From positions 525,008 to 589,007 of the forward strand of contig CAUYUJ010014593.1 of assembly GCA_963575745.1 (NCBI GenBank): DNA of 64,000 nucleotides. Direction: 5' to 3'. Of this stretch, positions 1 through 64,000 are shown piece after piece; the first letter of the stretch is position 1; the number at the start of each line of letters is the position of its first letter. The notes beneath the pieces were generated by a model that was not told the DNA's origin, did no database searches, and saw only the letters and a list, made by a program, of their open reading frames with translations. Origin of the DNA: Prorocentrum cordatum (Eukaryota; Sar; Dinophyceae; Prorocentrales; Prorocentraceae). Made by a program: the position numbers and the translations under genes.

Positions 1-735
1 GCCCCATAGGGAGCTCCACCGAAGGCCCCAGTGGCTGCTCTCGCATGCGTTTCCCATCGTTTCCCCCACCCAGGGCAGCGTTTCGTGGCCCCACAGCGAG
101 CTCCACCGAAGGCCCCAGGGGCTGCTCTCGCATGCGGTTCCCCCCCACCCAGGGCAGCGTTTAGTGGCCCCAAAGGGAGTTTCACCGAAGGCCCCAGTGG
201 CTGCTCTCACATGCGGTTCCCCCACCCAGGGCAGCCTTTCGTGGCCCCCATAGGGAGCTCCACCGAAGGCCCCAGGGGCTGCTCTCGCATGCGGTTCCCC
301 CTTCCAGGGCAGCGCTTCGTGGCCCCATAGGGAGCTCCACCAAAGGCCCCAGCGGCTGCTCTCGCATGCGGTTCCCCCACCCAGGGCAGCGCTACGTGGC
401 CCCATAGGGAGCTCCACCGAAGGCCCCAGTGGCTGCTCTTGCATGCGGTTCCTCCGCCCAGGGCAACGTTTCGTGGCCCCGTAGGGAGCTCCACCGAAGG
501 CCCCAGTGGCTGCTCTCGCATGCGGTTCCCCCACCCAGGGCAGCGCTTCGTGGCCCCATAGGGAGCTCCACCGAAGGCCCCAGTGGCTGCTCTCGCATGC
601 GGTTCCCCCACCCACCGCAGCGTTTCGTAGTCCCATAGGGAGCTCCACCGAAGGCCCCAGTGGCTGCTCTCGCATGCGGTTCCCCCACCCAAGGCAGCGT
701 TCCGTTGCCTCATAGGGAGCCCCACCGATAGCGGC
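1..735. repeat. 77-bp tandem repeat array
   Basis: About nine and a half copies of a 77-bp unit; successive units begin at 89, 167, 244, 322, 399, 476, 553, 630 and 707. Each starts near GCCCCATAGGGAGCTCC and contains GCTGCTCTCGCATGCGG. The first unit carries a 10-bp internal duplication. The array begins at or before the window edge. Open frames run through it on both strands because the sequence is GC-rich and stop-poor; I do not read them as genes. Confidence 0.93.
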
Positions 736-909
736 ACCCACAACGCGTTACGAACAATTGCTTATGGTTGGGTCCTTCGCCAGGATAATTTCCAACCATC
801 CTGTGGTGTGAGGTCCTCGTTTTGAAAAGACAGCACCACGCGTCTCCTCCTTCCTTCCTTCCTCCTCTCTGTTTCCCCTCCTCCTCCCTCCTCCTTGCGT
901 TTTACTCAC
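736..909. repeat. Array trailer, copy 1
   Basis: Non-tandem sequence between the two arrays. Its core, ATGGTTGGGTC then TTCGCCAGG and TAATT (about 763-790), recurs at 2392-2415 just after the second array. A pyrimidine-rich CCTCCTTCC stretch follows at 845-897. Confidence 0.7.
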
Positions 910-2345
910 CCAGTACAGCGCTTCGTGGCCCCATAGGGAGCTCCACCGAAGGCCCCAGTGCCACTGCCCGCATGCGCCGCCCACGCCCATTCGGCACACC
1001 CCTCACACGCTTCGCGGCCCCATAGGGAGCTCCACCGAAGGCGCCAGTGCCACCGCCCGCATGCGTCACCCACACCCAATTCGGCACACTCCTCACACGC
1101 CTCGTGGCCCCATAGGGAGCTCCACCGAAGGCCGCGGTGCCACCGCCCGCATGCGTCACTCACACCCATTTCGTCACACCCCTCACACGTTTCGTGGACC
1201 CATGGGGAGGGAGCTTCTTCGAAGGCCCCAGCGCCACCGCCCGCATGCGTCACCCACGCACGTTTCGGCACACCCCTCACACGTTTCGTGGCCCATCGGG
1301 AGCTCCACCGACGGCCCCATGTGCCACCGCCCGCACGCGTCACCCACACCCATTTCGGCACACTCCTCACGCGCCAGTGCCACCGCCCGCATGCGCCACC
1401 CACACCCATTTCGGCACACTCCTCACACGTTTCGTCGCCCCATAGGGAGCTCCAACGAAGGCCCCGGTGCCACCACCCGCATGCGTCACCCACGCCCATT
1501 CCAGCACACCCCTCACGCGCTTCGTGGCGCCATAGCGAGCTCCAACGAAGGCGCCAGTGCCACCGCCCGCATGCGTCACCCACACCCATTTCGTTACACC
1601 CCTCACATGTTTCGTGGCCTCACATGGAGGGAGCTTCACCGAAGGCCCTAGGCCCCAGTGCCACCGCCCGCATGCGTCACCCACTTACCATTTCGACACA
1701 CCCCTCACGCGCTTCGTGGCCCAACAGTGAGCTCCACTGAAGGCGCCAGTGCCACCGCCCGCATGCACCCCGCACACGTTTCGTGGCCCCATAGGGAGCT
1801 CCAGCGAATGCCGCGGTGCCACCGCCCGCATGCGTCCGTCACCCACACCCATGTCGGCACACCCTCACGCGCATCGTGGCCCCGTAGGGAGCTCCACCGA
1901 AGGCGCCAGTGCCACCGCCCGCATGCGTCGCCCACACCCATTTCGGCACAGCCCTCACTCGTTTCGTGGCCCCATAGGGAGCTCCACCGAAGGCCCCGGT
2001 GCCACCGCCCGCATGCGTCACCCACACCCATTTCGTCACATCCTTCACCCGTTTCGTGGCCCCATAGGGAAGGAGCTTCACCGAAGGCCCCAGTGCCACC
2101 GCCCGCATGCGTCACCCACGCACGTTTCGGCACACCCATCACGTGTTTCGTGGCACCATAGGGAGCTCCACTGAAGGCGCCAGTGGCTGCGTTCGCATGC
2201 CCCACCGCACCTATTTCGGCACACCTCTCACGCGCTTCGTAGCCCCGTAGGGAATTCCACCGACGGCCCAAGTGGCTGCTTTCGCATGCGCCCACCGGAC
2301 AAATTTTGGCACACCACTCACACGTTTCGTGGCCCTATAAGGAGC
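910..2345. repeat. About 90-bp tandem repeat array related to the 77-bp array
   Basis: About sixteen copies of an 89-94-bp unit; the first begin at 928, 1017, 1107, 1197 and 1291. It shares the CCCCATAGGGAGCTCCACCGA block with the 77-bp array but carries GCCACCGCCCGCATGCGTCA and a CGGCACACCCCTCAC segment instead. Several units have a GGAGGGAGCTTC insertion. The 90-bp period is divisible by three, which explains open frames of up to 260 codons. Confidence 0.92.
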
Positions 2346-3140
2346 CCCTCCGAATGCGGTGCGTACAACAGTGGTATTCACAACTTCATATGGTTGGGTC
2401 TTTCGCCAGGCTAATTAACTTCACTACCCTGCATATGCTTTTCCGTCAGACTGACGGGGCATACTTTGGAAAAGGCAGACGTTACCGTGGATTCCTAGGG
2501 CAGTTGGCTCCTGCATCCCGCCTCGGACAGCACATATGATTACGTTGGCGCGCGCGGCGAGCCATCTTCCAAGCACCATTGCCTGACGAGCCATAGCCAC
2601 GAAGACGACCGACCTGTGAGCAAGAAGGCATGCCAACACCACCAAGAGGAGTGCATACTTGAGAACATAGCACACTGTACCCAGAAGGTTGCAAGGTGCG
2701 TTAGGCTCTGCGCGCAGCACGTGCACCAGAAAGTGTACCTAGCAGGGAGAGGGCAGTCCGTGAGGCCAAGGTGTAAGCGTTGGCCGTTGGTGCTGCTATT
2801 GCTGCTGCTGCTGCTCCCACCCCGACGTGTCGGAGTGCGGCCGCGCACGCAAACAGATTGGCCACAAGCAGATCCAGGCTCGTGGAGCTCCAGGGCTGCC
2901 GGAGCGGGGGCGGCCTCCCGCAGCCACCCCACGGTGTCGCTGCCTTGGCCGAGCGGTGGCCACGGGGCCCTGGCAAGGCGGCGGGCCTGACGCCGGTAGC
3001 GTCGATCACACCCATCATCACGACTCGGCTTCGAGATGCTGGACTCGTTGCTGAATCTCCGTGGCTTGCGTGGTGCCCGCTGTGATGCTGTGTCGGTTTT
3101 TGCTCAGGCGGCTCTTCGGGACATCTTGTCGAGAAGCAGG
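2346..3140. other. Array trailer copy 2, then sequence with no recognised gene
   Basis: 2346-2480 repeats the trailer seen after the first array, including ATGGTTGGGTCTTTCGCCAGG and a GGAAAAGGCAG end. From about 2480 to 3140 I recognise no gene; a short CTGCTGCTG run lies near 2800. Confidence 0.5.
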
Positions 3141-3316
3141 TATGGCATAAGCATAAACTTTCGGAGTCCCGCCGCAGATTTCTTGGATCGGCGCTGGACC
3201 CCCCTCCCTGGCGCGGGCAGCGTGCCAGGGGCAGAGCTGGAGGCGCCGCCAGGGGTCCCTAGCGCCGATCAGAGAAGTCCGCGCGGACCTCTGGAAGTTT
3301 ATATTTATGTCATTGT
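3141..3316. repeat. Foldback element family A, copy 1
   Basis: An imperfect inverted repeat with arms of about 55 bp. The left arm (3141-3200) includes ATAAACTTTCGGAG and GGATCGGCG; the right arm (3262-3316) is its reverse complement with CGCCGATC, GTCCGCGCGGAC and GGAAGTTTAT. The loop is rich in GGCGC. Related copies lie at 34390-34531 and 49919-50131. No coding capacity; a non-autonomous foldback or MITE is the likely nature. Confidence 0.75.
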
Positions 3317-3455
3317 ATGTCCCCCGAGGTCGGGGCATCGTGAGTCTCCCCTCCATCCCCTGCCTGCCCCTCTCCTGCCCAGAGACGCGCACGCAGGCTC
3401 GCGATCTCGTCTCCTCGCACGCGCTGAGGCCCCCGCCGCGGAGCGAGCGGAGTAG

Positions 3456-3660
3456 AAGGAGGAGGATCAAGACACGGAGGAGGAGGAGGGGGAGGAGGAG
3501 GAGGAGGAGGAGGAGGAGAAAAGGGGGTGGAGCAGAGAGTGAGGAGGAAGAGGACGGGAAGATGATGGGGAGGAGGAGGAGGAGGAGGAGGAGGAGGAGG
3601 AGGAGGAGGAGGAGGAGGAGGAGGAGGAGGATAAGGAGGAGGAGGAGGAGGAGGAGCGGG
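3456..3660 (+). repeat. (GGA)n microsatellite at the 3' edge of element 1
   Basis: An imperfect GGA/AGG purine tract of about 200 bp. It directly abuts the 3' end of the minus-strand element 1. A second (GGA)n tract lies at the other end of the element, at 10636-10935. Confidence 0.9.
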
Positions 3661-3886
3661 AGGGAGAATGCTGGGAGAATGCTAAAGGGTGCCAGTCAGC
3701 AGCGAGGCCACAGCTGGACAGTTACACCCCCCCTCGGGGGGCGGCTCTCGATAGCAACCTATCTCCGAGACTTGTGCTTCAAAAACGACTTGATCACGCT
3801 AGAGCCTGCCTCGATTTGGAGGCGTCCCGCTCCCTTCTCATTGGGCCATTTGCTGCCCTTTGGGGAGAGCCCCTTGCGCAATCGAC

Positions 3887-4942
3887 TCAAATAATTATCT
3901 CCCGAGGGGGTGGTCCATTCACGGCACGGCTCCGCCAAGAGCAAAAGGCGTCCCCCCCGTTCACCACTGTTCCAAGGCTGGCACATTTCCAACACCAAAC
4001 CTGGCCATTGCGCATGGCCACGCAATGGGAGGGGTGGACCTGCCTGTTCGCAGTTCTCAACTCCTCGGTGACAGGACGGGGGACGAGCACTACATTATCA
4101 TTATCGCTCAAGTGCCGCTGGGTGGGGTCCCCCTTGCAGCAGTTATCATCGAGCCCGAGCCAATCCAGAAGGGACGATCCCAGAGACGGCCCAAGACGGC
4201 ACCGACGGCAAACCCACGCCCCACTGGAAAGACGCCCCAGGTCATGGCCTGACGCACGCTCAAGCTCGACGGCCCGCCTGGAAGCAACCCCCCCTCCCCC
4301 CTCGGGAGTCCATGCACACAGCTCGCGGTCCTGTGCCGCCAGCTCCATGGCCACCGCGGCCAAGCGCTGCTGGGCGAGTGTCGCGGAGGCGTCCGCGATG
4401 CCGAGGGCTCCCACCTCGCCTCTGATGGCCGCTCCCGCCTCCTCCACCCCACTCTGGGCGTAGGCATCAGCCACTTCATTCCCACGTGAGACAAGAGGGG
4501 ATTGGGAGGACGAGAGGTGAGACTTGGAATCGAGATGAGAGTAACACTTACGGAGGGTGACGACGCCAGGGCGCACTTGGGCTGCAGCTCGGACTCTCTG
4601 CCACCAGCCTCGGCGCGCCCCTCTTGGGTCGTCGACTCTACCTCCATGCCACCCATCAAACACAGCTTGATTCTCAGTATATAGTATTATATCTCCCGTC
4701 GTCAACTGCAGGCACCACCACAGGGCCGCCACTTCTGCAGCTGGGACAGTCTGGCGGCCGTCGATTCCCCCATACCACCCTGGGAGGGGAGGGGAAGGGT
4801 CCGAGGCTCCAGGAGCGGGAGGGCCAGTCGGTCCCAACTGGAGGTAGACGCCCCACCCCACACGGGCAACACGCGGATCCGAGGACGTGCCTGACCCATC
4901 CAGAAATGCGATCCGCGCCTCCAGCCTGCGGGCTGGCATCAC
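3887..4942 (-). pseudogene. Element 1 ORF2: RNase H domain and C-terminal zinc knuckles
   Basis: The C-terminal part of the element 1 polyprotein, which would remove template RNA during cDNA synthesis. RNase H signatures in order are FLDGSG (first Asp), PAAEVAAL (Glu), ILYTENQAV where the usual third Asp is replaced by Glu, and GNEVADAYA (last Asp). Two cysteine-rich motifs follow: CRRC near residue 243 and WCWKC near residue 315. The frame ends at a stop at 3887-3889, taken as the ORF2 terminus. The upstream connector lies in the same frame, separated by an in-frame stop near 5039. Loss of the third Asp suggests the domain may be inactive. Confidence 0.8.
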
Positions 4943-5038
4943 CTCTCCAGTGGGACCGATGGCAGGGGGTGGGGCATCGACAGCTTTAACACGCCAGGCA
5001 CTGACATCCCCCCACTCTGGTGGGGGAGGGACGGGATT

Positions 5039-5905
5039 CTAGGTTGGGGGAACGATCCCACGGAGCCAGAGAGACGAACTCACACCACGGTCGAGGTCGC
5101 GGATCGCACGCTCGCATAGGTGTCCCGCTCTGGCAATCCAAGGGTGCTCCAACTGGGTCAGACAGGGGCACTCATACGTTCGGTGGCGCGTGGTGTCGGA
5201 AACCCCCAAGTCATACCGAGTACACAACCCGTCAGTCTTATAACCTGCGCGGCGCTGACGATCACCATTCCATATGGTAGCACATGCAATCCCCTCCAGG
5301 GCACCAGCTTCCTGATACATCTCCTTTCTGCGCATGCGCTTAACATTGAGACGCAACATGGTGAGATCACCTCCGTCCTTGAGGCATTCACCTTCGGTGT
5401 GTTGGGCCGCCTGTCTCCACATCCCTTTAATTACAGACTGGGCCAGCGCATCACAAATTTCTACTTCGTCGGAGAGGTCGGGGTTGAAACGCCATTCGCA
5501 ACCGTCGGGGCCCTCCCAAACATCAGGTTCGACCCCAACCCATCCCAGGGACCGAAGTGTGAGCAGCATGGCCCCCATAGGCCCTGTTACTGCTCGCCAT
5601 CGGGATCGGGGTTTTAGTCTTGCTAACTTAAACTTAGTGGCCGTCCACCCCCGCCGCGCCTGCTGTCTGAGGGAGGGGTTGTTGGCCCAAAACTGCAACC
5701 ACTCCTTGGTCTGGCGCTTGACGCACGCAGCCCAGGGGCCCCCTTCCTCATACATCAGCAGCATGACCGTGGCCGTGCATCGGCCTTTCTTTCCAAAACC
5801 AGCAAGGTCCGCGGCCAGAGCTCTCCGCTTTCGGATTTCGGTCGGGGGAAGGCCAAAAAGGGGACTATCGTAAGACATCTTAGCCCTAACATTCGTATTG
5901 TACAA
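5039..5905 (-). pseudogene. Element 1 ORF2: RT connector region
   Basis: The segment between RT palm/thumb and RNase H. It contains WRAVTGPMGAMLLTLRSLGW, which matches WSRVTGPLSALWMTLRRVGW of element 2 and is the clearest evidence that the two elements belong to one family. Near the C-terminus a cysteine/histidine pattern (LCTRYDLG, HRTYECPC) resembles the zinc-binding segment of LINE connectors. The frame joins the RT palm after a frame change near 5905-5930. I infer no separate function. Confidence 0.75.
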
Positions 5906-6895
5906 CAGCTTGCTTTCTTACGTCGGGCCCGTCCCAGGCCCGCAAACAAACCGGCCCTGGTGGCCCGAATTCTGCCGAGCCTACTCCTTTTGGAAGCCGT
6001 GCTCCTGGATCTGCGCTGCCCCATGGTGTTGTCGGTCCCCAGGTCCTTCATTTCCTGGTCAGTCTTGATGTTGATGTTAAGCTCGGCCAGGGCATTCTCA
6101 ACTTCGCGGGCGTCCTTGGGGTTCTGGGCAAGGATGGTGGACTTGTTGGAGATCCTGAGCCGAGCCTTGAGGCAACCCCCCACAAGTACACTTGCTGCTT
6201 TGGACACTGCCGCTCCTACCACCTCCTCGGGCCCCTCGACCCTGACCATGATGTCGTCCACGAACTGTCTCAACGTGGCTATCGGGGCGGCTAGGTGAAC
6301 CTCTTCTAGTACATGATATAATAGCGCACGGGCTCCATGGTTCGCCTTGCCGCAGCCTGGGACCATCCCGTTGTCTGGCACTATCAGGTCGTTGAAGATC
6401 TTTTTAGCCTTGACTAGTCTGGGGCAGAGGTATGACATGATGCACATGTACAGCTCGACGGGGGGTACTCTACCTCGGACGCCCTCGCCGCTAGAATACA
6501 TAAGTTCACCAGATCGTAGAACTTCTCTAAGTCCTGAAAGAACGTGGCCTGGCTAGCTTCGTCTAGATTGGCTCGGTTTTCGTCCAAGACTAGGGTGAGG
6601 AGCGCCGACTGCAACGCCGAACTCTTCCGAACTGCTGCATCCCAGAACCCTGCTTTACGATCACACCATTCAGTCAATCGATGTTTGGTCATCTTCCCCC
6701 AGACTCTCATCGTCATGGACATCGCCCGATGGGCCGCTCCTCCCCCGCTATCTGCTTGTCCCCCTTGGGAGGAAGAGTATACCATATCTGCATGATCTGA
6801 TGGGGCCACGTCAGCTGGCGCTCGCACATATTCAAGATGAGGAGGAAGGAATATTTGCACAACGGGCTGAGCGCGCGCAGCTGGTCTGGGTCCAC
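5906..6895 (-). pseudogene. Element 1 ORF2: reverse transcriptase domain, frameshifted
   Basis: RT motifs are present but spread over three reading frames. 6713-6895 carries YTLPPKGDKQIAGEERPIG, the fingers region ending in the RPIG motif. 6501-6700 in another frame carries FFQDLEKFYDLVN (motif A, catalytic Asp at 6531-6533). 5930-6501 in a third frame carries GMVPGCGKANHGARALL (motif B) and RQFVDDIMV (motif C, Asp pair at 6253-6258). FVDD is an accepted variant of YxDD. As read, no complete RT could be translated; the motifs themselves look intact, so frame loss is probably recent or partly due to sequencing indels. Confidence 0.85.
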
Positions 6896-9648
6896 TGGTC
6901 GGCGCCCAGCCCTGTGTCCACCTGGAAGCTGCTCAGGGCCATGTCCAGACTCTCGCGCGTGAGGAACGGCCGCTCAGTGAAGTCCTCCTGCGCCTTGAGC
7001 TTCAGGTCGCGCATGGCCACGGGCAACTCCAGCTTGGCGAATTCTCTGTGTGCAGTCCATCGCCGCTCCCATTGGCGACGTCGTAGTTGAATTCCTTTCT
7101 GCGGGTCCATCTCCCACTGCTTGGTGTCAGGATCAACGCATCCGTCGCTTAAGTTGATGCGTTCTTCAGAGCTCAGATACCGATGGGCTCCTTTCATGGA
7201 CTTATCCGAGGCTGCCTTAGCCCACGTCCGCACCTTTGCCCTCGTGTCACGCCAGGCCAAGGTAGCATGCCGAGCGGCTCGTCGGTAAACTTCTGCTATG
7301 AGGAGGGCTTCCTCCGACAACGGTTGTGCGTTCGCCGTTTGTGGCGCCGATGATGTCTGCAATCTCGATGTTGTACCGGCCGTGCTTGCAGTCGTGGTCG
7401 GTCTCTGCGCCGAACTCGTTGAGGTACTGGCCGAATCCGTTGGCATGTGCATGGCCGCCTCCTCCTCCAGCTGCAATTGCACCAGGTCGGGTTCGTCCGC
7501 CTCGGCGTCCATCTGCTCGAAGGGGTCGAAGTCGTCATCCATACTGGTAGGGGCAGCTGCAGTTGGGTTGCCATCTTGTGGCCAGCTCTGCTTCTCGGAG
7601 GCTTCAGTCATGCTCTGGCCTGGTCCTGGCAGGGGTTCTCTCAAGCGGGCCGTGGGGCCCCTGGCCTCCTCAGAGGTAGCCCGAGACGCAGGGGCCCCAG
7701 GGCTGGCGCAACGGAAAGAAGTTCCGTCGGACCTGTCCACTCCTTCTCCCTTCGCCGCCCCAAGGCCCCCTTCCTCGGCCTCTCGAGGCCTCCTTTCGTT
7801 CTGATCGCCAGCTGGGGTAGGCGACGAGGCTGGGGGCATCTCAGGCTTGCATCCTATAGTAGACTCCATTGGTGGTGCACCTCCCCGCGCGCGGCGACGT
7901 TCAGCTCGCTGCTGGCTGGACTGCATGGTAGGTCTCGTCGTCGGGTAACTTCTCAGAGAAGGACAACCTTGCCCAGCCAAGTAACAGGTAACATTGTGCA
8001 GCACTCTGGTGTCTTCGCTCTTGTCGGTCTCCGTGTCCTTGTCGCCGCCCTTGGCTTGCTCTAGTAGCCCGAGTCGCTCGCTCAAGGACGTGATGATATG
8101 GGCAACCACTTGGACGTCCTGGGGCTGCTTCTGTCGTGCTTTCACCACTGCAAGTTCTCGCATACGTGCTGCCGAAGCTTTCCACAGGTTGGCCTTTTCT
8201 CTCGTAGCCGCATCAAGGAAAGGGTCAGTCTTCTCCTGGATGGTGACCTTACGCACGGTGAACTTCGGGTTGCACCCACGTCTCACTGTGCCCTTGGGCT
8301 TGGTGTCTGTCAAGATACAGAGGAACTGCTCTGCTGCAACTGACCACTCTCCAAAATGATAGGCCAGTCTTTGTGAACCTTCAGGGTCCAGTCGGAAAGC
8401 CCACGAGTCCGCAACCTCATCAATCGGGTCCTGAACTGGTCGGCCTCGTGTATCTGTCAGAGCTCGGAGCCAATGTTCATCACTGGCCGCTTCCTTCTGT
8501 TTGACTACACAAGTATATTCCAGTAGATGGGCATGTTCGTCATGATGTAGGTCACCTGGCTGTGCCGCATCGCCGTGGTTGTCATTGGAGTCGATCAGCT
8601 TCCGATACTTCTCGCGATCACGTTGAGCCCGCTTGAGTCCCTTGTCTTTGTGCATCGTCGTGGTGTTAATCTCGATCTTCACTGGCTGGATGGGCATCTG
8701 CACCTTGACCGAGGCCGGCCTCGAGCGAAGCCGAAGATGCAGCCCGACGTGAGGGCTCCATGGTACGTCTCTCACTGGTTTAAACAACTTCACAAATGGC
8801 TGAAAGTCTCGCGAGAGGATCCCGTAATCAATGAGTCTTCCCTTGCCCGTCGCGCAGGTGACGGCGTAGTCATTGGGGATCAGAAGCTCGCCCCTGAGAG
8901 CTTTCAACCAAGGAGAGTTTTGCATATCTGTCGGTGTGACGTTCCAGTCGCCCAGCGCAATCCATGGTGCTCCCAGGGATCTCACCACTCGTGTAAGTTG
9001 TACCATATTGGCGATGTTGGCTGGATCGTCTAGCCCAACTCTACACTCCAAGTAAACTGAGATCAGCGCCAGCGTCGCCCCCTTCAGACGCCAGAGGATG
9101 ATCGAGATGTCACGCAGCTCCTTCTGGAAGACGCTCTGCCCCGTGCCATCGGGCAAATGCGCCGACGTGACATGACCTGCTCTTGTAAGCCAACACGTCC
9201 CTCCGTGTGTACCTGAGGTACTTCTCCCCGTCGGTGTAGCTGGAGTCCATGTAAACTGCGACTGCCACCCCTTGTAGCGCAGATTCTTGATCTCCTGCTG
9301 AACGGCCTTCTGCAGTAGATGATGCTCTGCAAGGCCAATCATATCAAAACTGCAGCGTTCGACGTAGTGGCGCACTTTCTCCCCATAGTGCGTGACATTG
9401 GCGAACAACACGTCCACATGGCCACTCTTCGTCTTAGTAGGTCTCTTCTTCTGACCGCAGCTGATAGCTTCATCAGGAACACTGTGACGGACTGCTTGCG
9501 GCACCCTTGGCCCTGGCCCGTAGCGCCGCCGTCTGCTCGATGTACCTGTCGATGGCCGCTGCGTCAGTGAAGTCAGCCGTCTCTTGGGAGGCTGGCTGGG
9601 CCTCCACCTCGGATGTCTGGTCATCTGCTGCTGCTGCCTGGCTGTCAT
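6832..9648 (-). pseudogene. Element 1 ORF2 N-terminal part: EEP endonuclease, linker and start of RT
   Basis: A continuous 939-codon frame. The ATG at 9648-9646 lies 20 nt after the ORF1 TGA (9670-9668), in the +1 frame relative to ORF1. The EEP (APE-type) endonuclease spans about residues 79-310: DVLFANV, AEHHL (catalytic Glu), SVYLE, LGDWN (Asp 234 and Asn), IDYGIL and SPHVGL where SDH is usual. It would nick target DNA to prime reverse transcription. A long hydrophilic linker follows, then the pre-RT region ending in TGLGADQW near 6880. Beyond that the RT continues in other frames, so only the endonuclease half is open. Confidence 0.85.
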
Positions 9649-9667
9649 CTCCACGCCGCCGCTCGAT

Positions 9668-10474
9668 TCATTCATGGACTTTGCGGAGACGCTCTGCTGC
9701 CTCACGTGCTGCTTTGCCTGCATCGGTGGCAATCTTGAGCACGCTGCGGGCCTTGTGCGCCTCCGAGGCCTCCTTGTAAGTCTTCCTGGCCTGCTCGTCG
9801 AGGGAAGCCAACTCTCCTGCATCGAGCTCTGGGAAATCTTCTTCTTCTGCTTGCTGTGCCTGCTGAGCCTGGCGTGGCTTCGACTGCGGTGCTGCCGTCT
9901 TGGTCTTGCCCACGAGCTCATCGATCGTCTTCTGCGTTGCCAGGCAGTCATCGATGTTGGTGTTGAGTTTGTCCTGCAAGTCCTTGAGCGACTGGGCCGC
10001 CAGGACGAGCTGCTTCTTGAGCCGCCCCTGTTGAGCCTGGTGTTGGCGCAGCAGCTGCGCCTTCTGGGCCAGGCGTTCCTCTGGCGTGGCCTCAGGCGGT
10101 GGCTTCCACTAATCCGCAAGTGACGGACAGACGGCCAAGAGCTTGTCCTGGGTCTCCTGGTCCCCCTCAGTCTTGGCCTTGCGGTACTTGGGCATGAGTG
10201 CGCCTTCGACTGGGCCCTTGGCCGCACTCCTCCCCTTGAGGCAGGAACGCAAGGGCTGGCCGTTGCCGACGTCGTTCTCCCCCAAGTCGAAGGTGACGAT
10301 CGCCCGAGCAGCATTTTTCCACAGACGGCCACACTCACGGCACCCTTCCCATCCTGTCTTCCCTGCCTTGTGAAATAAGACCCAAGACCGAGGACAATGA
10401 GGACAAACCAGATATTCGTTCTTGCGGCCGCGGCTGGTCGACCGAGGGCGTGCATTGATCCCTCCCTTTGCCAT
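9668..10474 (-). pseudogene. Element 1 ORF1: zinc-ribbon and coiled-coil protein with in-frame stop
   Basis: An ORF1-like protein, presumably an RNA-binding chaperone of the element. From Met at 10474 it carries a CPHC...CREC zinc ribbon, matched by CKWC...CHSC in ORF1 of element 2. An in-frame TAG at 10109-10111 splits it; the same frame continues as a charged, helix-prone segment (DKLNTNIDDC, ELASLDEQARKTYKEASEAH) to a TGA at 9668-9670. Upstream, the frame is open to 10624 without conserved content, so the 10474 start is preferred. One stop-causing change separates it from an intact ORF of about 268 codons. Confidence 0.72.
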
Positions 10475-10614
10475 CCGGGACCGTCCACGTGCAACTTCCG
10501 CCGCCCTGACTGGGCGCCCCTCAAGCCGCGGGTATGCCTGGCCGCCCTGCGCTCGCAGGGCACCGACACACGGTTCGCGTGCGCGCGTGCGGGTAGGGCC
10601 TCCCCCCAAGAAGG

Positions 10615-10635
10615 CCTGACCCACAATGGCTTGAG
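10615..10635 (-). other. Degenerate spliced leader plus relict SL at the 5' end of element 1
   Basis: Read on the minus strand this is CTCAAG followed by CCATTGTGGGTCAGG. It fits the end of the dinoflagellate SL (CTCAAG) joined to a relict SL lacking its first bases (CCATTTTGGCTCAAGG) with a few mismatches. It directly abuts the (TCC)n tract. Such SL-relict junctions form when a trans-spliced mRNA is re-inserted and spliced again. Confidence 0.6.
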
Positions 10636-10935
10636 GAGGAGGAGGGAGAGGGGGAGGGGGAGGGGGAGGGGGAGGGGGCGGAAGGAGGAGGAGGAGGAGC
10701 AGGAGGAGGAGGAGGAGGAGGAGGAGGAGGAGGAGGAGGAGGAGGAGGAGGAGGAGGAGGAGGGGCGAGGAAGGAAGAGGAGCAGCAGGAGGAGGAGGAG
10801 GAGGAGGAGGAGGAGGAGGAAGAGAACGACGACGACGAGATCGAGATGGGTTACGACGAGGAGGACGCAGAAAACGAGGAAGAGGAGGAGGGGGAGGAGG
10901 AGGAGGAGGAGGAGGAGGAGGAGGAGGAGGAGGGC
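10636..10935 (+). repeat. (GGA)n microsatellite at the 5' edge of element 1
   Basis: About 300 bp of GGA-rich purine repeat with GGGGGA and GAACGACGACGA interruptions. It is the same repeat type as the tract at the element's 3' edge. Long poly-Leu, poly-Arg and poly-Glu frames here are artefacts of the repeat. Confidence 0.9.
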
Positions 10936-11867
10936 ATTCCTAGCCCTTGGACCCAGGCTAGCCCTCTGTGGGAGCACCCTGTCGCGGGCCTACCGACTGG
11001 ATGCCGGTCGTCCTGATGGGTGTTCTCCCGAGATTTCTTCTGTGGTGGTGCTCGTGGGGATCTCATGAGCGCTTGCTGCGTGCGCAGGGACTTTCTGGCC
11101 CCCTGCGTGCCCCCGCACGCGCGCGCGCGCCGACGCCGCGCTGGGGCCGCGGGGCCGGCCCCAGCCCGCCGCGTGATGCAGATGCGTCCAGCTGATACAA
11201 ATATATTGGTGCAAGCATGGCAGCCGCAGCCGCATACTAAGCCACAGTTCGAAGGAGGTTTAGAAAGGGGCGACGGCCCAAAGGAGGACTACAGCCTGGG
11301 TGACATTTACAGCCAGCGTCAACGGCCACATCTCAACGGAGCGCCGCTCGTGAAGGAGGGCTACTTTTGGAACGGGCGGGGCCGCTCGGAGCCGCTCAGA
11401 GGAAAGTCACGGCCACAGGCAGAGCCACAGTTTCCTGGATGCCACCAGCCTCGAGGAGGGCGACCATTTCAAGGTGAGCTGTGAAGGCGAAGATTGTAAA
11501 CCGAAGCCGGATTGCTACAGGTCTGGCCAATTGCAGCTTGCCTGGAGCTCCAGAGAGACTAAGCCAGAGATTACCGCAAGTACGGATACCGAGCTTACAG
11601 CAGTACCCACGTGCCCTTGAACGTCAGAGCGGCCCAGCTAGCTGGACCGTGCTACGTGGTCATCGCGTCTCCAGGAGGCATCGCGCCGAGCGCTCAGTAC
11701 CAACGCCGCTCCGCTCCGCTCCGCTCCACCCCTTCACTCCTCCTTTCTGTTGCAGCAGGCGACCTCTTCCCATCTCACTCTCTCCCTCTGCCGAGGGCTG
11801 CTTACCGCTGGCGGGCTAAGCACGAGCGCCAGCGGCCTGCGCGCTGAGGTGCGCGGTGCAGCGCAGG
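10936..11867. other. No recognised gene
   Basis: Includes a CGCGCGCGC run near 11120 and a CCGCTCCGCTCCGCTCC run near 11708. Open frames up to 154 codons (11020-11484) have no recognisable domain. Confidence 0.4.
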
Positions 11868-12345
11868 CGTTGGAGGAGGAGGAGGAGGAGGAGGAGGAGG
11901 AGGAGGAGGAGGAGGAGGAGGATTATGAAGAACATGAAGAGGAGGAGGAGGAGAAAAAGTAGGAGGAGAAGGAGGAGGAGAGATGGGGAGGTCGGATTAC
12001 TGTCGGAAGTGTTCGTTCTCTCGGCCACGGTTTTCGCATGCTTCCGGATGCCCGCGAGTGTTTCCGGGTGTTATTTGATGGAGTAGCAGGAGGAGGAGGA
12101 GGAGGAGGAGGAGGAGGAGGAGGAGGAGGAGGAGCACAAGGAGGAGGAGGAGGAGGAGGAGGAGGAGGACGAGGAGGAGAGGAGGAGGAGGAGGGAGGAG
12201 GAGGAGGGGGAGGAGGGGAAGGGGGAGGTGCACTAGGACACCGAACAGGGAGGAAGAGGAGAAGAGGAAGAGGAGGAGGTCGAGTAGGAGGAGGAGGAGG
12301 AGGAGGAGGAGGAGGAGGAGGAGGAGGAGGAGGAGGAGGACCAGT
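11868..12345 (+). repeat. Two (GGA)n microsatellites
   Basis: GGA-type tracts at 11868-11990 and 12088-12345, separated by about 100 bp of unique sequence. The second contains GGAGGGG interruptions and is purine-only over most of its length. Confidence 0.88.
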
Positions 12346-13099
12346 GTAAATCCAAGACTCCATCGACGATATTGCAGTACATCCTTCCTCCGAGTTCCCT
12401 CTTCATGGGCCCCTACACGGATTTATTTTCACTGAGAGAAGTGCCCCGTTGGAAGAAAATTGTTTGAATATCTGGAATTGTGCCAGAGTTCGCGAACTTG
12501 TAAGACGAATGTGCGCGGCGCTAAGGCGAGAGCCGCGTTTTGAAAGCGGGCCGCCTGCATCCATGAAACTCTTGCGAATTCCGAGCTTCCAGATCACAAA
12601 TGGTGAGGAAGTCCCCGGCGGAACGCTCCGCCCGCCCTTTCCGACCGGCCTCGGGGTGCAACAGGGAGGAGTTATCTAGAAGGAGAGGCATGCATCTGTA
12701 GATCCGCTGTCCACGGCACGCATCTGGCTTAGGCTGTGGTTTGCAAAATGGTCCGCGAAGTGTTGACAGGCATTGGTGCCATTGTCTTCTCTCTCTCCCT
12801 CCCCCGCGAATGCCAAAGTACTACGATGAACTTGACGATCCATGGGATATCCCTCCCGACAGCCTTGAAGGTGACGAGGAGGGCCCACTCGGCCAGGGGG
12901 GGGGCCCTCGACAACGATGAGCACGGCCTCCCCCGCGCCACGACGGCGACGGCCACGACGCGGACGACGATGGTCCACCACGCCCAGGCAGGCACACGAC
13001 GGCAAAGGCCCGAGAGGTGGAGGTCCACCAGGGCCCCACCACAGGCAAGCCACTGCGACCCACGCAGAACAACGTAGGGATGGACCACACGGGAGGCAG
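12346..13099. other. No recognised gene; dispersed repeat fragment near 12490-12540
   Basis: 12488-12535 (AAGACGAATGTGCGCGGCG, AAGGCGAGAGCC) is the reverse complement of a motif repeated at 54775-54850. The rest is GC-rich sequence in which I recognise no gene. Confidence 0.4.
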
Positions 13100-13650
13100 T
13101 AAGGACCCTACAGTCGGGGCCCTGAAGAAGGAATCCTTTTCGTTGGGGATGGGCTCCGCGTTCCTGAAGTGTTTCACAGCTTGCCTCAGGCTTTCCTTAT
13201 GTCTTCGACAGGAAATCGGATTTTAACTTATGGAGAAAAGGGGCCTCGTTCCTTATTTAGGGTTCCTTAGGTCGACGCCACGACTGTACCGTCCCCCCCG
13301 ACGCGGGCAGCCACACCCCAGGGCACCATTGCGCCTCCAACGTGATCCGCGTGGGAGAGGACCTGGGCATGGTCGGCGAGGGATCGCGGACTGCCCCCCC
13401 CCCAAGGGCCAGTTCCGTCGCCCCAACCCGCTGGGCCGGCCAGTGCTGCTGCACACCCAGCCCCCCAACGTACAGCCGAGGCGCTCAAGAAGGAACCGTT
13501 TTCGTTGGGGAGGGACTCCGTGTTCCTTGATTGCTTCGGAGCTTGCCTCAGAGGTATTCCCAAGGTTTCCGATGGGAACATCGAAGTTTGACTCATGGAG
13601 AAAAGGGGCCTCGTTCCTCATTTAGGGTTCCTTAGGTCAGCGCCCCGACT
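13100..13650. repeat. Direct duplication of about 165 bp
   Basis: 13115-13275 and 13478-13640 are diverged copies about 363 bp apart. Shared blocks are AAGAAGGAA..CGTTTTCGTTGGGG-like sequence, GCTTGCCTCAG, ATGGAGAAAAGGGGCCTCGT and TAGGGTTCCTTAGGTC. Neither copy has a convincing reading frame. Confidence 0.8.
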
Positions 13651-14440
13651 GTAGTCCTTCCTGCCACCAGGCAAAGTCCCCCTCCCCACCAGGGAACTGG
13701 GAGCAGGGACCCTTGTACCACCCGCCAGGGTGGTGTAGGCGCCCGATCGGCCCCGGTGCAGCGTACCGATCGGAGGAGTGCCCTCAAGCAGCGCCTCGCT
13801 CCGGCCAGGCTACAGCCTCCACAGGATCGCGAAGCCGCATTCATGGCAAGTACCACGGCGTTGCAGCAACGTTTTTTCCGGCCCCGCATTCACGCTGGGC
13901 AACGTCCAGGAAAAGTCCAGACCCCTTCTCGACAGGTTCCGAAGAGCCCAGACCGCCTGGAACGACATCAAACAGGCCTTTCCACACGCCTGCCATCCGT
14001 GGGGCCAGCCTCCAGGAGCGTCTCCAGGCGCGACTTGCCGCTCACCGCTAGCGCACCAGTGCCAGCTACCTCCTTCCTTTCACACTTCGTGCCCTGCGAG
14101 AGCGCCTGGCATCATGTTTCGTAGACCCAGCATGGGGCCGCCGAGGGAGGAGGCCCCAAGGCGGCGCCTACGCTTCATAGGGCTCCGTGGCGCGCACGCG
14201 AAAACGCGTTTCAAAGCGGCGCCTCTTTTTTCGCGGGCGTGAGTCTCGCCTTTTCTCACCCCGTCCCCTCTCTGCTTTCCAGTCGGGGTCCCAGGGGGCA
14301 GGTCTTCGCCACCCCTGCCATTTGCACGCGGCCTGTTCCGCCACGAGAGGTGGGCGCAGCGGGCGCCAGTACCTTGCGCGCCCGCGCGCACACCCCGGCT
14401 CGAACTGTTGCGCTCTCCCTCTTCTGTTGATCTCGCTCAT
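13651..14440. other. No recognised gene
   Basis: GC-rich sequence. Open frames of 100-150 codons are present on both strands with no recognisable domain. Confidence 0.35.
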
Positions 14441-14446
14441 GCTGCG

Positions 14447-14532
14447 ACGTTCACTCCTCCGCCTCCTCCTCCTCCTGCTCCTCCTCCTCCTCCTCCTCCT
14501 CCTCCTCCTCCTCCTCCTCGCCCTCCTCCTAG
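14447..14532 (+). repeat. (CCT)n tract ending in TAG upstream of the RT ORF
   Basis: A near-pure CCT tract of about 80 bp followed by TAG at 14530-14532, 30 bp before the ATG at 14563. A polypyrimidine tract plus AG is the form of a 3' splice acceptor, so it could serve as a trans-splice site for the downstream ORF. That role is inferred. Confidence 0.75.
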
Positions 14533-14562
14533 CATCTATCTCAAGCCGGTGCTGACGGAGGC

Positions 14563-16872
14563 ATGGAGGCGACTTACATTCCCGATCTGGATAGCATGAT
14601 AAACAACTTTCTCACGGAAGAAGCGACCATCAAGACGCGCACTCACAGCATGGAACGGACGACGGAGGTTATGCTACACAATATGGTATGGAAGCTACGC
14701 AGAGCACGAGGACGACGATGTGGGCCTTCCTTGAGCGTTCCCGCCGAGCTCGCACTCATAGTCTTGGAGCCTGGCCATCTTTCACGTCAAAAGAACATGA
14801 AGTTCGGCATCGGCTACGACGGCATGGGAAACACACAACTACCCGATGCAGCTGAGGAACGTCCTGGATTGGGCCTCCATCATAAAGTCTCTGGGCCTGG
14901 AGCGCCAATACCACCGACACCAGCACTACCTGAATGGGATGCTGCTGATCGAGACCCCTTTGACGACTTGAATGAGGAGGCCCTCGACTTCGCCATGACA
15001 TCTGAAGAGGGGCCGCCACAGGTGGTCCCAGAGATGCTTTTCAACATTTCCAGCTTCTCCAAGCCGCCAATCCCGACCGACCAGACGACCAGAGCAAGAG
15101 ATGGGCGCGACAACGTGTTGAATTCCACATCCAAGCTCACTCGTGCTCGGAAGGAATTCGAGAATCTCGTGATCCGATCCCTTCAGGTTGGTCAACTTCC
15201 AACGAAGTCGAGTATAACAGAAGGGGTTTTGTTGGACAAGTCCAACGGCAAGACCCAGATGTTGAGCCAACGTAGTGTGCATGTATCTGATGTTTTCTGG
15301 AAGTATTGGTATGCAGTTTTATATAGTTACGGGGATCGCGACGAACAGTTTGATAGATCTTTTCCTGGCCACTGGCATGGTTTTCTGAAATATCGGAGGA
15401 GAAAAGGAGCTATACTAGTCCAGCTACGAGTAGGATGGTCCCTGAGGAACTCCAAGACCCCGAACGTATGCGAGTTGAATGACATGACGAACGCGTTCAT
15501 GTGTCCTCTTGCTGATGACCTCCTTATCCAGTCTGAGGATATGGTCCGCGAGGAGTTGAGGGATTATGCACACCAGCGCCTAATTAACAGTGTCGCCAAA
15601 ATCCCGATCGACAACAAGTTTGAGGCTTCTATCTGTAAGAATGGGGGACTCCAGGGCTCTTGTGAGACACCGAGGCAGTTTGTAGGCGTTTTCGACAAGT
15701 GCTACAACGAGATCCACGAGGCCAACGGGACCCCCATCTATATCTACAGCGCGTTTGGGACCCCCGCTCTGGACTGCTCTATGGTAGGTTGCGCTGATGA
15801 TTTATTTCGCCGTCGACTTTTAGAAGACTCTTCGGTTTCAGGGGCTCTGGAGGCGATTCGACTGGGAGACGAAAGCATGAATAACATTCTTGGGAAATGG
15901 CACTTCCGTCAGAATATGCAGAAGAAAGACATCATACCATGTCTAGGATCACACAAATCGAACAAGCGTTTCCAGGAGAGTTGCCCCAGTAGCTACGGCA
16001 TGGTGCGCACGAGCGCCAGACACTTAGGTGCACGCCGCCACATGCGCGGCTCCAACGTCACTGAGCTGGAGTTTCGTATACGAGCTATACACGCAGGCTG
16101 GTCTGTCATTGGTTTATTCTGGCACGAACGAGGGTTACGCAGATTGAAGCGTGAGCTGTTCCTGGGCAAAGTAGTGGAGAGTGGCATCACAGGTCTTGAG
16201 GCTTTCGCTGTGTCTCCTACTGAGCACCAGAAAATCGACTCTTGCACCGTCAAGTATTTGCGAGTTCTGATGAGAGGTACTGCCACTTTCCACGATGGCT
16301 CTCACACTCACTCTCTGCGGAATTCAGAAGTGCTGTACAAGTGGCGAATTCTCCCTTGCCGTGGAGAGTTGGCGGTGCGTCGAGTCAAGTGGTTACAGAG
16401 CATGCTTCTGCACCGACACGCACATTGTCAGACGGTAGTAGGTATTTTTGGACACCTCAGTGACGAGGCTCCCACTTTACAGGACTGTGGACAGCTCAGC
16501 GATGCAGCGAACCCGTGGGCCAGAACCTTCGACCAGAACCTCCAGCTCTTTCGAGGGATCAGTGGGGCCGAGAGTTGTTTCGAAGTCTGGGAAGATAGTG
16601 GTTTCTCGTGGAAGGCACTCTTCGACCCCTCCTCCGAGTCCTCGCATGAGTTTCTGAAGATCGACCCCTCGATTCTTAGAGCCGCGGCCTTTACGGATTA
16701 TGACAAATGGTGTTCTCTATTTCCTGAATTACATTGTCCTGAAACCAAGAGCGAACATATCTTTACGTGTATGATCGAGAACTCGGAGGGCCCCCCCTGC
16801 GGTCTCCAATTTGACACGTATCGGGCACTCATGGGCCACCAGACTAACGGACATCCAGTATATCCTACATAG
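14563..16872 (+). CDS. Reverse transcriptase of a second, zinc-finger LINE-like family
   Basis: An uninterrupted 769-codon ORF and the longest intact RT frame here that includes all three catalytic motifs. Motif A is LNDMTNAF (Asp 307), motif B NGGLQGS (residues 360-366) and motif C GCADDLF (Asp 412-413, CADD in place of YADD). Downstream, HLGARRHMRGSNVTELEFRI and LTGLEAF-like GITGLEAF are typical of an abundant dinoflagellate RT family. No EEP domain is seen upstream. The C-terminus starts a zinc finger (FTCMIEN...CGLQFDTYRALMGH) and the frame stops at 16870-16872, but fingers 2 and 3 and the C-terminal domain continue downstream in other frames. The ATG at 14563 follows the (CCT)n-TAG tract. 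The N-terminal 150 residues are not recognised. Confidence 0.82.
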   Translation: MEATYIPDLDSMINNFLTEEATIKTRTHSMERTTEVMLHNMVWKLRRARGRRCGPSLSVPAELALIVLEPGHLSRQKNMKFGIGYDGMGNTQLPDAAEERPGLGLHHKVSGPGAPIPPTPALPEWDAADRDPFDDLNEEALDFAMTSEEGPPQVVPEMLFNISSFSKPPIPTDQTTRARDGRDNVLNSTSKLTRARKEFENLVIRSLQVGQLPTKSSITEGVLLDKSNGKTQMLSQRSVHVSDVFWKYWYAVLYSYGDRDEQFDRSFPGHWHGFLKYRRRKGAILVQLRVGWSLRNSKTPNVCELNDMTNAFMCPLADDLLIQSEDMVREELRDYAHQRLINSVAKIPIDNKFEASICKNGGLQGSCETPRQFVGVFDKCYNEIHEANGTPIYIYSAFGTPALDCSMVGCADDLFRRRLLEDSSVSGALEAIRLGDESMNNILGKWHFRQNMQKKDIIPCLGSHKSNKRFQESCPSSYGMVRTSARHLGARRHMRGSNVTELEFRIRAIHAGWSVIGLFWHERGLRRLKRELFLGKVVESGITGLEAFAVSPTEHQKIDSCTVKYLRVLMRGTATFHDGSHTHSLRNSEVLYKWRILPCRGELAVRRVKWLQSMLLHRHAHCQTVVGIFGHLSDEAPTLQDCGQLSDAANPWARTFDQNLQLFRGISGAESCFEVWEDSGFSWKALFDPSSESSHEFLKIDPSILRAAAFTDYDKWCSLFPELHCPETKSEHIFTCMIENSEGPPCGLQFDTYRALMGHQTNGHPVYPT

Positions 16873-17793
16873 TGGAGTTACTACGAACCAATGCCCCAAC
16901 TGTCTTAGCATCTTTCGGGACGCTGACAACGCACGCAAACATCTTAAACAATGATATGGATATGGTCGTTGTGCCATGGGTCGTGCTCAAATGTCCTGGG
17001 GACCCAAGCAGTTGGATGAATGGAAATGCCCTATCTGCCCCGAGCCCTCCGTTGTTTTTGAGTCGAGTGTCTTGCTGTTTCGGCGTCTTCGCGAGTTGCA
17101 CCTACCACATCCGCTACCCAGGCTACACCATGCCGGCCTGTCTCGAGGCCCCCGAAGGATCTTCTCCGACTCAGGAGGAGGACAAAGGCAAAGGCAACGA
17201 CAAGAGCAAGAAGCAGAAGACCGACGGCACGGGCAACGCGGCCGAGGTGTCCGCCGCGCCCAAAAAGAAGATCGACGACCCCACTCGCAAGCCCTTCTGC
17301 CTTCTTATGAAACAGCTGCTCAAAGTCAGCCAACAGGGAGGCGATCTCGCAGGAGTGGTCCTGGACACGTTCATATTCCCAGCCACGTGCATGCTGACCA
17401 TCATCATGAGCGAGCAGACCGTCCTATACGCCGCGGCCGTCAAGAAAGTTTGGCCCGCCCTTCATCTGGGCCATGGGAGGGCTGCTCAAGGGACTGGTGT
17501 CCCTGGGCGACGCGATCGGAGCACAGAACGCCCAGCAAGTCAACAAGTGCTTCAAGGAGTACGCCGAGTACTCAGTCGACACGAAGTGCGAGCTCGTGCT
17601 ATTTTGCCGCCAGGACAAGGTCTACAACAAAGAACAGCGTCGCCTCACGATTTCATGCCGAGACCCAGCGTTTCGCAACATCCTAGTCAGTTCGATGCTG
17701 CAGATCCAGGGTGTGAAGCGCAAATACGGCCGTGCTCCAGCAGCGTACATGGAGAGAGAGATTCAACAATGCCTCGAGACGCTGCTGAAGTAA
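16873..17793 (+). pseudogene. C-terminal zinc fingers and CTD of the second RT family, frameshifted
   Basis: A continuation of the 14563 RT. 16886-16950 encodes CPNCLSIFRDADNARKHLK (finger 2) and ends in TGA. The same frame then gives WKCPICPEPSVVFESS (finger 3, about 17024-17105). After a frame change, 17129-17460 encodes an Ala/Lys-rich linker (DKGKGNDKSKKQK) and a helical domain. After another change, 17473-17793 encodes MGGLLKGLVSLGDAIGAQN to YGRAPAAYMEREIQQCLETL, a typical end of these RT proteins. At least three frame disruptions plus the 16870 stop separate it from the intact RT part. The TAA is 17791-17793. Confidence 0.7.
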
Positions 17794-18293
17794 TGGTGGA
17801 CAAATCTACTTATGTTGATCGATCTACCACAGCATTGGACGTTACAGCTACGAGTCCTGAATGCGAATTTCTTGATGACGATCTACAGGCTCTCCATCTA
17901 CCAGATGATGCTCCACCTTGGACCCAGGCACAGCGCTTGAGTTTCTTGCGAGGGGAGGATAAGAAGGAGTCGTCTGCTACTGCTGCCGATGATCCCCCAC
18001 CTCCTCGGCCAGAACTGAAATCGTCTGAGGCCCCCGTTTTATATGTTTCTCCGCTTCCTCCTCCTCCTCCTCCTCCTCCTCCCGCCCGACCCTCGGATGC
18101 CCATGCGATCACGGAGTATTTAGCCTCGTGCGGGGTTTTCCCAGGGACCGCCAAATTCGAGACACTTTTCAAGAGTAGGCATATACTGAGCATAGCTAAA
18201 TCACGAGCTACCTCTTATTTGCCCTGGTCCCTCGTGGCTACCTCATGCGTCGGTGGCTGCATGGGGCCAGGCTGGTCCTTCTCGGGACCTTAG
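17793..18293 (+). CDS. Unidentified ORF overlapping the preceding stop as TAATG
   Basis: A 166-codon ORF whose ATG (17793-17795) shares its A with the TAA that ends the RT C-terminal domain, giving TAATG. Such overlaps support stop-restart translation in some non-LTR elements. The protein is acidic near the N-terminus (ECEFLDDDLQALHLPDD), has a nine-Pro stretch encoded by a (CCT)n run at 18054-18080, and then a less polar segment (ITEYLASCGVFPGTAKFETL). I do not recognise the family. It may be a second element ORF or chance; the frame was already open upstream. Confidence 0.35.
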   Translation: MVDKSTYVDRSTTALDVTATSPECEFLDDDLQALHLPDDAPPWTQAQRLSFLRGEDKKESSATAADDPPPPRPELKSSEAPVLYVSPLPPPPPPPPPARPSDAHAITEYLASCGVFPGTAKFETLFKSRHILSIAKSRATSYLPWSLVATSCVGGCMGPGWSFSGP

Positions 18294-19348
18294 CCGCGGC
18301 CCTAAGTGCATAGAGCATGGCGTATGCACTCTCCTCTTAAAGCCAGACGTTCACCGTGCCAGTAGCCATTCGCAGTTGAGCGAAATATCACGATTGGCGA
18401 TTGCGCGATTTTGCAGAGCTATAGCTTGAGTGTGTAATCACCTAGTATGACATAAACAATGTTGGCGCCGAAGGTGTGCGAATCGAATCGAATCGTCCTC
18501 CTCCTCTTGCTCCCTTTCCTCCCCCTCCTCCTCGATCCTCCTCCTTGAGCAAGCTCCTCCGAGTGAGGAGCGCGCGCTCACGCGATCCTGTCTAAAACGT
18601 CTCGCGCTCTGTGCTGGCTGTTTCGGGGCGTGGGCAGTTGTCGTTGCGCCTGTGTTTTTCCCCTCGGCAACGCCCAGGATTGTGGTTCCTCGGTTCGAGT
18701 TCCGCTCTGCCAAGGACCTCCCCGTCTTCGCTGTGCACGTTCTAGGGCACACACGCTCCAGAACTTTACGCTCTGAACGTGCTCATCTCCTCTCCCGCGT
18801 GCTTCTCCTCCCCATTAGCCTGCTGTGGTTTGTGGCCAAGTCGGCCCCGTTGCATCCCCCCTTTGCTGTGAGGACCCTCGCCGCTGCGACAAATTCATGG
18901 TTGTCCCTGCCTCCCGCTGCGCGAGATTGGGGGGGGCGGGGAGGCCAGGTCGGGCGAACCCCCGCCGTCGTCGGGGCGCCCTGGGGCCCACCTTTCCGGC
19001 GAGCTGCTGTTGTCCAGCCCCTGGGCACCAGTCTTGTGGCCCCTTCCTTGAGATCGGTGCTGCATCCTGACCCCTCGGGGCGGTCCCCCGGGCACAGCGG
19101 CGGCCTCCCCCCAAAAGTCCGCAACGCAGGGCGAAACTGGAGCCCGACTTTTTATTGGGGTTTCCCGAGGTCTGGGGGCACCCGAGGCTGGACCCCGGGA
19201 GCCTGCGGGCGCTTCGGGGCGGTCGTGGAGGCCCTGGAGCTCGCCGGGGGGCCCGCGGCCGTGTCCGGGCCGCGCGCGTAGCCCGCTCGAGAACACGCGA
19301 GCGCCCGCGGCGGGCCCCCGTCGTGGAGGCTCCAGAGGCTCAGAGGCT
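18294..19348. other. No recognised gene; TCC-rich patch at 18496-18545
   Basis: 18496-18545 is an imperfect TCC/CTC tract. The remainder is GC-rich with overlapping open frames up to 209 codons and no domain I recognise. Confidence 0.4.
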
Positions 19349-19435
19349 TCAGAGGAGGAGGAGGAGGAGGAGGAGGAGGAGGAGGAGGAGGAGGAGGAGG
19401 AGGAGGGCGAGGAGGGGGAGTAGGAGGAGGAGGAA
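19349..19435 (+). repeat. (GGA)n microsatellite
   Basis: A near-pure GGA tract of about 75 bp with a GGGGGA-interrupted tail. Confidence 0.88.
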
Positions 19436-19744
19436 GGGGGGCATAGAGGCCTCAGGTCCTTCCCGGACTGGCCCGACATGCTCGAGCATCCATGGGACCT
19501 CGCAAGCTTTCGTCGGGCCTGCGCAGTGTCCATAAGAGCAAGCACGCAGCGGAGCACAGGAGGGCGTGCAGGCAGCCACGGAACTCGGACATGCAGAAGC
19601 GAGGTGCAGACGACGTTGCAAAGCCCTGGGAGAGCAGAGCATTGACAGCGCGAACACCAAATCTACAGGTGGCGGGGGAGCCCCCCGCCATGCCCACGAG
19701 CGTTGCTCCACCCTGGCGGGTGCGGGCAGAGGACGCGCTAAGTG

Positions 19745-19975
19745 CACAGGGTCCATGGCGATCCGATGGATCCGATTTGATGCTGACTCCGGCCGACCTG
19801 GTCCGATTCGAGTCGGACGTTCGTTCGGTCCGATTCGGCCCGACATTTGCATGGCGCCGTTGTGCGTCTCAGCGCGGCCGATCCGATTCGATTCCGACTC
19901 CGCGCCAGTGCAGCCCGATCCGAATTGCATCCCGATTCGATCGGATTTCCCGACTGGATGCTGGCTGATCCTGGC
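19745..19975. repeat. Degenerate GATCCGATT-rich repeat
   Basis: Dense repetition of GATCCGATT, TCCGATTCG and CCGACT words with no strict period. Related word-rich patches occur at 48065-48140, 48297-48328 and 52790-52930, so this looks like a dispersed degenerate family. Confidence 0.55.
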
Positions 19976-19993
19976 ATATGTACGCTTTCGTTT

Positions 19994-20200
19994 CGGGGAG
20001 CGTAAGACTCGAGTACGCCAGAACTCGGGTTGACCGACGCTTTTTGACGAGCGCGTCCTGGATTTTGACAGTCCGGTCCAGTTTTCGTGAGATGTTTGCA
20101 GCGGGAGCTCGCGTCAAATTTCAGACCGGGTCTCGTCATTTTCATGATGGCCCCATCAGGCCAACCCGAGTCCCCCGAACCCGAGTCTTACGTCTCTCCG
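19994..20200. repeat. TIR element family B, copy 1 (207 bp)
   Basis: Terminal inverted repeats: CGGGGAGCGTAAGACTCG at the left and the reverse complement of CGGAGAGACGTAAGACTCGG at the right. Internal TTTTGACGAG words also pair in inverted orientation. A second copy lies at 51900-52103. No protein is encoded; a MITE or foldback element is likely. Confidence 0.75.
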
Positions 20201-21312
20201 ATCTTTGTCGGTCCTTCCTGTGTGTAATGTCTATCCGTTTACATCCGAAGGCTTCTCCGAATCTGTCCGAGGCCCTGCGAGGACATAACATCCTCCGAGC
20301 CTCCCCCCGTCTTCCTTCCCTCGCCCCCTTGGACGCATGCCCTTGGCGCAAGCTTGCTGCAGTCCAAATCGCTCGCCCCCCACAGTGCAGGATGCCGAGT
20401 CAGAGATGCATGGCGGGGCCCCTTCACGCAGCAGCATCCCTGGGCGAGGATGGATACATTGGAATCCAGGCCTGCTCATGTTCGTCGTTGTCATGGTTCG
20501 TGTGTGATCGCCTTTTGCAAAGAAGTAGTTTTGCAACGTCACCCCCCGGTGTTTTATTGTCCATCACCCTTCGTGATTCGCTCGTGAGGTCGGGGTCACA
20601 TGACGGTCAGCTCGTCTCCCTGACGCATGGCCCTTGGGCATCTGCCCCACACGCAAGCCCTGGCCTGGCGGAGGAATGCGTGCAGAGGAGAAGGACCAAG
20701 AGCGTGAACGTGTAGACTAGTTCGCTATCGATGAAGATGCAACATGTAGGTTATAACGACGCGAGACTGAGGTAAGTATCGTGCTGATTTAAACACGTTG
20801 CGATATCGAGGGGGAACACACATCATAATAAGCAGGAGGATGGGGAGGATGAGGAGGGGAAAGGGGAGAGAGAACGCTGAAGCTGAGGGAGGAGTTAGCG
20901 GATGGAGGAGCCGGAGGAGGCAAATCTGCACTTAGGTCTGTGGGCAAGCCCTTTTGGGTTGTACTTCGAAGACCACGCCGCACATTAGTTGCGTCCCAGC
21001 TTGAAGTGCAAGGTAGGTGCTGGCGCATTGACATGCCCCGCGGCAGAAGCGGAGGCAGGCGGTGGGTGGTAGCATGTTCGACTTGAGAGGACACGCGCAA
21101 ATCGCAGAAAGGCTGGAGACAGCAGCGATACAGCCGTGGTGATGATGAGAAGAGCAGAGAAGTCAGGCTGGACCAGCACGACGAGCGCTTTCAGACTCTG
21201 GAGGCGTCGTCAACGGTGGTCCTAGACAAGCTGGAGCGAACTCAGGCCGTCCTTATGAAAATTGCTGCAAGAGGTAAGGAGGGGATGTGGACATAGCGCA
21301 TGAAATTGCATT
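20201..21312. other. No recognised gene
   Basis: Mixed sequence with small purine-rich patches (20835-20900). No domain or conserved repeat recognised. Confidence 0.35.
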
Positions 21313-21400
21313 GCTGCGGCAGGGAACGAGAGAGGGAGAGAGAGAGAGAGAGAGAGAGAGAAAAAACAAAAAAAAATAAGATAAAGAGAGAGAGAGGGGA
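21313..21400 (+). repeat. (GA)n and A-rich simple sequence
   Basis: GAGAGA repeat at about 21325-21362, followed by an A-rich stretch and a second short (GA)n at 21385-21396. Confidence 0.85.
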
Positions 21401-21499
21401 AGAGAGTGTGGACATATGTACACTGTATCTGTACATGTATGTACGCATACCTTCGGCCCATCACGCCATCGTGCCTGGGTCGTGGGTCAGAGTTCTCAG

Positions 21500-22130
21500 G
21501 GTTGCTTCTTGGGGTCTCTTCGAAGCGCTCTTTGAGGCAGTTGTGGGGCAGCTCGGGGGCCTCTTGGGGGCCTCTTGGGGCCTCTTCCGGGGCCCTCTTG
21601 GGGCCTCTTGGGGGTTTCTTGGAGGCCTCTTGGGGCCTCCTGGGGAACCCCTCGGGGTCTGCTTGGGGCGCCTCGGGGCCGAGGGCTCTATTGCTTGTTT
21701 TGGTCCCGATCTGGGCCCTCTCTTGAGGCCGCCTTGGGGCCCTGTAAGTTCCGTCTTGGGCGCCTCTTGGGCCGCCTTGGGGCCCTCTTAGGCAGGCCAT
21801 CTTGGGAGCCTCTTGGGGGCCTCTTGGGGCGGTCTTGGGAATTCCCTGCGCCGTCTTGAAGCGCAAGGACGCCGAAAAGGCGAGAAGGCCAAGCTCTTTC
21901 AACAACCCAAAGAATTTCAATGATGTTTGCCTCTTGGAGCCCTCTTGGGAGGCTTTTTGGAGGCCTCTTGGGGCGTCTGACAGGTCGTTTGGGCTGTCTG
22001 GAGGCCATCTAGGGCGTATTGGAACGATCTTTCAGCAACTCGGGGCCCTCTTAGACCGTCTTGGGGGCATATGGGGCCCTCTTGGCCCGTGTTGGGGCCC
22101 TCTGGAGCCCGAAACAATCACGCCACAAGC
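21500..22130 (+). repeat. Degenerate CCTCTTGGGG minisatellite, copy 1
   Basis: Quasi-periodic repetition of CCTCTTGGGG and its variants every 10-20 bp over about 600 bp. It gives stop-poor frames reading like GGLLGASWGPLG that I reject as coding. Related patches occur at 22340-22410, 26575-26770, 27045-27190, 37690-37990, 50405-50460 and, inverted, 53790-54045. Confidence 0.7.
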
Positions 22131-23364
22131 CAGAACCCCAGAGGGCACGCCGGGAGCCTTTGTGTGGATTTGAGAGTTGTGGGTTCGGGCTCCTGAAAAG
22201 CCCTTAGGGCCGAGGATTGAGGTTCAGGGAATTGAGCAAATGGCCTGAGGACACGCCCACTCCGTGCCCAGCGGCACGGTGGCAGATATACAGATTGTAG
22301 CCTCGTTTACATCCCGACATTGTGCTTGGGTTGTGGGTCAGAGGCATTTTTGGACGGTCTCTTGGGGCCTCTCGAGGCGTCCTGGGGCTTCTTGGGGGCC
22401 CTCTACGAACAACCCCCCAGTGCAGTCATCATCAAACGCGGCAGGGCGCGGCATGCAGAAACTGTCACATTGGAGCGTGACATGCTTGACGCTTATTTGG
22501 CCCTGACATGCAACGCTCTTTGGAATGCTCTGACAAGACGGCAATCACTGAGCTGCTTCTGCGGGTGATGGTACACAAACATGCAGAACATGGGTCTCTG
22601 GAGCAGGGGATGGTGGCTGGGCTCGATCTGGCCACTGAGGGCCCGACAGTGCAGACGCCTGCTGCCGACGAAGCCGCTCGAATCCAGGAGGCCAGATGCA
22701 GGAAGGAGCAATGAGGAGATATGAGTATGGGCTTTACACATAGCAGAACATGCCCAATATAGAGATGCCTCGCCTCTTCCCTGACCGTTTTTAATTTGTC
22801 AGTACACTGAATCACACAGCGCTCTCATCCGTCAGCGAAGCGGGTTGTAAGACGCCGTTCTGCACGTCATCGTCATGCACATCATCGAGGTGCCTCGTGG
22901 GGGCCTGGTCGCTACCGTGGGGTTCTAGAGATTCTGGCCATGAGAGCACACGCAAGCTACCCGCGAGCCCTCTCGCTGCGGATGCACCCCATCCCTCCCA
23001 GCGTCCAGCCTGCACGCCCCCCCCCCCGCCCCCACGCACTGCCGCCCACGTAGTCGAGCACCAGGTATGGGATGGATGCGGGCGGTGGTGAAACGACCGA
23101 CGACGCGGAGGTGCCAGACTAAAGATCGCAGTCGTCCGATCCAAGAGCAGTATTTGAACCAGACTTCGGATGCAGCCCCGCACGGATTCTCGCAAGAGGC
23201 TTCCTCACGCTCGCGTGCAAGATGCCTCCGACGTTTTGGGCCCCCATCCGATGGATACCATTTGGTCCACAAACAATGCAAGGTATGAAAGGACCAACCC
23301 TTTCCATGAGATGCCCCAGGGACGGGAAGCACTGGAACTCAAGCGCCCCGTCCCTGGCGCAGGG
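22131..23364. other. No recognised gene; CCTCTTGGGG patch at 22340-22410
   Basis: A C13-type run interrupts near 23018-23032. No open frame here carries a recognisable domain. Confidence 0.35.
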
Positions 23365-23455
23365 CGCCGAAGGAGGAGGAAGAGGAGGAGGAGGAGGAGG
23401 AGCAGGAAGAGGAGGAGGAGGAGGAGGAGGAGGAGGAGGAGGAGGAGGAGGAGCC
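23365..23455 (+). repeat. (GGA)n microsatellite
   Basis: An AGG/GGA tract of about 90 bp with AGAGGA interruptions. Confidence 0.88.
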
Positions 23456-23574
23456 CCGCCCAAGACCCCGAAGGGCCAGGCGCGGCCCCCGGGACCCCAG
23501 AGGCCCCCGGCAGCGCCACCCGAGCCGCCTCGGGCCTGGCCAGGGGGAGCGGCTGCAGAGTTCGGGGGCGGCAA

Positions 23575-23790
23575 AGAGGGGGGTGATGGCTAGGGGGGGG
23601 GTGGATATCATGGCGGGGGCCATGATACTTCCCCAGATCTCATGGCGCCTCTTCTTATTTCATTACGTCCCTGGCCCCCCCGCTGGGCCGCGCACATGCC
23701 GCCGGTCATGATTTGCACCCCCCCCTCTTGGACACCCCTCTCTTGGCCGCTCCCGAGAGTGCGATCCACCAGGGCCACACGCCAGACGAG
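23575..23790. repeat. Foldback element family E, copy 1
   Basis: Contains GGGGGGGTGGATATCATGG and, in inverted relation, CACCCCCCCTCTTGGACAC followed by CCCTCTCTTGGCCGC. A similar segment with GGGGGGGGAGTGGACCTCATGG and CACCCCCCTCTTGGACAC lies at 49260-49410. Confidence 0.55.
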
Positions 23791-24029
23791 CACGCTCTCT
23801 CTGCAGCGGGCATCGGGTCGCTCAAGCAGCCACCACCTCGGGTGAGTCGCCTGACGGTCGATTCAGTGCGCGCCTTCGCTAGGCACGCCCTACGCTTCAG
23901 GAACAGGCCCGATTTTTAGGACACGTTCCCCACAATCTGAGCGCGAATCGTGGAGTGTCCCCACCCCTGGCGGCTCCCCCCTTGGGGTGCCCAAGTGCCA
24001 AGTCTGCTACATCTTGGCGAGCAGTGGAC

Positions 24030-24215
24030 CACCAGAAGAGTCTGAGTAAGGACAAGTGCGTCGGAGTTCTAGAGTCTGAATGTGCATGAGTGAGAGTGCG
24101 TCTGAAGCTAATTCCCTGAGTGGGTCCGAGTGGGTCTGAATGAGTCTGAGTCTGAGTGAGCCTGAGTGAGGAAGTGCTTTGGCTGAGTCTGCGAGAGGGA
24201 GAGTGAGTCTTTGAT
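24030..24215 (+). repeat. Degenerate GAGTCTGAGTGA hexamer-like repeat
   Basis: Words GAGTCTGA, GAGTGAG and GAGTGCG recur about every 12 bp. The complementary words (CACTCA, CAGACTCAC) dominate 24925-25290, so the two patches face each other across about 700 bp. Confidence 0.6.
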
Positions 24216-24557
24216 GAACCAGCGCCCCGCCTGGGACAGACTCACAATCTGTTTTGAACCATAAGAGGGAGGAGGCGGAGGGGGGAAGGGCTGCGGAAGG
24301 GGGGAGGGGAAAGGGATCAGATGGATGAGGGGCAGCAGGAAGGAGGAGGAGGAAGGGGGGACGTAATGGGGAGAGGAGGTGGGAGGAGGAAGAGAAGAGA
24401 GGGGAAGGTCAAGGGTCGACGAGGAGGGCATGGAGGAGGAGGCCGGGCCCGCGGGGCTGCCAGCACAGGCCGACATCGGGGCCCTGAAGAAGGAGCTGTG
24501 CGGCGCCACCTCCCGAGCAGTGCGCAGCAGCAGCAGCGGCGGGCAGCAGAGCAGCAC
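24216..24557 (+). repeat. Imperfect GGA/GGGA purine-rich stretch
   Basis: 24262-24440 is strongly purine-biased (GGAGG, GGGGAAGGG) with no strict period. The following bases to 24557 include GCAGCAGC runs. No gene recognised. Confidence 0.6.
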
Positions 24558-24813
24558 GAGTGCGGCAGGTTCGCGCGGCGTCGACGCGGCGGCTAAGCCT
24601 CAAGGTGGAGTTGTCCTGGCATCGCTCGGACGTGTGCATTTTCCGTCGGCGAGGACCGTCGAGGAGCATTCTTGATCACTTGGCGAAAAAGCCACGCACG
24701 ATACCGAAAAAAAACACAGGGAATGGACGTCCGAGCGATGGCCAGGAATGGCATGAGTGCGGCAGGTTCGCGCGGCGTCGACGCGGCGGCGGAGCCTCAA
24801 GGTGGAGTTGTCC
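24558..24813. repeat. 59-bp direct repeats flanking a TIR element
   Basis: 24558-24616 and 24755-24813 are near-identical (only TA versus GG in the middle). They contain TGCGGCAGGTTCGCGCGGCG and CAAGGTGGAGTTGTCC. The family C element at 24617-24744 sits between them. A related TGCGGCAGGTTCGCCGCGC segment is at 33786-33820, so the flank itself is a dispersed sequence. Confidence 0.8.
24617..24744. mobile_element. TIR element family C, copy 1 (128 bp)
   Basis: Ends in inverted repeats: GGCATCGCTCGGACGT at the left and ACGTCCGAGCGATGGCC at the right. Internally it has GTGCATTTTCC, GGCGAGGACC and an A8 run. A second copy with the same ends is at 54348-54471. It is too short to encode a protein; a MITE is the likely type. 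Confidence 0.78.
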
Positions 24814-24919
24814 CCCGTATCCGAAGGGAAAGGTTCCTGTTGTTCGTGGCGCCCCTGCCTCCTTCACTCAGTCACTTGCCCGACTTCCCCCCCTCTCCCT
24901 CATGCTCAAAGGCGCCCGT

Positions 24920-25290
24920 ACTTCTCAATTCATACTCCGACGTATTTACACACAGACTCACTCACACTCAGGCTCAGTCCTCTACAGCTGTGCTCGTATC
25001 CTGTATCACTCAGAATCCCAATCATAATAACTTCAGTCACTCACATTCCGAGTCGCTTACGCTCATGCTTATAGCTTCTTCAGTCTCACGTTTTCTCAAC
25101 TCTCATGCTCAGATTCGCCCGTACCCAGATTCACTCATGCCCTGACTCACTCATACCGAAACACAAGCACGCACACTCAGACCCACTTGTGCACAGTATC
25201 ATTCATACATAGGGTTACCCAAACTCAGACTCACTTTGATACATACCTGCTCACGCATTCAGACCAACTCACACTGAGATCATTCAGGGC
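24920..25290 (-). repeat. Degenerate ACTCAC/CAGACTCA repeat
   Basis: Words ACTCACACTCAG, CAGACTCA and TCACTCAT recur irregularly over about 370 bp. They are complementary to the 24030-24215 repeat. Confidence 0.6.
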
Positions 25291-25304
25291 TCCGAAACCA
25301 CCGA

Positions 25305-25935
25305 GAAGTGGCAGGCATCGCATTTGGGCTTCCCACAGGGGTGCCGCCAGGAGGTACAATACGGCCCCGTTGGCGCGCCAGAGGGTATACGGGGCCGGTC
25401 GCGTCCCGATGTGGTGTGACTTCTCACGTAGACTGCACGTGCGGGGTGGTGGACATGGCTCCTCGCTAAACCCCACCATCACCACGATGCAGCAGGCATC
25501 GCACTTGGTCCTCGGAAGGGGGGGCGAGCCACCAAAGTGTGCGACACGGGCCCGTTCGCGCCCAGGTCGGCGTCGCTTCCAAGGTTGAATGCCCGTTTGT
25601 GGGGATCGACGTGCCTACTTTCAGAGCACCATTCATCGCCGCGGTGTAGCTGGCACAGCGCTTGGGCCTCCCGACGGGAAGTCACCACAGGGATACGACG
25701 CATGCGCGTTTGCGCCCATATCGGCAGGACCTCTCAGGTAGAATGCGAGTTCGGTTTGGGACTGCGGACGCGCCTCTCTTCAGAGCCGCGGGGCCACTGC
25801 GAAGTAGCAGACATCGCATTTGGCACCCCAAAGAGGAATCCACCAGGGGGGGAACTGCCCCATGACCACCCGTGAGCAGCAGGCGTCGCTCTTGGGCCTC
25901 CCAGCGAGGAGCCACCAGGGGTATGGCACTGGCCC
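25305..25935 (+). repeat. Degenerate tandem repeat, 75-180-bp units
   Basis: The block GCAGGCATCGCATTTGGGC recurs with variation at 25312, 25492, 25648, 25805 and 25880, usually followed by CCACCAGGGG and GGCCCGTTCGCGCC. Spacings are 180, 156, 157 and 75 bp. Confidence 0.7.
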
Positions 25936-25974
25936 GTTCGCCCGGCCCGTTCGCCCCCACATCTGTCTGTCTCT

Positions 25975-26105
25975 CTCTCTCTCTCTCTCCCCTCCTCCTC
26001 CTCCTCCTCCTCCTCCTCCTCCTCCTCCTCCTCCTCCTCCTCCTCCCTCCTCCTCCTCCTCCTCCTCCTCCTCCTCCTCCTCCTCCTCCTCCCTCTCTCT
26101 CTTCA
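25975..26105 (+). repeat. (CT)n then (CCT)n microsatellite
   Basis: CTCTCTCT at 25975-25990 grades into two CCT tracts separated by a CCCT step, then back to CTCTCT at 26092-26102. Confidence 0.9.
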
Positions 26106-26570
26106 GAGCCCCATGGTCGCCGCACTCTCCTGACTCTCCCACTCTTCTCCTCGCCCTCCGCATCGACTTCCCCCCTCACCCACCACGCGCCCTTGTCAAT
26201 CCAGATGGTTATCTCGGCGGAGGACCCCTCGCGGCTCGTTCCGCTGGCGCAGAAGCTCTCTGGGGCTCGCGCTAGCCCAGCTGCGGGCGCAGAGCCCGTC
26301 CGGGCTCGCGCCTTCGCAGCCCTGCTGGCGCGGAGCCCTTCGGGGGTGGTGCCGCGGACTCCTACTTGCTCCACTCTCCCTGCGCCCTGTTCTACTCTTG
26401 ACGCTCCGCGTGTCCCCACCAGCCCATCCAGAAACATCACAGGAGCAAGCAGGTGAACGCAGAGGTACGTGGGGTTGGACCCGTCGAAGCGAAATTTGAG
26501 ATCAGCCTAAGTAAGCCCAGCAGCCAGCCACCCGTACATGCCTTCGCAGATCTTTTGATCTGGGTGCCTC
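26106..26570. other. No recognised gene; GGGCTCGCGC words
   Basis: 26215-26345 repeats GGCTCG, GCGCAGA and GGGCTCGCGC irregularly; a related patch is at 28015-28090. No gene recognised. Confidence 0.35.
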
Positions 26571-27190
26571 TTGTCAGCTTACTTGGGCCATTTGGGTGGC
26601 CTTTGGGGCTCTCTTGAGACCATCTTGGAGGCAATCGACCAAAGACGGGCGGGTCCTCAATTATGGCCCCCCCGTCGAAGACTTTAGCATCGGGCCGCCC
26701 GTCTGCGCTCTTGGGGCCATCTTGGTGCAATAGTTGGCCCATCTTTGGGCTGTCTTTAGCGATCCTGGAGCCATCCAGGCCTCGGAAAAAATAGCGAGCG
26801 CTCAGATCACAAGAACCTGTCATTGCCCCCCCTCCCCGCAATGATCAAAGTTGGCGGTGGCTTTGATGAGTTGCACTTCGACCGTAGTCATCCCTGCGCG
26901 TGCCATCTTTGAATTTGGGGGGAGGGGGAATGCCCATTAATTGTTTGCCTCTTGACATCTGGAGGTCTCAAAGGCCGGCCGGAGAGGAAAAGGTGAGATT
27001 TGACAAACCATGGATCGTCATTTGGTTTTTAGATGGTGTTGGCCTCTCGGGGTGCGTCCTTGGGAGGCTCCAAGTGCGTCTTGGACCGGTAGTGGGGCCT
27101 CTTGGAGGCAAGTTGGAGTCTACATTGAGCCATCTTGGGCTATGTTGTGCGATTTTGGAGGCCAGGGTGGGGGCCTTCTTGGAGCACCGC
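26571..27190 (+). repeat. CCTCTTGGGG-type degenerate patches
   Basis: 26575-26770 and 27045-27190 carry CTTGGGGC, CATCTTGG and CCTCTTGGAGG words of the family described at 21500-22130. The segment between them is unique. Confidence 0.5.
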
Positions 27191-27394
27191 GGGGCAATAT
27201 CGGACCCCCTTGCGACCCGCGACCCTCACATTCAGACCCAGGGTATGGGGTGCGGGGAGGGGCGACGCTACCCACAAGCCGCAAGCGTTCTCGCTCATCC
27301 TCACCCGCCCTCCCGACACATCGATCGCACCCGAGTCTCAGCATGCTCAGCGGTCGCAATTTGATGGACAGCCACCGCGTACCAACACGGGCGC

Positions 27395-27600
27395 CAGGTG
27401 CGCGACGCTGGCGAGGTGCGCCACGCGTGCCAAGCGCACCAGGTCCGCCAGGTGGGCCAGGCGCCCCACAGCCCAAGCGTGCCAGACGTGCCTGGTGCGC
27501 CAGATGCACCGCGTGCTCCAAGTGCGCCGATGGTGCCACGTTCTCCAGCCGCGCCAGGCGCGCGACACGCGCAGAGTCTGCCAGGTGCGCGAGCGCCCGT
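27395..27600 (+). repeat. Degenerate GTGCGCCAG repeat
   Basis: Words GTGCGCCAG, GTGCCAAGC and GGTGCGC recur about every 9-10 bp, giving stop-poor frames in several phases. Not interpreted as coding. Confidence 0.6.
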
Positions 27601-28359
27601 GACAGCACACATCTCGAAACACGTCGACCACCCCCACCTTTTGTAAACAAACCACGGCGGGATGGCCACCATGGTGTATGGCATGTGTACCCGCAACAAC
27701 CACTTAGCATTGCCCACATGTGTGCCGCACAGAGGATGTTGCAGTGTTCGTTTGACCGGAATGGTGGGGTGTGTGGCACGGCTTCGGGTCGGCAACCAGT
27801 CGAGTGGGGGAGAGCGTGTTCTTATCAGGGGCACAGATATTCCCCCCGAAGGGTATGCATGGGATTGGAATGACGAACTCGTGCAACCACCGACATGCGC
27901 CCGAATCGGGGTCCAATCATGTTTCCTTATACGGATTACTCCATCATCCGTCTCCCTTTCGTTTCCCCATACCTTTCCCAGCCCCTCTTTGGAAATTCAG
28001 GTTGGTTGACGCAGATCGCCTCTCGGGGCTCGTTCTCTTCGGGGCTCGTGCCAGCTCAGCTGCGTGCGCAAATACCTCGGGCCCCGCGCTCGTAACTTTC
28101 TCATCGCAGGACCTTTCAGGGCTTTTACCTCCTCCCTCTCTTCAACGTCCCTTCAACACCCCCCTTTCCTACCTCCAACCTCGTACCCTCTCCTCCCTCG
28201 CCCCTCTCATCCTGTTCTTTCTCGTCGACCCCTTTTTCATGCTCGGTCGCCCACGCCCAGTCACTCACATTCGAAGTTGAACTCGCCAGTTCTCTGTCAT
28301 GTGCATACCCTCTTGCACGCAGACCCGCTCACACCCAGACCCGCTCGTACGCAGCCGCC
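27601..28359. other. No recognised gene
   Basis: Less GC-rich than its neighbours, with pyrimidine-rich stretches at 28120-28230. No domain recognised. Confidence 0.35.
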
Positions 28360-28910
28360 GACCCCGCAAACCAGCAGAGAGCAGCACAGAGCAGCAGAGA
28401 ATAAATAGCAGAGACGGGCCGAGAGCAGCAGAGAGAAGCAGATGGCAGCAGCGGGCAGCGACCCGCCGAGGCCAGCGGAGACCAGCAGCGCGAAGGGAGA
28501 GACGAGAGACCAGCAGGGAGCAGCGGGGACCAGTGCAGAGATCTGCAGGGAGATCCGCAGGGAACGGCAGCGAGCAGGGCAGACCGGCACAGCACGGCAC
28601 AGGGCAGGGGAGGCCAGCGGAGGGCAGCCGCGAGCAGCAGTGAGCAGCGGAGGGCAGCAGACAGCAGCAGGCGGCGGCAGGGAGCAGCGGAGAGCGCGGG
28701 AGGCCAGCAGAGAGGAGCAACGGGAAGCGGGAGAAGAGAGCGCGCCTGGACCAGCGGCGAGCAGCGCAGCGCGGCAGGAAGAGCAGCACGGCAGCAGCTG
28801 GCAGCAGAGAGAGGCAGACCGCAAGAGAGGGCAGCACAGCAGCAGCATACGGCAGCAGAGAACAGCGGCACAGAGCAGCAGACGGCAGCTAACAGCAGCA
28901 GAGAGAAGCG
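28360..28910 (+). repeat. Degenerate GAGCAGC minisatellite
   Basis: About 550 bp built from CAGCAGAGAGCAGC, GGCAGC and GGGAGCAG words at a spacing of roughly 12-15 bp. Frames read as Arg/Gln/Ser-rich on one strand and Leu/Cys-rich on the other; neither looks like a gene. Confidence 0.75.
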
Positions 28911-30454
28911 TTTCAATTGGACGCATTCGCACTCCGCATGGCTAACATCCACCAGGCTCGTTCACTCCCAAGCGCGCAGACAAGAATGTGCGTGTTGAGG
29001 ATATATATAGAGAGAGAGAGAGTGAGAGAGAGAGATACACATAGATTGGAATTTCCACGCCGATGCTTGGTCTTCGTTGGCATCGTATGCCCTCCCTCGT
29101 GGCCGTGGCTGGACGCAGCTCGAGCCAACGCGTGGAAGCGGAGTAACTAGTGACATTTATTATTTGCAGACATACCCTAAGACAGGGTGGGTGTGGCGGT
29201 AGGCTCGCGGTTGGGTGTGGACATGGTGTCTAGATTGTGCCGCGCCGTTCTACGGGCAATTGGTAGGCATCGTGTGTTCGGTGGAGCTTGGAATTCGTAC
29301 AAGACACGCGTGCAGCAGCATCGGGGCGTGTTCATTGATCGCATACCCGCGCTCAGACCTGAGCTCGTGGAGGATGACGCTTGGTATGCGCTGTTGACCG
29401 TTTGCGCGGCCTCGCACGCCGAGCCCACTTCCCAGAGTGCACGGCAGGTGCCGTCCACAGACGAGTGTCCGCGTACGCCATGCCTGTAGTTTCCGCGCAG
29501 GGCGTGTCGCACGGCCTTTGGGAGCGTCGTGTCCGAAGGGGAGCGTGTGTCTGCCATTGTGATGCAGTGTGTTGTGTCTGCCACTGCAGTGCAAGAGTGG
29601 GCAGGAGAAGCGGTCGATAGAAGGCAACCACGAGATCACGAAGGCCCCGCCGCATCACATTATCGATAATGTGCGTCATCATGGTGGACATTTTGCATTT
29701 TGTATGTTGCACGCCTGTGGCGCCAATCGTGTGGGTCGGCGTACCACCGCCGGGTGCGCTCTACGTTTCGAATTCACGCTCGTTGGCAAACGCGTGCGTG
29801 CCAATCAACGCATCACAGGTGCATTCTGAATGGCGACTTCAAAAGCGAGCCAGCGCGTGAACGCGCTAACCACTGCGCCGAATCATCACAATGCCAAAGT
29901 CTATGTCAGTTGAAGCAGATACGTCTTGGCAGTGTCTCGGAGGGCCACACCATCCATTCCTGCGAGATGTGCTGGTCGAGAGCGCAGCTTGCTGCATCGT
30001 GGTGTGCCTTCTCGCCGAACATCACCGCGAAGGGAAGGGCAGTTGCGGGAAGCTGGTCTTGGACCTCGGGGGGATCCCCAGGACCCGTGCGTCACCCTCG
30101 AGCTGTGGTTTCACGGCCCAGGCGCCTGTGAAGGGCCCAGGGGGGGCCCCCAAACGGCGAACGGCTCCCAGGACATCTCTCCTCCTCTCTTCCGCGACCC
30201 GCTTCCGCCGTGGCCGACTGCGGTGCCCCACGCTTTTTTACGGTGCACAGTTCACGGTGCTGACCTGTGTGTGCGACAGGTTTCGGGAGCTCTCGGCCCC
30301 TTTCGTCGGGCATGGGCCCAAGTGGCTGCCGAGCGGCGCACGCACACTGTGCACACGTGCACGAAGAGGCAAAGTGCGAATGTGATCAATGGCACATTTG
30401 GGAACCCATGGAACAGCGAGGATCCACGCTGGAAATTACATGTTATGTCTTTCT
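28911..30454. other. No recognised gene; (GA)n at 29009-29034
   Basis: The stretch has moderate GC and short open frames up to 164 codons on the plus strand (29891-30385). A (GA)n patch lies at 29009-29034. I recognise no domain, RNA gene or repeat family. Confidence 0.35.
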
Positions 30455-30860
30455 GCACCGATTGTCGGCCGACCCGAGAGCGGGAAGCGCTGCTCTCTCA
30501 GGAGGGGCCTCGGGTTCATCATCCCTCCGAGGGTGCCGCCTTTCCCTCGCGTTCGGCATCCGGGGGTCGTTGTCGCTGCTGGGGGCAACGGAAATCGGAT
30601 CCGCGGCGGAAGATTACCCTTGGGGACAAGGGTGGGGACCTCTTGGGGACTCAGGCAGAAAACATCCCATCGTTCCCTCCTTTCCTCCGGGACCCGCTTC
30701 CGTCAGTGTTCAGAGCGGTGCCCGCTTTCTGCGCCGACTCTCGGCCCACCTGAGAGCGGGAAGCGCGGCTCTCGCGGAAAGGGGGCCTCGGAGTGGTCGC
30801 CGCTCCTCCTCGCGTTCGGCATCCGGGGCCGTCGTCGTTGCCAGGGGATCGGGGTAAGGA
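30455..30860. repeat. Direct duplication, about 282-bp offset
   Basis: 30455-30600 and 30737-30855 share CGAGAGCGGGAAGCG-like, GCTCTC, GGGGCCTCGG, TCGCGTTCGGCATCCGGGG and GTCGTCGTTGC-like blocks. A third, shorter match (ACCTCTTGGG..GAAAACATCCCATCG) links 30637-30675 with 31098-31135. Confidence 0.7.
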
Positions 30861-30867
30861 GAAGCGA

Positions 30868-30928
30868 CACCACCACCACCACCACCACCACCACCACCAC
30901 CACCACCACCACCACCACCACCAGGAGG
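30868..30928 (+). repeat. (CCA)n microsatellite
   Basis: About nineteen uninterrupted CAC/CCA triplets. Poly-His and poly-Trp frames here are repeat artefacts. Confidence 0.95.
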
Positions 30929-31629
30929 GGGTCCACCTCCCTGCGAGGAGGTCCACGATTCCTCCCCAAGCTAAGGATATAGGGTGTGTCTCGAGCGAGA
31001 GGGGAGGGACCACACCACCAGGGGCCCACCCTGGCTCCTCCCGCTGGTGGTCCCTGGTGCGGGGGCGAACAAGTACCCCTGGGGAAACAGGGTGGAGACC
31101 TCTTGGGGGCGCGGGCTGAAAACATCCCATCGCTGGATGGCTGGACCTGCCGACTATCCTCGGGACGTGTGTTAGCCCGGGGCGCGCGTGTGTGTTGCCT
31201 CGTCCAGCTCTTCCGAGAGCAGCCAGCCTGTGTCGGCCTTCGCTGCACTGTGTGCGTCGTCTCGACGGGCTTCGGCGGACAGGCACTCGTTGCAGCTCAC
31301 ACGCGTTCGTTTGACGATTCTCGATCCTGGGTCCTATCGGGCGACGAGAAGTATACGCATCCCCGCTGCCCCCGGTCAGGGCCATCCTGGGCCCATGAGC
31401 GTCGTATATGCCTCTCTGGCCAGGCGTGCCCCTCGATCCTCGGTGCTCCTCGGCCCTCGATGCGTCTCGATCCTCCCACGATCCCCGTCGGTGCGCCTCT
31501 ATACTCGGTGCTCCTTGCTCCTCGATCCCAGGCCCAAGATCGACGCAGCGCCTTGCTGGAAGTTCCAGAGTGTCCTGGAAGCGTTTGCCTACTCGTTCCA
31601 AGACGTGAGCTGGACGCGTTTGCGTAGCT
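30929..31629. other. No recognised gene
   Basis: GC-rich, with repeated CTCGATCCTC and GGTGCTCCT words at 31430-31535. A long minus-strand frame (30651-31706) includes the poly-Trp artefact and is not accepted. Confidence 0.35.
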
Positions 31630-31950
31630 CCTGCGCAGCGCTTCCTGAGCTCGCGCGCCGCTCCCAAGCAGCTCCTGGGCAGCGCTTCCTGGAACGTGAA
31701 CAGCACCTAGGCAGTCCCTTGTCAGCGAGCGCTTCCTGGGCTCGTCGGCAGCGCCTTTGCAGCTCCCAGCATCGCTTTCTGGTCTCGTCGCCAGCTTCTG
31801 CGCTCGTGCGAAGCACATGGACAGCTCCCAGGCACCCTTTCTCAAGATTGTGGGGAGCGTCTGGGCAGCTCCTAGGCGGCGCTAGCTGGGACCCTCAGAA
31901 GCGCCCATGCAGCCTGGGCAGCGCTTCCTGGGAGCAGTGGGTATGCATAC
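31630..31950 (+). repeat. Degenerate GCAGCGCTTCCTGG repeat
   Basis: Words CAGCTCC, GGCAGCGCTTCCTGG and GCTCGT recur every 20-35 bp. Confidence 0.55.
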
Positions 31951-32084
31951 GGTAGGTTCGCGTCGTGCCGACCGGCGGCGATCCCGCCACCGGCGTTCAG
32001 CGTTGAACGCCGCTGGCGACCCAGAATATGTGGATGTTGAACGATCGGACGTCTCGGAAACTGCCGATCGGTCCCCGCGGTGTC

Positions 32085-32246
32085 TCAGGAGGAAAAAACA
32101 CACAGACACAATTTAATCGTCGATTCCAGAGAAAGTATGGGAAAATATGGGAAGTGGGGAGGGAGACAAAAGCCCAGAACATATGGGAAACTATGGGGAA
32201 TCTTTTTATGTGTGTGTATTTATTTGTGTGTCCGGGGGCCCCTTCA
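32085..32246 (+). repeat. AT-rich element family F, copy 1
   Basis: 162 bp from TCAGGAGG to GGCCCCTTCA. Conserved blocks are AAAAAACACA, CGTCGATTCC, GGGAAAATATGGGAAGTGGG, CCCAGAA and TATTTATTTGTGTGTCC. Other copies are at 33843-34006 and 54046-54205. The ends pair only weakly. It could be a SINE or MITE. Confidence 0.82.
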
Positions 32247-32434
32247 GTGTCGGGAACCAGCGCCGTGGTCGATACAGCACGAGCCACGAGCCCGTGGCAG
32301 AGCTCGTCGCCCTGGCCGCGAGCGCGGCGCGCGCTCGAGCGCGCAGGAGCTGGCTCCGCCTCGCGCGGCCGTCCTCGCGCGCGGCTGCACACGAGAAGGG
32401 CCCTCCTCGGCGGCGAGATCCGAGCCCTACCCTC

Positions 32435-32624
32435 AATGTCGGGCGTGTCCCTCTACAGGGGGATTTTCGACGAAAATTAAAAGTACCCCAAAAATTCCCC
32501 AAACAGGTCAAAGAATACTCAAAGAATAGTCCCCAGACCGTTTTTGGAGCATTTTTTGATTATTTTTGGGGTATTTTTATTTTTTCGTCGAGAATCCCCC
32601 TGTAGGGGGACAGGCCCGACGTAA
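32435..32624. mobile_element. 190-bp TIR element with 10-bp target-site duplication
   Basis: Both sides carry the identical 10-mer CCCTACCCTC (32425-32434 and 32625-32634), a clear target-site duplication. The element has inverted repeats of about 55-60 bp: AATGTCGGGCGTGTCCC, CTACAGGGGGATTTTCGACG and AGTACCCCAAAAAT on the left, mirrored on the right. Only about 70 bp separate the arms. Long TIRs with a 9-11-bp duplication are typical of non-autonomous Mutator-like elements, but assignment is inferred. The AT-rich core contrasts with the GC-rich surroundings. Confidence 0.85.
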
Positions 32625-32634
32625 CCCTACCCTC

Positions 32635-33596
32635 GCCGATCCCCGATCCAGGCAAGTCGATGGGCGGCGGGGGTGGGGTCCGGAGTTCGTCGGAGAAGTG
32701 CCGAGGCGCGAATATTGCCCCCGGCTCCCATCGATTCGGGAGAATCGATGCTTTGGTCAGCGTCACGCCAACAAGCCAACACTAGGTGTGCGTCGCCCCC
32801 ACAGGTGCGGCGATCGCGCCGAGAAGTCTCAGAGTATATGCTCTGTGGCGGTCGCTTTTTGGCCGTACCGCTTGGGAAATGGTATACGACAAGATGTGCT
32901 ACATGTTCGGGTCGGACGCGCGCCTCCGAGGAGGAGATAGACCAGCAGTACGCCCTTCTGCGTCCCAGTTGGTGGGGATGGGGTTCGAGCGTCGCCACCT
33001 ACCCTCGGCCCCGGCCTCGGGCTCGCGGCTTTCGGGCGCTCGCGGCGGATGGGCCCGTCGGGGGTCTCGAAACGATGTGGTGACCACACCGCGTGGTGAG
33101 TCTTCGGTCGCAGATCATTGGAGCCTCTGATACCATCGTAATTTTCCGTTTTTCGAGTGCACAAGTGTCGATCAGCGTTTGGCAATCGATGGGATAGCGC
33201 CAATGTGGAGTCGACTTTGCGTCGATTAGCCTCGTGTAGCTTCGACTCGCGAGAGCAAGCAAGATGGAATGGGAGGCTCCCATGAGTTGCTGCAGAAGTG
33301 TCAGTGGGGATGCGGGATCACCGCAGGGTTTGGGGCCTCGGGTCGTTCTCCGAGGACGCCTCGGGCGATTGCGGGGCCTCCGACTTCGCTTCCGACTTCG
33401 GTTTCGGTTTGGGCGTCTAGCGGCCTTGCATCCTTACGGTAGCCAACCCCCCCCGTGAGGGGGGGGGGTGGAAGGGGTTGCCGGATCACGTTTTATGGTT
33501 CGTTTTTGCCTGGTGCGAATTTTTGGGCGTTCCCCCCGGCCCCTCCATTCGGGCCACCTCCCCTTCCCTCTCCTGTCCGTCGCCGGGATTCCCAGA
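32635..33596. other. No recognised gene; fragment of family G TIR at 33058-33105
   Basis: 33058-33105 (CTCGAAACGATGTGGTGACC, CCGCGTGGTGAGTC) resembles one arm of the foldback at 35451-35677. A G9-type run lies at 33460-33470. No gene is recognised elsewhere. Confidence 0.4.
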
Positions 33597-33775
33597 AGGG
33601 GCCCGAGCAGATGGGGTCGGAGGATCGCGCCGCATTGCCGATTCATCGGCGATGCGGCTTGATGCGCAGCCCGATGTTCTCCTGGAGAACATCGGCCAAC
33701 GTCGTCGATCGACTCAGCGGCGTGGAGAACTTCTCCACGCCCACGTCGCCGATGCATCGCCGACGGCGGCGACGA
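33597..33775. repeat. Palindrome-rich foldback family D, copy 1
   Basis: Begins with GGGGCCCGAGCAGATGGGGT and GGAGGATCGC, which match the arms of the 50153-50324 copy. Internally it stacks palindromes: a hairpin of 11-bp arms at about 33636-33659 (ATCGGCGATGC arm), a 25-bp palindrome around one central base at 33671-33695, and a 19-bp one at 33721-33739. CGCCGATGC words recur. No right terminal arm was found, so this copy may be truncated. Confidence 0.7.
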
Positions 33776-33842
33776 CCCCAATGTGCGTGCGGCAGGTTCG
33801 CCGCGCGTTGACGCGGCGGCGACCCCAGGGCGGGCGTCTAAG

Positions 33843-34006
33843 TCAGGAGGGGGAAAAACACACAAACACAACTAATCCTCGATTCCCCAGAAAATATTGG
33901 AAAATATGGGAAGTGGGGGGGAAGACAGAAACCCAGAAAGTATGGGAAAATATGTGGGATCTTTTTATTTGTGTGCATTTAATTTGTGTGTCCTGGGGCC
34001 CCTTCA
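33843..34006 (+). repeat. AT-rich element family F, copy 2
   Basis: 164 bp aligned end to end with 32085-32246 and 54046-54205, with CCCAGAAAATATTGGAAAATA and CTGGGGCCCCTTCA. Downstream, 34007-34100 resembles sequence upstream of copy 1 (TTGAACGC, GATCG, GCGGTGTCAGG), so a larger composite unit may exist. Confidence 0.82.
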
Positions 34007-34195
34007 CTAAGGTTGAACGCTGGCGGTGGCCGACGCCGAACGACCATGCAAATCCGAAAGCCGTGATCGTTCAGGGTTGAGCGGTCCACGCGGTGTCAGG
34101 AAACCAGCGCCTGCGTCGTCACGACACGCACCCGCCTCCTTTTTGCAGGGGCAGCACTGGGGGGGGGGGGAGGTAGGTTCAGGGTGGGATGCATA

Positions 34196-34312
34196 AACCA
34201 CCAATCGCCGATTCATCGCCGATGGGGGCCTGGTAGCCCACTTCGCCCAGGAACGCACGGGTTCTTTATTGGGGACCTATCGCCGATCTATCGGCGAAGC
34301 ATCATCGCCGAC
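34196..34312. repeat. CGCCGATG palindromic cluster related to family D
   Basis: ATCGCCGATTCATCGCCGAT at one end and TATCGCCGATCTATCGGCGA at the other form inverted repeats around a unique centre. Confidence 0.55.
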
Positions 34313-34389
34313 TCGGGCTCGAGGTTCGCCCCCTCGAGCCGGTTCCTTTTTATCGTTCCCCCTCATGTTTGTCCTTGCTTTCATTCGAG

Positions 34390-34531
34390 AAACAAAACAA
34401 GCATGGTCCGCGCGGGTTTCTCTGATCGGCGTTGGAGCCCTCCCGGCGCCGCCCCTCAGGGAGGGGGGGTCCAGCGCCGATCCAAGAAGACCCGCGCGGA
34501 CCTCCGAAAGTTGATGCTTTTGTCCTTTGCT
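34390..34531. repeat. Foldback element family A, copy 2
   Basis: The left arm GGTCCGCGCGGGTTTCTCTG then ATCGGCGTTGGA pairs with the right arm TCCAGCGCCGATCCAAGAAG, CCCGCGCGGACC. The loop is short (GGCGCCGCCCC). It has a deletion in the outer left arm relative to copy 1. Confidence 0.78.
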
Positions 34532-35155
34532 GTTCCTCTGTCCTTGTCCTCCTCCCCCCCTTGGGGCAGGCCGCCGTCGCCAAGAGTCGGGAGGTGCTGG
34601 GCGGGGTGACCGCCTCGGTGGAGGAGCTGCAGCAGGCCTCGGTGGAACCCTTCGCGACGCGGGGAACAGAACGGAGCCAGACGGACTCCGCATCTTAGCA
34701 GAAGCGGGGCGGAACGGAACAGAATGGGCCCGCTTGGGAAGGAATGGGTCAGAGAAAGATGAGGTACCGATACCGCTACCTTTGGCCTCGCTTCCGCCTT
34801 TCTGGGCCTCCTGGGAGGCCCTCGTCGCCACGGCTGGATCCGCTTCGAAACTCTGGTCAGAACGCACCCCAGAAGAGGTCTGGGGAGTCGCGGTATCGGC
34901 ACCGTTTGGTTCCCACGGAACAGGTCCCCCCCCCTTGGCGGGAGGGAGCGGAACGGAGCGGGGTGGCTTTGGACCCTTCGGCGCTGCGGCGGACTGCCCT
35001 GGAGAGGGAGGAGGACAGATCTCAGAGGCTCTGAAGGGGGGGGGTGCTCGGGGCGTAGTGTTCGCAGGGGCTTCGGGGATCCACGGATGTTCTCACGGGC
35101 TCTCCGCTCTCGGATGTTCTCGGAATGCCGTCGTGAAGGGAGGGGGGCAGGGGAG
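34532..35155. other. No recognised gene
   Basis: A short inverted pair (GGTACCGATACCGC at 34762 and GCGGTATCGGCACC near 34893) is present. Open frames on both strands lack recognisable domains. Confidence 0.35.
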
Positions 35156-35245
35156 GAAGAGGAGGAGGAGGAGGAGGAGGAGGAGGAGGAGGAGGAGGAG
35201 GAAGAGCAGCACCAGTAGCAGAGAGAGAGAGAGAGAGGGGAAGGG
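35156..35245 (+). repeat. (GGA)n then (GA)n microsatellite
   Basis: A GGA tract at 35156-35205 and GAGAGAG at 35220-35238. Confidence 0.88.
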
Positions 35246-35450
35246 GAGAAAGTGTGATTGAGGAGGGGTGGAGAAGGAGGTGGGTGGAGTGTAGGGGCGT
35301 CCTGGAACGTCAAGATTTGGGGCACTGGCGGCTCCAGCGAGGCCAGTATTGCCGTGCTGGCAGCCCCAGAAGTTTTCAGTGTGCGTGCGAAGTTTCCAGC
35401 GCCCGTATTTCCGGCTGAACTCGTGTTGGGTTCTCTTCTGAACAGATCTC

Positions 35451-35677
35451 GGGGGTCCCCAAACGTGGTGGTGAGAACACCCGGTGGTGAGTCTGGGGCG
35501 AATTGGTGTCACCACCGGGTTTTGGAACTCGGGTGGTGTTTCGAGGATGTCTCGAGCGCGGGTGGTCCCCGGAATCACGAAACCCGGTGGTGACCCTGTG
35601 TCCCCAAACCTAGAAATTACGTTTTTGGGATTTCAGGTCACCACCTGGTGTCTCACCACCTGGTTTGGGGGCCACCA
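35451..35677. repeat. TIR foldback family G (227 bp)
   Basis: The left arm GGTCCCCAAACGTGGTGGTG, ACACCCGGTGGTGAG pairs with the right arm CACCACCTGGTGTCTCACC, CCTGGTTTGGGGGCC. Additional CACCGGGTTT/AAACCCGGTG words lie inside. AGATC occurs just outside each end (35444-35448 and 35679-35683) and may be a short target duplication. Confidence 0.72.
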
Positions 35678-35777
35678 AAGATCGGTTTGGCTGATTCCGC
35701 TGTGCCAGATGTCTTGCGCAGGGAGGTGGAGAGGAATGAGGAAGACAATGGCACATGCGTCCCCTCATTAGATAGCC

Positions 35778-35781
35778 TTGC

Positions 35782-35847
<66 letters not shown>

Positions 35848-35929
35848 GCCGCATCATCAGCATCAGCATCAGCATCAGCATCAGCATCAGCATCATCACC
35901 ATCACCATCACCATCACCACCACCACCAC

Positions 35930-35965
<36 letters not shown>

Positions 35966-35992
35966 TGTCGTCATCATCAGCAGCCGCATCAC
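35778..35992 (+). repeat. Compound CAT/CAG/CAC/CGT microsatellite
   Basis: Ordered blocks: (CAT)n, (CAG)n, alternating CAGCAT, then CATCAC, CAC and CGTCAT, closing with CATCATCAGCAGCC. It ends at the spliced leader of element 3. The poly-Ile/Ser/Thr/Val frame starting at 35778 is an artefact. Confidence 0.93.
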
Positions 35993-36031
35993 CCGTAGCC
36001 ATCTTTGGCTCAAGCAAGCCATCTTCTCAAG
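35993..36031 (+). other. Spliced leader plus probable relict SL at the 5' end of element 3
   Basis: 35993-36014 is the SL with one inserted base (CCGTAGCCATC then TTTGGCTCAAG). After CAAG, 36019-36031 reads CCATCTTCTCAAG, a degenerate match to SL bases after the internal CCGTAG. SL followed by a 5'-shortened SL is the mark of repeated trans-splicing and reinsertion. Confidence 0.75.
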
Positions 36032-36185
36032 GTGGCTGCCTGGCCAGGGGTTTTCCTTTCCTCCTTTTTCTGGTCACTATGCCACACATTCTTCATTGCA
36101 TGTTTTGTGTACCGAGGGACGCCGACGTTGCTTCGGCCTGGGAGTGCCACCCTTGTCTTCTCTGCTCTCGCAGAAAGCTGCTCCA

Positions 36186-37211
36186 ATGGTGGTGGCCGCT
36201 GCGCAGCTGCGCCTCATCATGGGCGAGGCGGCGAGCCCAATCAACAAGCAGCTTGGCGAGATGAGTGCAGCCATGAACACCAACATGGCGAAGACAAGTA
36301 GTCTCGATGCTCGCCTCACGGCAGGGATCAAACAGAACACCTCGGCGCTCGAACGAGCAGCCAAGGACATCAAGACCGGCAGCGATAGGATGGATGAGAC
36401 GGAGATGCGCTTGACGTGCCTTCGGGATGCTGGCGGGGACGCAGCGATGGACGCTGAAGGCCTGGTTTCCACATGCTCGGCTTCGGCGAGACTTCGGACA
36501 CTCGAAGCCGACTATTCTGAACTACTACGCCAGATTGCTGAACGACCTGCGCGCGTGGACCCTTGGGCATCGTACGCTGGGTCCGCAGCAGGCTGTGCTC
36601 GTGCAGGCTTCTCTGCTCCTGCGACAGCATCGCCGAGGCCTTCTGTCCCCATGGACAAAACAAAACTCAGGATCCGAGGTTTCCCGAAGAAGCAGCTGCA
36701 GGTGGTCTTCGAGCGGCGCCTCAGCATCGTGAAGTCATCCATGCCAGACCAGTATAGAGACAAGTGTGTGCCTCTGTGTGGCAGAGTCTCCGCTGCGCCC
36801 ACGCCATCAAGCTTGAGAGCGCTGAAAACGCCGGGGCCTTCTACGAGCGCAGTCTTGGTCACCCGATCCGCTTCGCTCAAGCTTCGTCGGGAGCGCGCCG
36901 CGACTTGAGGATTGGCTCTGACGAGCCATGCGACATCAAGAAGAAGGGCGATGAGATGGATGCATATTCAGGCCCACATGCGCGACTAATCTCGCTGGGC
37001 GGCCAGCGCCGCCCTAGCCTGCAACAAGTGGCAGGGCCTGTGCCACACGCCCGTCGTGAACGACGAGCCCATCGAGCTGGCGGTCCTTGCCTCGTCGTCG
37101 AAGACCGAGGTGGTCGCGGGAGCGCGCGCCGACGCCCTCAATGACTGTGGCCCCGCATTTCAGCAGGTGCAGGACTTGCCCGCCGCCGTGAACAACGCCC
37201 ATCACGCGTGA
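36186..37211 (+). pseudogene. Element 3 ORF1-like protein with two compensating frameshifts
   Basis: The frame from ATG 36186 encodes a helical region (SPINKQLGEMSAAMNTNMAK, TSALERAAKDIK) likely to form a coiled coil, then KLRIRGFPKKQLQ, which resembles the first strand of an RRM-type fold. Near 36770 the sense shifts to another frame (AHAIKLESAENAGAFYERSL) and returns to the original frame near 36990 (ACNKWQGLCHTPVVNDEP), ending at TGA 37209-37211. With both shifts the protein is about 340 residues. The role is inferred from position: RNA-binding ORF1 of an SL-type element. It does not resemble the zinc-ribbon ORF1 of elements 1 and 2. Confidence 0.55.
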
Positions 37212-37533
37212 AACTCCTCCGCAGAGCTCTGCGCACGAGGTGCTTGCCGCATTTTCTGCCTTGGCCAATGCTGATGGCTCTGTTCCTCGCCCTCTCTCCC
37301 GCAGCAATAAAAAGCATTTCGCAAGCAGCGTTTGCCCTCTTTCCCCTTCCCCCCCACCCAGTCTGGCAGCAGCGCAGACATTCCTCGTGAATGAGCTTGG
37401 CAGATGAAGCAGCCCTTCTCGATCAGCACATGGAATTCGCGAACATTGTGTGGACGTTGAACAAGTTCGGCACATGAGTCGCGTCTGCAAGGCCCGACTC
37501 CTGACATCTCACGCTGCTGCATCCATGCAAGAA

Positions 37534-37672
37534 GTGTTTGTTTTGCGTCGGCGGCTAGGCAGGGGCCGTCTGCGCTGGCGGAAGAAGCTAACTAAACGGG
37601 GGCATCATTCTAGCGAATTGGCCAGCATGCAAGAGGGGGAAGAGGGACGGAGCGGGCGGCCGCAGGGAGGGG
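37534..37672 (+). repeat. Dispersed repeat family H, copy 1
   Basis: GCGTCGGCGGCTAGGCAGGG, CTGCGCT, AAACGGGGGC and GGCGGCCGCAG-like blocks match 49117-49262 in the same order. Confidence 0.7.
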
Positions 37673-37689
37673 GAAATAACGCGGGCCAC

Positions 37690-37995
37690 TCAGGGCTTGG
37701 GGTCGTCTTGGAGCCCTATTGGGAGCCTGTGGGGCAGTCTTGGGGGCCTATTGGGCCGTCGTGGACGCAGCGGAAGCCGAAAAGGCGAACGCGCCAAACA
37801 TATCAGTTCTCCCGTAGGAAATCTACGATTTTTGCTTGTTGGGGCTCTCTCGGGGTGCCTCTTGGGGCGTGTTCTGGGCCTTCGGGGGCTTTCTGGCCGT
37901 CATGGGAGTCGCCTTGAAAGGCGTCTGGAGCCATCGCTCCGGCCTCCTGGGGCCTCCCTGCAGCCTCTTGGGGGCCTGGTGGCCCAGGTCGCCGA
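37690..37995 (+). repeat. CCTCTTGGGG-type degenerate patch
   Basis: TCTTGGGGG, CCTATTGGG, CCTCTTGGGG and CCTCCTGGGG words, the same family as 21500-22130. Confidence 0.5.
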
Positions 37996-38004
37996 AACCT
38001 TGTA

Positions 38005-38035
38005 ACACACGCACACACACACACACACGCACGCA

Positions 38036-38067
<32 letters not shown>

Positions 38068-38073
38068 CACACA
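38005..38073 (+). repeat. (AC)n/(GCAC)n microsatellite at the 5' edge of element 2
   Basis: ACACAC, a CGCACGCACG block, then ACACAC ending immediately before the spliced leader at 38074. The same dinucleotide repeat follows the element at 46047-46094. Confidence 0.95.
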
Positions 38074-38095
38074 TCCGTAGCCATTTTGGCTCAAG
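38074..38095 (+). other. Intact 22-nt dinoflagellate spliced leader
   Basis: An exact match to the SL including its variable first base (here T): T, then CCGTAGCCATTTTGG, then CTCAAG. It is fused to the 5' leader of element 2. Since SL is normally added to RNA in trans, this shows that the inserted template was a mature mRNA. Confidence 0.95.
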
Positions 38096-38268
38096 GCAAT
38101 GCGTCACCCGACGACCGCGAGTCCGAGAGGGCGTTCTGAGCGCGAGGGGTCGCGTTTTGGGCTAATTTCTCGGAAAACGACTGTTCTCTGGGCCGCCCTG
38201 GCCAAAGTTGCTCTTTGGGGAACTGTATCGTGTGGCCCCCGCACACTCCGCGCAGTTTGGGAGCAGCA

Positions 38269-39484
38269 ATGGCACCAGTCGGTCGCAGAGATGAGCAGCG
38301 CACCAAGTGGTGTTGCAAGTGGTGCAAGGGACGAGATGGGAAGCCATTCGTCAACTACCCAGACAAGCTGGCCTGTCACTCGTGTGTTGTGCCCAAGGCT
38401 GTGGCATTCAAAGGCAAGCCAGCGCCCAAGACAAATGTTCCTTCTATTCGGTCAGGGACCAAGCCGCCTGGCAGCGCAGGCGGGAAGCCTCTCGAGAAGC
38501 AGCTTCTGGCCATGTCCAACAAGGTCGCGCAGCTGGAGAAGGAACTCAAGAAAAAGCAGACGCAGCCAATCGCTGACGACGCGGGTACGGATCGCACAGA
38601 GCCTGACCTGGTTGCATGCAGCAAGGCTCGCATTGCAGAGTTGGACAGCCTCATCGCGCATCTCAGCCTCACGAAGCCTCTGCCCCCTGAGATCGAGGCA
38701 GTGGTTGATGGCTATCGCAAGGAGAAGGAGCCCCTCCGAGCACAGGTGTTCGAGGAGAAGCCTGTCCCCGTCAAGGTGCAGGAGCTGTCCAACAAGATCA
38801 TTCGATTAGACAAGCAACAGCTGCACTGGCAATCCAATCTGAACGAAAAAAAAAAAGGCCAAGCTCAAGAAGCTCGAGGATGAGATCGCCGAGGGCGAGG
38901 ACGCCATGGCCAAGTTGCAAGCTCAGCTGGTGGCTATGCACGCTGAGCGTGCCCAGTTGTGCAGTGTGCTTCCTGATCCGCATCCGGAGCCTCCTGATGA
39001 TGGTGCTGGTGATCGCTACATGCTCTCTAAGATGTGCCTGGTGCTGGAGCGCATGGGCCTGGCACGCTCGCTCTCATCGAAGGTGGAGGGCGTCGTGGCC
39101 GAGCTTCGAGAAGCGGAGCTGGCGGCGCAGCGCGCAAAGCAGCAGAGGCAGGAGGAGGCCGCGCGCGCCGCTGCCCTGGCAGGTGGCCAAGCGGCTGCTG
39201 CGGCCGCTGAGGGCGGGCCTGAGGCTGGCGCAGCGTCGGGCGCTGGTCCTGATACACGTGGCCCTCCAGCTCCTGAGGACTCGCCCATGGACGACGAGGA
39301 GCTCGACAGCGCCACTACTGAAGAGCTCAAGGCTTTCCTCGAGGCCTGTGGGCTGGAGAAGCTTGCGGGCGGCACAGATGACGATGCTGAGCTGCGCGAT
39401 GCTGTCAAGCGTTGCCTCAAGCCCCCATCTTGGCAGGGAGTCAAGCGCCGACGGAAGGCGGCAGCTGGCACCATGGATGCCTGA
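38269..39484 (+). pseudogene. Element 2 ORF1: zinc ribbon and coiled coil, frameshift at A11
   Basis: Starts at ATG 38269 (APVGRRDEQRT) with a CKWC...CHSC zinc ribbon at residues 15-38. A Lys/Glu-rich coiled coil (MSNKVAQLEKELKKKQT) and further helices follow. At 38846-38856 an A11 run shifts the sense to a different frame: the first frame ends at 38883, while the other continues as KLKKLEDEIAEGEDAMAKLQ to MDDEELDSATTEELKAFLEA and stops at TGA 39482-39484. With the shift the protein is about 405 residues. An RNA-binding role is inferred from position and composition. The homopolymer could be a slippage site or a sequencing indel; both halves look equally conserved in style. Confidence 0.78.
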
Positions 39485-39494
39485 GACAGTCGCA

Positions 39495-42400
39495 ATGGTG
39501 ATGAGTCCAGGCAGCCAGAATCTCGACAATAACAAGGCTGTGGAGCTCAGTTCGGAGGGCCATTTCGAGCGCGTCCGCTCTGGTGCCAGCGCGCGCACCC
39601 CGTTTGCCCAGGGGGAAGGGCCTGCTGCATGCGAGGCCCACCGCGGTGGGGTGGCCGATGCCCTCGCACATGGAGTTGCTGCTGGCGGCCAGGTGAGGTG
39701 CTGCGATGCTCGCCCCATCGCCCTCCCTGTAAGTCCGAGCGAGGCCCGCGGCGGTGGGGTGGCCAATGCCCTCGCACATGGTGTTGCTGCTGGCGGCCTG
39801 GTGAGGTGCTGCGATGCTCGCTCCATCGCCCGCCCTGTAAGCCCGAGCGAGGTCCACAGCGGTGGGGTGGCCGATGCCCTCGCACAGGACGCCCCCCATG
39901 GCGGCAGGGTGAGGTGCTGCGACGCTCGCCCCGTCGCCCTCCCCATAAGCCCGAGCGAGGCCCACCGCGGTGGGGTGGTCGATGCCCTCGCACACGAAGC
40001 TGCTGCTGGCGGCCTGGTGAGGTGCTGCGACGCTCGCCCCGCCGCCCTCCCTGTAAGACCGAGCGAGGCCCACTGCGGTGGGGTGGTCGATGCCCTCGCA
40101 CACGGAGTTGCTGCTGGCGGCCTGGTGAGGTGCCGCGACGCTCGCCCCGTCGCCCCCCCTGCAAGTCCGAGCGAGGCCCACCGCGGTGGGGTGGCCGATG
40201 CCCTCGCACACGGAGCTGCTGCTGGCGGCCTGGTGAGGTGCTGTGACGCTCGCCCCGTCGCCCTCCATGTAAGCCCGAACGAGGCATATGAAGCTGCCGA
40301 AGGCGGCCTGGGAAGGTGCCGCAATGCTCGCCCCACCACTATCCCTGTAAGCACGAGCGAGGCCCACGCTGGTGGGGCGGCCGCTGCCCTTGCACATGGA
40401 GTTGCTGAAGGCGGCACGGAGAGGTGCTGCGATGCTTGCATTGTTGAATTGCACGATGGTGGGAAGTATAGCCAGGCTCCAGGGAGGAGTCCGCCACAGC
40501 GTCGACGACCTGCTCTGCCTGAGGACACACCGTGCGCAGTGGCGGACCACACGGCACGGCATGGGCTTCAGATTGTCACTGTCAATGCGAACTTGTACGG
40601 GACGCTTATGCGGTATCTAAACACGGCGGACGCGGACATCGTGCTCGCCCAGGAGACGCATGCGACCGACACCAAGCTCCCAGAGGTACAGGCTGATGCA
40701 CTGGATATGGGCTGGCGGTGACAATGGTTGGCGGCTACCCCTACCCTTGATGGAGGCTCGGAAGGGGGAGTGGCAGTTCTTGCACGCACGTACATCCAGG
40801 TAACATCAGCACCTTTCCTCAAGGCAGGGGAAATTGTTCCAGGGCGTGCTGTTGCTGGTGTGGTGCACGCAGGACCCTCTGGCGGACTGGTTTGCGTCTC
40901 ATTGTATCTGTTCACTGGCGAGGGCCGCACGCCACGCAACCTCGCTATCGTCTGGGAGGTCTGCAAATACGTAAAGAGGGTGTCTGACGCAGGGTACCCG
41001 TGGCTCATCGCTGGTGGCTATAACATGGCGCCCGATGAGTTGCTAGAGCACAACTGGCTGCACTTGGTGAAGGGAGTGTGTTGTGCTCCGTCAAGTCCCA
41101 CCTGTGTGCAAACCCTTCCTGGGCGTGTACTGGACTATTTCATCCTCCATCGGTCCCTCACGGATGCGAAGGCGTTCTCCCTGGACGTGCTGGTGGATAC
41201 GAGTCTTTGACTCCAAAAACCAGTCCAGCTACAACTGCCTCATGCCAAGCTAGCACTGAGGAAGCGAGTCCTGAAGCAGCCGAAGGCGAATCCTCCCCTC
41301 AAGCCTGGACGTGCTCGCTACCCATGGTGTTGGGAGAAGGTCATCACGGAGGTGCAGCAGGTGCAGTGCGGTGGGCAGTTGGCCGCAGTCTGGGGCCTCA
41401 TGCTCGATGGCATTGAATGGGAGCTCGCAAATCGACATGACCTTGTGGATCGACAGAGAGCCGCTCACCTCGGGCGTGCAGGCCCCCCTGTGTTGCGTAA
41501 CAAACCAGTTGCCTGGACACCTGCACGTCGGCGCGAGCGTTTTGGCAGGACCGCTTCTGCTTGGGCGGTAGCAGCGCGGTGGGCGAGGCACCTCAAGTCC
41601 GCGCGCCAGGTTTTGTTGCGGGACATCGGTGTGCTGAATGCCATGGCAGGGAATGCCGAGGCCGACCCCAAGTTGCTACAACGTTTGGGCCAACTACTGC
41701 ATGAGGCAGAGGTGTACACTCGCAAGACCCTGCGGCAACACCATCTTCTCGAGTTACTTGATGTCGAGGCGCGTGCGTTTTTCGCCGCTGGCTTGGAAGG
41801 GCTGGTGCTCGACACCTTTGAGGTGCAGGTGGACCGCATCAGTGCGACAAGCGACGTGCACAGCAATGCAGCAGAGGCGAAAGCCACGGCGGCTTGGCAA
41901 GAGTGGGCGAAGGCCTCCTTTCAAGGAGGGGCAGGGCTCGCCCACAGGTTCACTAAGGTAAAGATGGAAGTGGAAGTGCCCACTGCTGGCAGCTCGTCCC
42001 AACCCACTGCCCTGGCCGATGCTGAGCTCGATGTGTGGGCAGGTATTTGGCAGCATCATCGGCTCCGTGAGGTCGATCTCCCCGCAGGCGCCGAGAACTG
42101 GGATGACCTTGAGCCCGTCACGGTGGCCAAGCTGCGCGAGGTGCTGTACACCTTCCCCGCTAAGTCGGCGGTGGGGCAGACTGGCCTTCACCCCAGGCAG
42201 CTGGGCCAGTTGTCCGACATGGCCTTACTTGCAGTCTCGTTGGTCTTCACTCTCTGCGAGCAAAGGCTGCAGTGGCCGCCTGACAGGCCGGCTACGATAC
42301 TCGTCCGCCTGCCCAAGGCCAGCGGGGGAACCCGACTGATTGGCCTGCTGAACTCCTTGCTGCGAGTCTGGAGCCGAGCGAGGCGCCCAATTTCCGCAAA

Positions 42401-45400
42401 TTGGAGTAAGACACATCGGAGTGCGCACAGCTGGGGCTCGGGGGTGGGCCGCAGTTCATCGGCATCTGCTTTCTGTTTGGCGCCGAATAACGAGATTGAT
42501 GTGGCTCACGGGAAGAAAACGCTCACGCTGCTGGTCGACATTTGGAAATGTTTCGAGCTTATCGACCCCAGCGTCCTGCTGCGAGAGGCCGCAGTAGTCG
42601 GTTACCCGTTGCGGATGGCCTGGATGCTCATTCAGGCTTATCGGCAGCCACGCGCTCTGCGGGCGCACGGCAGCGAGTCGAAGTTCTTTGTTTCCGGGCA
42701 GGGCATCGTGGCAGGATGCTCACATGCGACGACAGTACTGGAGATCCTCCTCTATAGGGCCATGTGTAGGCTCTCGGCGATTTGCCCCAACGTGACGCCT
42801 CGCCAGCTGGTGGACGACACTTCGCTGAGATGGAGCGGTGCTGAGGCGCAGTGTGCAGAGGAGGTGGCCCTGGCAGCCGACGAAGCACAGGAGGCGCTCA
42901 CCGACCTTCGATTGCCAGTGCAGGTGAAGAAGCTGGGATATGTCGCCTCGGACGCGGCCACGGAGCGCGCTGTACTGCGGATCACTAAGCAGCGCCACAT
43001 AGCACGCCAGCGCTGGATGCGTAACCTGGGGCACGAGCTCACGACGGTGCGGCCGTTACGGCTGCAGGAGCAGGCGCGGATGTTCGCGCTGCGCACTCGT
43101 GTACGACGGTCCCATATCCTCAAACGTGCTGTGGGGGGTCGACGGATGGCGCGGATCCAGAGCACGGGCCTCGCACCCTCTGTGCTTCGCGGTGCGGCTG
43201 TCATGGGCGTGGCTGAGCATGTTCTGAAGCCCGTGCGCACGCTTGCAGGTGCCTTAGCAGGCGTGAAGACGGCGGCATCGTTGACGACAGGCTTGGTGAT
43301 GCAGCGTAACCCTCGATATGATCCCATCTTTGCTGCCACTTTGGAGCTGCCCTACCTCTACGCGTCGTGGCTGTGGGAGGCGAAGGTCTCCATCACGCAG
43401 CTCCAGCACGCTTGGGAGGTGACGGTGCCTCGCATGCAGAAGGCCGAGGCATGGTCCAGAGTCACGGGTCCACTCTCGGCACTGTGGATGACGCTTAGAC
43501 GAGTTGGCTGGTCTATGCGATCGGCACATGAAGTTGTCACCGACGAGAACGTGTATTTCTCTCTTCTGGCGGTGGCACCTCGCGATTTCCGAGACCTACT
43601 GGAAGCTGGAGTGCAACGGTGGCAGATGCGGCGAACACAGCAGCATCTCCCAGGCTACGATGGCGAGGTCCTCTGGTATCGGGCAGTCCGTGCGTGCATC
43701 CGTGGGCCTCGTGCTGTGCGAGACTCGGCGGAGCTGGGAGCTCTGCAGTGCCTGTGGACAGGCGCCATGTGGCCACGAGAGAGAAAGTTCTGCCATGGCT
43801 TTGTTTCGTCGCCTAATTGTCTCGCTTGCTCGGCCATGAGACCCGAGACCCTCGGGCATCGTTGGCTCGACTGCCCCGCGCTGCTTGAAGGCACCGAGGC
43901 GGGCCCGTTGGACGAGGATACGCGCGAGCACAAGCGTAGGGTCGCTACGCGGGAGCTGATGCGCAAGGAAGTGCTTGAGTCCGCGGATCCCACTTTCTTT
44001 GATTCGGCCCAGCACGCTTTCGCGATGCCGCTGGTCCCACCTAGCTCTGAGAGGCCCGACCGAACTCCTGAGCAAATTTTTGAATGGGGTGATCCTGAGG
44101 TTCCCTGGGAAGGCACGGTCTACACGGATGAGGCTGGCCAGGATATGCAAGTTCCCGAGGTTGCGCGGTGTGCCTGGGCGATAGTCCAGCTGGATTCCCA
44201 GGGCCGCCCGTCCAAGGCCAGGTTTGGAAGCCTCCCAGGGATCCTGTCGGTGCCCAGAGCTGCCAGGTATGCAGGATACCAGGCCATCCTCGCTTCGCGG
44301 TGTGTAACTAGAATCGTAAGTGATCACCTTTCCCTGGTCCAAGAGGGCGAGCGCTGGAGCGAGAGCGAGGTTTCGGCCGCCGCTCGCCACGCTGAGATTT
44401 GGCGAGCCATAAGAGCCACGGTGGAGCGGCAGGCCCGACCCCCGCCCCGTTTTGCCTGGACCCCGTCTCACAACACGGCCGAAGAGGCGCTTAGTCGGGG
44501 GGTGGGGGTGATGGCCTGGCTGGGGAACGCGTGGGCGGATTTCTTTGCCACTGTGTCTTTGCATGTTGTCACGATCAGCCCGAATTTCGGTAACGGCATG
44601 GAGCTGCGCCTCGCTGAAGCTGTCAATCGTGCCAGGTTTGTAGCTTGGGCTGGCAAGCGAGTGCTGAGCTCAGGGCGGTGGGATGGCCCCAAGGACGAGC
44701 CCCGTGCACGCAAGCCCCCGCTAAAGCCGCCCAGCCTTGCCATTGTTTCCCATGATCTGGCGCCCGATGGAAAGGGTTTCAGGTGCAGGAATTGTAGTAG
44801 AGCAGGGTTTTCGGAAGAGACGATCCGCGGTATGTTGACCCTCCCCTGTCGGCCTTCCACCCTGCTCCGGGTTCGAGCCGCGGCCCTTTTGGCGGTGCGC
44901 AGCCCATCCAGAGCCGAGGAGAACACTGCTCCCCCCTCGTCTCAGACAGCCCTTGCCCTGGGTCTGGCGGCCGCGGCAGCGTGTGCTGCGACCGCGCGTC
45001 GCGACGACTCCTGCGCGTCGCGGGGAAGGCCTGAGCAAGGGCGTGAAGATAGCAGGTCTCCCCGACGTGAGGGCCGTGCCGCCCCTGCTGCGCGCTCAAC
45101 CACGGCGAGAGATGGAGGCGGCGGGGGCCCGTCGTTGTCGTCGTCGGAGAGGCGGAGGATGGATTCGACCGAGGAGCGGCTAGCCGCTTGCACGGCTCGC
45201 CTCCTCAGAGCTGCAGAAGGCACACCTGCTACTCTTGTTTCCGTCGCCTCGCCTCCCACTCCCGCGCCACCCACGGGAGGATTGCTGGAGGCCCCCCTGG
45301 AAGAGCAGGATGCGGGTGTGTTGCGCGAGGGCGACTCGACGCGCGAGGAGGCTAGGAGGGCGGGGATTCGTGCGATGCGTACTCGTGCGATGCGCCCTGC

Positions 45401-45788
45401 CGCTGGCCCCTCGCCTGCGGCGGCGCCTGGAGCGGCGCAGCCTGCGGCTGCCGCCCCCGCTGCCCTGCAGAGGCAGGGCCAGGGCTCCCGAGCTGCCGCC
45501 GCTGCTGCTATCGCCGTGGGGGCGGGCGGGCGCGGGGGGCGCGAGGAGGAGGTCTCGAGTGTGCTTGGGCACGAGATCATCCTGCGCCCGCCTTTCACGG
45601 TCTGTCAGCGATGTGGAGCGTATGCCAAGCGGCAAGGGCGGCTTTGGGGGGCCCCTTGCCTTGGCGCCCTCCCCGCCCCTGCGCTGCGTGCAAACCCCGC
45701 GGAGCGGGAACGGGCCAAGCGCCGCGACCGCCTGGTGGCGAAGCTCCACCCTGTGACGGGAGCCCCCCTCGCTACTGGACGGGGTTAG
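39495..45788 (+). pseudogene. Element 2 ORF2: repeats, EEP endonuclease, RT, RNase H; two in-frame TGAs
   Basis: A single frame of 2,097 codons from ATG 39495, which lies 10 nt after the ORF1 stop in the +1 frame, interrupted only by TGA at 40719-40721 and 41208-41210. Order: 36-residue repeats (about 46-340); EEP endonuclease (about 356-570) with IVTVNAN, AQETHA, LIAGGYNM where GDxN is usual, and RVLDYFIL; RT with LLVDIWKCFE (motif A, Asp 1015), SGQGIVAGCS (motif B) and QLVDDTS (motif C, Asp 1107-1108); connector with VTGPLSALWMTLRRVGW; RNase H with YTDEAG (Asp 1545), RIVSDHLS and GNAWADFF (Asp 1682); zinc knuckles CRNC and CQRC...C (from 2037). The RNase H Glu position is not conserved. The EEP Asp change and the TGAs suggest an inactive but recent copy. 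Confidence 0.88.
39633..40440 (+). repeat. Coding 108-bp tandem repeat at the N-terminus of element 2 ORF2
   Basis: Units begin at 39633, 39741, 39849, 39957, 40065, 40173 and 40281 (exactly 108 bp apart), then a shortened unit leads to 40359. Each encodes 36 residues like EAHRGGVADALAHGVAAGGL followed by VRCCDARPVALP. It keeps frame with the EEP domain. Long minus-strand frames over this region are shadows of the in-frame repeat. Confidence 0.92.
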
Positions 45789-46045
45789 GCCCCTGGTCCT
45801 CAGGTCTTTGGCGTGGCCTGCTGGCTGTGCCTGCTTCTTTGGTGCGGTCTGGCGACCGCCTCTGTGATCTGGCCCCCTTTTGGGTCTCTTGAGTTGCCCT
45901 GCAGGCTCGGCCTGCCCTTGCGCGCGGTCTGGGGACCGTGTACTGTGCTTTTGGAGCCTGGAGAGGCCCCAAGTGCCATCGGCCCTAGTGGCCCGTCACA
46001 AGTACAGGGCCGTGTTCGACCACGGACGCGGTCTCCTTGACGAGC

Positions 46046-46046
<1 letters not shown>
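45789..46046 (+). other. 3' region of element 2
   Basis: GC-rich non-coding sequence between the ORF2 stop and the (AC)n junction. There is no A-tract and no similarity that I can see to the 3' ends of elements 1 or 5. Confidence 0.55.

Positions 46047-46094
<48 letters not shown>
46047..46094 (+). repeat. (AC)n microsatellite at the 3' edge of element 2
   Basis: Twenty-four uninterrupted AC units starting exactly at the end of element 2. It matches the 5' flanking repeat type. Confidence 0.95.
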
Positions 46095-46097
<3 letters not shown>

Positions 46098-46402
46098 GAA
46101 AATTACGCCTGAGTGAGCTGGCGCGGCCAGCCCTGCCGGCGGGGGCTGAGGCGGCCGCTGAGCCGGGGTTCCCGCTGAGGCGGGGCCCAGCGCGGGCACT
46201 GCAAGTCGAACGTCACGAAGCCAACGAGGTGCGCGAAACGCAACGCCGGCGGGCCGCGCGCCGCCAAGCGGGCGCGCGGAAGGTGCGGCAAGTAAAGGTG
46301 CATCAGGGGCGGAGTGCATCCAGCAAAATGATGGGCCAACGTGGGGTGGCGGGCGGCAAGACCAGGCCCAGGTTCAATTGCCAGCACTATCGCCAGCACC
46401 AC
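46095..46402. other. No recognised gene
   Basis: GC-rich sequence between the (AC)n tract and the AT-rich island. Confidence 0.35.
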
Positions 46403-46650
46403 CCATATTTTTATTATTATGATTATTAGTACCTATTATTATTCTTATTTTTATGTATATTAATATTATTATTATTATGATTATTATTATTGTTAGTATT
46501 ATTATTATTTTTAGTAGTATTATTATTACCACTACTACTGGTATTTTGATTTGTATTATTAGTATTATGATTACGATTCGTATTATGCTTACTATTAGTA
46601 TCATTATGATGTGTATTGGTATCCGTCGTATTATTCTTGGCATTATGTTA
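46403..46650 (+). repeat. AT-rich ATT/TTA island
   Basis: About 250 bp of irregular ATT, TTATTATTA and GTATTATT words, sharply different from the GC-rich surroundings. Poly-Ile frames here are artefacts. Confidence 0.85.
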
Positions 46651-46766
46651 TTTTTCCTCTTCTCCCCCTTCTCGTCCCGTTTGTCATCCTTCTCTTCGCA
46701 TTCGTTTGCGCAGTGACGATGGCTGGTCCCGAAGCGCACAACTGCAAGCGCGTGCGCAGCCTGGTC

Positions 46767-46980
46767 GAGGAGGGGGAGGAGGAACAGGAGGAGGAGAAGG
46801 AGGAGGAGGAGGAGGAGGGCGGAGCAGGAGAATGAGAAGGAGGATGAGAAGGAGGATACGGAAGAGGAGGAGGAGAAGAAGGAAGGAGGAGGAACAGGAG
46901 GAGAAAAAGAAAGTGAACGAGGATAAGTGACGAGTGATGAGGGAGGAGGAGAAGGAGAAGGAGGAGGAGGAAGAGGTAAT
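46767..46980 (+). repeat. Imperfect (GGA)n/(GAA)n purine tract
   Basis: GGAGGA, GAGAAGGAGG and GAAAAAGAAAG blocks over about 210 bp. Confidence 0.8.
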
Positions 46981-47753
46981 TTTGAGTGCGCGGATTTCGC
47001 GAAGAATGCCCTCAGGGACCCTCGGAGGTACGAGTAGGTTTTCGAGTTCTGGGAGGTCCCCAGAGGATGTGTCAACTCGATAGCACTACCGAACGTGCGT
47101 ACGCACGCTGTGCTCTTTAACGACGACTCTTGGCACGGACGCAACCTTGAAGGGTATTTTGTGACATTCGCACCCTGCCGTTGCAGAGCCACGCTTGCAT
47201 ACTTGTGCGTGTCGGAAGCTGTTGGGATATTGGTTGTGGGGTGGAAAAAATGGAAACACCCAACAGTGGCGAAACGTCTGTGCTTGCCGATGGGCCCACC
47301 AAAGAATGTTCGAATAACTGGCTCGTGGTTCGCACGATCTGTTTATATAACATTTTTGGCTAAGGCCGTCTTGGTTTAACCGATCGGTGCATGTTATGCG
47401 AATCTTGTTGCGTTTTTTTTAACATCCGTTTGTTCTAAGAACATGTCGTGGCAGGCCTGACGGAATACAGGGGCGATCGGTCCTTGCTCAAAGCCAGAGA
47501 TGAGGCGGGGCGGATGGAGGGAAAGACGGAGGAGAGGGGCGGAGCCCTTGCCTCGCCGCGCACGTGGCCAGCCGGCTCGTGACTGGGAGCGGGCAGCTCG
47601 TGCGCAGCCGCCCTTCCTCGCAATCCGCCCCCCCTGCCCCGCGCCCTTCCCCATCCGCCCTTCCCTGCCCTTCGCCCCATCTCCCCTGCAAACACCTCAG
47701 CCATCTCCCTCTATCACTTCATTACCCTCCCTCTCGATATCTCGCTCTCTTGG
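46981..47753. other. No recognised gene
   Basis: Moderate-GC stretch with open frames up to 94 codons. A T8 run is at 47412-47420. No domain recognised. Confidence 0.35.
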
Positions 47754-47855
47754 CTGGTCTCTCTTTCTCTCTCTCTCTCTCGCTCTCTCGCTTTCTCGCT
47801 CTCTCGCTCGCTCTCTCTGGCGCTCTCTGTCTCCCTCTCGCTCTTTCTTTCTTTT
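47754..47855 (+). repeat. (CT)n microsatellite with CG interruptions
   Basis: CTCTCTCT with regular CTCG and TTCT steps over about 100 bp. Confidence 0.88.
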
Positions 47856-48151
47856 TCCTCGCCCATGCCAAGGCCACCAGCAAGGGGCGCGAAAATGATC
47901 GCGCGTCTCGCGACGCTGTCCCGGGCCCGAGAGGTGGTCTTCTCCAGGGAGGCCGCGCAGGATTGCGGGCACAGCCGGCCAGAACCTCGAGGGGAGTCCG
48001 GCCGTGGCGGCGAGGAGCTCCCCCCTTTCTCGGCCCCCAAAGGAGGCACCAGGCAGGACGGCCAGCGATCCGACTCGGTGCGGCTTGATGTGCCGGCTGG
48101 GGCGGCGGTTCCCATGCGATTCGATTCGGCCCGTCTCATCATCGCGCCGAA

Positions 48152-48245
48152 CGAAAGGGGAGGGGGATAGGGAAAGGGGGGGGGGTACGAACTTTGCTAC
48201 ATGAGCTGATTCTCCCCCCCCCCCCTTTTGCTATCCCCCCCTTTC
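48152..48245. repeat. G-rich/C-rich inverted repeat (hairpin)
   Basis: The left arm CGAAAGGGG, GGGGGATAG then a G12 run; the right arm a C12 run, TTTTGCTATCCCCCCC, TTTCG. Arms are about 33 bp around a 27-bp loop. Confidence 0.75.
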
Positions 48246-49116
48246 GCCCTGCCCGACATCAGCATCGGCCAGGAGGTCAGCCGGGACGATTCGCTGGTGA
48301 TCCGATCCGTTTGATCCGATCCGGTGTCGCGATTCCATCTACAGTCGGCCCAGATTAGTAGGTCGACCCTGCCAAATCAAGGGTGCCCTTGTGTGCTGTG
48401 TCTCGCTACCCATGCTTCCTGCATTCCTGTGGCAATCAAGCCCTCGGAAGGGTCTTGTGTCCTCTCGCGTGTCCTTTCCAGTCAAGTCCGACTGTAGCGC
48501 AGGTTCGCCAGGATGGCCAGGACGCCTGGCAGCTCTCGGTCCCTCTCCCCGACCCCTCCGGACGGCAGCCCCGCCTGGTCTGCTGGGAGCGTGGCCTCTG
48601 GCGCGCACCGCTCGCCGAGACCTCTCGTCGAGCCGCCGTGTGGATCCCGGAGGCCCTCCACCAGCAGTTGCCCCTTTGCGCTCCTCCCAGGGGGGTGCGT
48701 GGAGACGGCGGGTGCATCAGGGAGCGATGGCAGCTCGAGGCTCACACCCCCCTCCTCCCAGCATGCCTGCGAAGAAGGAATCGCATCACCATGGGAAGAG
48801 CTCAGTGGCAACAGTGACACAAAAACCTTTGCGTTCCCCGCGACGTGCACCTTCCGCACCGTACTCGCCGAAGGTGCCGCCGCGATGCGGCCGCGGCAGT
48901 GCGGCACTTGCCGCGCGGAAGGTGCGGAATGCGCAGGGCGGGGGACAAACAACGTCTCCCCCCCCCGGGCTCGGAGATCTTCAGGACCAGCATTAGCCCA
49001 AGCGTGTGTTTACCCAGCTCGGCTGCTCCGGCAGCGTGCAGCCTGTGACCGCCCTCGTTGTGCTGCCTGCGTCGAGTATCGAAGGGGCTCGGTGGACAAA
49101 GCACACGCTGGCCCCA
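48246..49116. other. No recognised gene; GATCCGATCCG words at 48297-48328
   Basis: Overlapping open frames up to 260 codons (48513-49295 plus) show no domain and cross a repeat, so I do not call a gene. 48297-48328 belongs to the GATCCGATT word family. Confidence 0.35.
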
Positions 49117-49262
49117 ACTGTTTCGCGTCGGCGGCTAGGCAGGGGACGCCTGCGCTAGCGAAATGCGCTGACCCAAACGGGGGCGCCGTTGTAACGTTTC
49201 GGCGAAGTGGCCGGCAGGCAAAAGCGGGAAGATGGGACAGGACGGGTGGCCGCAGAGGGGGG
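49117..49262 (+). repeat. Dispersed repeat family H, copy 2
   Basis: Matches 37534-37672 in order: TTTCGCGTCGGCGGCTAGGC, CTGCGCTAGCG, AAACGGGGGC, GTGGCCGGCAGGC and GGTGGCCGCAG. Confidence 0.7.
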
Positions 49263-49410
49263 GGGGTCCGGCGGCGGCCAAGAGGGGGGCGATGAGTATA
49301 GGGGGGGGAGTGGACCTCATGGCGTGGGCATACTATCTCCTCAGATGTCCTCGGGCCCTGACCTGCACACCCCCCTCTTGGACACCCCCCTCTTGAGCGG
49401 CCCCGAGGGG
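49263..49410. repeat. Foldback element family E, copy 2
   Basis: GCGGCCAAGAGGGGGGCGAT and GGGGGGGGAGTGGACCTCA are mirrored by CACCCCCCTCTTGGACAC and CCCCCCTCTTGAGCGGCC. Similar to 23575-23790. Confidence 0.6.
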
Positions 49411-49918
49411 GGGGGCGGAGGCGAGGGCCACTCGGGCCGGACGGGTCACAGCCCCGAGTGGCCGGCGCGGCCAGCCCTGCGGGCGGGGGCTGCAGCAGCA
49501 GGCGGGGCCGCATGCCGGTGCGCCCCGCTGCTCTCGGGCCGGCTCCGCGTCGGCCGCGCCGCCGCGCTCTCTCGCCGGAGGCCGTGCGGGACGGCCTCGC
49601 CCGGGTCGGCGCCGTCGAGGCCGGCCTGCCGCGCGAGGTCGGGAGGCTCGAGGAGCCGCGGCGGCAGCCTGGAGCCTTCGGCTCCCAGCAGAAGAGCCCA
49701 CAACGCTGCAAGACACCCCCGCCTGTGAGCACCGAGCAGGACTCGGACTTCTCAGCGGCGGTCGGTTCTTACAGGTGGGGGTGCGGGGGGAGTTCCCCGG
49801 ACCCGTGGAACAACTATGGCCACAACTCACCGGTAAGAACGGACCGCGGTTCCAGACTCGGGATCGGGGGGGGTCGGTGTGGGGGTGTCTTGCGTTGTCC
49901 GCAGGAGATGACAGAGAT
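49411..49918. other. No recognised gene
   Basis: Very GC-rich with several overlapping open frames. A G8 to G10 run occurs near 49408-49417. Confidence 0.35.
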
Positions 49919-50131
49919 GCACCGACATGAATTGTCGGAACTCCGCGCGGATTACTTGAATCTGCGCTGGGCCACCCTGGCGCCGCCCCTGGCGCCGCCC
50001 CTGGCGCCGCCCCTGGCGCCGCCCCTGGCGCCGCCCCTGACGCCGCCCCTGACGCGCTCCGCGCGCCAGGGAGGTGGGCCCAGCGTGAATCTAAGAAGTC
50101 CACGCGGACCTCCAACACTTCGTGTCGATGC
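49919..50131. repeat. Foldback element family A, copy 3, with expanded 12-bp loop repeat
   Basis: Arms GCACCGACATGAATTGTCGG, ACTCCGCGCGG on the left and CCACGCGGACCTCC, AACACTTCGTGTCGATGC on the right. The loop holds about seven tandem CTGGCGCCGCCC units (49977-50055), absent from the other two copies. Confidence 0.8.
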
Positions 50132-50152
50132 TTCCCTTGTCCCTCTACACAT

Positions 50153-50324
50153 CGGGTCCGAGTGGACAGGGTCAGAGGATCGCGTCACATCGCCGACGCA
50201 TCGCCGATGCGGCTCGAAGTGGAGCCGGGTATGCGCCGCGCCGACGGCTCCGATGCATCGCCGACGTTGCCGACGCATCGACGCTCCATCGGGGCGATCC
50301 TCCGGCCCCACTGGCTCGGGCCCC
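50153..50324. repeat. Foldback family D, copy 2, with both terminal arms
   Basis: The left arm GGGTCCGAGTGGACAGGGTC, AGAGGATCGC pairs with the right arm GCGATCCTCCGGCCCCACTG, GCTCGGGCCC. Inside, ATCGCCGACGCATCGCCGAT words recur, as in 33597-33775. Confidence 0.72.
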
Positions 50325-50924
50325 TCTTGGGAGGCCTCTGCCGGCGGGCAGGCGGGGGGGGCGTCCCAGACATGCTCGCGTCGTTGAAGAAGCACAGCGA
50401 GGAGGAGGGCCCTCTTGGGAGCCCCGGGGGGCCTCTTGAGGCCATCCTGGAGGCGATCGATCACAGGAGGGAGGGTCCTGCCCGCATGGCGGACCAATCT
50501 CATCCGACTGGTACCAATTACAACCGACCTGGTCACCAAAAAAAGCGGGTATCAATTACGGCCAGCCATCTTGAGCCGACAACAGGCTTCAATGTGTACA
50601 CCATCTGACGATGGAGACATCATACGGACGTATTAATATTGCACATTCATTCTGGGAGTCAACATGAATGCCCTGGTTGGAATGTGAACTAGTTTACGTT
50701 TTGACATCTGGGAGCTGTGTTGGACTGCAACAGCAGCTATATGCAACACATACACCTCAAGATAACAGCATACATACAACACAGCAACATATATTCACAA
50801 CACGCACACATCTTTAACAACACTTATTCAAAGCCCGACTCTTCATCCTCCTTGTCATCGTCCGTTCCTCCCCTTCTCCTTTCCTGCCTCCTGCCTCCTC
50901 CCTCCTCTCCCTCCTCTTCCTTCT
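50325..50924. other. No recognised gene; CCTCTTGGGG patch at 50405-50460
   Basis: 50570-50850 is unusually AT-rich for the window. No RNA or protein gene recognised. Confidence 0.35.
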
Positions 50925-51012
50925 CATCTTCCTCGTGCCGCATTCCTCCTCTTTTTCTTCTTCTCCTCCTCCTCCTCCTCCTCCTCCTCCTCCTCCTCCT
51001 CCTCCTCCTCGT
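50925..51012 (+). repeat. (CCT)n microsatellite
   Basis: TCTTCTTCT grading into pure CCT over about 60 bp. Confidence 0.9.
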
Positions 51013-51115
51013 CATCACTCTATGTTTCCTCATCCGCTTCCTCCTCCTCATCGAGGTCGAGCATGGCTCCAGGTAGCCCCTGACAGGCCTCCAAGATAGT
51101 TTCCTGCGGTGTACT

Positions 51116-51440
51116 CTGACACCGAATGGTGTCAAGCCAAAGGTCTTGAGAGCCACGCCGAGAAAAGAAAGTCCGCTTCCCCGAGAGGGGGTAGAAGGGT
51201 GGCGAAATCATGTATCATTAAAGTCAGGTCCAGGGCGGCTGTCGGCAGGCAAGCTTGAGCCCGATCAACGGCAGATCGGAGTATCAGGTTGCTACCTGGG
51301 CTGCAACAGACAAAAACCTTCATCGCAAAAACGTGCGTCGCACACACATGTTGATGACGTTTTTTCGTCGGGGGAGTATTATGATACCGAATGGTCCCAA
51401 GCCAAGGGTCTCGAGAGCCATGCAGAGAAATGAACTCCCA
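51116..51440. repeat. 70-bp direct repeats about 257 bp apart
   Basis: 51119-51185 and 51376-51440 share ACCGAATGGT, CAAGCCAA, GGTCT, GAGAGCCA and GAGAAA blocks. Confidence 0.65.
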
Positions 51441-51899
51441 AACCTTTCGCATAGTCGAAGTTCACAGCGTAGTGGTACACCGGGAGCGGGAAGGCGTCAA
51501 GTTGGATGTAGTAGGAGGACCCAGGAGACACACATCCGAGAAAACCCCAGCGCGATAGATTCACAGGTTCAGTCATAGTTTGGCCAGAAACTTAGTAAGA
51601 CGGTGAGGATGCTTCGCAGCATGAGATGTCATGGTCTTGCCCTCGAGAACGACACGTTGGTGGCCCTCTCCAGATGAGCAAAAGCCGTGTTTTCCATGAG
51701 ACCTCAACTTCTTTGGGCACGTGATTGCCGAGACTCCCAACTCCAGTAGACGCCCGAGGACCAGCCGAGCGGTCTTTTTCCAGCGGGAGCCGAAGGCGCA
51801 CCGATGCAGGTCCAGCACGTCTGCAAAGGGCAACATTGGATCGATGACATTGTTCTGACGCAACATATGCGAATCGGTTGGATTCTCCATGGCAAAAGT
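51441..51899. other. No recognised gene
   Basis: Moderate GC with open frames up to 142 codons on the minus strand. No domain recognised. Confidence 0.35.
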
Positions 51900-52103
51900 C
51901 GGGGGAGCGTAAGACCCGGGTTTGCCGGGACTCGGGTTCGCCATCGTTTTTTGACGTTCGCGACTCGGATTTTGACGAGGAGGAGTTTCGTGGGATGTCT
52001 GCAGCGGGAGGCCTCGTCAAAATGCAGGCTCGGCCTCGTCATTTTTTTGACGACCTCGTCGGGGATTTCCGAGTCCCCCGTGCCCGGGTCTTACGTCTCC
52101 CCG
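51900..52103. repeat. TIR element family B, copy 2 (204 bp)
   Basis: The left end CGGGGGAGCGTAAGACCCGG and the right end CCCGGGTCTTACGTCTCCCC are inverted repeats. Internal ATTTTGACGAGG and CCTCGTCAAAAT form a second, inner inverted pair. Same ends as 19994-20200. Confidence 0.8.
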
Positions 52104-52329
52104 AAAAAGGAACACGTCACTGCAGGCACAACTGGATGATGTACACCGACACGGACGAAGCGATTTCGATCTTCGTTCCGCCATCATGGCAACCCAGCTG
52201 GATACCTAGCATTGCGCACAGGATATCGTTTCCGGCGCAAGCATCATCCAAGGATCAGCCCGAGTTTGAAGTGCCTCTGAATTGTTCCGAGATCGAGGGA
52301 ACTACAAACGTCCTGGTCCCGCCTAAGAA

Positions 52330-52580
52330 GAAGGAGGAGGGCGGAGGAGGAGGTGGGAGGATGGGGGAGGTGGAGGACCAGATGGCAACGACGAAGTTCT
52401 CGACCTTTATGCCAGCAGCGTCAGCGTCGGGAGGAAAAGGAGGGAGAGGAGGAGGAGCAGGAGGAGGAGGAGGAGGAGGAGGAGGAGGAGGAAACGGGAG
52501 GACAGGGGGAGGAGAGGGGGGTTCGAGGGGGAGGAGAGTAGGCAGGAGGAGGAACAGCAGCAGCAGCAGGAGGAGGGGTG
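52330..52580 (+). repeat. Imperfect (GGA)n tracts
   Basis: GGA-rich segments at 52330-52370 and 52436-52575 separated by unique sequence. Confidence 0.8.
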
Positions 52581-53540
52581 GGAGCTCATTGCATGACGCA
52601 GGCAGCCTTGCCACCACGCGAGAGCAGCCCAGCTGGCCAACTGTCGGCCACCAGCTGGGCCCCTCCCCTCGTCCCGGCGAGGAGTACGTGGAGGGCAGGC
52701 TGAACAAGCAGGGCAAGGCGGGCCGCCCCGCCGTCCGGGGTACATGACCATCGTATCGAGATGGCTCGAGATGTCGGCTCCTGCTGTCCCGACCCAATGC
52801 GGTCCAGATGTTCCGGCGGTCCGAGGCGGACCGATGTTCTCACTAGCTGCGGATCCGCTTCGATTGCCCGTGCGGCCCAATCCGAGGCACATTGCGATCC
52901 GATCCGAGCTCCCGATCCGGTTTCGACTGATCCCGCCAGCCTGCGAGCACTGCGGGGGGCGGGGGGGCCTCCCCCACCGGGGGCCTCCCCGCTTCCAAGG
53001 TTTCGTCTGGTCAACCACTTACCCGTGGAGGACGCGGGCATTCGTCTTGCAAGAACACGGTGGCCATGCCAAGGGCCTATGGGCACCACTCAGACATACC
53101 TGCATTGTTTGTGCGTCGGCCCAGCAAGGGGCGACGGGCGCGCTCGGAATTCTTGGCTGGTGCTGTGTGCTCTGGTCGGACACACGCCTCCAAGGAGGAC
53201 GCATAGTAGTACCAGTATATCCCTCTGCGTCCCAAAGGGTGGAGAGGAGGGGAACAGGAAAGCAGGAGGACCAGTTCACCCACTTCGGATCCACTGGCTC
53301 GAGCTTGCCTCCATGTTTGCCACGTGTGCTAGGAACCCTTAGTCCTCGCATCAAACTCAGCACTTTAGAGTCATCCATTCTCCAGATGTAGGCCGACGGC
53401 GCGAATCGCTGGTGGGCTGTGCAGGTGGGGACATCAATCAAGATCTGCCCCCTCAGAGCCTGCGCCAAGAACCGACGAAATGTTAGGATATTTGCCGCCG
53501 CTCTAGACTCGCCTGGCGGCGCTCTGTACTCGTAGGTGCA
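52581..53540. other. No recognised gene; GATCCG word patch at 52790-52930
   Basis: 52790-52930 carries CCGATCC, GATCCGAT and TTCGATT words of the family at 19745-19975. The rest shows no recognisable coding. Confidence 0.35.
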
Positions 53541-53700
53541 AGCATGCACGATTACATTCGGTCCATCATTTCATGCGGGAGAAGGTCTCAGTGGGAGCAG
53601 GCGCTGTCGCTGTTCAAAGAGATGTCCGATGCGAAGCTGCAGCCAGACGTCGTCTCCCCTACACTGCAGGAGCACTCGCGTGCGAGAAAGCCCTGAGCCT
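53541..53700 (+). pseudogene. Pentatricopeptide-repeat (PPR) fragment, frameshifted
   Basis: 53550-53663 encodes DYIRSIISCGRRSQWEQALS followed by LFKEMSDAKLQPDVVS, which fits the 35-residue PPR consensus as found in dinoflagellate PPR proteins. After a frame change the next unit begins as YTAGALACEKAL (53660-53695) and then similarity stops. PPR proteins bind organelle RNA in sequence-specific fashion; one and a half units with a frameshift cannot be a working protein. It could be an exon of a larger gene or, more likely, a retrocopied fragment. Confidence 0.7.
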
Positions 53701-53789
53701 GGGTTGTTTCATTTCGGCCTCGCGGCGGCGTTCGGAGGCTGAGCTGAAAGTGACAGCCCAGACTGCGCCAGGTGCCGCCAGTACCGCAT

Positions 53790-54045
53790 GCGAGAGCCCC
53801 AAGACGGCTCCAGAGGCCCCGACGACGCCCAAAGAAGGACCCAAGAAGACCCACAATAGGGCCTCCAGGCCCAAACACCTCTGATGTCCTGAAGGCGTTT
53901 GAGCGATGTTCCTTCCACTACTGGCTGTTTCGGGTCCCAGGTCGCCCGAGACGGCCCGAGAGGCCCCCGAGATCGTCCAAAGACGGTCCCACAGGCTACC
54001 AACAGGGCTCCGAGACGCCCCAAGAGGCCTCCGGGACGGCCCACG
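53790..54045 (-). repeat. CCTCTTGGGG-type degenerate patch, inverted
   Basis: The plus strand shows CCCCAAGACGG, CCCAAAGAAGG and GAGGCC words, the reverse complement of the 21500-22130 family. Confidence 0.5.
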
Positions 54046-54205
54046 TCAGGAGGGAAAAAACACAGACACAATTCATCGTCGATTCCACCGAAAATATTGG
54101 AAAATATGGGAAGTGGGGGGGAAGACAAAAACCCAGAAAATATGGGAAAATGTGGGGGATCTTGTTATTTGTGTGTATTTATTTGTGTGTCCCGGGGCCC
54201 CTTCA
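54046..54205 (+). repeat. AT-rich element family F, copy 3
   Basis: 160 bp from TCAGGAGGG to GGCCCCTTCA; the closest match is 33843-34006. CGTCGATTCCACCGAAAAT and GGGGGATCTTGTTATTTG are diagnostic. Confidence 0.82.
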
Positions 54206-54347
54206 CCACGGGACCCTCCTGCTCGCTCCCCCCCGGCCTGGCTTGGGGACCGGCGGAAGGCGTGCAGGGACTTGACCGAGCGCCACGCCACGCTGACCGC
54301 GGCCTGCACGAGGGCGGAGGCGATGGCCGAGGATCCCCCGCCTTCCT

Positions 54348-54471
54348 TGGCATCGCTCGGACGTGTGCATTTTTCCTTCGGCGAGGACCATCTAGGAGCA
54401 TCCTTGATCATTAGGCGAAAAAACCACGCACGAAACCAAAAAAAAACAGGGAATGGACGTCCGAGCGATGG
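54348..54471. mobile_element. TIR element family C, copy 2 (124 bp)
   Basis: Same terminal repeats (GGCATCGCTCGGACGT and ACGTCCGAGCGATGGC), GCGAGGACCAT centre and A9 run as 24617-24744. This copy lacks the 59-bp flanking duplication. Confidence 0.78.
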
Positions 54472-54721
54472 CGAGCTTTTTCATCCCCAGTCCTGCGACA
54501 CTTTTTCCTTCTCTTCCTCCTCTTCCTTTTTGACCTTAGGCAAACTGGGGTTGACTGGGATCGTAGCGTCAGTCCTCCTTTTCCTCCTCCTCCTCCTCAT
54601 CTTCGTCCTCCCTGTTCGTTAGAAAGAACTTCTCCGTGTCGCGCCCCCAAGACTTGTCCATTCGGCGGGCCAGGTGTTTTGCTTGAGACTTATGCGCCAT
54701 TTATGATCCTGAAGCTTGAAA

Positions 54722-55095
54722 TTTGCAACAGTTTCACATAGTTTGGGCGGCTCGTTTTCAACATGTGGCTCTCTCCTTCGCTCCGCGCACATTCGTCTTA
54801 AAAGTTCGCAGCAGTTTCACTAATGTGGCTCTCGCCTTCGCGCCGCACTTGTTTGTAACAAGCGCAGGCGAGCCCCGTGGTGAAAGCGCAAGGAGGAGAG
54901 GGGGAGGAGTGGAGGAGGAGGAGGAAGAGGAGGAGAAGGAGGAGGAGGAGGAGAAGGTGGAAGAGGAGGAGGAGGAGGAGGAGGAGGAGGAGAAAGAGTG
55001 GGTGAAACCGGCAGCCCCAGCGCTGGGCTGCCCCGCATAAGCCATGGCCTTCGCGCCGCACGCAATCATTTTGAAAGTCTGCAACAGTTTCACGG
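54722..55095. repeat. Short dispersed repeat units around a (GGA)n tract
   Basis: GCAACAGTTTCAC, GGCTCTC, CCTTCGCGCCGCAC and TTGTAACAAG-like blocks recur at 54725-54870 and again at 55046-55095; a reverse-complement match is at 12488-12535. 54903-54996 is a (GGA)n/(GAA) tract. Confidence 0.6.
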
Positions 55096-55754
55096 ATGGG
55101 TGGGCGCTGCTGGAGACAGGGCTCGCACGCGGGATGTGAACCATGTTCCTCGTTTGGGGGGCGACCGCTGGCGGCTGCGGGGGCTGCCCGTCCATCCCCG
55201 CGGGGGTGGCCTCTGCCTGTCCTTGGTCCTCCCTCCGAGGGGGGGGGGGGGGGGAAAGCCTGTCTGGGCTTTTTGGGTTTGGCCTGGGGGTCCTCCTCGT
55301 CGCCTGGGCGCTCGCGGCTTGGCGGGAGGCCGCGCGTCGCGAGCGGGAGGCGGCCAGGGAGGGCTGTGCCTGGTCTTGGGACCGGGGCTTCGGACCAGGG
55401 GCGGCCCAGGGGCTTCCTCTGTGGGCGTGCCACCATGCTGGGGGCGGGGGGGCGAGGAGGAAGGAGGGCGTGGGGAAGATGAAGACATTGGGGGGGTCCC
55501 AGCTCCTTCCCGCTCCTCCAGCACCACCCTCTCCCCACTCCTCCCCCTCCGCACCCCAGCTGCGCAGCGGCCACCCCTCACGGGGTGGGGCCCGCCCCCC
55601 GCGCCTGCGCTTCGGGCCTCGTGGCCGATGTCGGGTTCGTCGGGGCTTCCGGGCCCCGCGCCAGAGAGGCAAGGCAGCCCGGGGACCTCCCGAGGCGGGG
55701 CGGCGCCGAACGCTCCTCCCTCCTTCCTCGCCCCTGCTTCCTCGCCCTCCCTCT
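55096..55754. other. No recognised gene; very GC-rich
   Basis: Contains a G16-type run near 55239-55254. Long overlapping frames on both strands (up to 351 codons) reflect lack of AT-rich stop codons and have no recognisable domain. Confidence 0.4.
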
Positions 55755-55795
55755 TCCTCCCCCTCCTCCTCCTCCTCCTCCTCCTCCTCCTCCAA
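55755..55795 (+). repeat. (CCT)n microsatellite
   Basis: About eleven pure CCT units. Confidence 0.9.
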
Positions 55796-56249
55796 GACGG
55801 CGTTTCGGAGCAAGCTATTGAGGGAACGTCTCGCCCGAAAGTTCCAAAGGAACCAGCCGCATGCACACGGGTCCCTTTCCGCTTACTGCGAACGCCAGGG
55901 GGAGGACACATTTCCCCAGGCACATACATGCATGCTTTTGCTTCCGCCCCCGGGATTGTCTCTCGAAAGTGATGTGCCGCCTGCGGGGCAACCATAAAGG
56001 TGCCACCTCGTCGAGACGAAGAGCCAGGATCAGACGTACACGCGCGATCCACTCCCAAGCGGCCAGCATCAACATCAGAGGCATGTTGCTGTGCGTATCA
56101 GGCGTAACAAGCGAAGCGGGTGCATATTCGCCATGCCTGGAGGTACACCAGCATGCAGAGCGCACGCATGATGCCACGCGCGTAGCATGTTTGCAGTATT
56201 CGCATTTGTGTTTCTCCCTTCTTCTGGGCGGGACGTACCGGGGGAACAA
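55796..56249. other. No recognised gene
   Basis: The plus frame that becomes the 56250 ORF is open here from 55861 but shows no protein-like composition. Confidence 0.35.
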
Positions 56250-56973
56250 CATGTCTTGCCATATCTTTGGAAGCCGAGCAGGAATCGACCAGCCACGGGT
56301 CAAGAGTGCAATCAAGGCAGAAAAGGTCTTTGACACCGAGCAACGCGGACGTATGCGCGTGAAGAATTATTGTTTTCGCAAGCAGCAGCTGGATGAGAAT
56401 AACGACGTTACCGCGGCCATCGAACAGCTAGGAGACAAGGTGGCCCGCGCGGAGAGTTTGACCCACGACGTATCGGATGATCAGACGCGCGGTTTTGAAA
56501 GTCTGTCCCATCAAAATGGGTAGTGTGAGAAGCAAAGGAGCATAGTTGCTTCTATTGTTGCGGAGGCGGACGAATCCGAAAGAAAGGTGCTGGCGAGTTC
56601 GGCCAGAAAGAAGGACGATGGCAGTCCACTTGTTATTGAGCAGCTCGAAGAAAGAATGGCCCTGACTTCCATACTCGCCCGAGTCCATTTGGACTTTCTG
56701 TCGCGTGAATACGAACGCTTGTCGTCTCATGGCGGTTTGTCCGAGAATCCAAGGAATGTTCTGCATCTTGTTCGGGCAGACCTGGAAGAGGCTGAAGATA
56801 ATATACCAGGAGCAGCAAGAGTCCGTGCCGACCCGGTGCTGATGGGCAGAATCGCTGATTTTTTGCGAGCAGAGATGAGCACACAGTTCGGGATGTTGTT
56901 TCGCGACTGCAGGCCGAGGGCCCCGAGAACGAAGTCATGCGTACTCTGCGACACTGGGAGTAACTCGGTGTAG
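56250..56973 (+). pseudogene. Unidentified protein-like reading frame with one in-frame TAG
   Basis: One frame reads MSCHIFGSRAGIDQPRVKSA, then EKVFDTEQRGRMRVKNY and VTAAIEQLGDKVARAESL, hits TAG at 56521-56523, and continues in the same frame as VASIVAEADESERKVL, VIEQLEERMALTSILARVHL and LEEAEDNIPGAARVRADPVL to a TAG at 56971-56973. Composition is charged and helical, codon use is less GC-extreme than neighbours, and no low-complexity repeat is involved. I do not recognise the family. It could be a host gene fragment, an exon pair, or an ORF1 of another element. The stop may be mutation, assembly error or a missed intron. Confidence 0.35.
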
Positions 56974-57959
56974 TGATGCTTGAAGGCCACACGCCCGATC
57001 AATTGAAGTACCTTATCTTATACATGTTGCCATCGTGCGCATGCGCCCGCGAGGAAGAATGGCTGGCGCACGCTTGGCGCGTCGAGACATACGATTCTCC
57101 CGTGCTGGGTGCTTCTGGCCCCGGGCTTTGCACCTCCCCCCCGCCCCTCGCCCCGCCCCCCAGGTCCCCCGCAAGGCGCGCGTTCAGGATTGGAGTCCAC
57201 TGCCCCTCTGTTATGAGGCCGTTGTATAGGAGAGGGAACAGAGGACAGAGTGTTTACACAGTTTTGAGGAATTTGTGAATTCAGCATGGGTCCGGCTTGA
57301 AGTGCCTCGAAGAAAGCGCGCGCACCCGAATCGCAGACATATGGCTATATGCGGACCTGGGACACTTTGCTTCCCGTCGTCGTCCTCGCCCTTGCTCCGT
57401 TCCCCTTCCTGTCTTCCCTCCCCTGGATGGTGTCGAAAGCGTCCGCGGCTCGGGCGGGGGAGCGCCCCTTCCCACCTCCCTTATTATTCCTCGTTCCTCT
57501 TTGCCTCCCTGCTCCACCGTCCGTCGTCCTACCTCGCCCACCCTCCTTGTTCGAAAAGTGAAGTCCCTGGTGCCGCGTGCCCGCGTCAGCGGTAAATGCT
57601 TTTTCGATACCCGAGCACAGCGGCGCAACCAAACAGAGGGGATTGCCAATGCGAGAGTTCGGGGCGCACCCAAAATTTGGGCGGCACGGCCGCCGAGCAC
57701 ACTCGCATCGCTAACATGTAAATTATAAGTGCCTGCGGCAAGGTCCGCCCCCGTGCCGGAGCAGTGGTCTATATGGCGGCGCGTGGAGCTTTGACTTGTA
57801 AGAGGTCCGTGACATGTGACATCTCTCGTGTTTTCGGATTGCTGCGCGGCTTTATTTGGTGTCCTTCGAGGCCTTTTGGGGCGTCTTCGGGCCGTTGGGG
57901 GCCGCTTTGGCGCCGCGTTACACCGCGGCCGCCCTGGGCCAGGGAAGCGTGCATTTGCG
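56974..57959. other. No recognised gene
   Basis: GC-rich stretches with C and G runs (57125-57165). No domain or repeat family recognised. Confidence 0.35.
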
Positions 57960-58440
57960 GTTCTCTCGGGGGCGCCCTGGGCCGGGGAAGTGTGTATTTG
58001 CATTCCCCCCCAGCTGGGCATGTCAACTTCGGTTCTGGGCTGGCAAAGTCGGGGCGCCCTCGAGGTGGCGAGCGTTTACCTATTCGAAATACACAGATGA
58101 ACGTGTGATCTGTGTACACAGTTTGTGTCTTCAACTGTGTATTTTCGTGTGTGGGCCCGCTGTTTACACAGATCGTGGTGTGATCTGTGTGCACAGATCT
58201 CGTTCCCATCTGTGTGTTTGGAGTGTGTCCCTCGCGGGTGGTGTTGAATGGGCGGAAACTTTCGCGTTTCTCTTCCGGCTGGTCCAGGGGGGCCTCGTGC
58301 GCGGTCGAAATACACAGTTCGTGTCTCCAACTGTGAATTTGTTGCGGGCCGTTCGCTGGAGTGGTCTCTGGGCGGGAGTTTCCGCGGGTTTCCCGGCTGG
58401 TCCAGGAGGGGGCCGTGGTCTGGGCATGCAATGGCGCGGG
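57960..58440 (+). repeat. Degenerate CACAGATCTGTG-type repeat and duplicated block
   Basis: 58080-58230 repeats TACACAG, GATCTGTGTACACAG and CAGATCTCG; 58225-58335 and 58350-58440 share CGGCTGGTCCAGG and GGCGG.A.TTTC blocks. The words are dyad-symmetric, so the patch is rich in small inverted repeats. A 386-codon minus frame over this region is not accepted. Confidence 0.55.
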
Positions 58441-59549
58441 GGGGGGGGTGGGGAGGGTGGGCTGTGGGAAGGAAGGGGTTCGATAGGAGGGATGGCCGAG
58501 GGGCCAAGGATGAACGGGACTGGACGAGAGCGGAGGAAATGAGCCCAGGAGGATTTGCATCATCGGTGTCAGCATCACGAGGGCGAGGGAGGTGGGGTGG
58601 GGGGCAGAAGTTGGGAGCATGATGTGCACTAGGGCGGAGAGGATGGGAGGAGGGCAGGCATGTGGACGATGGGGGAACGAATCCGGCGCAGGAGGACGAC
58701 GAGGAACGACGTGAATTGGCACATGGGGGGGGGCAGTGTGGATGAAGGGCATGATGAGGACCGGGGCAATCGGAGGGGCATGAGGAGGGTGGAGCCGCAG
58801 CGAAGGGATATTTGGAAGAGGCGGGGGGTTTGGCATGAGCTCGAGGCGGGCGCCAGCTAACGATTCGCTGAACAGAGTTTTGCTTGTCCGTGCACCCCCA
58901 GAACACAGTGACTGGTTGCAGAACTTCATGATAAGGGTAATCGTGCGTTTCGTGCTTCCAGGCCACAGGCCCGAGTCCGCGACGCCCCTTGGCGTCGCGA
59001 TGATGCCGCCCCGATTTGCCAGACCGCGTATGCACAGATACGCAGAATATGTGTTGCAACGTTTGTTTCATGACCCTCTCTATACTAACAGACCCACGTT
59101 GGAATCCAAGTTCAGGATTGGGCCCGCCAGATCTCATTGAGCCCTGCGATGGGAGATGTTTGCCGCGTGCTCTGGGGGCGGGGGCAAGGCGGGGGCGGGG
59201 GGGGCGGGGCGCGGAGGGGGCGGGGCGTGGAGGGGGCGGGGCGACGAGCGCTGCAGTTGGGTGCTCTAGGCAGCGAAGGCTCTCATTCTCGGCAGCGGCG
59301 TCAGCGCGCCGTCTAGGGAGCTCTAGGCGGCGACGGGTGCCCCCACGCAGGGCACCTCTTGGCGTGCCTTCTTCTTCCGCGAATCTGTGCAATCAGGGAG
59401 GTGTCTCCCGCGACGAGCTCCCTGGGCCTTTCAGAGACATCCCCTGGGCGTCCAGGCGCGGCCAACAGCGAATGACTGAGTGGCAGCCCGCTCGCGCCGT
59501 GGTTCGAAGGCCTCCTGGAGGACGAGCTCGCGCGGCGGCGCAGAGTTGA
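58441..59549. other. No recognised gene
   Basis: G-rich (58440-58760) then GGGGCGGGGC-rich (59175-59250) sequence. Upstream limit of element 5 is not identifiable; no EEP motifs are seen here. Confidence 0.35.
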
Positions 59550-59670
59550 CTCTGCTGCTCGGGCGCGGCTGTGGCGCGACTTTGCAGGCCGCGCGGCTCG
59601 CAAACTGATCGAGCCGAAGCCCGTGGAGCCGCGGCCGAGATCCTTGCCTGGCGGCGCGCCCGGGCTTCCA

Positions 59671-59705
<35 letters not shown>

Positions 59706-59737
59706 CGCTGGCCGCGGAGGCCATCGCGCTGGAGTGG

Positions 59738-60938
59738 ATGCCTCTGTGGGTCAAACCGTCGAGGGCGAGGGGCGCCCCCGCGGCCAGCTGGCAGGCACCG
59801 CGAACGCTCGAGGCCATCAGCCTGAACCAGGCGCGGACGACCCCCCTCTCATTCGGGCGCGGGAGGGGCCCCGGCTGGGACAACTTCCACCCGCGCTTGC
59901 TCAACGAGCTCTCAGACCCCCTTGGTCGAGCGCTTCGCGGCCATCTTGAACCAGTTCGAGGACTCGGCCGAGGTGCCCGACCCTGGGGCGACGATGATGG
60001 CGTTCATCCCAAAGCCGCCTCCCGACGTGGGCAGGCGGCCCATCGGCCTGATGGAGCTCTGGCCTCGGGTGGGGTCGAAGATTCGCCAGGGCCTGGTCCG
60101 CGCCTGGGAGCGCTCGGTCGACGCCGATTTCGCACGGGGCAAGAGCGGGGGCACGGCGGTGGACCGCGCAGCCTACATCCACAACTTGCTCGTGGTGCAC
60201 GCCATGCGTTTCGACGGATTCGTTTCTGGATCTGTATTTCGACGTCGGCAAGTTCTTCGAGAACGTCTCCCACTGCATGGTGGTTGTGGTGGCGCTGCGC
60301 TTCGGCTTCAACCTGCAGTTGTTGAGGTGCCTATGCGCGATCTACCGCGGCCCGAGGCGGCCATGTGGTTCGACGCCACGTCGCGGGCGGCGATGCCCAA
60401 CGGCACGGTGATCGCGGGCTGCAGCAGCGCGGCTGGCGTGGTGAAGTTCCTGACGCTGAGCGTTCTCCGGCAGATCGTGGTGGAGGCGCCCGTTGTCCGG
60501 CCGCTGAACCTCGTCGATGACCCGAAGGTTCGCGCGATCGGCACGCTCCGCGCGGTGTGCAGCCAGTTGATCGTAGCAGCCAACATTGTGATCAAAGAGA
60601 TCGAGAAGCTCGACCTGCCCCTGAACTTGCTGAAGACATGCGTCCTCTGTCCGGCGTCGGAGCTCGCCGACGCGCTGTTGGCGGACAGTCGCTGGCCGTT
60701 CGATGAGTCTTGTTTCTCTTCCACCCGCCTTACCTCGGCGGGGGCGCCTCCGACGGCATGGGCCGTCGGGCGCCCGCGCAGCGCGCTCGCCTGTCTGCCG
60801 CGTCGGCCGCGGCGACTCGGCTCGCCAAAATCGGGCGGGGGAGGGGGGCTTCTCGGGTCCACAGGGCGGGTCCGGTCGCTAAGGCCACGTGGGGTGCGCA
60901 CATTATTGGTCTTGGGGACTCGGCTCTGCCGACTCTGA
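59738..60938 (+). pseudogene. Element 5 reverse transcriptase, frameshifted
   Basis: The pre-RT segment ends in PGWDNFHPRLLNELSDPL (59738 frame). 59922 onward reads MMAFIPKPPPDVGRRPIGLM (fingers, RPIG) and RVGSKIRQGLVRAWE. Motif A, FLDLYFDVGKFFENVSH, lies in a third frame at about 60220-60290. The 59922 frame then resumes with NGTVIAGCSSAAGVVKF (motif B) and LNLVDDPKVRAIG (motif C, VDD) at 60505-60530. At least three frame changes make it unreadable as a whole, yet all three catalytic blocks survive. Confidence 0.78.
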
Positions 60939-61609
60939 GGGCGGCCTCTGCCAGGTCTTTTGGCCCCCTTCAGCCTGGCCCCCACCTTGGCCTCACATTC
61001 CTCCTTTGCGGGGCCCCCCAGCGTGACCCTCTCGTCTCGACGACGGTGGGCGCCGTCGCGGCGTTTGTGTCAGTTTGGCACCGCAGCGTCACGAAGCAGG
61101 TGCTTCTCTCGGCGTTTGAAGACGCGCTCCTGTCTGCGAGCAAACCTAGGCCCTGGGGACCCGCCAAGCAACCTCTGGCTGCCCTTGTGCTAACGCTTGC
61201 CCAGATCCGTTGGAGGTTGGATGTCCCTAGTGAGGTTTTGGTTGGCCAGGTGGGTCGCCCCTGGAGTTTGTCGGGGTTTCCCCTTGCTTTCTTCGCCCTT
61301 CGCGCGCGCGAAGCTTGCGGGGAAGCTATTGCGATGGAAGAACAGGTTCGGCACAGCGATTTCGGCGCCGAGTGGCGCGGCGCCATCTGTCTCAAGCCAG
61401 CTCTTGCTTTGATTTCGAAGCAGAGCTCAATCTGGTCCGATCATTGTCGTCACTGCTTGCGCTGCCTGGTTGCTAATAGGTATTGGTGCCAGCAGAGATT
61501 GCACGACGCCTGTCAGGACATCTCTCCTGCTTGTTTGGTCTGCCAGGCCCCCTCGGGCACAACGTTTCTTTATCGCTTCGATTGCCCCGCCCGCGAGGCG
61601 TGGCGGTGA
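60710..61609 (+). pseudogene. Element 5 connector region with zinc-binding motif
   Basis: A 299-codon frame between RT and RNase H. The C-terminus holds HCRHCLRCLVANRYWCQQR and CLVCQAPSGTTFLYRFDCP, a cysteine/histidine pattern typical of LINE connectors. It ends at TGA 61607-61609; RNase H follows in another frame. The first 80 residues overlap the RT frame and are doubtful. Confidence 0.65.
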
Positions 61610-61615
61610 GGTGCG

Positions 61616-62680
61616 TTGAGCCTGGACTTGCGTCGGGCGGCGGATCGCGTGCGCCTCCTCTCACCCAGAGCCCAGGAGCTGTTTGCCAGGCGTGTGCTCC
61701 CTGACCCCACTTGTTGGTTCACTCGCCCCTTTGAGCACCCCGTGGCCACGGTGTGCGGGCTCAATTGGCCCGCCGAAGGGTTGGTGCTTGGGGGGGGGGG
61801 GGGGGGGGGGGGGGCGCATGCGTTCATAGACGGCTCGTACTGCGAACCTGCTCTCCCCGGGATTCGATCGGCGGGTTGGGCGGTGATCGTGACGGGCGGG
61901 CGGGGGGCATTGGCTCGTGCGGTATGGGGGCGCGTGCCCTTAAGCGTTGCTCCAGCCCAGGTCGCCCGCGACGGTGAGGACTACGCTGTGGTCTCTCTTG
62001 TTCGACGTGCTTCAGTTTTCCCCGGGGCCAACTTGCATGGGGGCTGCGCGCGCGCCATTGGGTATGTTTCCGACCCCGTGGGAGCTCTGTGTCCAGATAT
62101 TGCTCGACCGCATATGTGGCAGCATGTGTATGATAAGCTTGACGGTATGCTGTGGCATAAAGTGCCAGCCCATAGCACCCTGCGTGATTTCGAGAATGGC
62201 AAGCTCAGTCGGCTTGAATATCTTGGCAACAAGGCTGCGGACGAATATGCGGAGAAAGGTGCCTCTTTGGGTAGAATCGCTGCCGCTGATCGCGCCGTCG
62301 TCGACGGTTGCTTCGAGTTGGCGCGTCTTCTCTGTAAGTTCTCGGCTGAGCAAGAGGCTCGGATTGGAGACAGTCAGCAGTTCGACCATGTCGGCATCGA
62401 TTGGATTAGGCACATCACCCTTGAGGTCCCTCGTCTCCCTGATGACGTTCCTCCACCTCCTCCTCCTGAGCCCCCCCCCCCCCCCCTGGGAGCGGCGGGG
62501 CGGGTCGGGGGTCGTAGAGGGTGGGTGGGGAAGGTCAGGGGGGCAGGGCCGAATGGCCCGACCTCCATGTCTGGCCAGCCCGCGCCCACCACATCATCGA
62601 GCGTGGGGTCATGGACACCTCGGGGGCAACGGCTGGACCCCTGGCCCTCTGTACTCGCTGCGGCTCGGTTTGTGGCGTAG
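61616..62680 (+). pseudogene. Element 5 RNase H domain
   Basis: A 354-codon frame. RNase H signatures: AFIDGSY (first Asp), RDGEDYAVVSL (Glu), IGYVSDPVGA (third Asp) and LGNKAADEYAEKG (last Asp), with VPAHSTLRDFENG between. All four acidic positions are present, unlike elements 1 and 2. Just before the domain, the G25 run encodes eight Gly. A Pro-rich tail (62450-62490) follows; downstream LCTRCGS in another frame (62640-62660) is probably the zinc knuckle. Confidence 0.78.
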
Positions 62681-63079
62681 CACGGGGGAAAAACTGCTCT
62701 CGCGCCAGATTGCCCGGGCCACCGTTCCCCGGGTCGTGAGAGGCAGCTGGATTGGATTTTGCAAGGCCGCCATCCTTCGAAGCAAGGGTTTCGGATCTCG
62801 CGCGCGGCCGTGCTATCGGATCCCTCTCGAGAGGACCTGGCGGCCAAGATGGGTCTGGACGACCTCCCGCTGTTTGCGCCGCCTCTGTCCAGAGGCTCTC
62901 TTGCGTCCATGTCGGGCGGGGGCGGATGTGCTTGGGCGGGGACTGGGGTCGACCTTCTGCGAGGCCTGCCGCTTTTTGGGTTCAGCTCTCGGGAGGAGGC
63001 TGAGTCAGCTGGGCTTCGGGCGCAAGAGCGCCGACGGCAGGTTGTGCCGCCCGGGTGGGATTTTGACCCCCCCCCCTAA
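62681..63079 (+). pseudogene. Element 5 C-terminal tail
   Basis: Frame 62759-63079 reads LAAKMGLDDLPLFAPPLSRG and REEAESAGLRAQERRRQVVP to a stop at 63077-63079. It is similar in position and Arg-rich composition to the end of element 2 ORF2, so it is probably the original C-terminus. Confidence 0.5.
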
Positions 63080-63610
63080 CTCGTTTGGAGTTTGTTTGAT
63101 GCATGTTTAATGCGGTGGCACCTTTCTAGCCGTTGCCGAGCCCTTTCTGCCAGTGCGCATGCGCTTGCGCCTCCTATCCCAATCCCTGGGATAACGAGTG
63201 CGCGGGCATATTCAGTTTCGGTGCCGAAACTGTGCATGCCATCTTGGTGCCCCCTAGTTTCAGGCATCCCCCCCCGGGACTGCCATCAGGAACCACCTCG
63301 ACGCGCGCGCGCCCCCTCCAACTCGCCCCCCCCCCCCCCCCCCTCCCCCCGAGTGAGGGCCGCCTCTAGGCCTTGCCCGTGGGGGCCATCATCGGCCCCA
63401 CACCCCGCGCAGCTTCCATCATAGGGGCTGCGTGGGTCCCCCACCCACACCTTTTCATGATGGCTCCAATAGCCACCGGGGGGGGCCGATGACCTCCCTG
63501 CAGCCCCTCGGCCAACGAAGACGGCTGCAGGGGGGGGCCCAACGTGCCTCCACACCTTTGCACCTCTTCACCTTCACATTATGGCGCCAATTGCCACCGC
63601 GCGATTTTCC
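63080..63610 (+). other. 3' region of element 5
   Basis: Non-coding. Holds a C20-type run at 63322-63343 and a direct repeat (ATGGCKCCAAT.GCCACCG at 63460-63480 and 63582-63600). It runs directly into (TCC)n. Confidence 0.5.
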
Positions 63611-63687
63611 TCTCCTCCTCCTCCTCCTCCTCCTCCTCCTCCTCCTCCTCTTCTTCTTCTTCCTCCTCCTCCTCCTCCTCCTCCCCC
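63611..63687 (+). repeat. (TCC)n microsatellite between elements 5 and 4
   Basis: TCC units with a TTCTTCTTC interruption, closing with a short C run. Element 5 ends at its left and the spliced leader of element 4 starts at its right. Confidence 0.93.
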
Positions 63688-63708
63688 CCGTAGCCATTTT
63701 GGCTCAAG
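63688..63708 (+). other. Spliced leader sequence at the 5' end of element 4
   Basis: Exact match to the 21 invariant SL bases (CCGTAGCC, ATTTTGG, CTCAAG) right after (TCC)n. The variable first position is C here, which is not a usual SL base and may belong to the repeat. Confidence 0.92.
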
Positions 63709-64000
63709 CGGAGGCGCTCTCGCGAGCGCCGAGGCCGCGCCGCCCCCGGGGCGCGCGCGGAGGCTGGGCGTAGATGGGGCGAGGCGGGCGCGGAAGCCTG
63801 TCAGTCAGGCATGTCGCAGCGCTCGTCACCAGGGCGACCATTGGCGAGGCCGCCGAGCTCCTGCTGCCCCTGTAAGCGGCGCGCCCAGCGGTGGAGGCGG
63901 AGCCTGCAGCAGCCACTCCGCTGGCCGAGGAGGCAGCTCCAGCCCGCCCCGCGCTCGGCGAGCGCGCGCAGGCGCTGTTGGGGGCTGCGGCCGAACAGGT
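63688..64000 (+). mobile_element. Element 4: 5' end of another SL-headed insertion, cut by the window edge
   Basis: SL followed by about 290 bp of very GC-rich leader and coding-like sequence rich in Ala (GEAAELLLPL, VEAEPAAATPLAEEAAPARP). No domain can be named from so little. It may be a retroelement or a retrocopied host mRNA. Confidence 0.6.

Follow-up and report, generated by a model that had tools for sequence, protein, structure and literature searches.

Spliced leaders and LINEs in the window

The window, a 64-kb stretch of the Prorocentrum cordatum genome, contains at 38074-46046 on the plus strand a full-length LINE of the EEP-RT-RNase H type, here called element 2. It begins with a complete 22-nt dinoflagellate spliced leader (SL; 38074-38095), identified by pattern match and alignment score, and it is framed by two microsatellites detected with TRF: (CA)n/(CACG)n on the 5' side (38005-38073), taken as the insertion target, and (AC)24 on the 3' side (46047-46094). 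These two flanks are the only AC runs of at least six units within the window. Directly 3' of the SL lies a 66-nt leader conserved in the family (38096-38161; column conservation averages about 0.94 over 28 copies), followed by a 204-aa ORF1 (38269-38883) that is, by eye, zinc-ribbon-like and probably coiled-coil; its region 38299-38820 is matched by the P. cordatum protein P0005 (tblastn, E 7e-11). The interval between ORF1 and the endonuclease holds a 108-bp tandem repeat in 6.1 copies (39631-40285, TRF). The EEP (APE-type) endonuclease domain (40569-41208) was located by tblastn of P0004 and P0006, both of which match Exo_endo_phos in Pfam, the one protein family library used (P0004 with E 8.2e-9). 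P0004 aligns across 40569-44942 in one frame (tblastn), which places EEP upstream of RT in the same frame. The reverse transcriptase domain (42312-42947, LVDD at about 42807) is matched by relatives in tblastn and by RVT_1 with E 1.9e-6 and 28.2 bits, slightly under the curated Pfam cut-off of 29.6. An RNase H-like region (44118-44474) was recognized from motifs seen by eye (VYTDEAG ... FAWTPSHN) and from tblastn to P0006, which gives a weak match to RNase_H (Pfam, E 0.015). The 3' UTR, ending in GACGAGCG without poly(A), occupies 45789-46046. A comparison of ORF2 with solved structures (PDB) gave no match. Since an RT domain and a same-frame upstream EEP are both found, element 2 is, judged by its sequence, an APE-type (EEP) non-LTR retrotransposon; from family membership we infer putative target-primed reverse transcription. 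The initial annotation called the element near-intact. It is indeed full length, with EEP, RT and RNase H, but this copy is broken by in-frame stops at 40719 and 41208, both inside the endonuclease domain.

A window search for the SL returned exact 21-nt matches at 38075-38095 and 63688-63708, both on the plus strand. The former is preceded by T at 38074, giving the full 22-nt SL; the base before the latter, at 63687, is C, whereas the published SL form, as given in a passage of PMC7245778, starts with T, A or G. A further SL with one inserted base lies at 35993-36014 (+). Local alignment scores of the sites at 38074, 63688 and 35993 are 44, 42 and 38, while a score of 24 was never reached in three shuffled windows (one strand), and 100 dinucleotide shuffles gave no SL match even with up to three mismatches permitted. 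Together with the reversed-sequence control of the whole genome described below, these results rule out a chance origin of the SL. All three sites thus lie where the initial annotation had put them. It also described each SL as fused to element sequence, which holds for the full-length LINE at 38074; the SL at 35993 heads only a 240-aa frame that is ORF1-like by eye, and the insert at 63688 leaves the window. What had gone unrecorded is that a microsatellite stands ahead of every one of these SLs: besides the CA-type repeat of element 2, there are a CAT/CAG-type array at 35782-35979 and (TCC)n at 63608-63684 (TRF, plus strand). The site at 35993 looks as if it held a second, decayed SL.

The window also contains a minus-strand LINE, the body of which (3941-9411) was delineated by tblastn of P0006 and P0010 and comprises EEP, RT and RNase H with disrupted reading frames. 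Its 5' flank is (CTC)n (10633-10933) and its 3' flank (TCC)n (3476-3656), both read on the element strand and detected with TRF. Immediately after the (CTC)n array stands an SL-like stretch at 10617-10631 (minus strand), possibly a decayed SL at the 5' end of this LINE; its score of 22 is marginal, since the three one-strand shuffles attain it in 2, 2 and 0 bins.

The element 2 family and its insertion sites

To cover the family of element 2 in the genome, 40 of 226 candidates were scored and 30 loci cut out. The 5' end is reached in 28 of them, the other two being 5'-truncated (L040) or reading N (L047). The initial annotation had proposed a mature trans-spliced mRNA as template, a view with which SL-less full-length family members would be at odds. 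None appeared: a recognizable SL heads all 28 of the 5' ends read, which supports the proposal for this family. The SL is exact over 22 nt in 12 copies and its first base is T in 26. Family copies range in identity from 100 down to 70%, and some are up to 98% alike across the 5' 605 bases. The SLs are preceded by CA-type micro- or minisatellites, of which that of L052 is the least distinct. By pattern count, the conserved leader occurs at 27 places in the genome, in 21 of which the exact 3' half of the SL stands ahead of it; among the others, L044 and L054 carry a changed SL and four were left unread.

Both ends were available for 15 copies, to which the following count is confined; another 13 5' ends and 15 3' ends stayed unpaired. 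Each of these 15 copies starts with an SL, lacks poly(A) and is flanked on either side by AC-type repeat running in one orientation; 14 are 7.5-8.1 kb long and one is 10.7 kb. Likewise, all 30 of the 3'-end loci pass from the common end into AC-type sequence. The AC-type stretch is short in three loci (L068, L074 and, most markedly, L087), and L083 has a displaced junction. One simple repeat on both sides with constant junctions, as expected of a microsatellite-specific LINE, is therefore found in every both-end copy. The both-sided AC-type repeat is established for this one family; a repeat on both sides was otherwise seen in single cases, namely the minus-strand LINE and the short SL-headed units L008 and L020.

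Within the family, the SL is as conserved as the neighbouring leader (mean column conservation 0.956 versus about 0.94 in 28 copies), and for this reason we do not use its conservation as evidence. On the element tree the four informative SL columns have a retention index of 0.0 (27 steps of a possible 27), compared with 0.39-0.71 for leader columns and 0.56-0.78 for those of the body. The contrast has P = 0.038 when matched to whole-alignment columns and was reached in 0 of 20,000 draws matched to leader columns.

Spliced leaders across the genome

Exact SL copies number 14,218 in the 4.13-Gb genome, and the reversed sequence used as control has none. As a sample we took the first 30 of these places in contig order, which fall on three contigs, and included 1.5 kb to either side of each SL. 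A microsatellite stands directly before 24 of the 30 SLs, compared with 5.3% of random positions in the same loci; under the strictest threshold the figures are 19 of 30 and 3.0%. By the criterion used, six sampled SLs have no microsatellite. Gapped pattern counts point the same way. They are given for the reverse strand, with one row per SL among the matches listed, as a forward-strand SL falls in several registers: of 7,017 SLs, 2,368 have (CCT)3 and 835 have (GGA)3 in the 12 nt upstream. Within 12 nt downstream, (CCT)3 was found at 2 of the 14,218 SLs. Many SLs are also stacked. A second, older SL relic follows 11 of the 30 sampled SLs, versus 1.4% of random downstream windows from the same loci; in L006 and L018 the outer SL is exact and the inner relic is, by eye, a diverged one common to both. 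An SL followed by an exact 15-nt relic occurs at 1,202 places in the genome. This relic is absent from the 28 copies of the element 2 family, although the first AG of the element 2 SL is the CCGTAG one.

Half of the sequences headed by the sampled SLs (15 of 30) show similarity, at E 1e-4, to element 2 or to a second insert of the sample. Of the 30 inserts, L001 alone is matched by the LINE proteins identified in this work, and a Pfam search detected neither RT nor endonuclease in the 1.5 kb after any of the 30 SLs. L030 is an SL-headed retrocopy of a WD40 host gene without a microsatellite. A search with L005, for which 40 of 301 candidates were scored, gave 40 matches, 39 of which begin at base 1 of the query and the remaining one at base 379; in this family the SL was seen in L005 and L017. 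An open frame beginning immediately after the SL was considered as a sign of SL-dependent translation and dropped, the better conserved frame being a different one in L005 and L017. The idea that an ORF1 family keeps its own repeat is suggestive only: L005/L017 and L007/L023 all have (CCT)n, but L018 (AGG-type) matches L021 (CCT-type).

Origin of the leader and relation to known systems

Dinoflagellate mRNAs carry an SL as a rule. Our case stands out in two respects: the SL coincides with the 5' end of a mobile unit, and the insertions are located in microsatellites. The best explanation, to which we give a probability of about 0.8 on the sequence evidence, is that the LINE RNA is trans-spliced in each cycle and then reverse-transcribed into a microsatellite. 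The mobile RNA of the element 2 family would thus be a mature trans-spliced mRNA of the dinoflagellate. A copy would be transcribed, the host would join an SL at an AG acceptor, and the trans-spliced RNA would give rise to ORF1 and the EEP-RT-RNase H protein. Reverse transcription of the SL-headed RNA would then take place at a nick within a simple repeat and run as far as the first nucleotide of the SL. An SL would presumably be newly added every round. The genomic SL has two AGs. Use of the last (CAAG) would restore a clean junction between SL and element, and use of the inner one (CCGTAG) would leave a 15-nt relic, the form counted 1,202 times. At the other end, (AC)n at the RNA 3' end may pair with the nicked (GT)n strand, and through such pairing the element 2 family would keep its own repeat as target.

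Alternatively, the SL might have been captured once by an ancestor and since inherited as DNA, as part of the LINE 5' UTR and perhaps as a promoter or start site. Such a history would agree with an SL conserved no better than the adjoining leader and with the lack of relics in the 28 family copies, and a passage of PMC6050394 reports that Song and others proposed a promoter role for retroposed SLs. Nonetheless, we consider it unlikely, and as the sole explanation we reject it in view of the retention index, the stacked relics and the 1,202 exact ones. SL variants lack phylogenetic signal (in four informative columns) where adjacent columns have it, and older relics lie behind newer SLs, including the diverged one common to L006 and L018; both are predictions of repeated trans-splicing. 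Moreover, half of the sampled SLs head inserts without detectable mutual likeness.

A quite improbable reading is that nothing but routine is involved: every dinoflagellate mRNA bears an SL and hence any retrocopy does, and microsatellites are simply common in the genome. SL-tagged retrogenes are indeed well known, judging from parts of PMC12014239, PMC7245778 and PMC6050394, and L030 is a host-gene retrocopy of this kind. Abundance of microsatellites, however, would not account for their presence before 24 of the 30 SLs when 5% of random positions have one, for AC runs confined within the window to the flanks of one LINE, or for constant, AC-flanked ends in all 15 copies. That mRNAs routinely bear an SL is probably true, and our preferred explanation, trans-splicing of the LINE RNA in each cycle, includes it. 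SLACS, CZAR, CRE and NeSL are LINEs that insert into SL genes or exons, and our elements could in principle resemble them, the SL being target sequence. That SL exons serve as LINE targets is documented in a passage of PMC4640811. This likeness is almost certainly misleading, and we reject it: the SL is present on the 5' side only and is itself preceded by a microsatellite, a repeat of like kind instead of the remainder of an SL gene forms the 3' flank, and the outer flanks read are microsatellite without SL gene sequence. In contrast to those LINEs, element 2 has the SL as its own 5' end.

DinoSL-tagged retrogenes of dinoflagellates were reportedly described by Slamovits and Keeling in 2008. 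Waldo, Kibi, Koshi and Dong are microsatellite-specific LINEs; to our knowledge, such LINEs are animal elements without any known spliced leader. Togen, which according to part of PMC4640811 inserts at (TG)n, shares with element 2 the insertion within a simple repeat, but it stands near NeSL, a clade with a restriction-like endonuclease, whereas element 2 has EEP. DinoSL retrogenes, as portrayed in passages of PMC6050394, PMC12014239 and PMC7245778, have a genomic 5' SL like that of the element 2 family, tandem older relics and an SL re-added by trans-splicing. They are, however, host genes, whereas the SL at 38074 heads an RT-encoding LINE in microsatellites. For Schistosoma mansoni, part of PMC5832876 lists six retrotransposons with an internal SL, and its authors suggest that trans-spliced and retro-transcribed elements are possible; assembly chimerism is left possible there, whereas here a whole family has defined target sites. 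SL retrogenes and microsatellite LINEs are thus both known, and in the literature searched we found no earlier report of their combination.

Dinoflagellate genomes contain many SL-tagged gene copies. Passages of PMC6050394 and PMC12014239 state that the retroelement behind such copies is not known, one of the two favouring LTR elements. LINE copies that begin exactly with an SL are a direct candidate for their maker, and the microsatellite target offers a signature for testing host retrogenes. If trans-splicing of LINE RNA is confirmed, the family would clearly exemplify a retrotransposon that has its RNA 5' end set by the host's trans-splicing, and it would explain in a simple way how a promoterless LINE can persist in a polycistronically transcribed genome. 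It is tempting to speculate further that LINEs headed by an SL and seeking out microsatellites are the machine behind retroposition in general in this lineage. The copied SL might serve as a portable acceptor replacing an own promoter, copies being expressed by host read-through, re-tagged and recopied, and the enzyme that copies them might also insert copies of host mRNAs, and of viral RNAs that happen to be present, in the same repeats. We hold this wider view only tentatively, as LINE proteins match just one of the 30 sampled inserts. In the parts of PMC8045281 and PMC10235124 that concern LINEs of Symbiodiniaceae and Polarella, these are described as old remnants, in contrast to the element 2 family with its copies up to 98% alike across the 5' 605 bases, and one of the two papers suspects LINEs of causing retroposition. 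Two Symbiodinium genomes have 496 and 244 putative SLs according to a passage of PMC8045281, obtained by another counting method, compared with the 14,218 exact copies found here.

The SL-headed LINE at 38074

Two exact matches to the 21-nt core of the dinoflagellate spliced leader (SL) lie in the whole window, at 38075-38095 (+) and 63688-63708 (+), and a third SL at 35993-36014 carries one inserted base, in agreement with the three SLs of the initial annotation. A T precedes the core at 38075 and completes the published 22-nt form. In 100 shuffles of the window the core had no match, even with three mismatches allowed. Genome-wide (4,128,499,153 bases in 21,875 contigs) there are 14,218 exact SL copies (7,201 on one strand, 7,017 on the other), where base composition predicts about 0.0015, and the reversed SL, used as a control, is absent from the same genome. 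The published P. cordatum CCMP1329 assembly has 4.15 Gb, 22,724 scaffolds and 59.7% GC (PMC10666404).

The LINE that begins with the SL at 38074 (element 2) extends to 46046. Its ORF1 (38269-38883) encodes a protein that by eye is zinc-ribbon-like and is matched by a P. cordatum protein, and is followed by an EEP endonuclease, a reverse transcriptase and an RNase H-like region, consecutive and in one frame. The reverse transcriptase falls slightly below the Pfam cut-off (RVT_1, E 1.9e-6); in a search with it, two of the seven proteins found were named Prorocentrum cordatum. A related protein, P0004, aligned over 40569 to 44942 in a single frame of element 2, and Exo_endo_phos was detected in P0004 and in a second relative, P0006, in the latter just below cut-off. 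A 108-bp tandem repeat of 6.1 copies (39631-40285), open in the ORF2 frame, separates ORF1 from the endonuclease. The proposed EEP-RT-RNase H architecture was recovered; the copy is broken rather than near-intact, with endonuclease-domain stops at 40719 and 41208.

The element is enclosed by microsatellites, with (CA)n at 38005-38073 directly 5' of its SL and (AC)24 at 46047-46094 directly 3' of its end; AC runs of at least six units occur in the 64 kb only within these two flanks. The other two SLs of the window are also preceded by simple repeats, CAT/CAG-type and (TCC)n. A second, older LINE on the minus strand is flanked by (CTC)n (10633-10933) and (TCC)n (3476-3656), and a possible decayed SL of this LINE, of marginal score, is seen at 10617-10631. 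At 59994-62263 (+), ahead of the (TCC)n array that precedes the SL at 63688, a third LINE is represented by reverse transcriptase and RNase H-like fragments in two frames. Tandem repeats with units of 77 and 90 bp form arrays at 61-2354 and have a common core around CCCCATAGGGAGCTCCACCGAAGGCCCCAGTG.

Both ends of the element-2 family

The genome was searched with the 605 bases that directly follow the SL, 40 of 226 candidates being scored. Of the at least 41 matches obtained, 30 came with loci. The 5' end is reached in 28 of these, and in all 28 an SL is recognizable at the same place; the other two are truncated at position 139 (L040) or read N in their 5' part (L047). These SL-headed copies range from 100% down to 70% identity; 12 of the 28 have all 22 nt of the SL exact, and in 26 the SL starts with T. 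A micro- or minisatellite of CA type precedes the family SLs and is least distinct in L052. Some diverged copies (L048, L050, L055, L058 and L059) have a CA-rich minisatellite (CACGGCAGAACACACAGGAG-like) before the SL and not (AC)n. The conserved 66-nt leader directly after the SL was found exact at 27 genome places by pattern search; at 21 of the 23 read, an exact SL 3' half precedes it, and the remaining two (L044 and L054) have a changed SL or junction.

The corresponding 3' search gave at least 32 matches. All 30 loci share one 3' end, which gives way to AC-type sequence; only a short stretch of it is present in L068, L074 and especially L087, and L083 has a shifted junction. None of the family 3' ends in these 30 loci has a poly(A). 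Both ends could be read in 15 copies (7.5-8.1 kb in 14, 10.7 kb in one), and in each of the 15 the 5' end is a recognizable SL, the 3' end is shared apart from small variants, and AC-type repeats of one orientation lie on either side; 13 other 5' ends and 15 other 3' ends had no partner among the matches listed. For this one family, such genomic copies show a mobile unit whose 5' end is the SL and whose 3' end is constant, inserted within AC-type repeats in fixed orientation. At the DNA level they support what had been proposed for the element at 38074, namely that its template would have been a mature trans-spliced mRNA inserted at full length. The microsatellite placement of SL elements is a finding added to that proposal.

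Possible renewal of the SL

The SL is conserved at 0.956 and the 66-nt leader at 0.94; because the leader is equally conserved, SL conservation is uninformative on renewal. On a tree built from columns other than those tested, SL changes have a retention index of 0.0 (27 steps of a possible 27), versus 0.39-0.71 per 22 columns for the leader and 0.56-0.78 for the body. With four informative SL columns, column-matched resampling gave P = 0.038 when all columns served as the reference and 0 of 20,000 when leader columns did. A few SL changes recur in unrelated copies. Within limits, this inheritance pattern speaks for renewal.

Relics at other loci offer independent support. A second SL-like stretch (score 16 or more; background 1.4%) lies within 40 nt behind the first in 11 of the first 30 genomic SLs, four of them exact. 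In seven of the 11 this stretch starts with SL position 7 right at the junction, which is what splicing to the CCGTAG acceptor would leave. By eye, L006 and L018 have a common diverged relic behind an exact outer SL, and genome-wide an exact 15-nt relic follows 1,202 SLs. The 15-nt relic is absent from the 28 element-2 family copies; consequently, if their SL is renewed, the junction would always be at CAAG. We envisage that the family RNA would be trans-spliced in each cycle, that reverse transcription would proceed to the first SL nucleotide, that the 3' repeat of the RNA would pair with a nicked repeat strand and that the genomic SL would provide acceptor AGs for the following round.

SLs elsewhere in the genome and beyond

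Among the first 30 genomic SLs (L001-L030), 24 follow a simple repeat at an autocorrelation threshold of 0.6, versus 5.1% of random window and 5.3% of random locus positions (binomial P ~1e-25); at the strictest threshold, 0.8, the figures are 19 of 30 versus 2.2% and 3.0%. Upstream counts were restricted to the reverse strand, where each SL appears once among the matches listed: of 7,017 SLs, 2,368 have (CCT)3 and 835 (GGA)3 within 12 nt. Downstream, (CCT)3 lies within 12 nt of 2 of 14,218 SLs, an imperfect control since downstream sequence is often coding. Two short SL-headed units occupy targets of the same kind, with (CTC)n on both sides (L008, about 1 kb) or a GGA-type repeat on both sides (L020); L004 has unlike repeats on its two sides.

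As to what these SLs head, Pfam detected no reverse transcriptase or endonuclease in one frame per locus over 1.5 kb after the 30 SLs. The sole clear host gene, a WD40 gene, follows an SL without a microsatellite (L030), and some matches are weak or doubtful, e.g. KOW in L008 and Cwf15 in L026. For 15 of 30 inserts, one frame has a match at E 1e-4 in element 2 or in a different insert of the sample, identity being mostly 20-40%; L005/L017 and L007/L023 are closer pairs, and the element-2 leader is visible by eye in L011. In the L005 family, 39 of the 40 matches listed begin at the base directly after the SL. Judging from ORF1-like frames, our guess is that most sampled inserts may be LINEs. 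It is tempting to speculate that SL-headed, microsatellite-seeking LINEs might be the general retroposition machine of this lineage, with the SL as a portable acceptor, also copying host mRNAs. We consider this possible rather than probable (about 0.3, lowered from 0.35 because LINE proteins from this analysis matched only L001 of the 30; P0007, 43% over 60 aa). An ATG directly abuts the SL in seven of the 30 loci (L001, L005, L007, L017, L019, L027 and L029); in L005/L017, where two copies can be compared, a frame other than the one opened by this ATG is better conserved.

Earlier reports have firmly established SL-tagged retrogenes and describe the element behind them as unknown (PMC6050394, PMC12014239). 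LINEs are suspected from proximity (PMC10235124), mention is made of six transposable elements with an SL in Schistosoma (PMC5832876), and microsatellite-specific LINEs are known in animals (PMC4640811). We found no report of family-wide SL-carrying LINEs or of SL insertions in microsatellites in the accessible parts of the open-access literature.

Exact dinoflagellate SLs also occur outside this genome. A 7.2-kb IMG/VR viral contig of 22% GC (L091), giant-virus-like by eye and encoding a Glyco_transf_41 protein, has two of them (region 1936-2913, minus strand), of which that at 2746-2766 precedes a 254-aa ORF by 45 nt. A dinoflagellate mRNA may have been copied into a large DNA virus, or the contig may be chimeric. 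A Dehalococcoidia MAG contig (L092:1-52) starts with (CAT)n and, directly adjoining it, an exact SL. This is probably dinoflagellate DNA joined on in a chimeric contig; if so, it would be a further repeat-plus-SL case outside the P. cordatum genome. In a second Dehalococcoidia MAG contig (L093:4334-4354, minus strand) the exact SL has no simple repeat before it.
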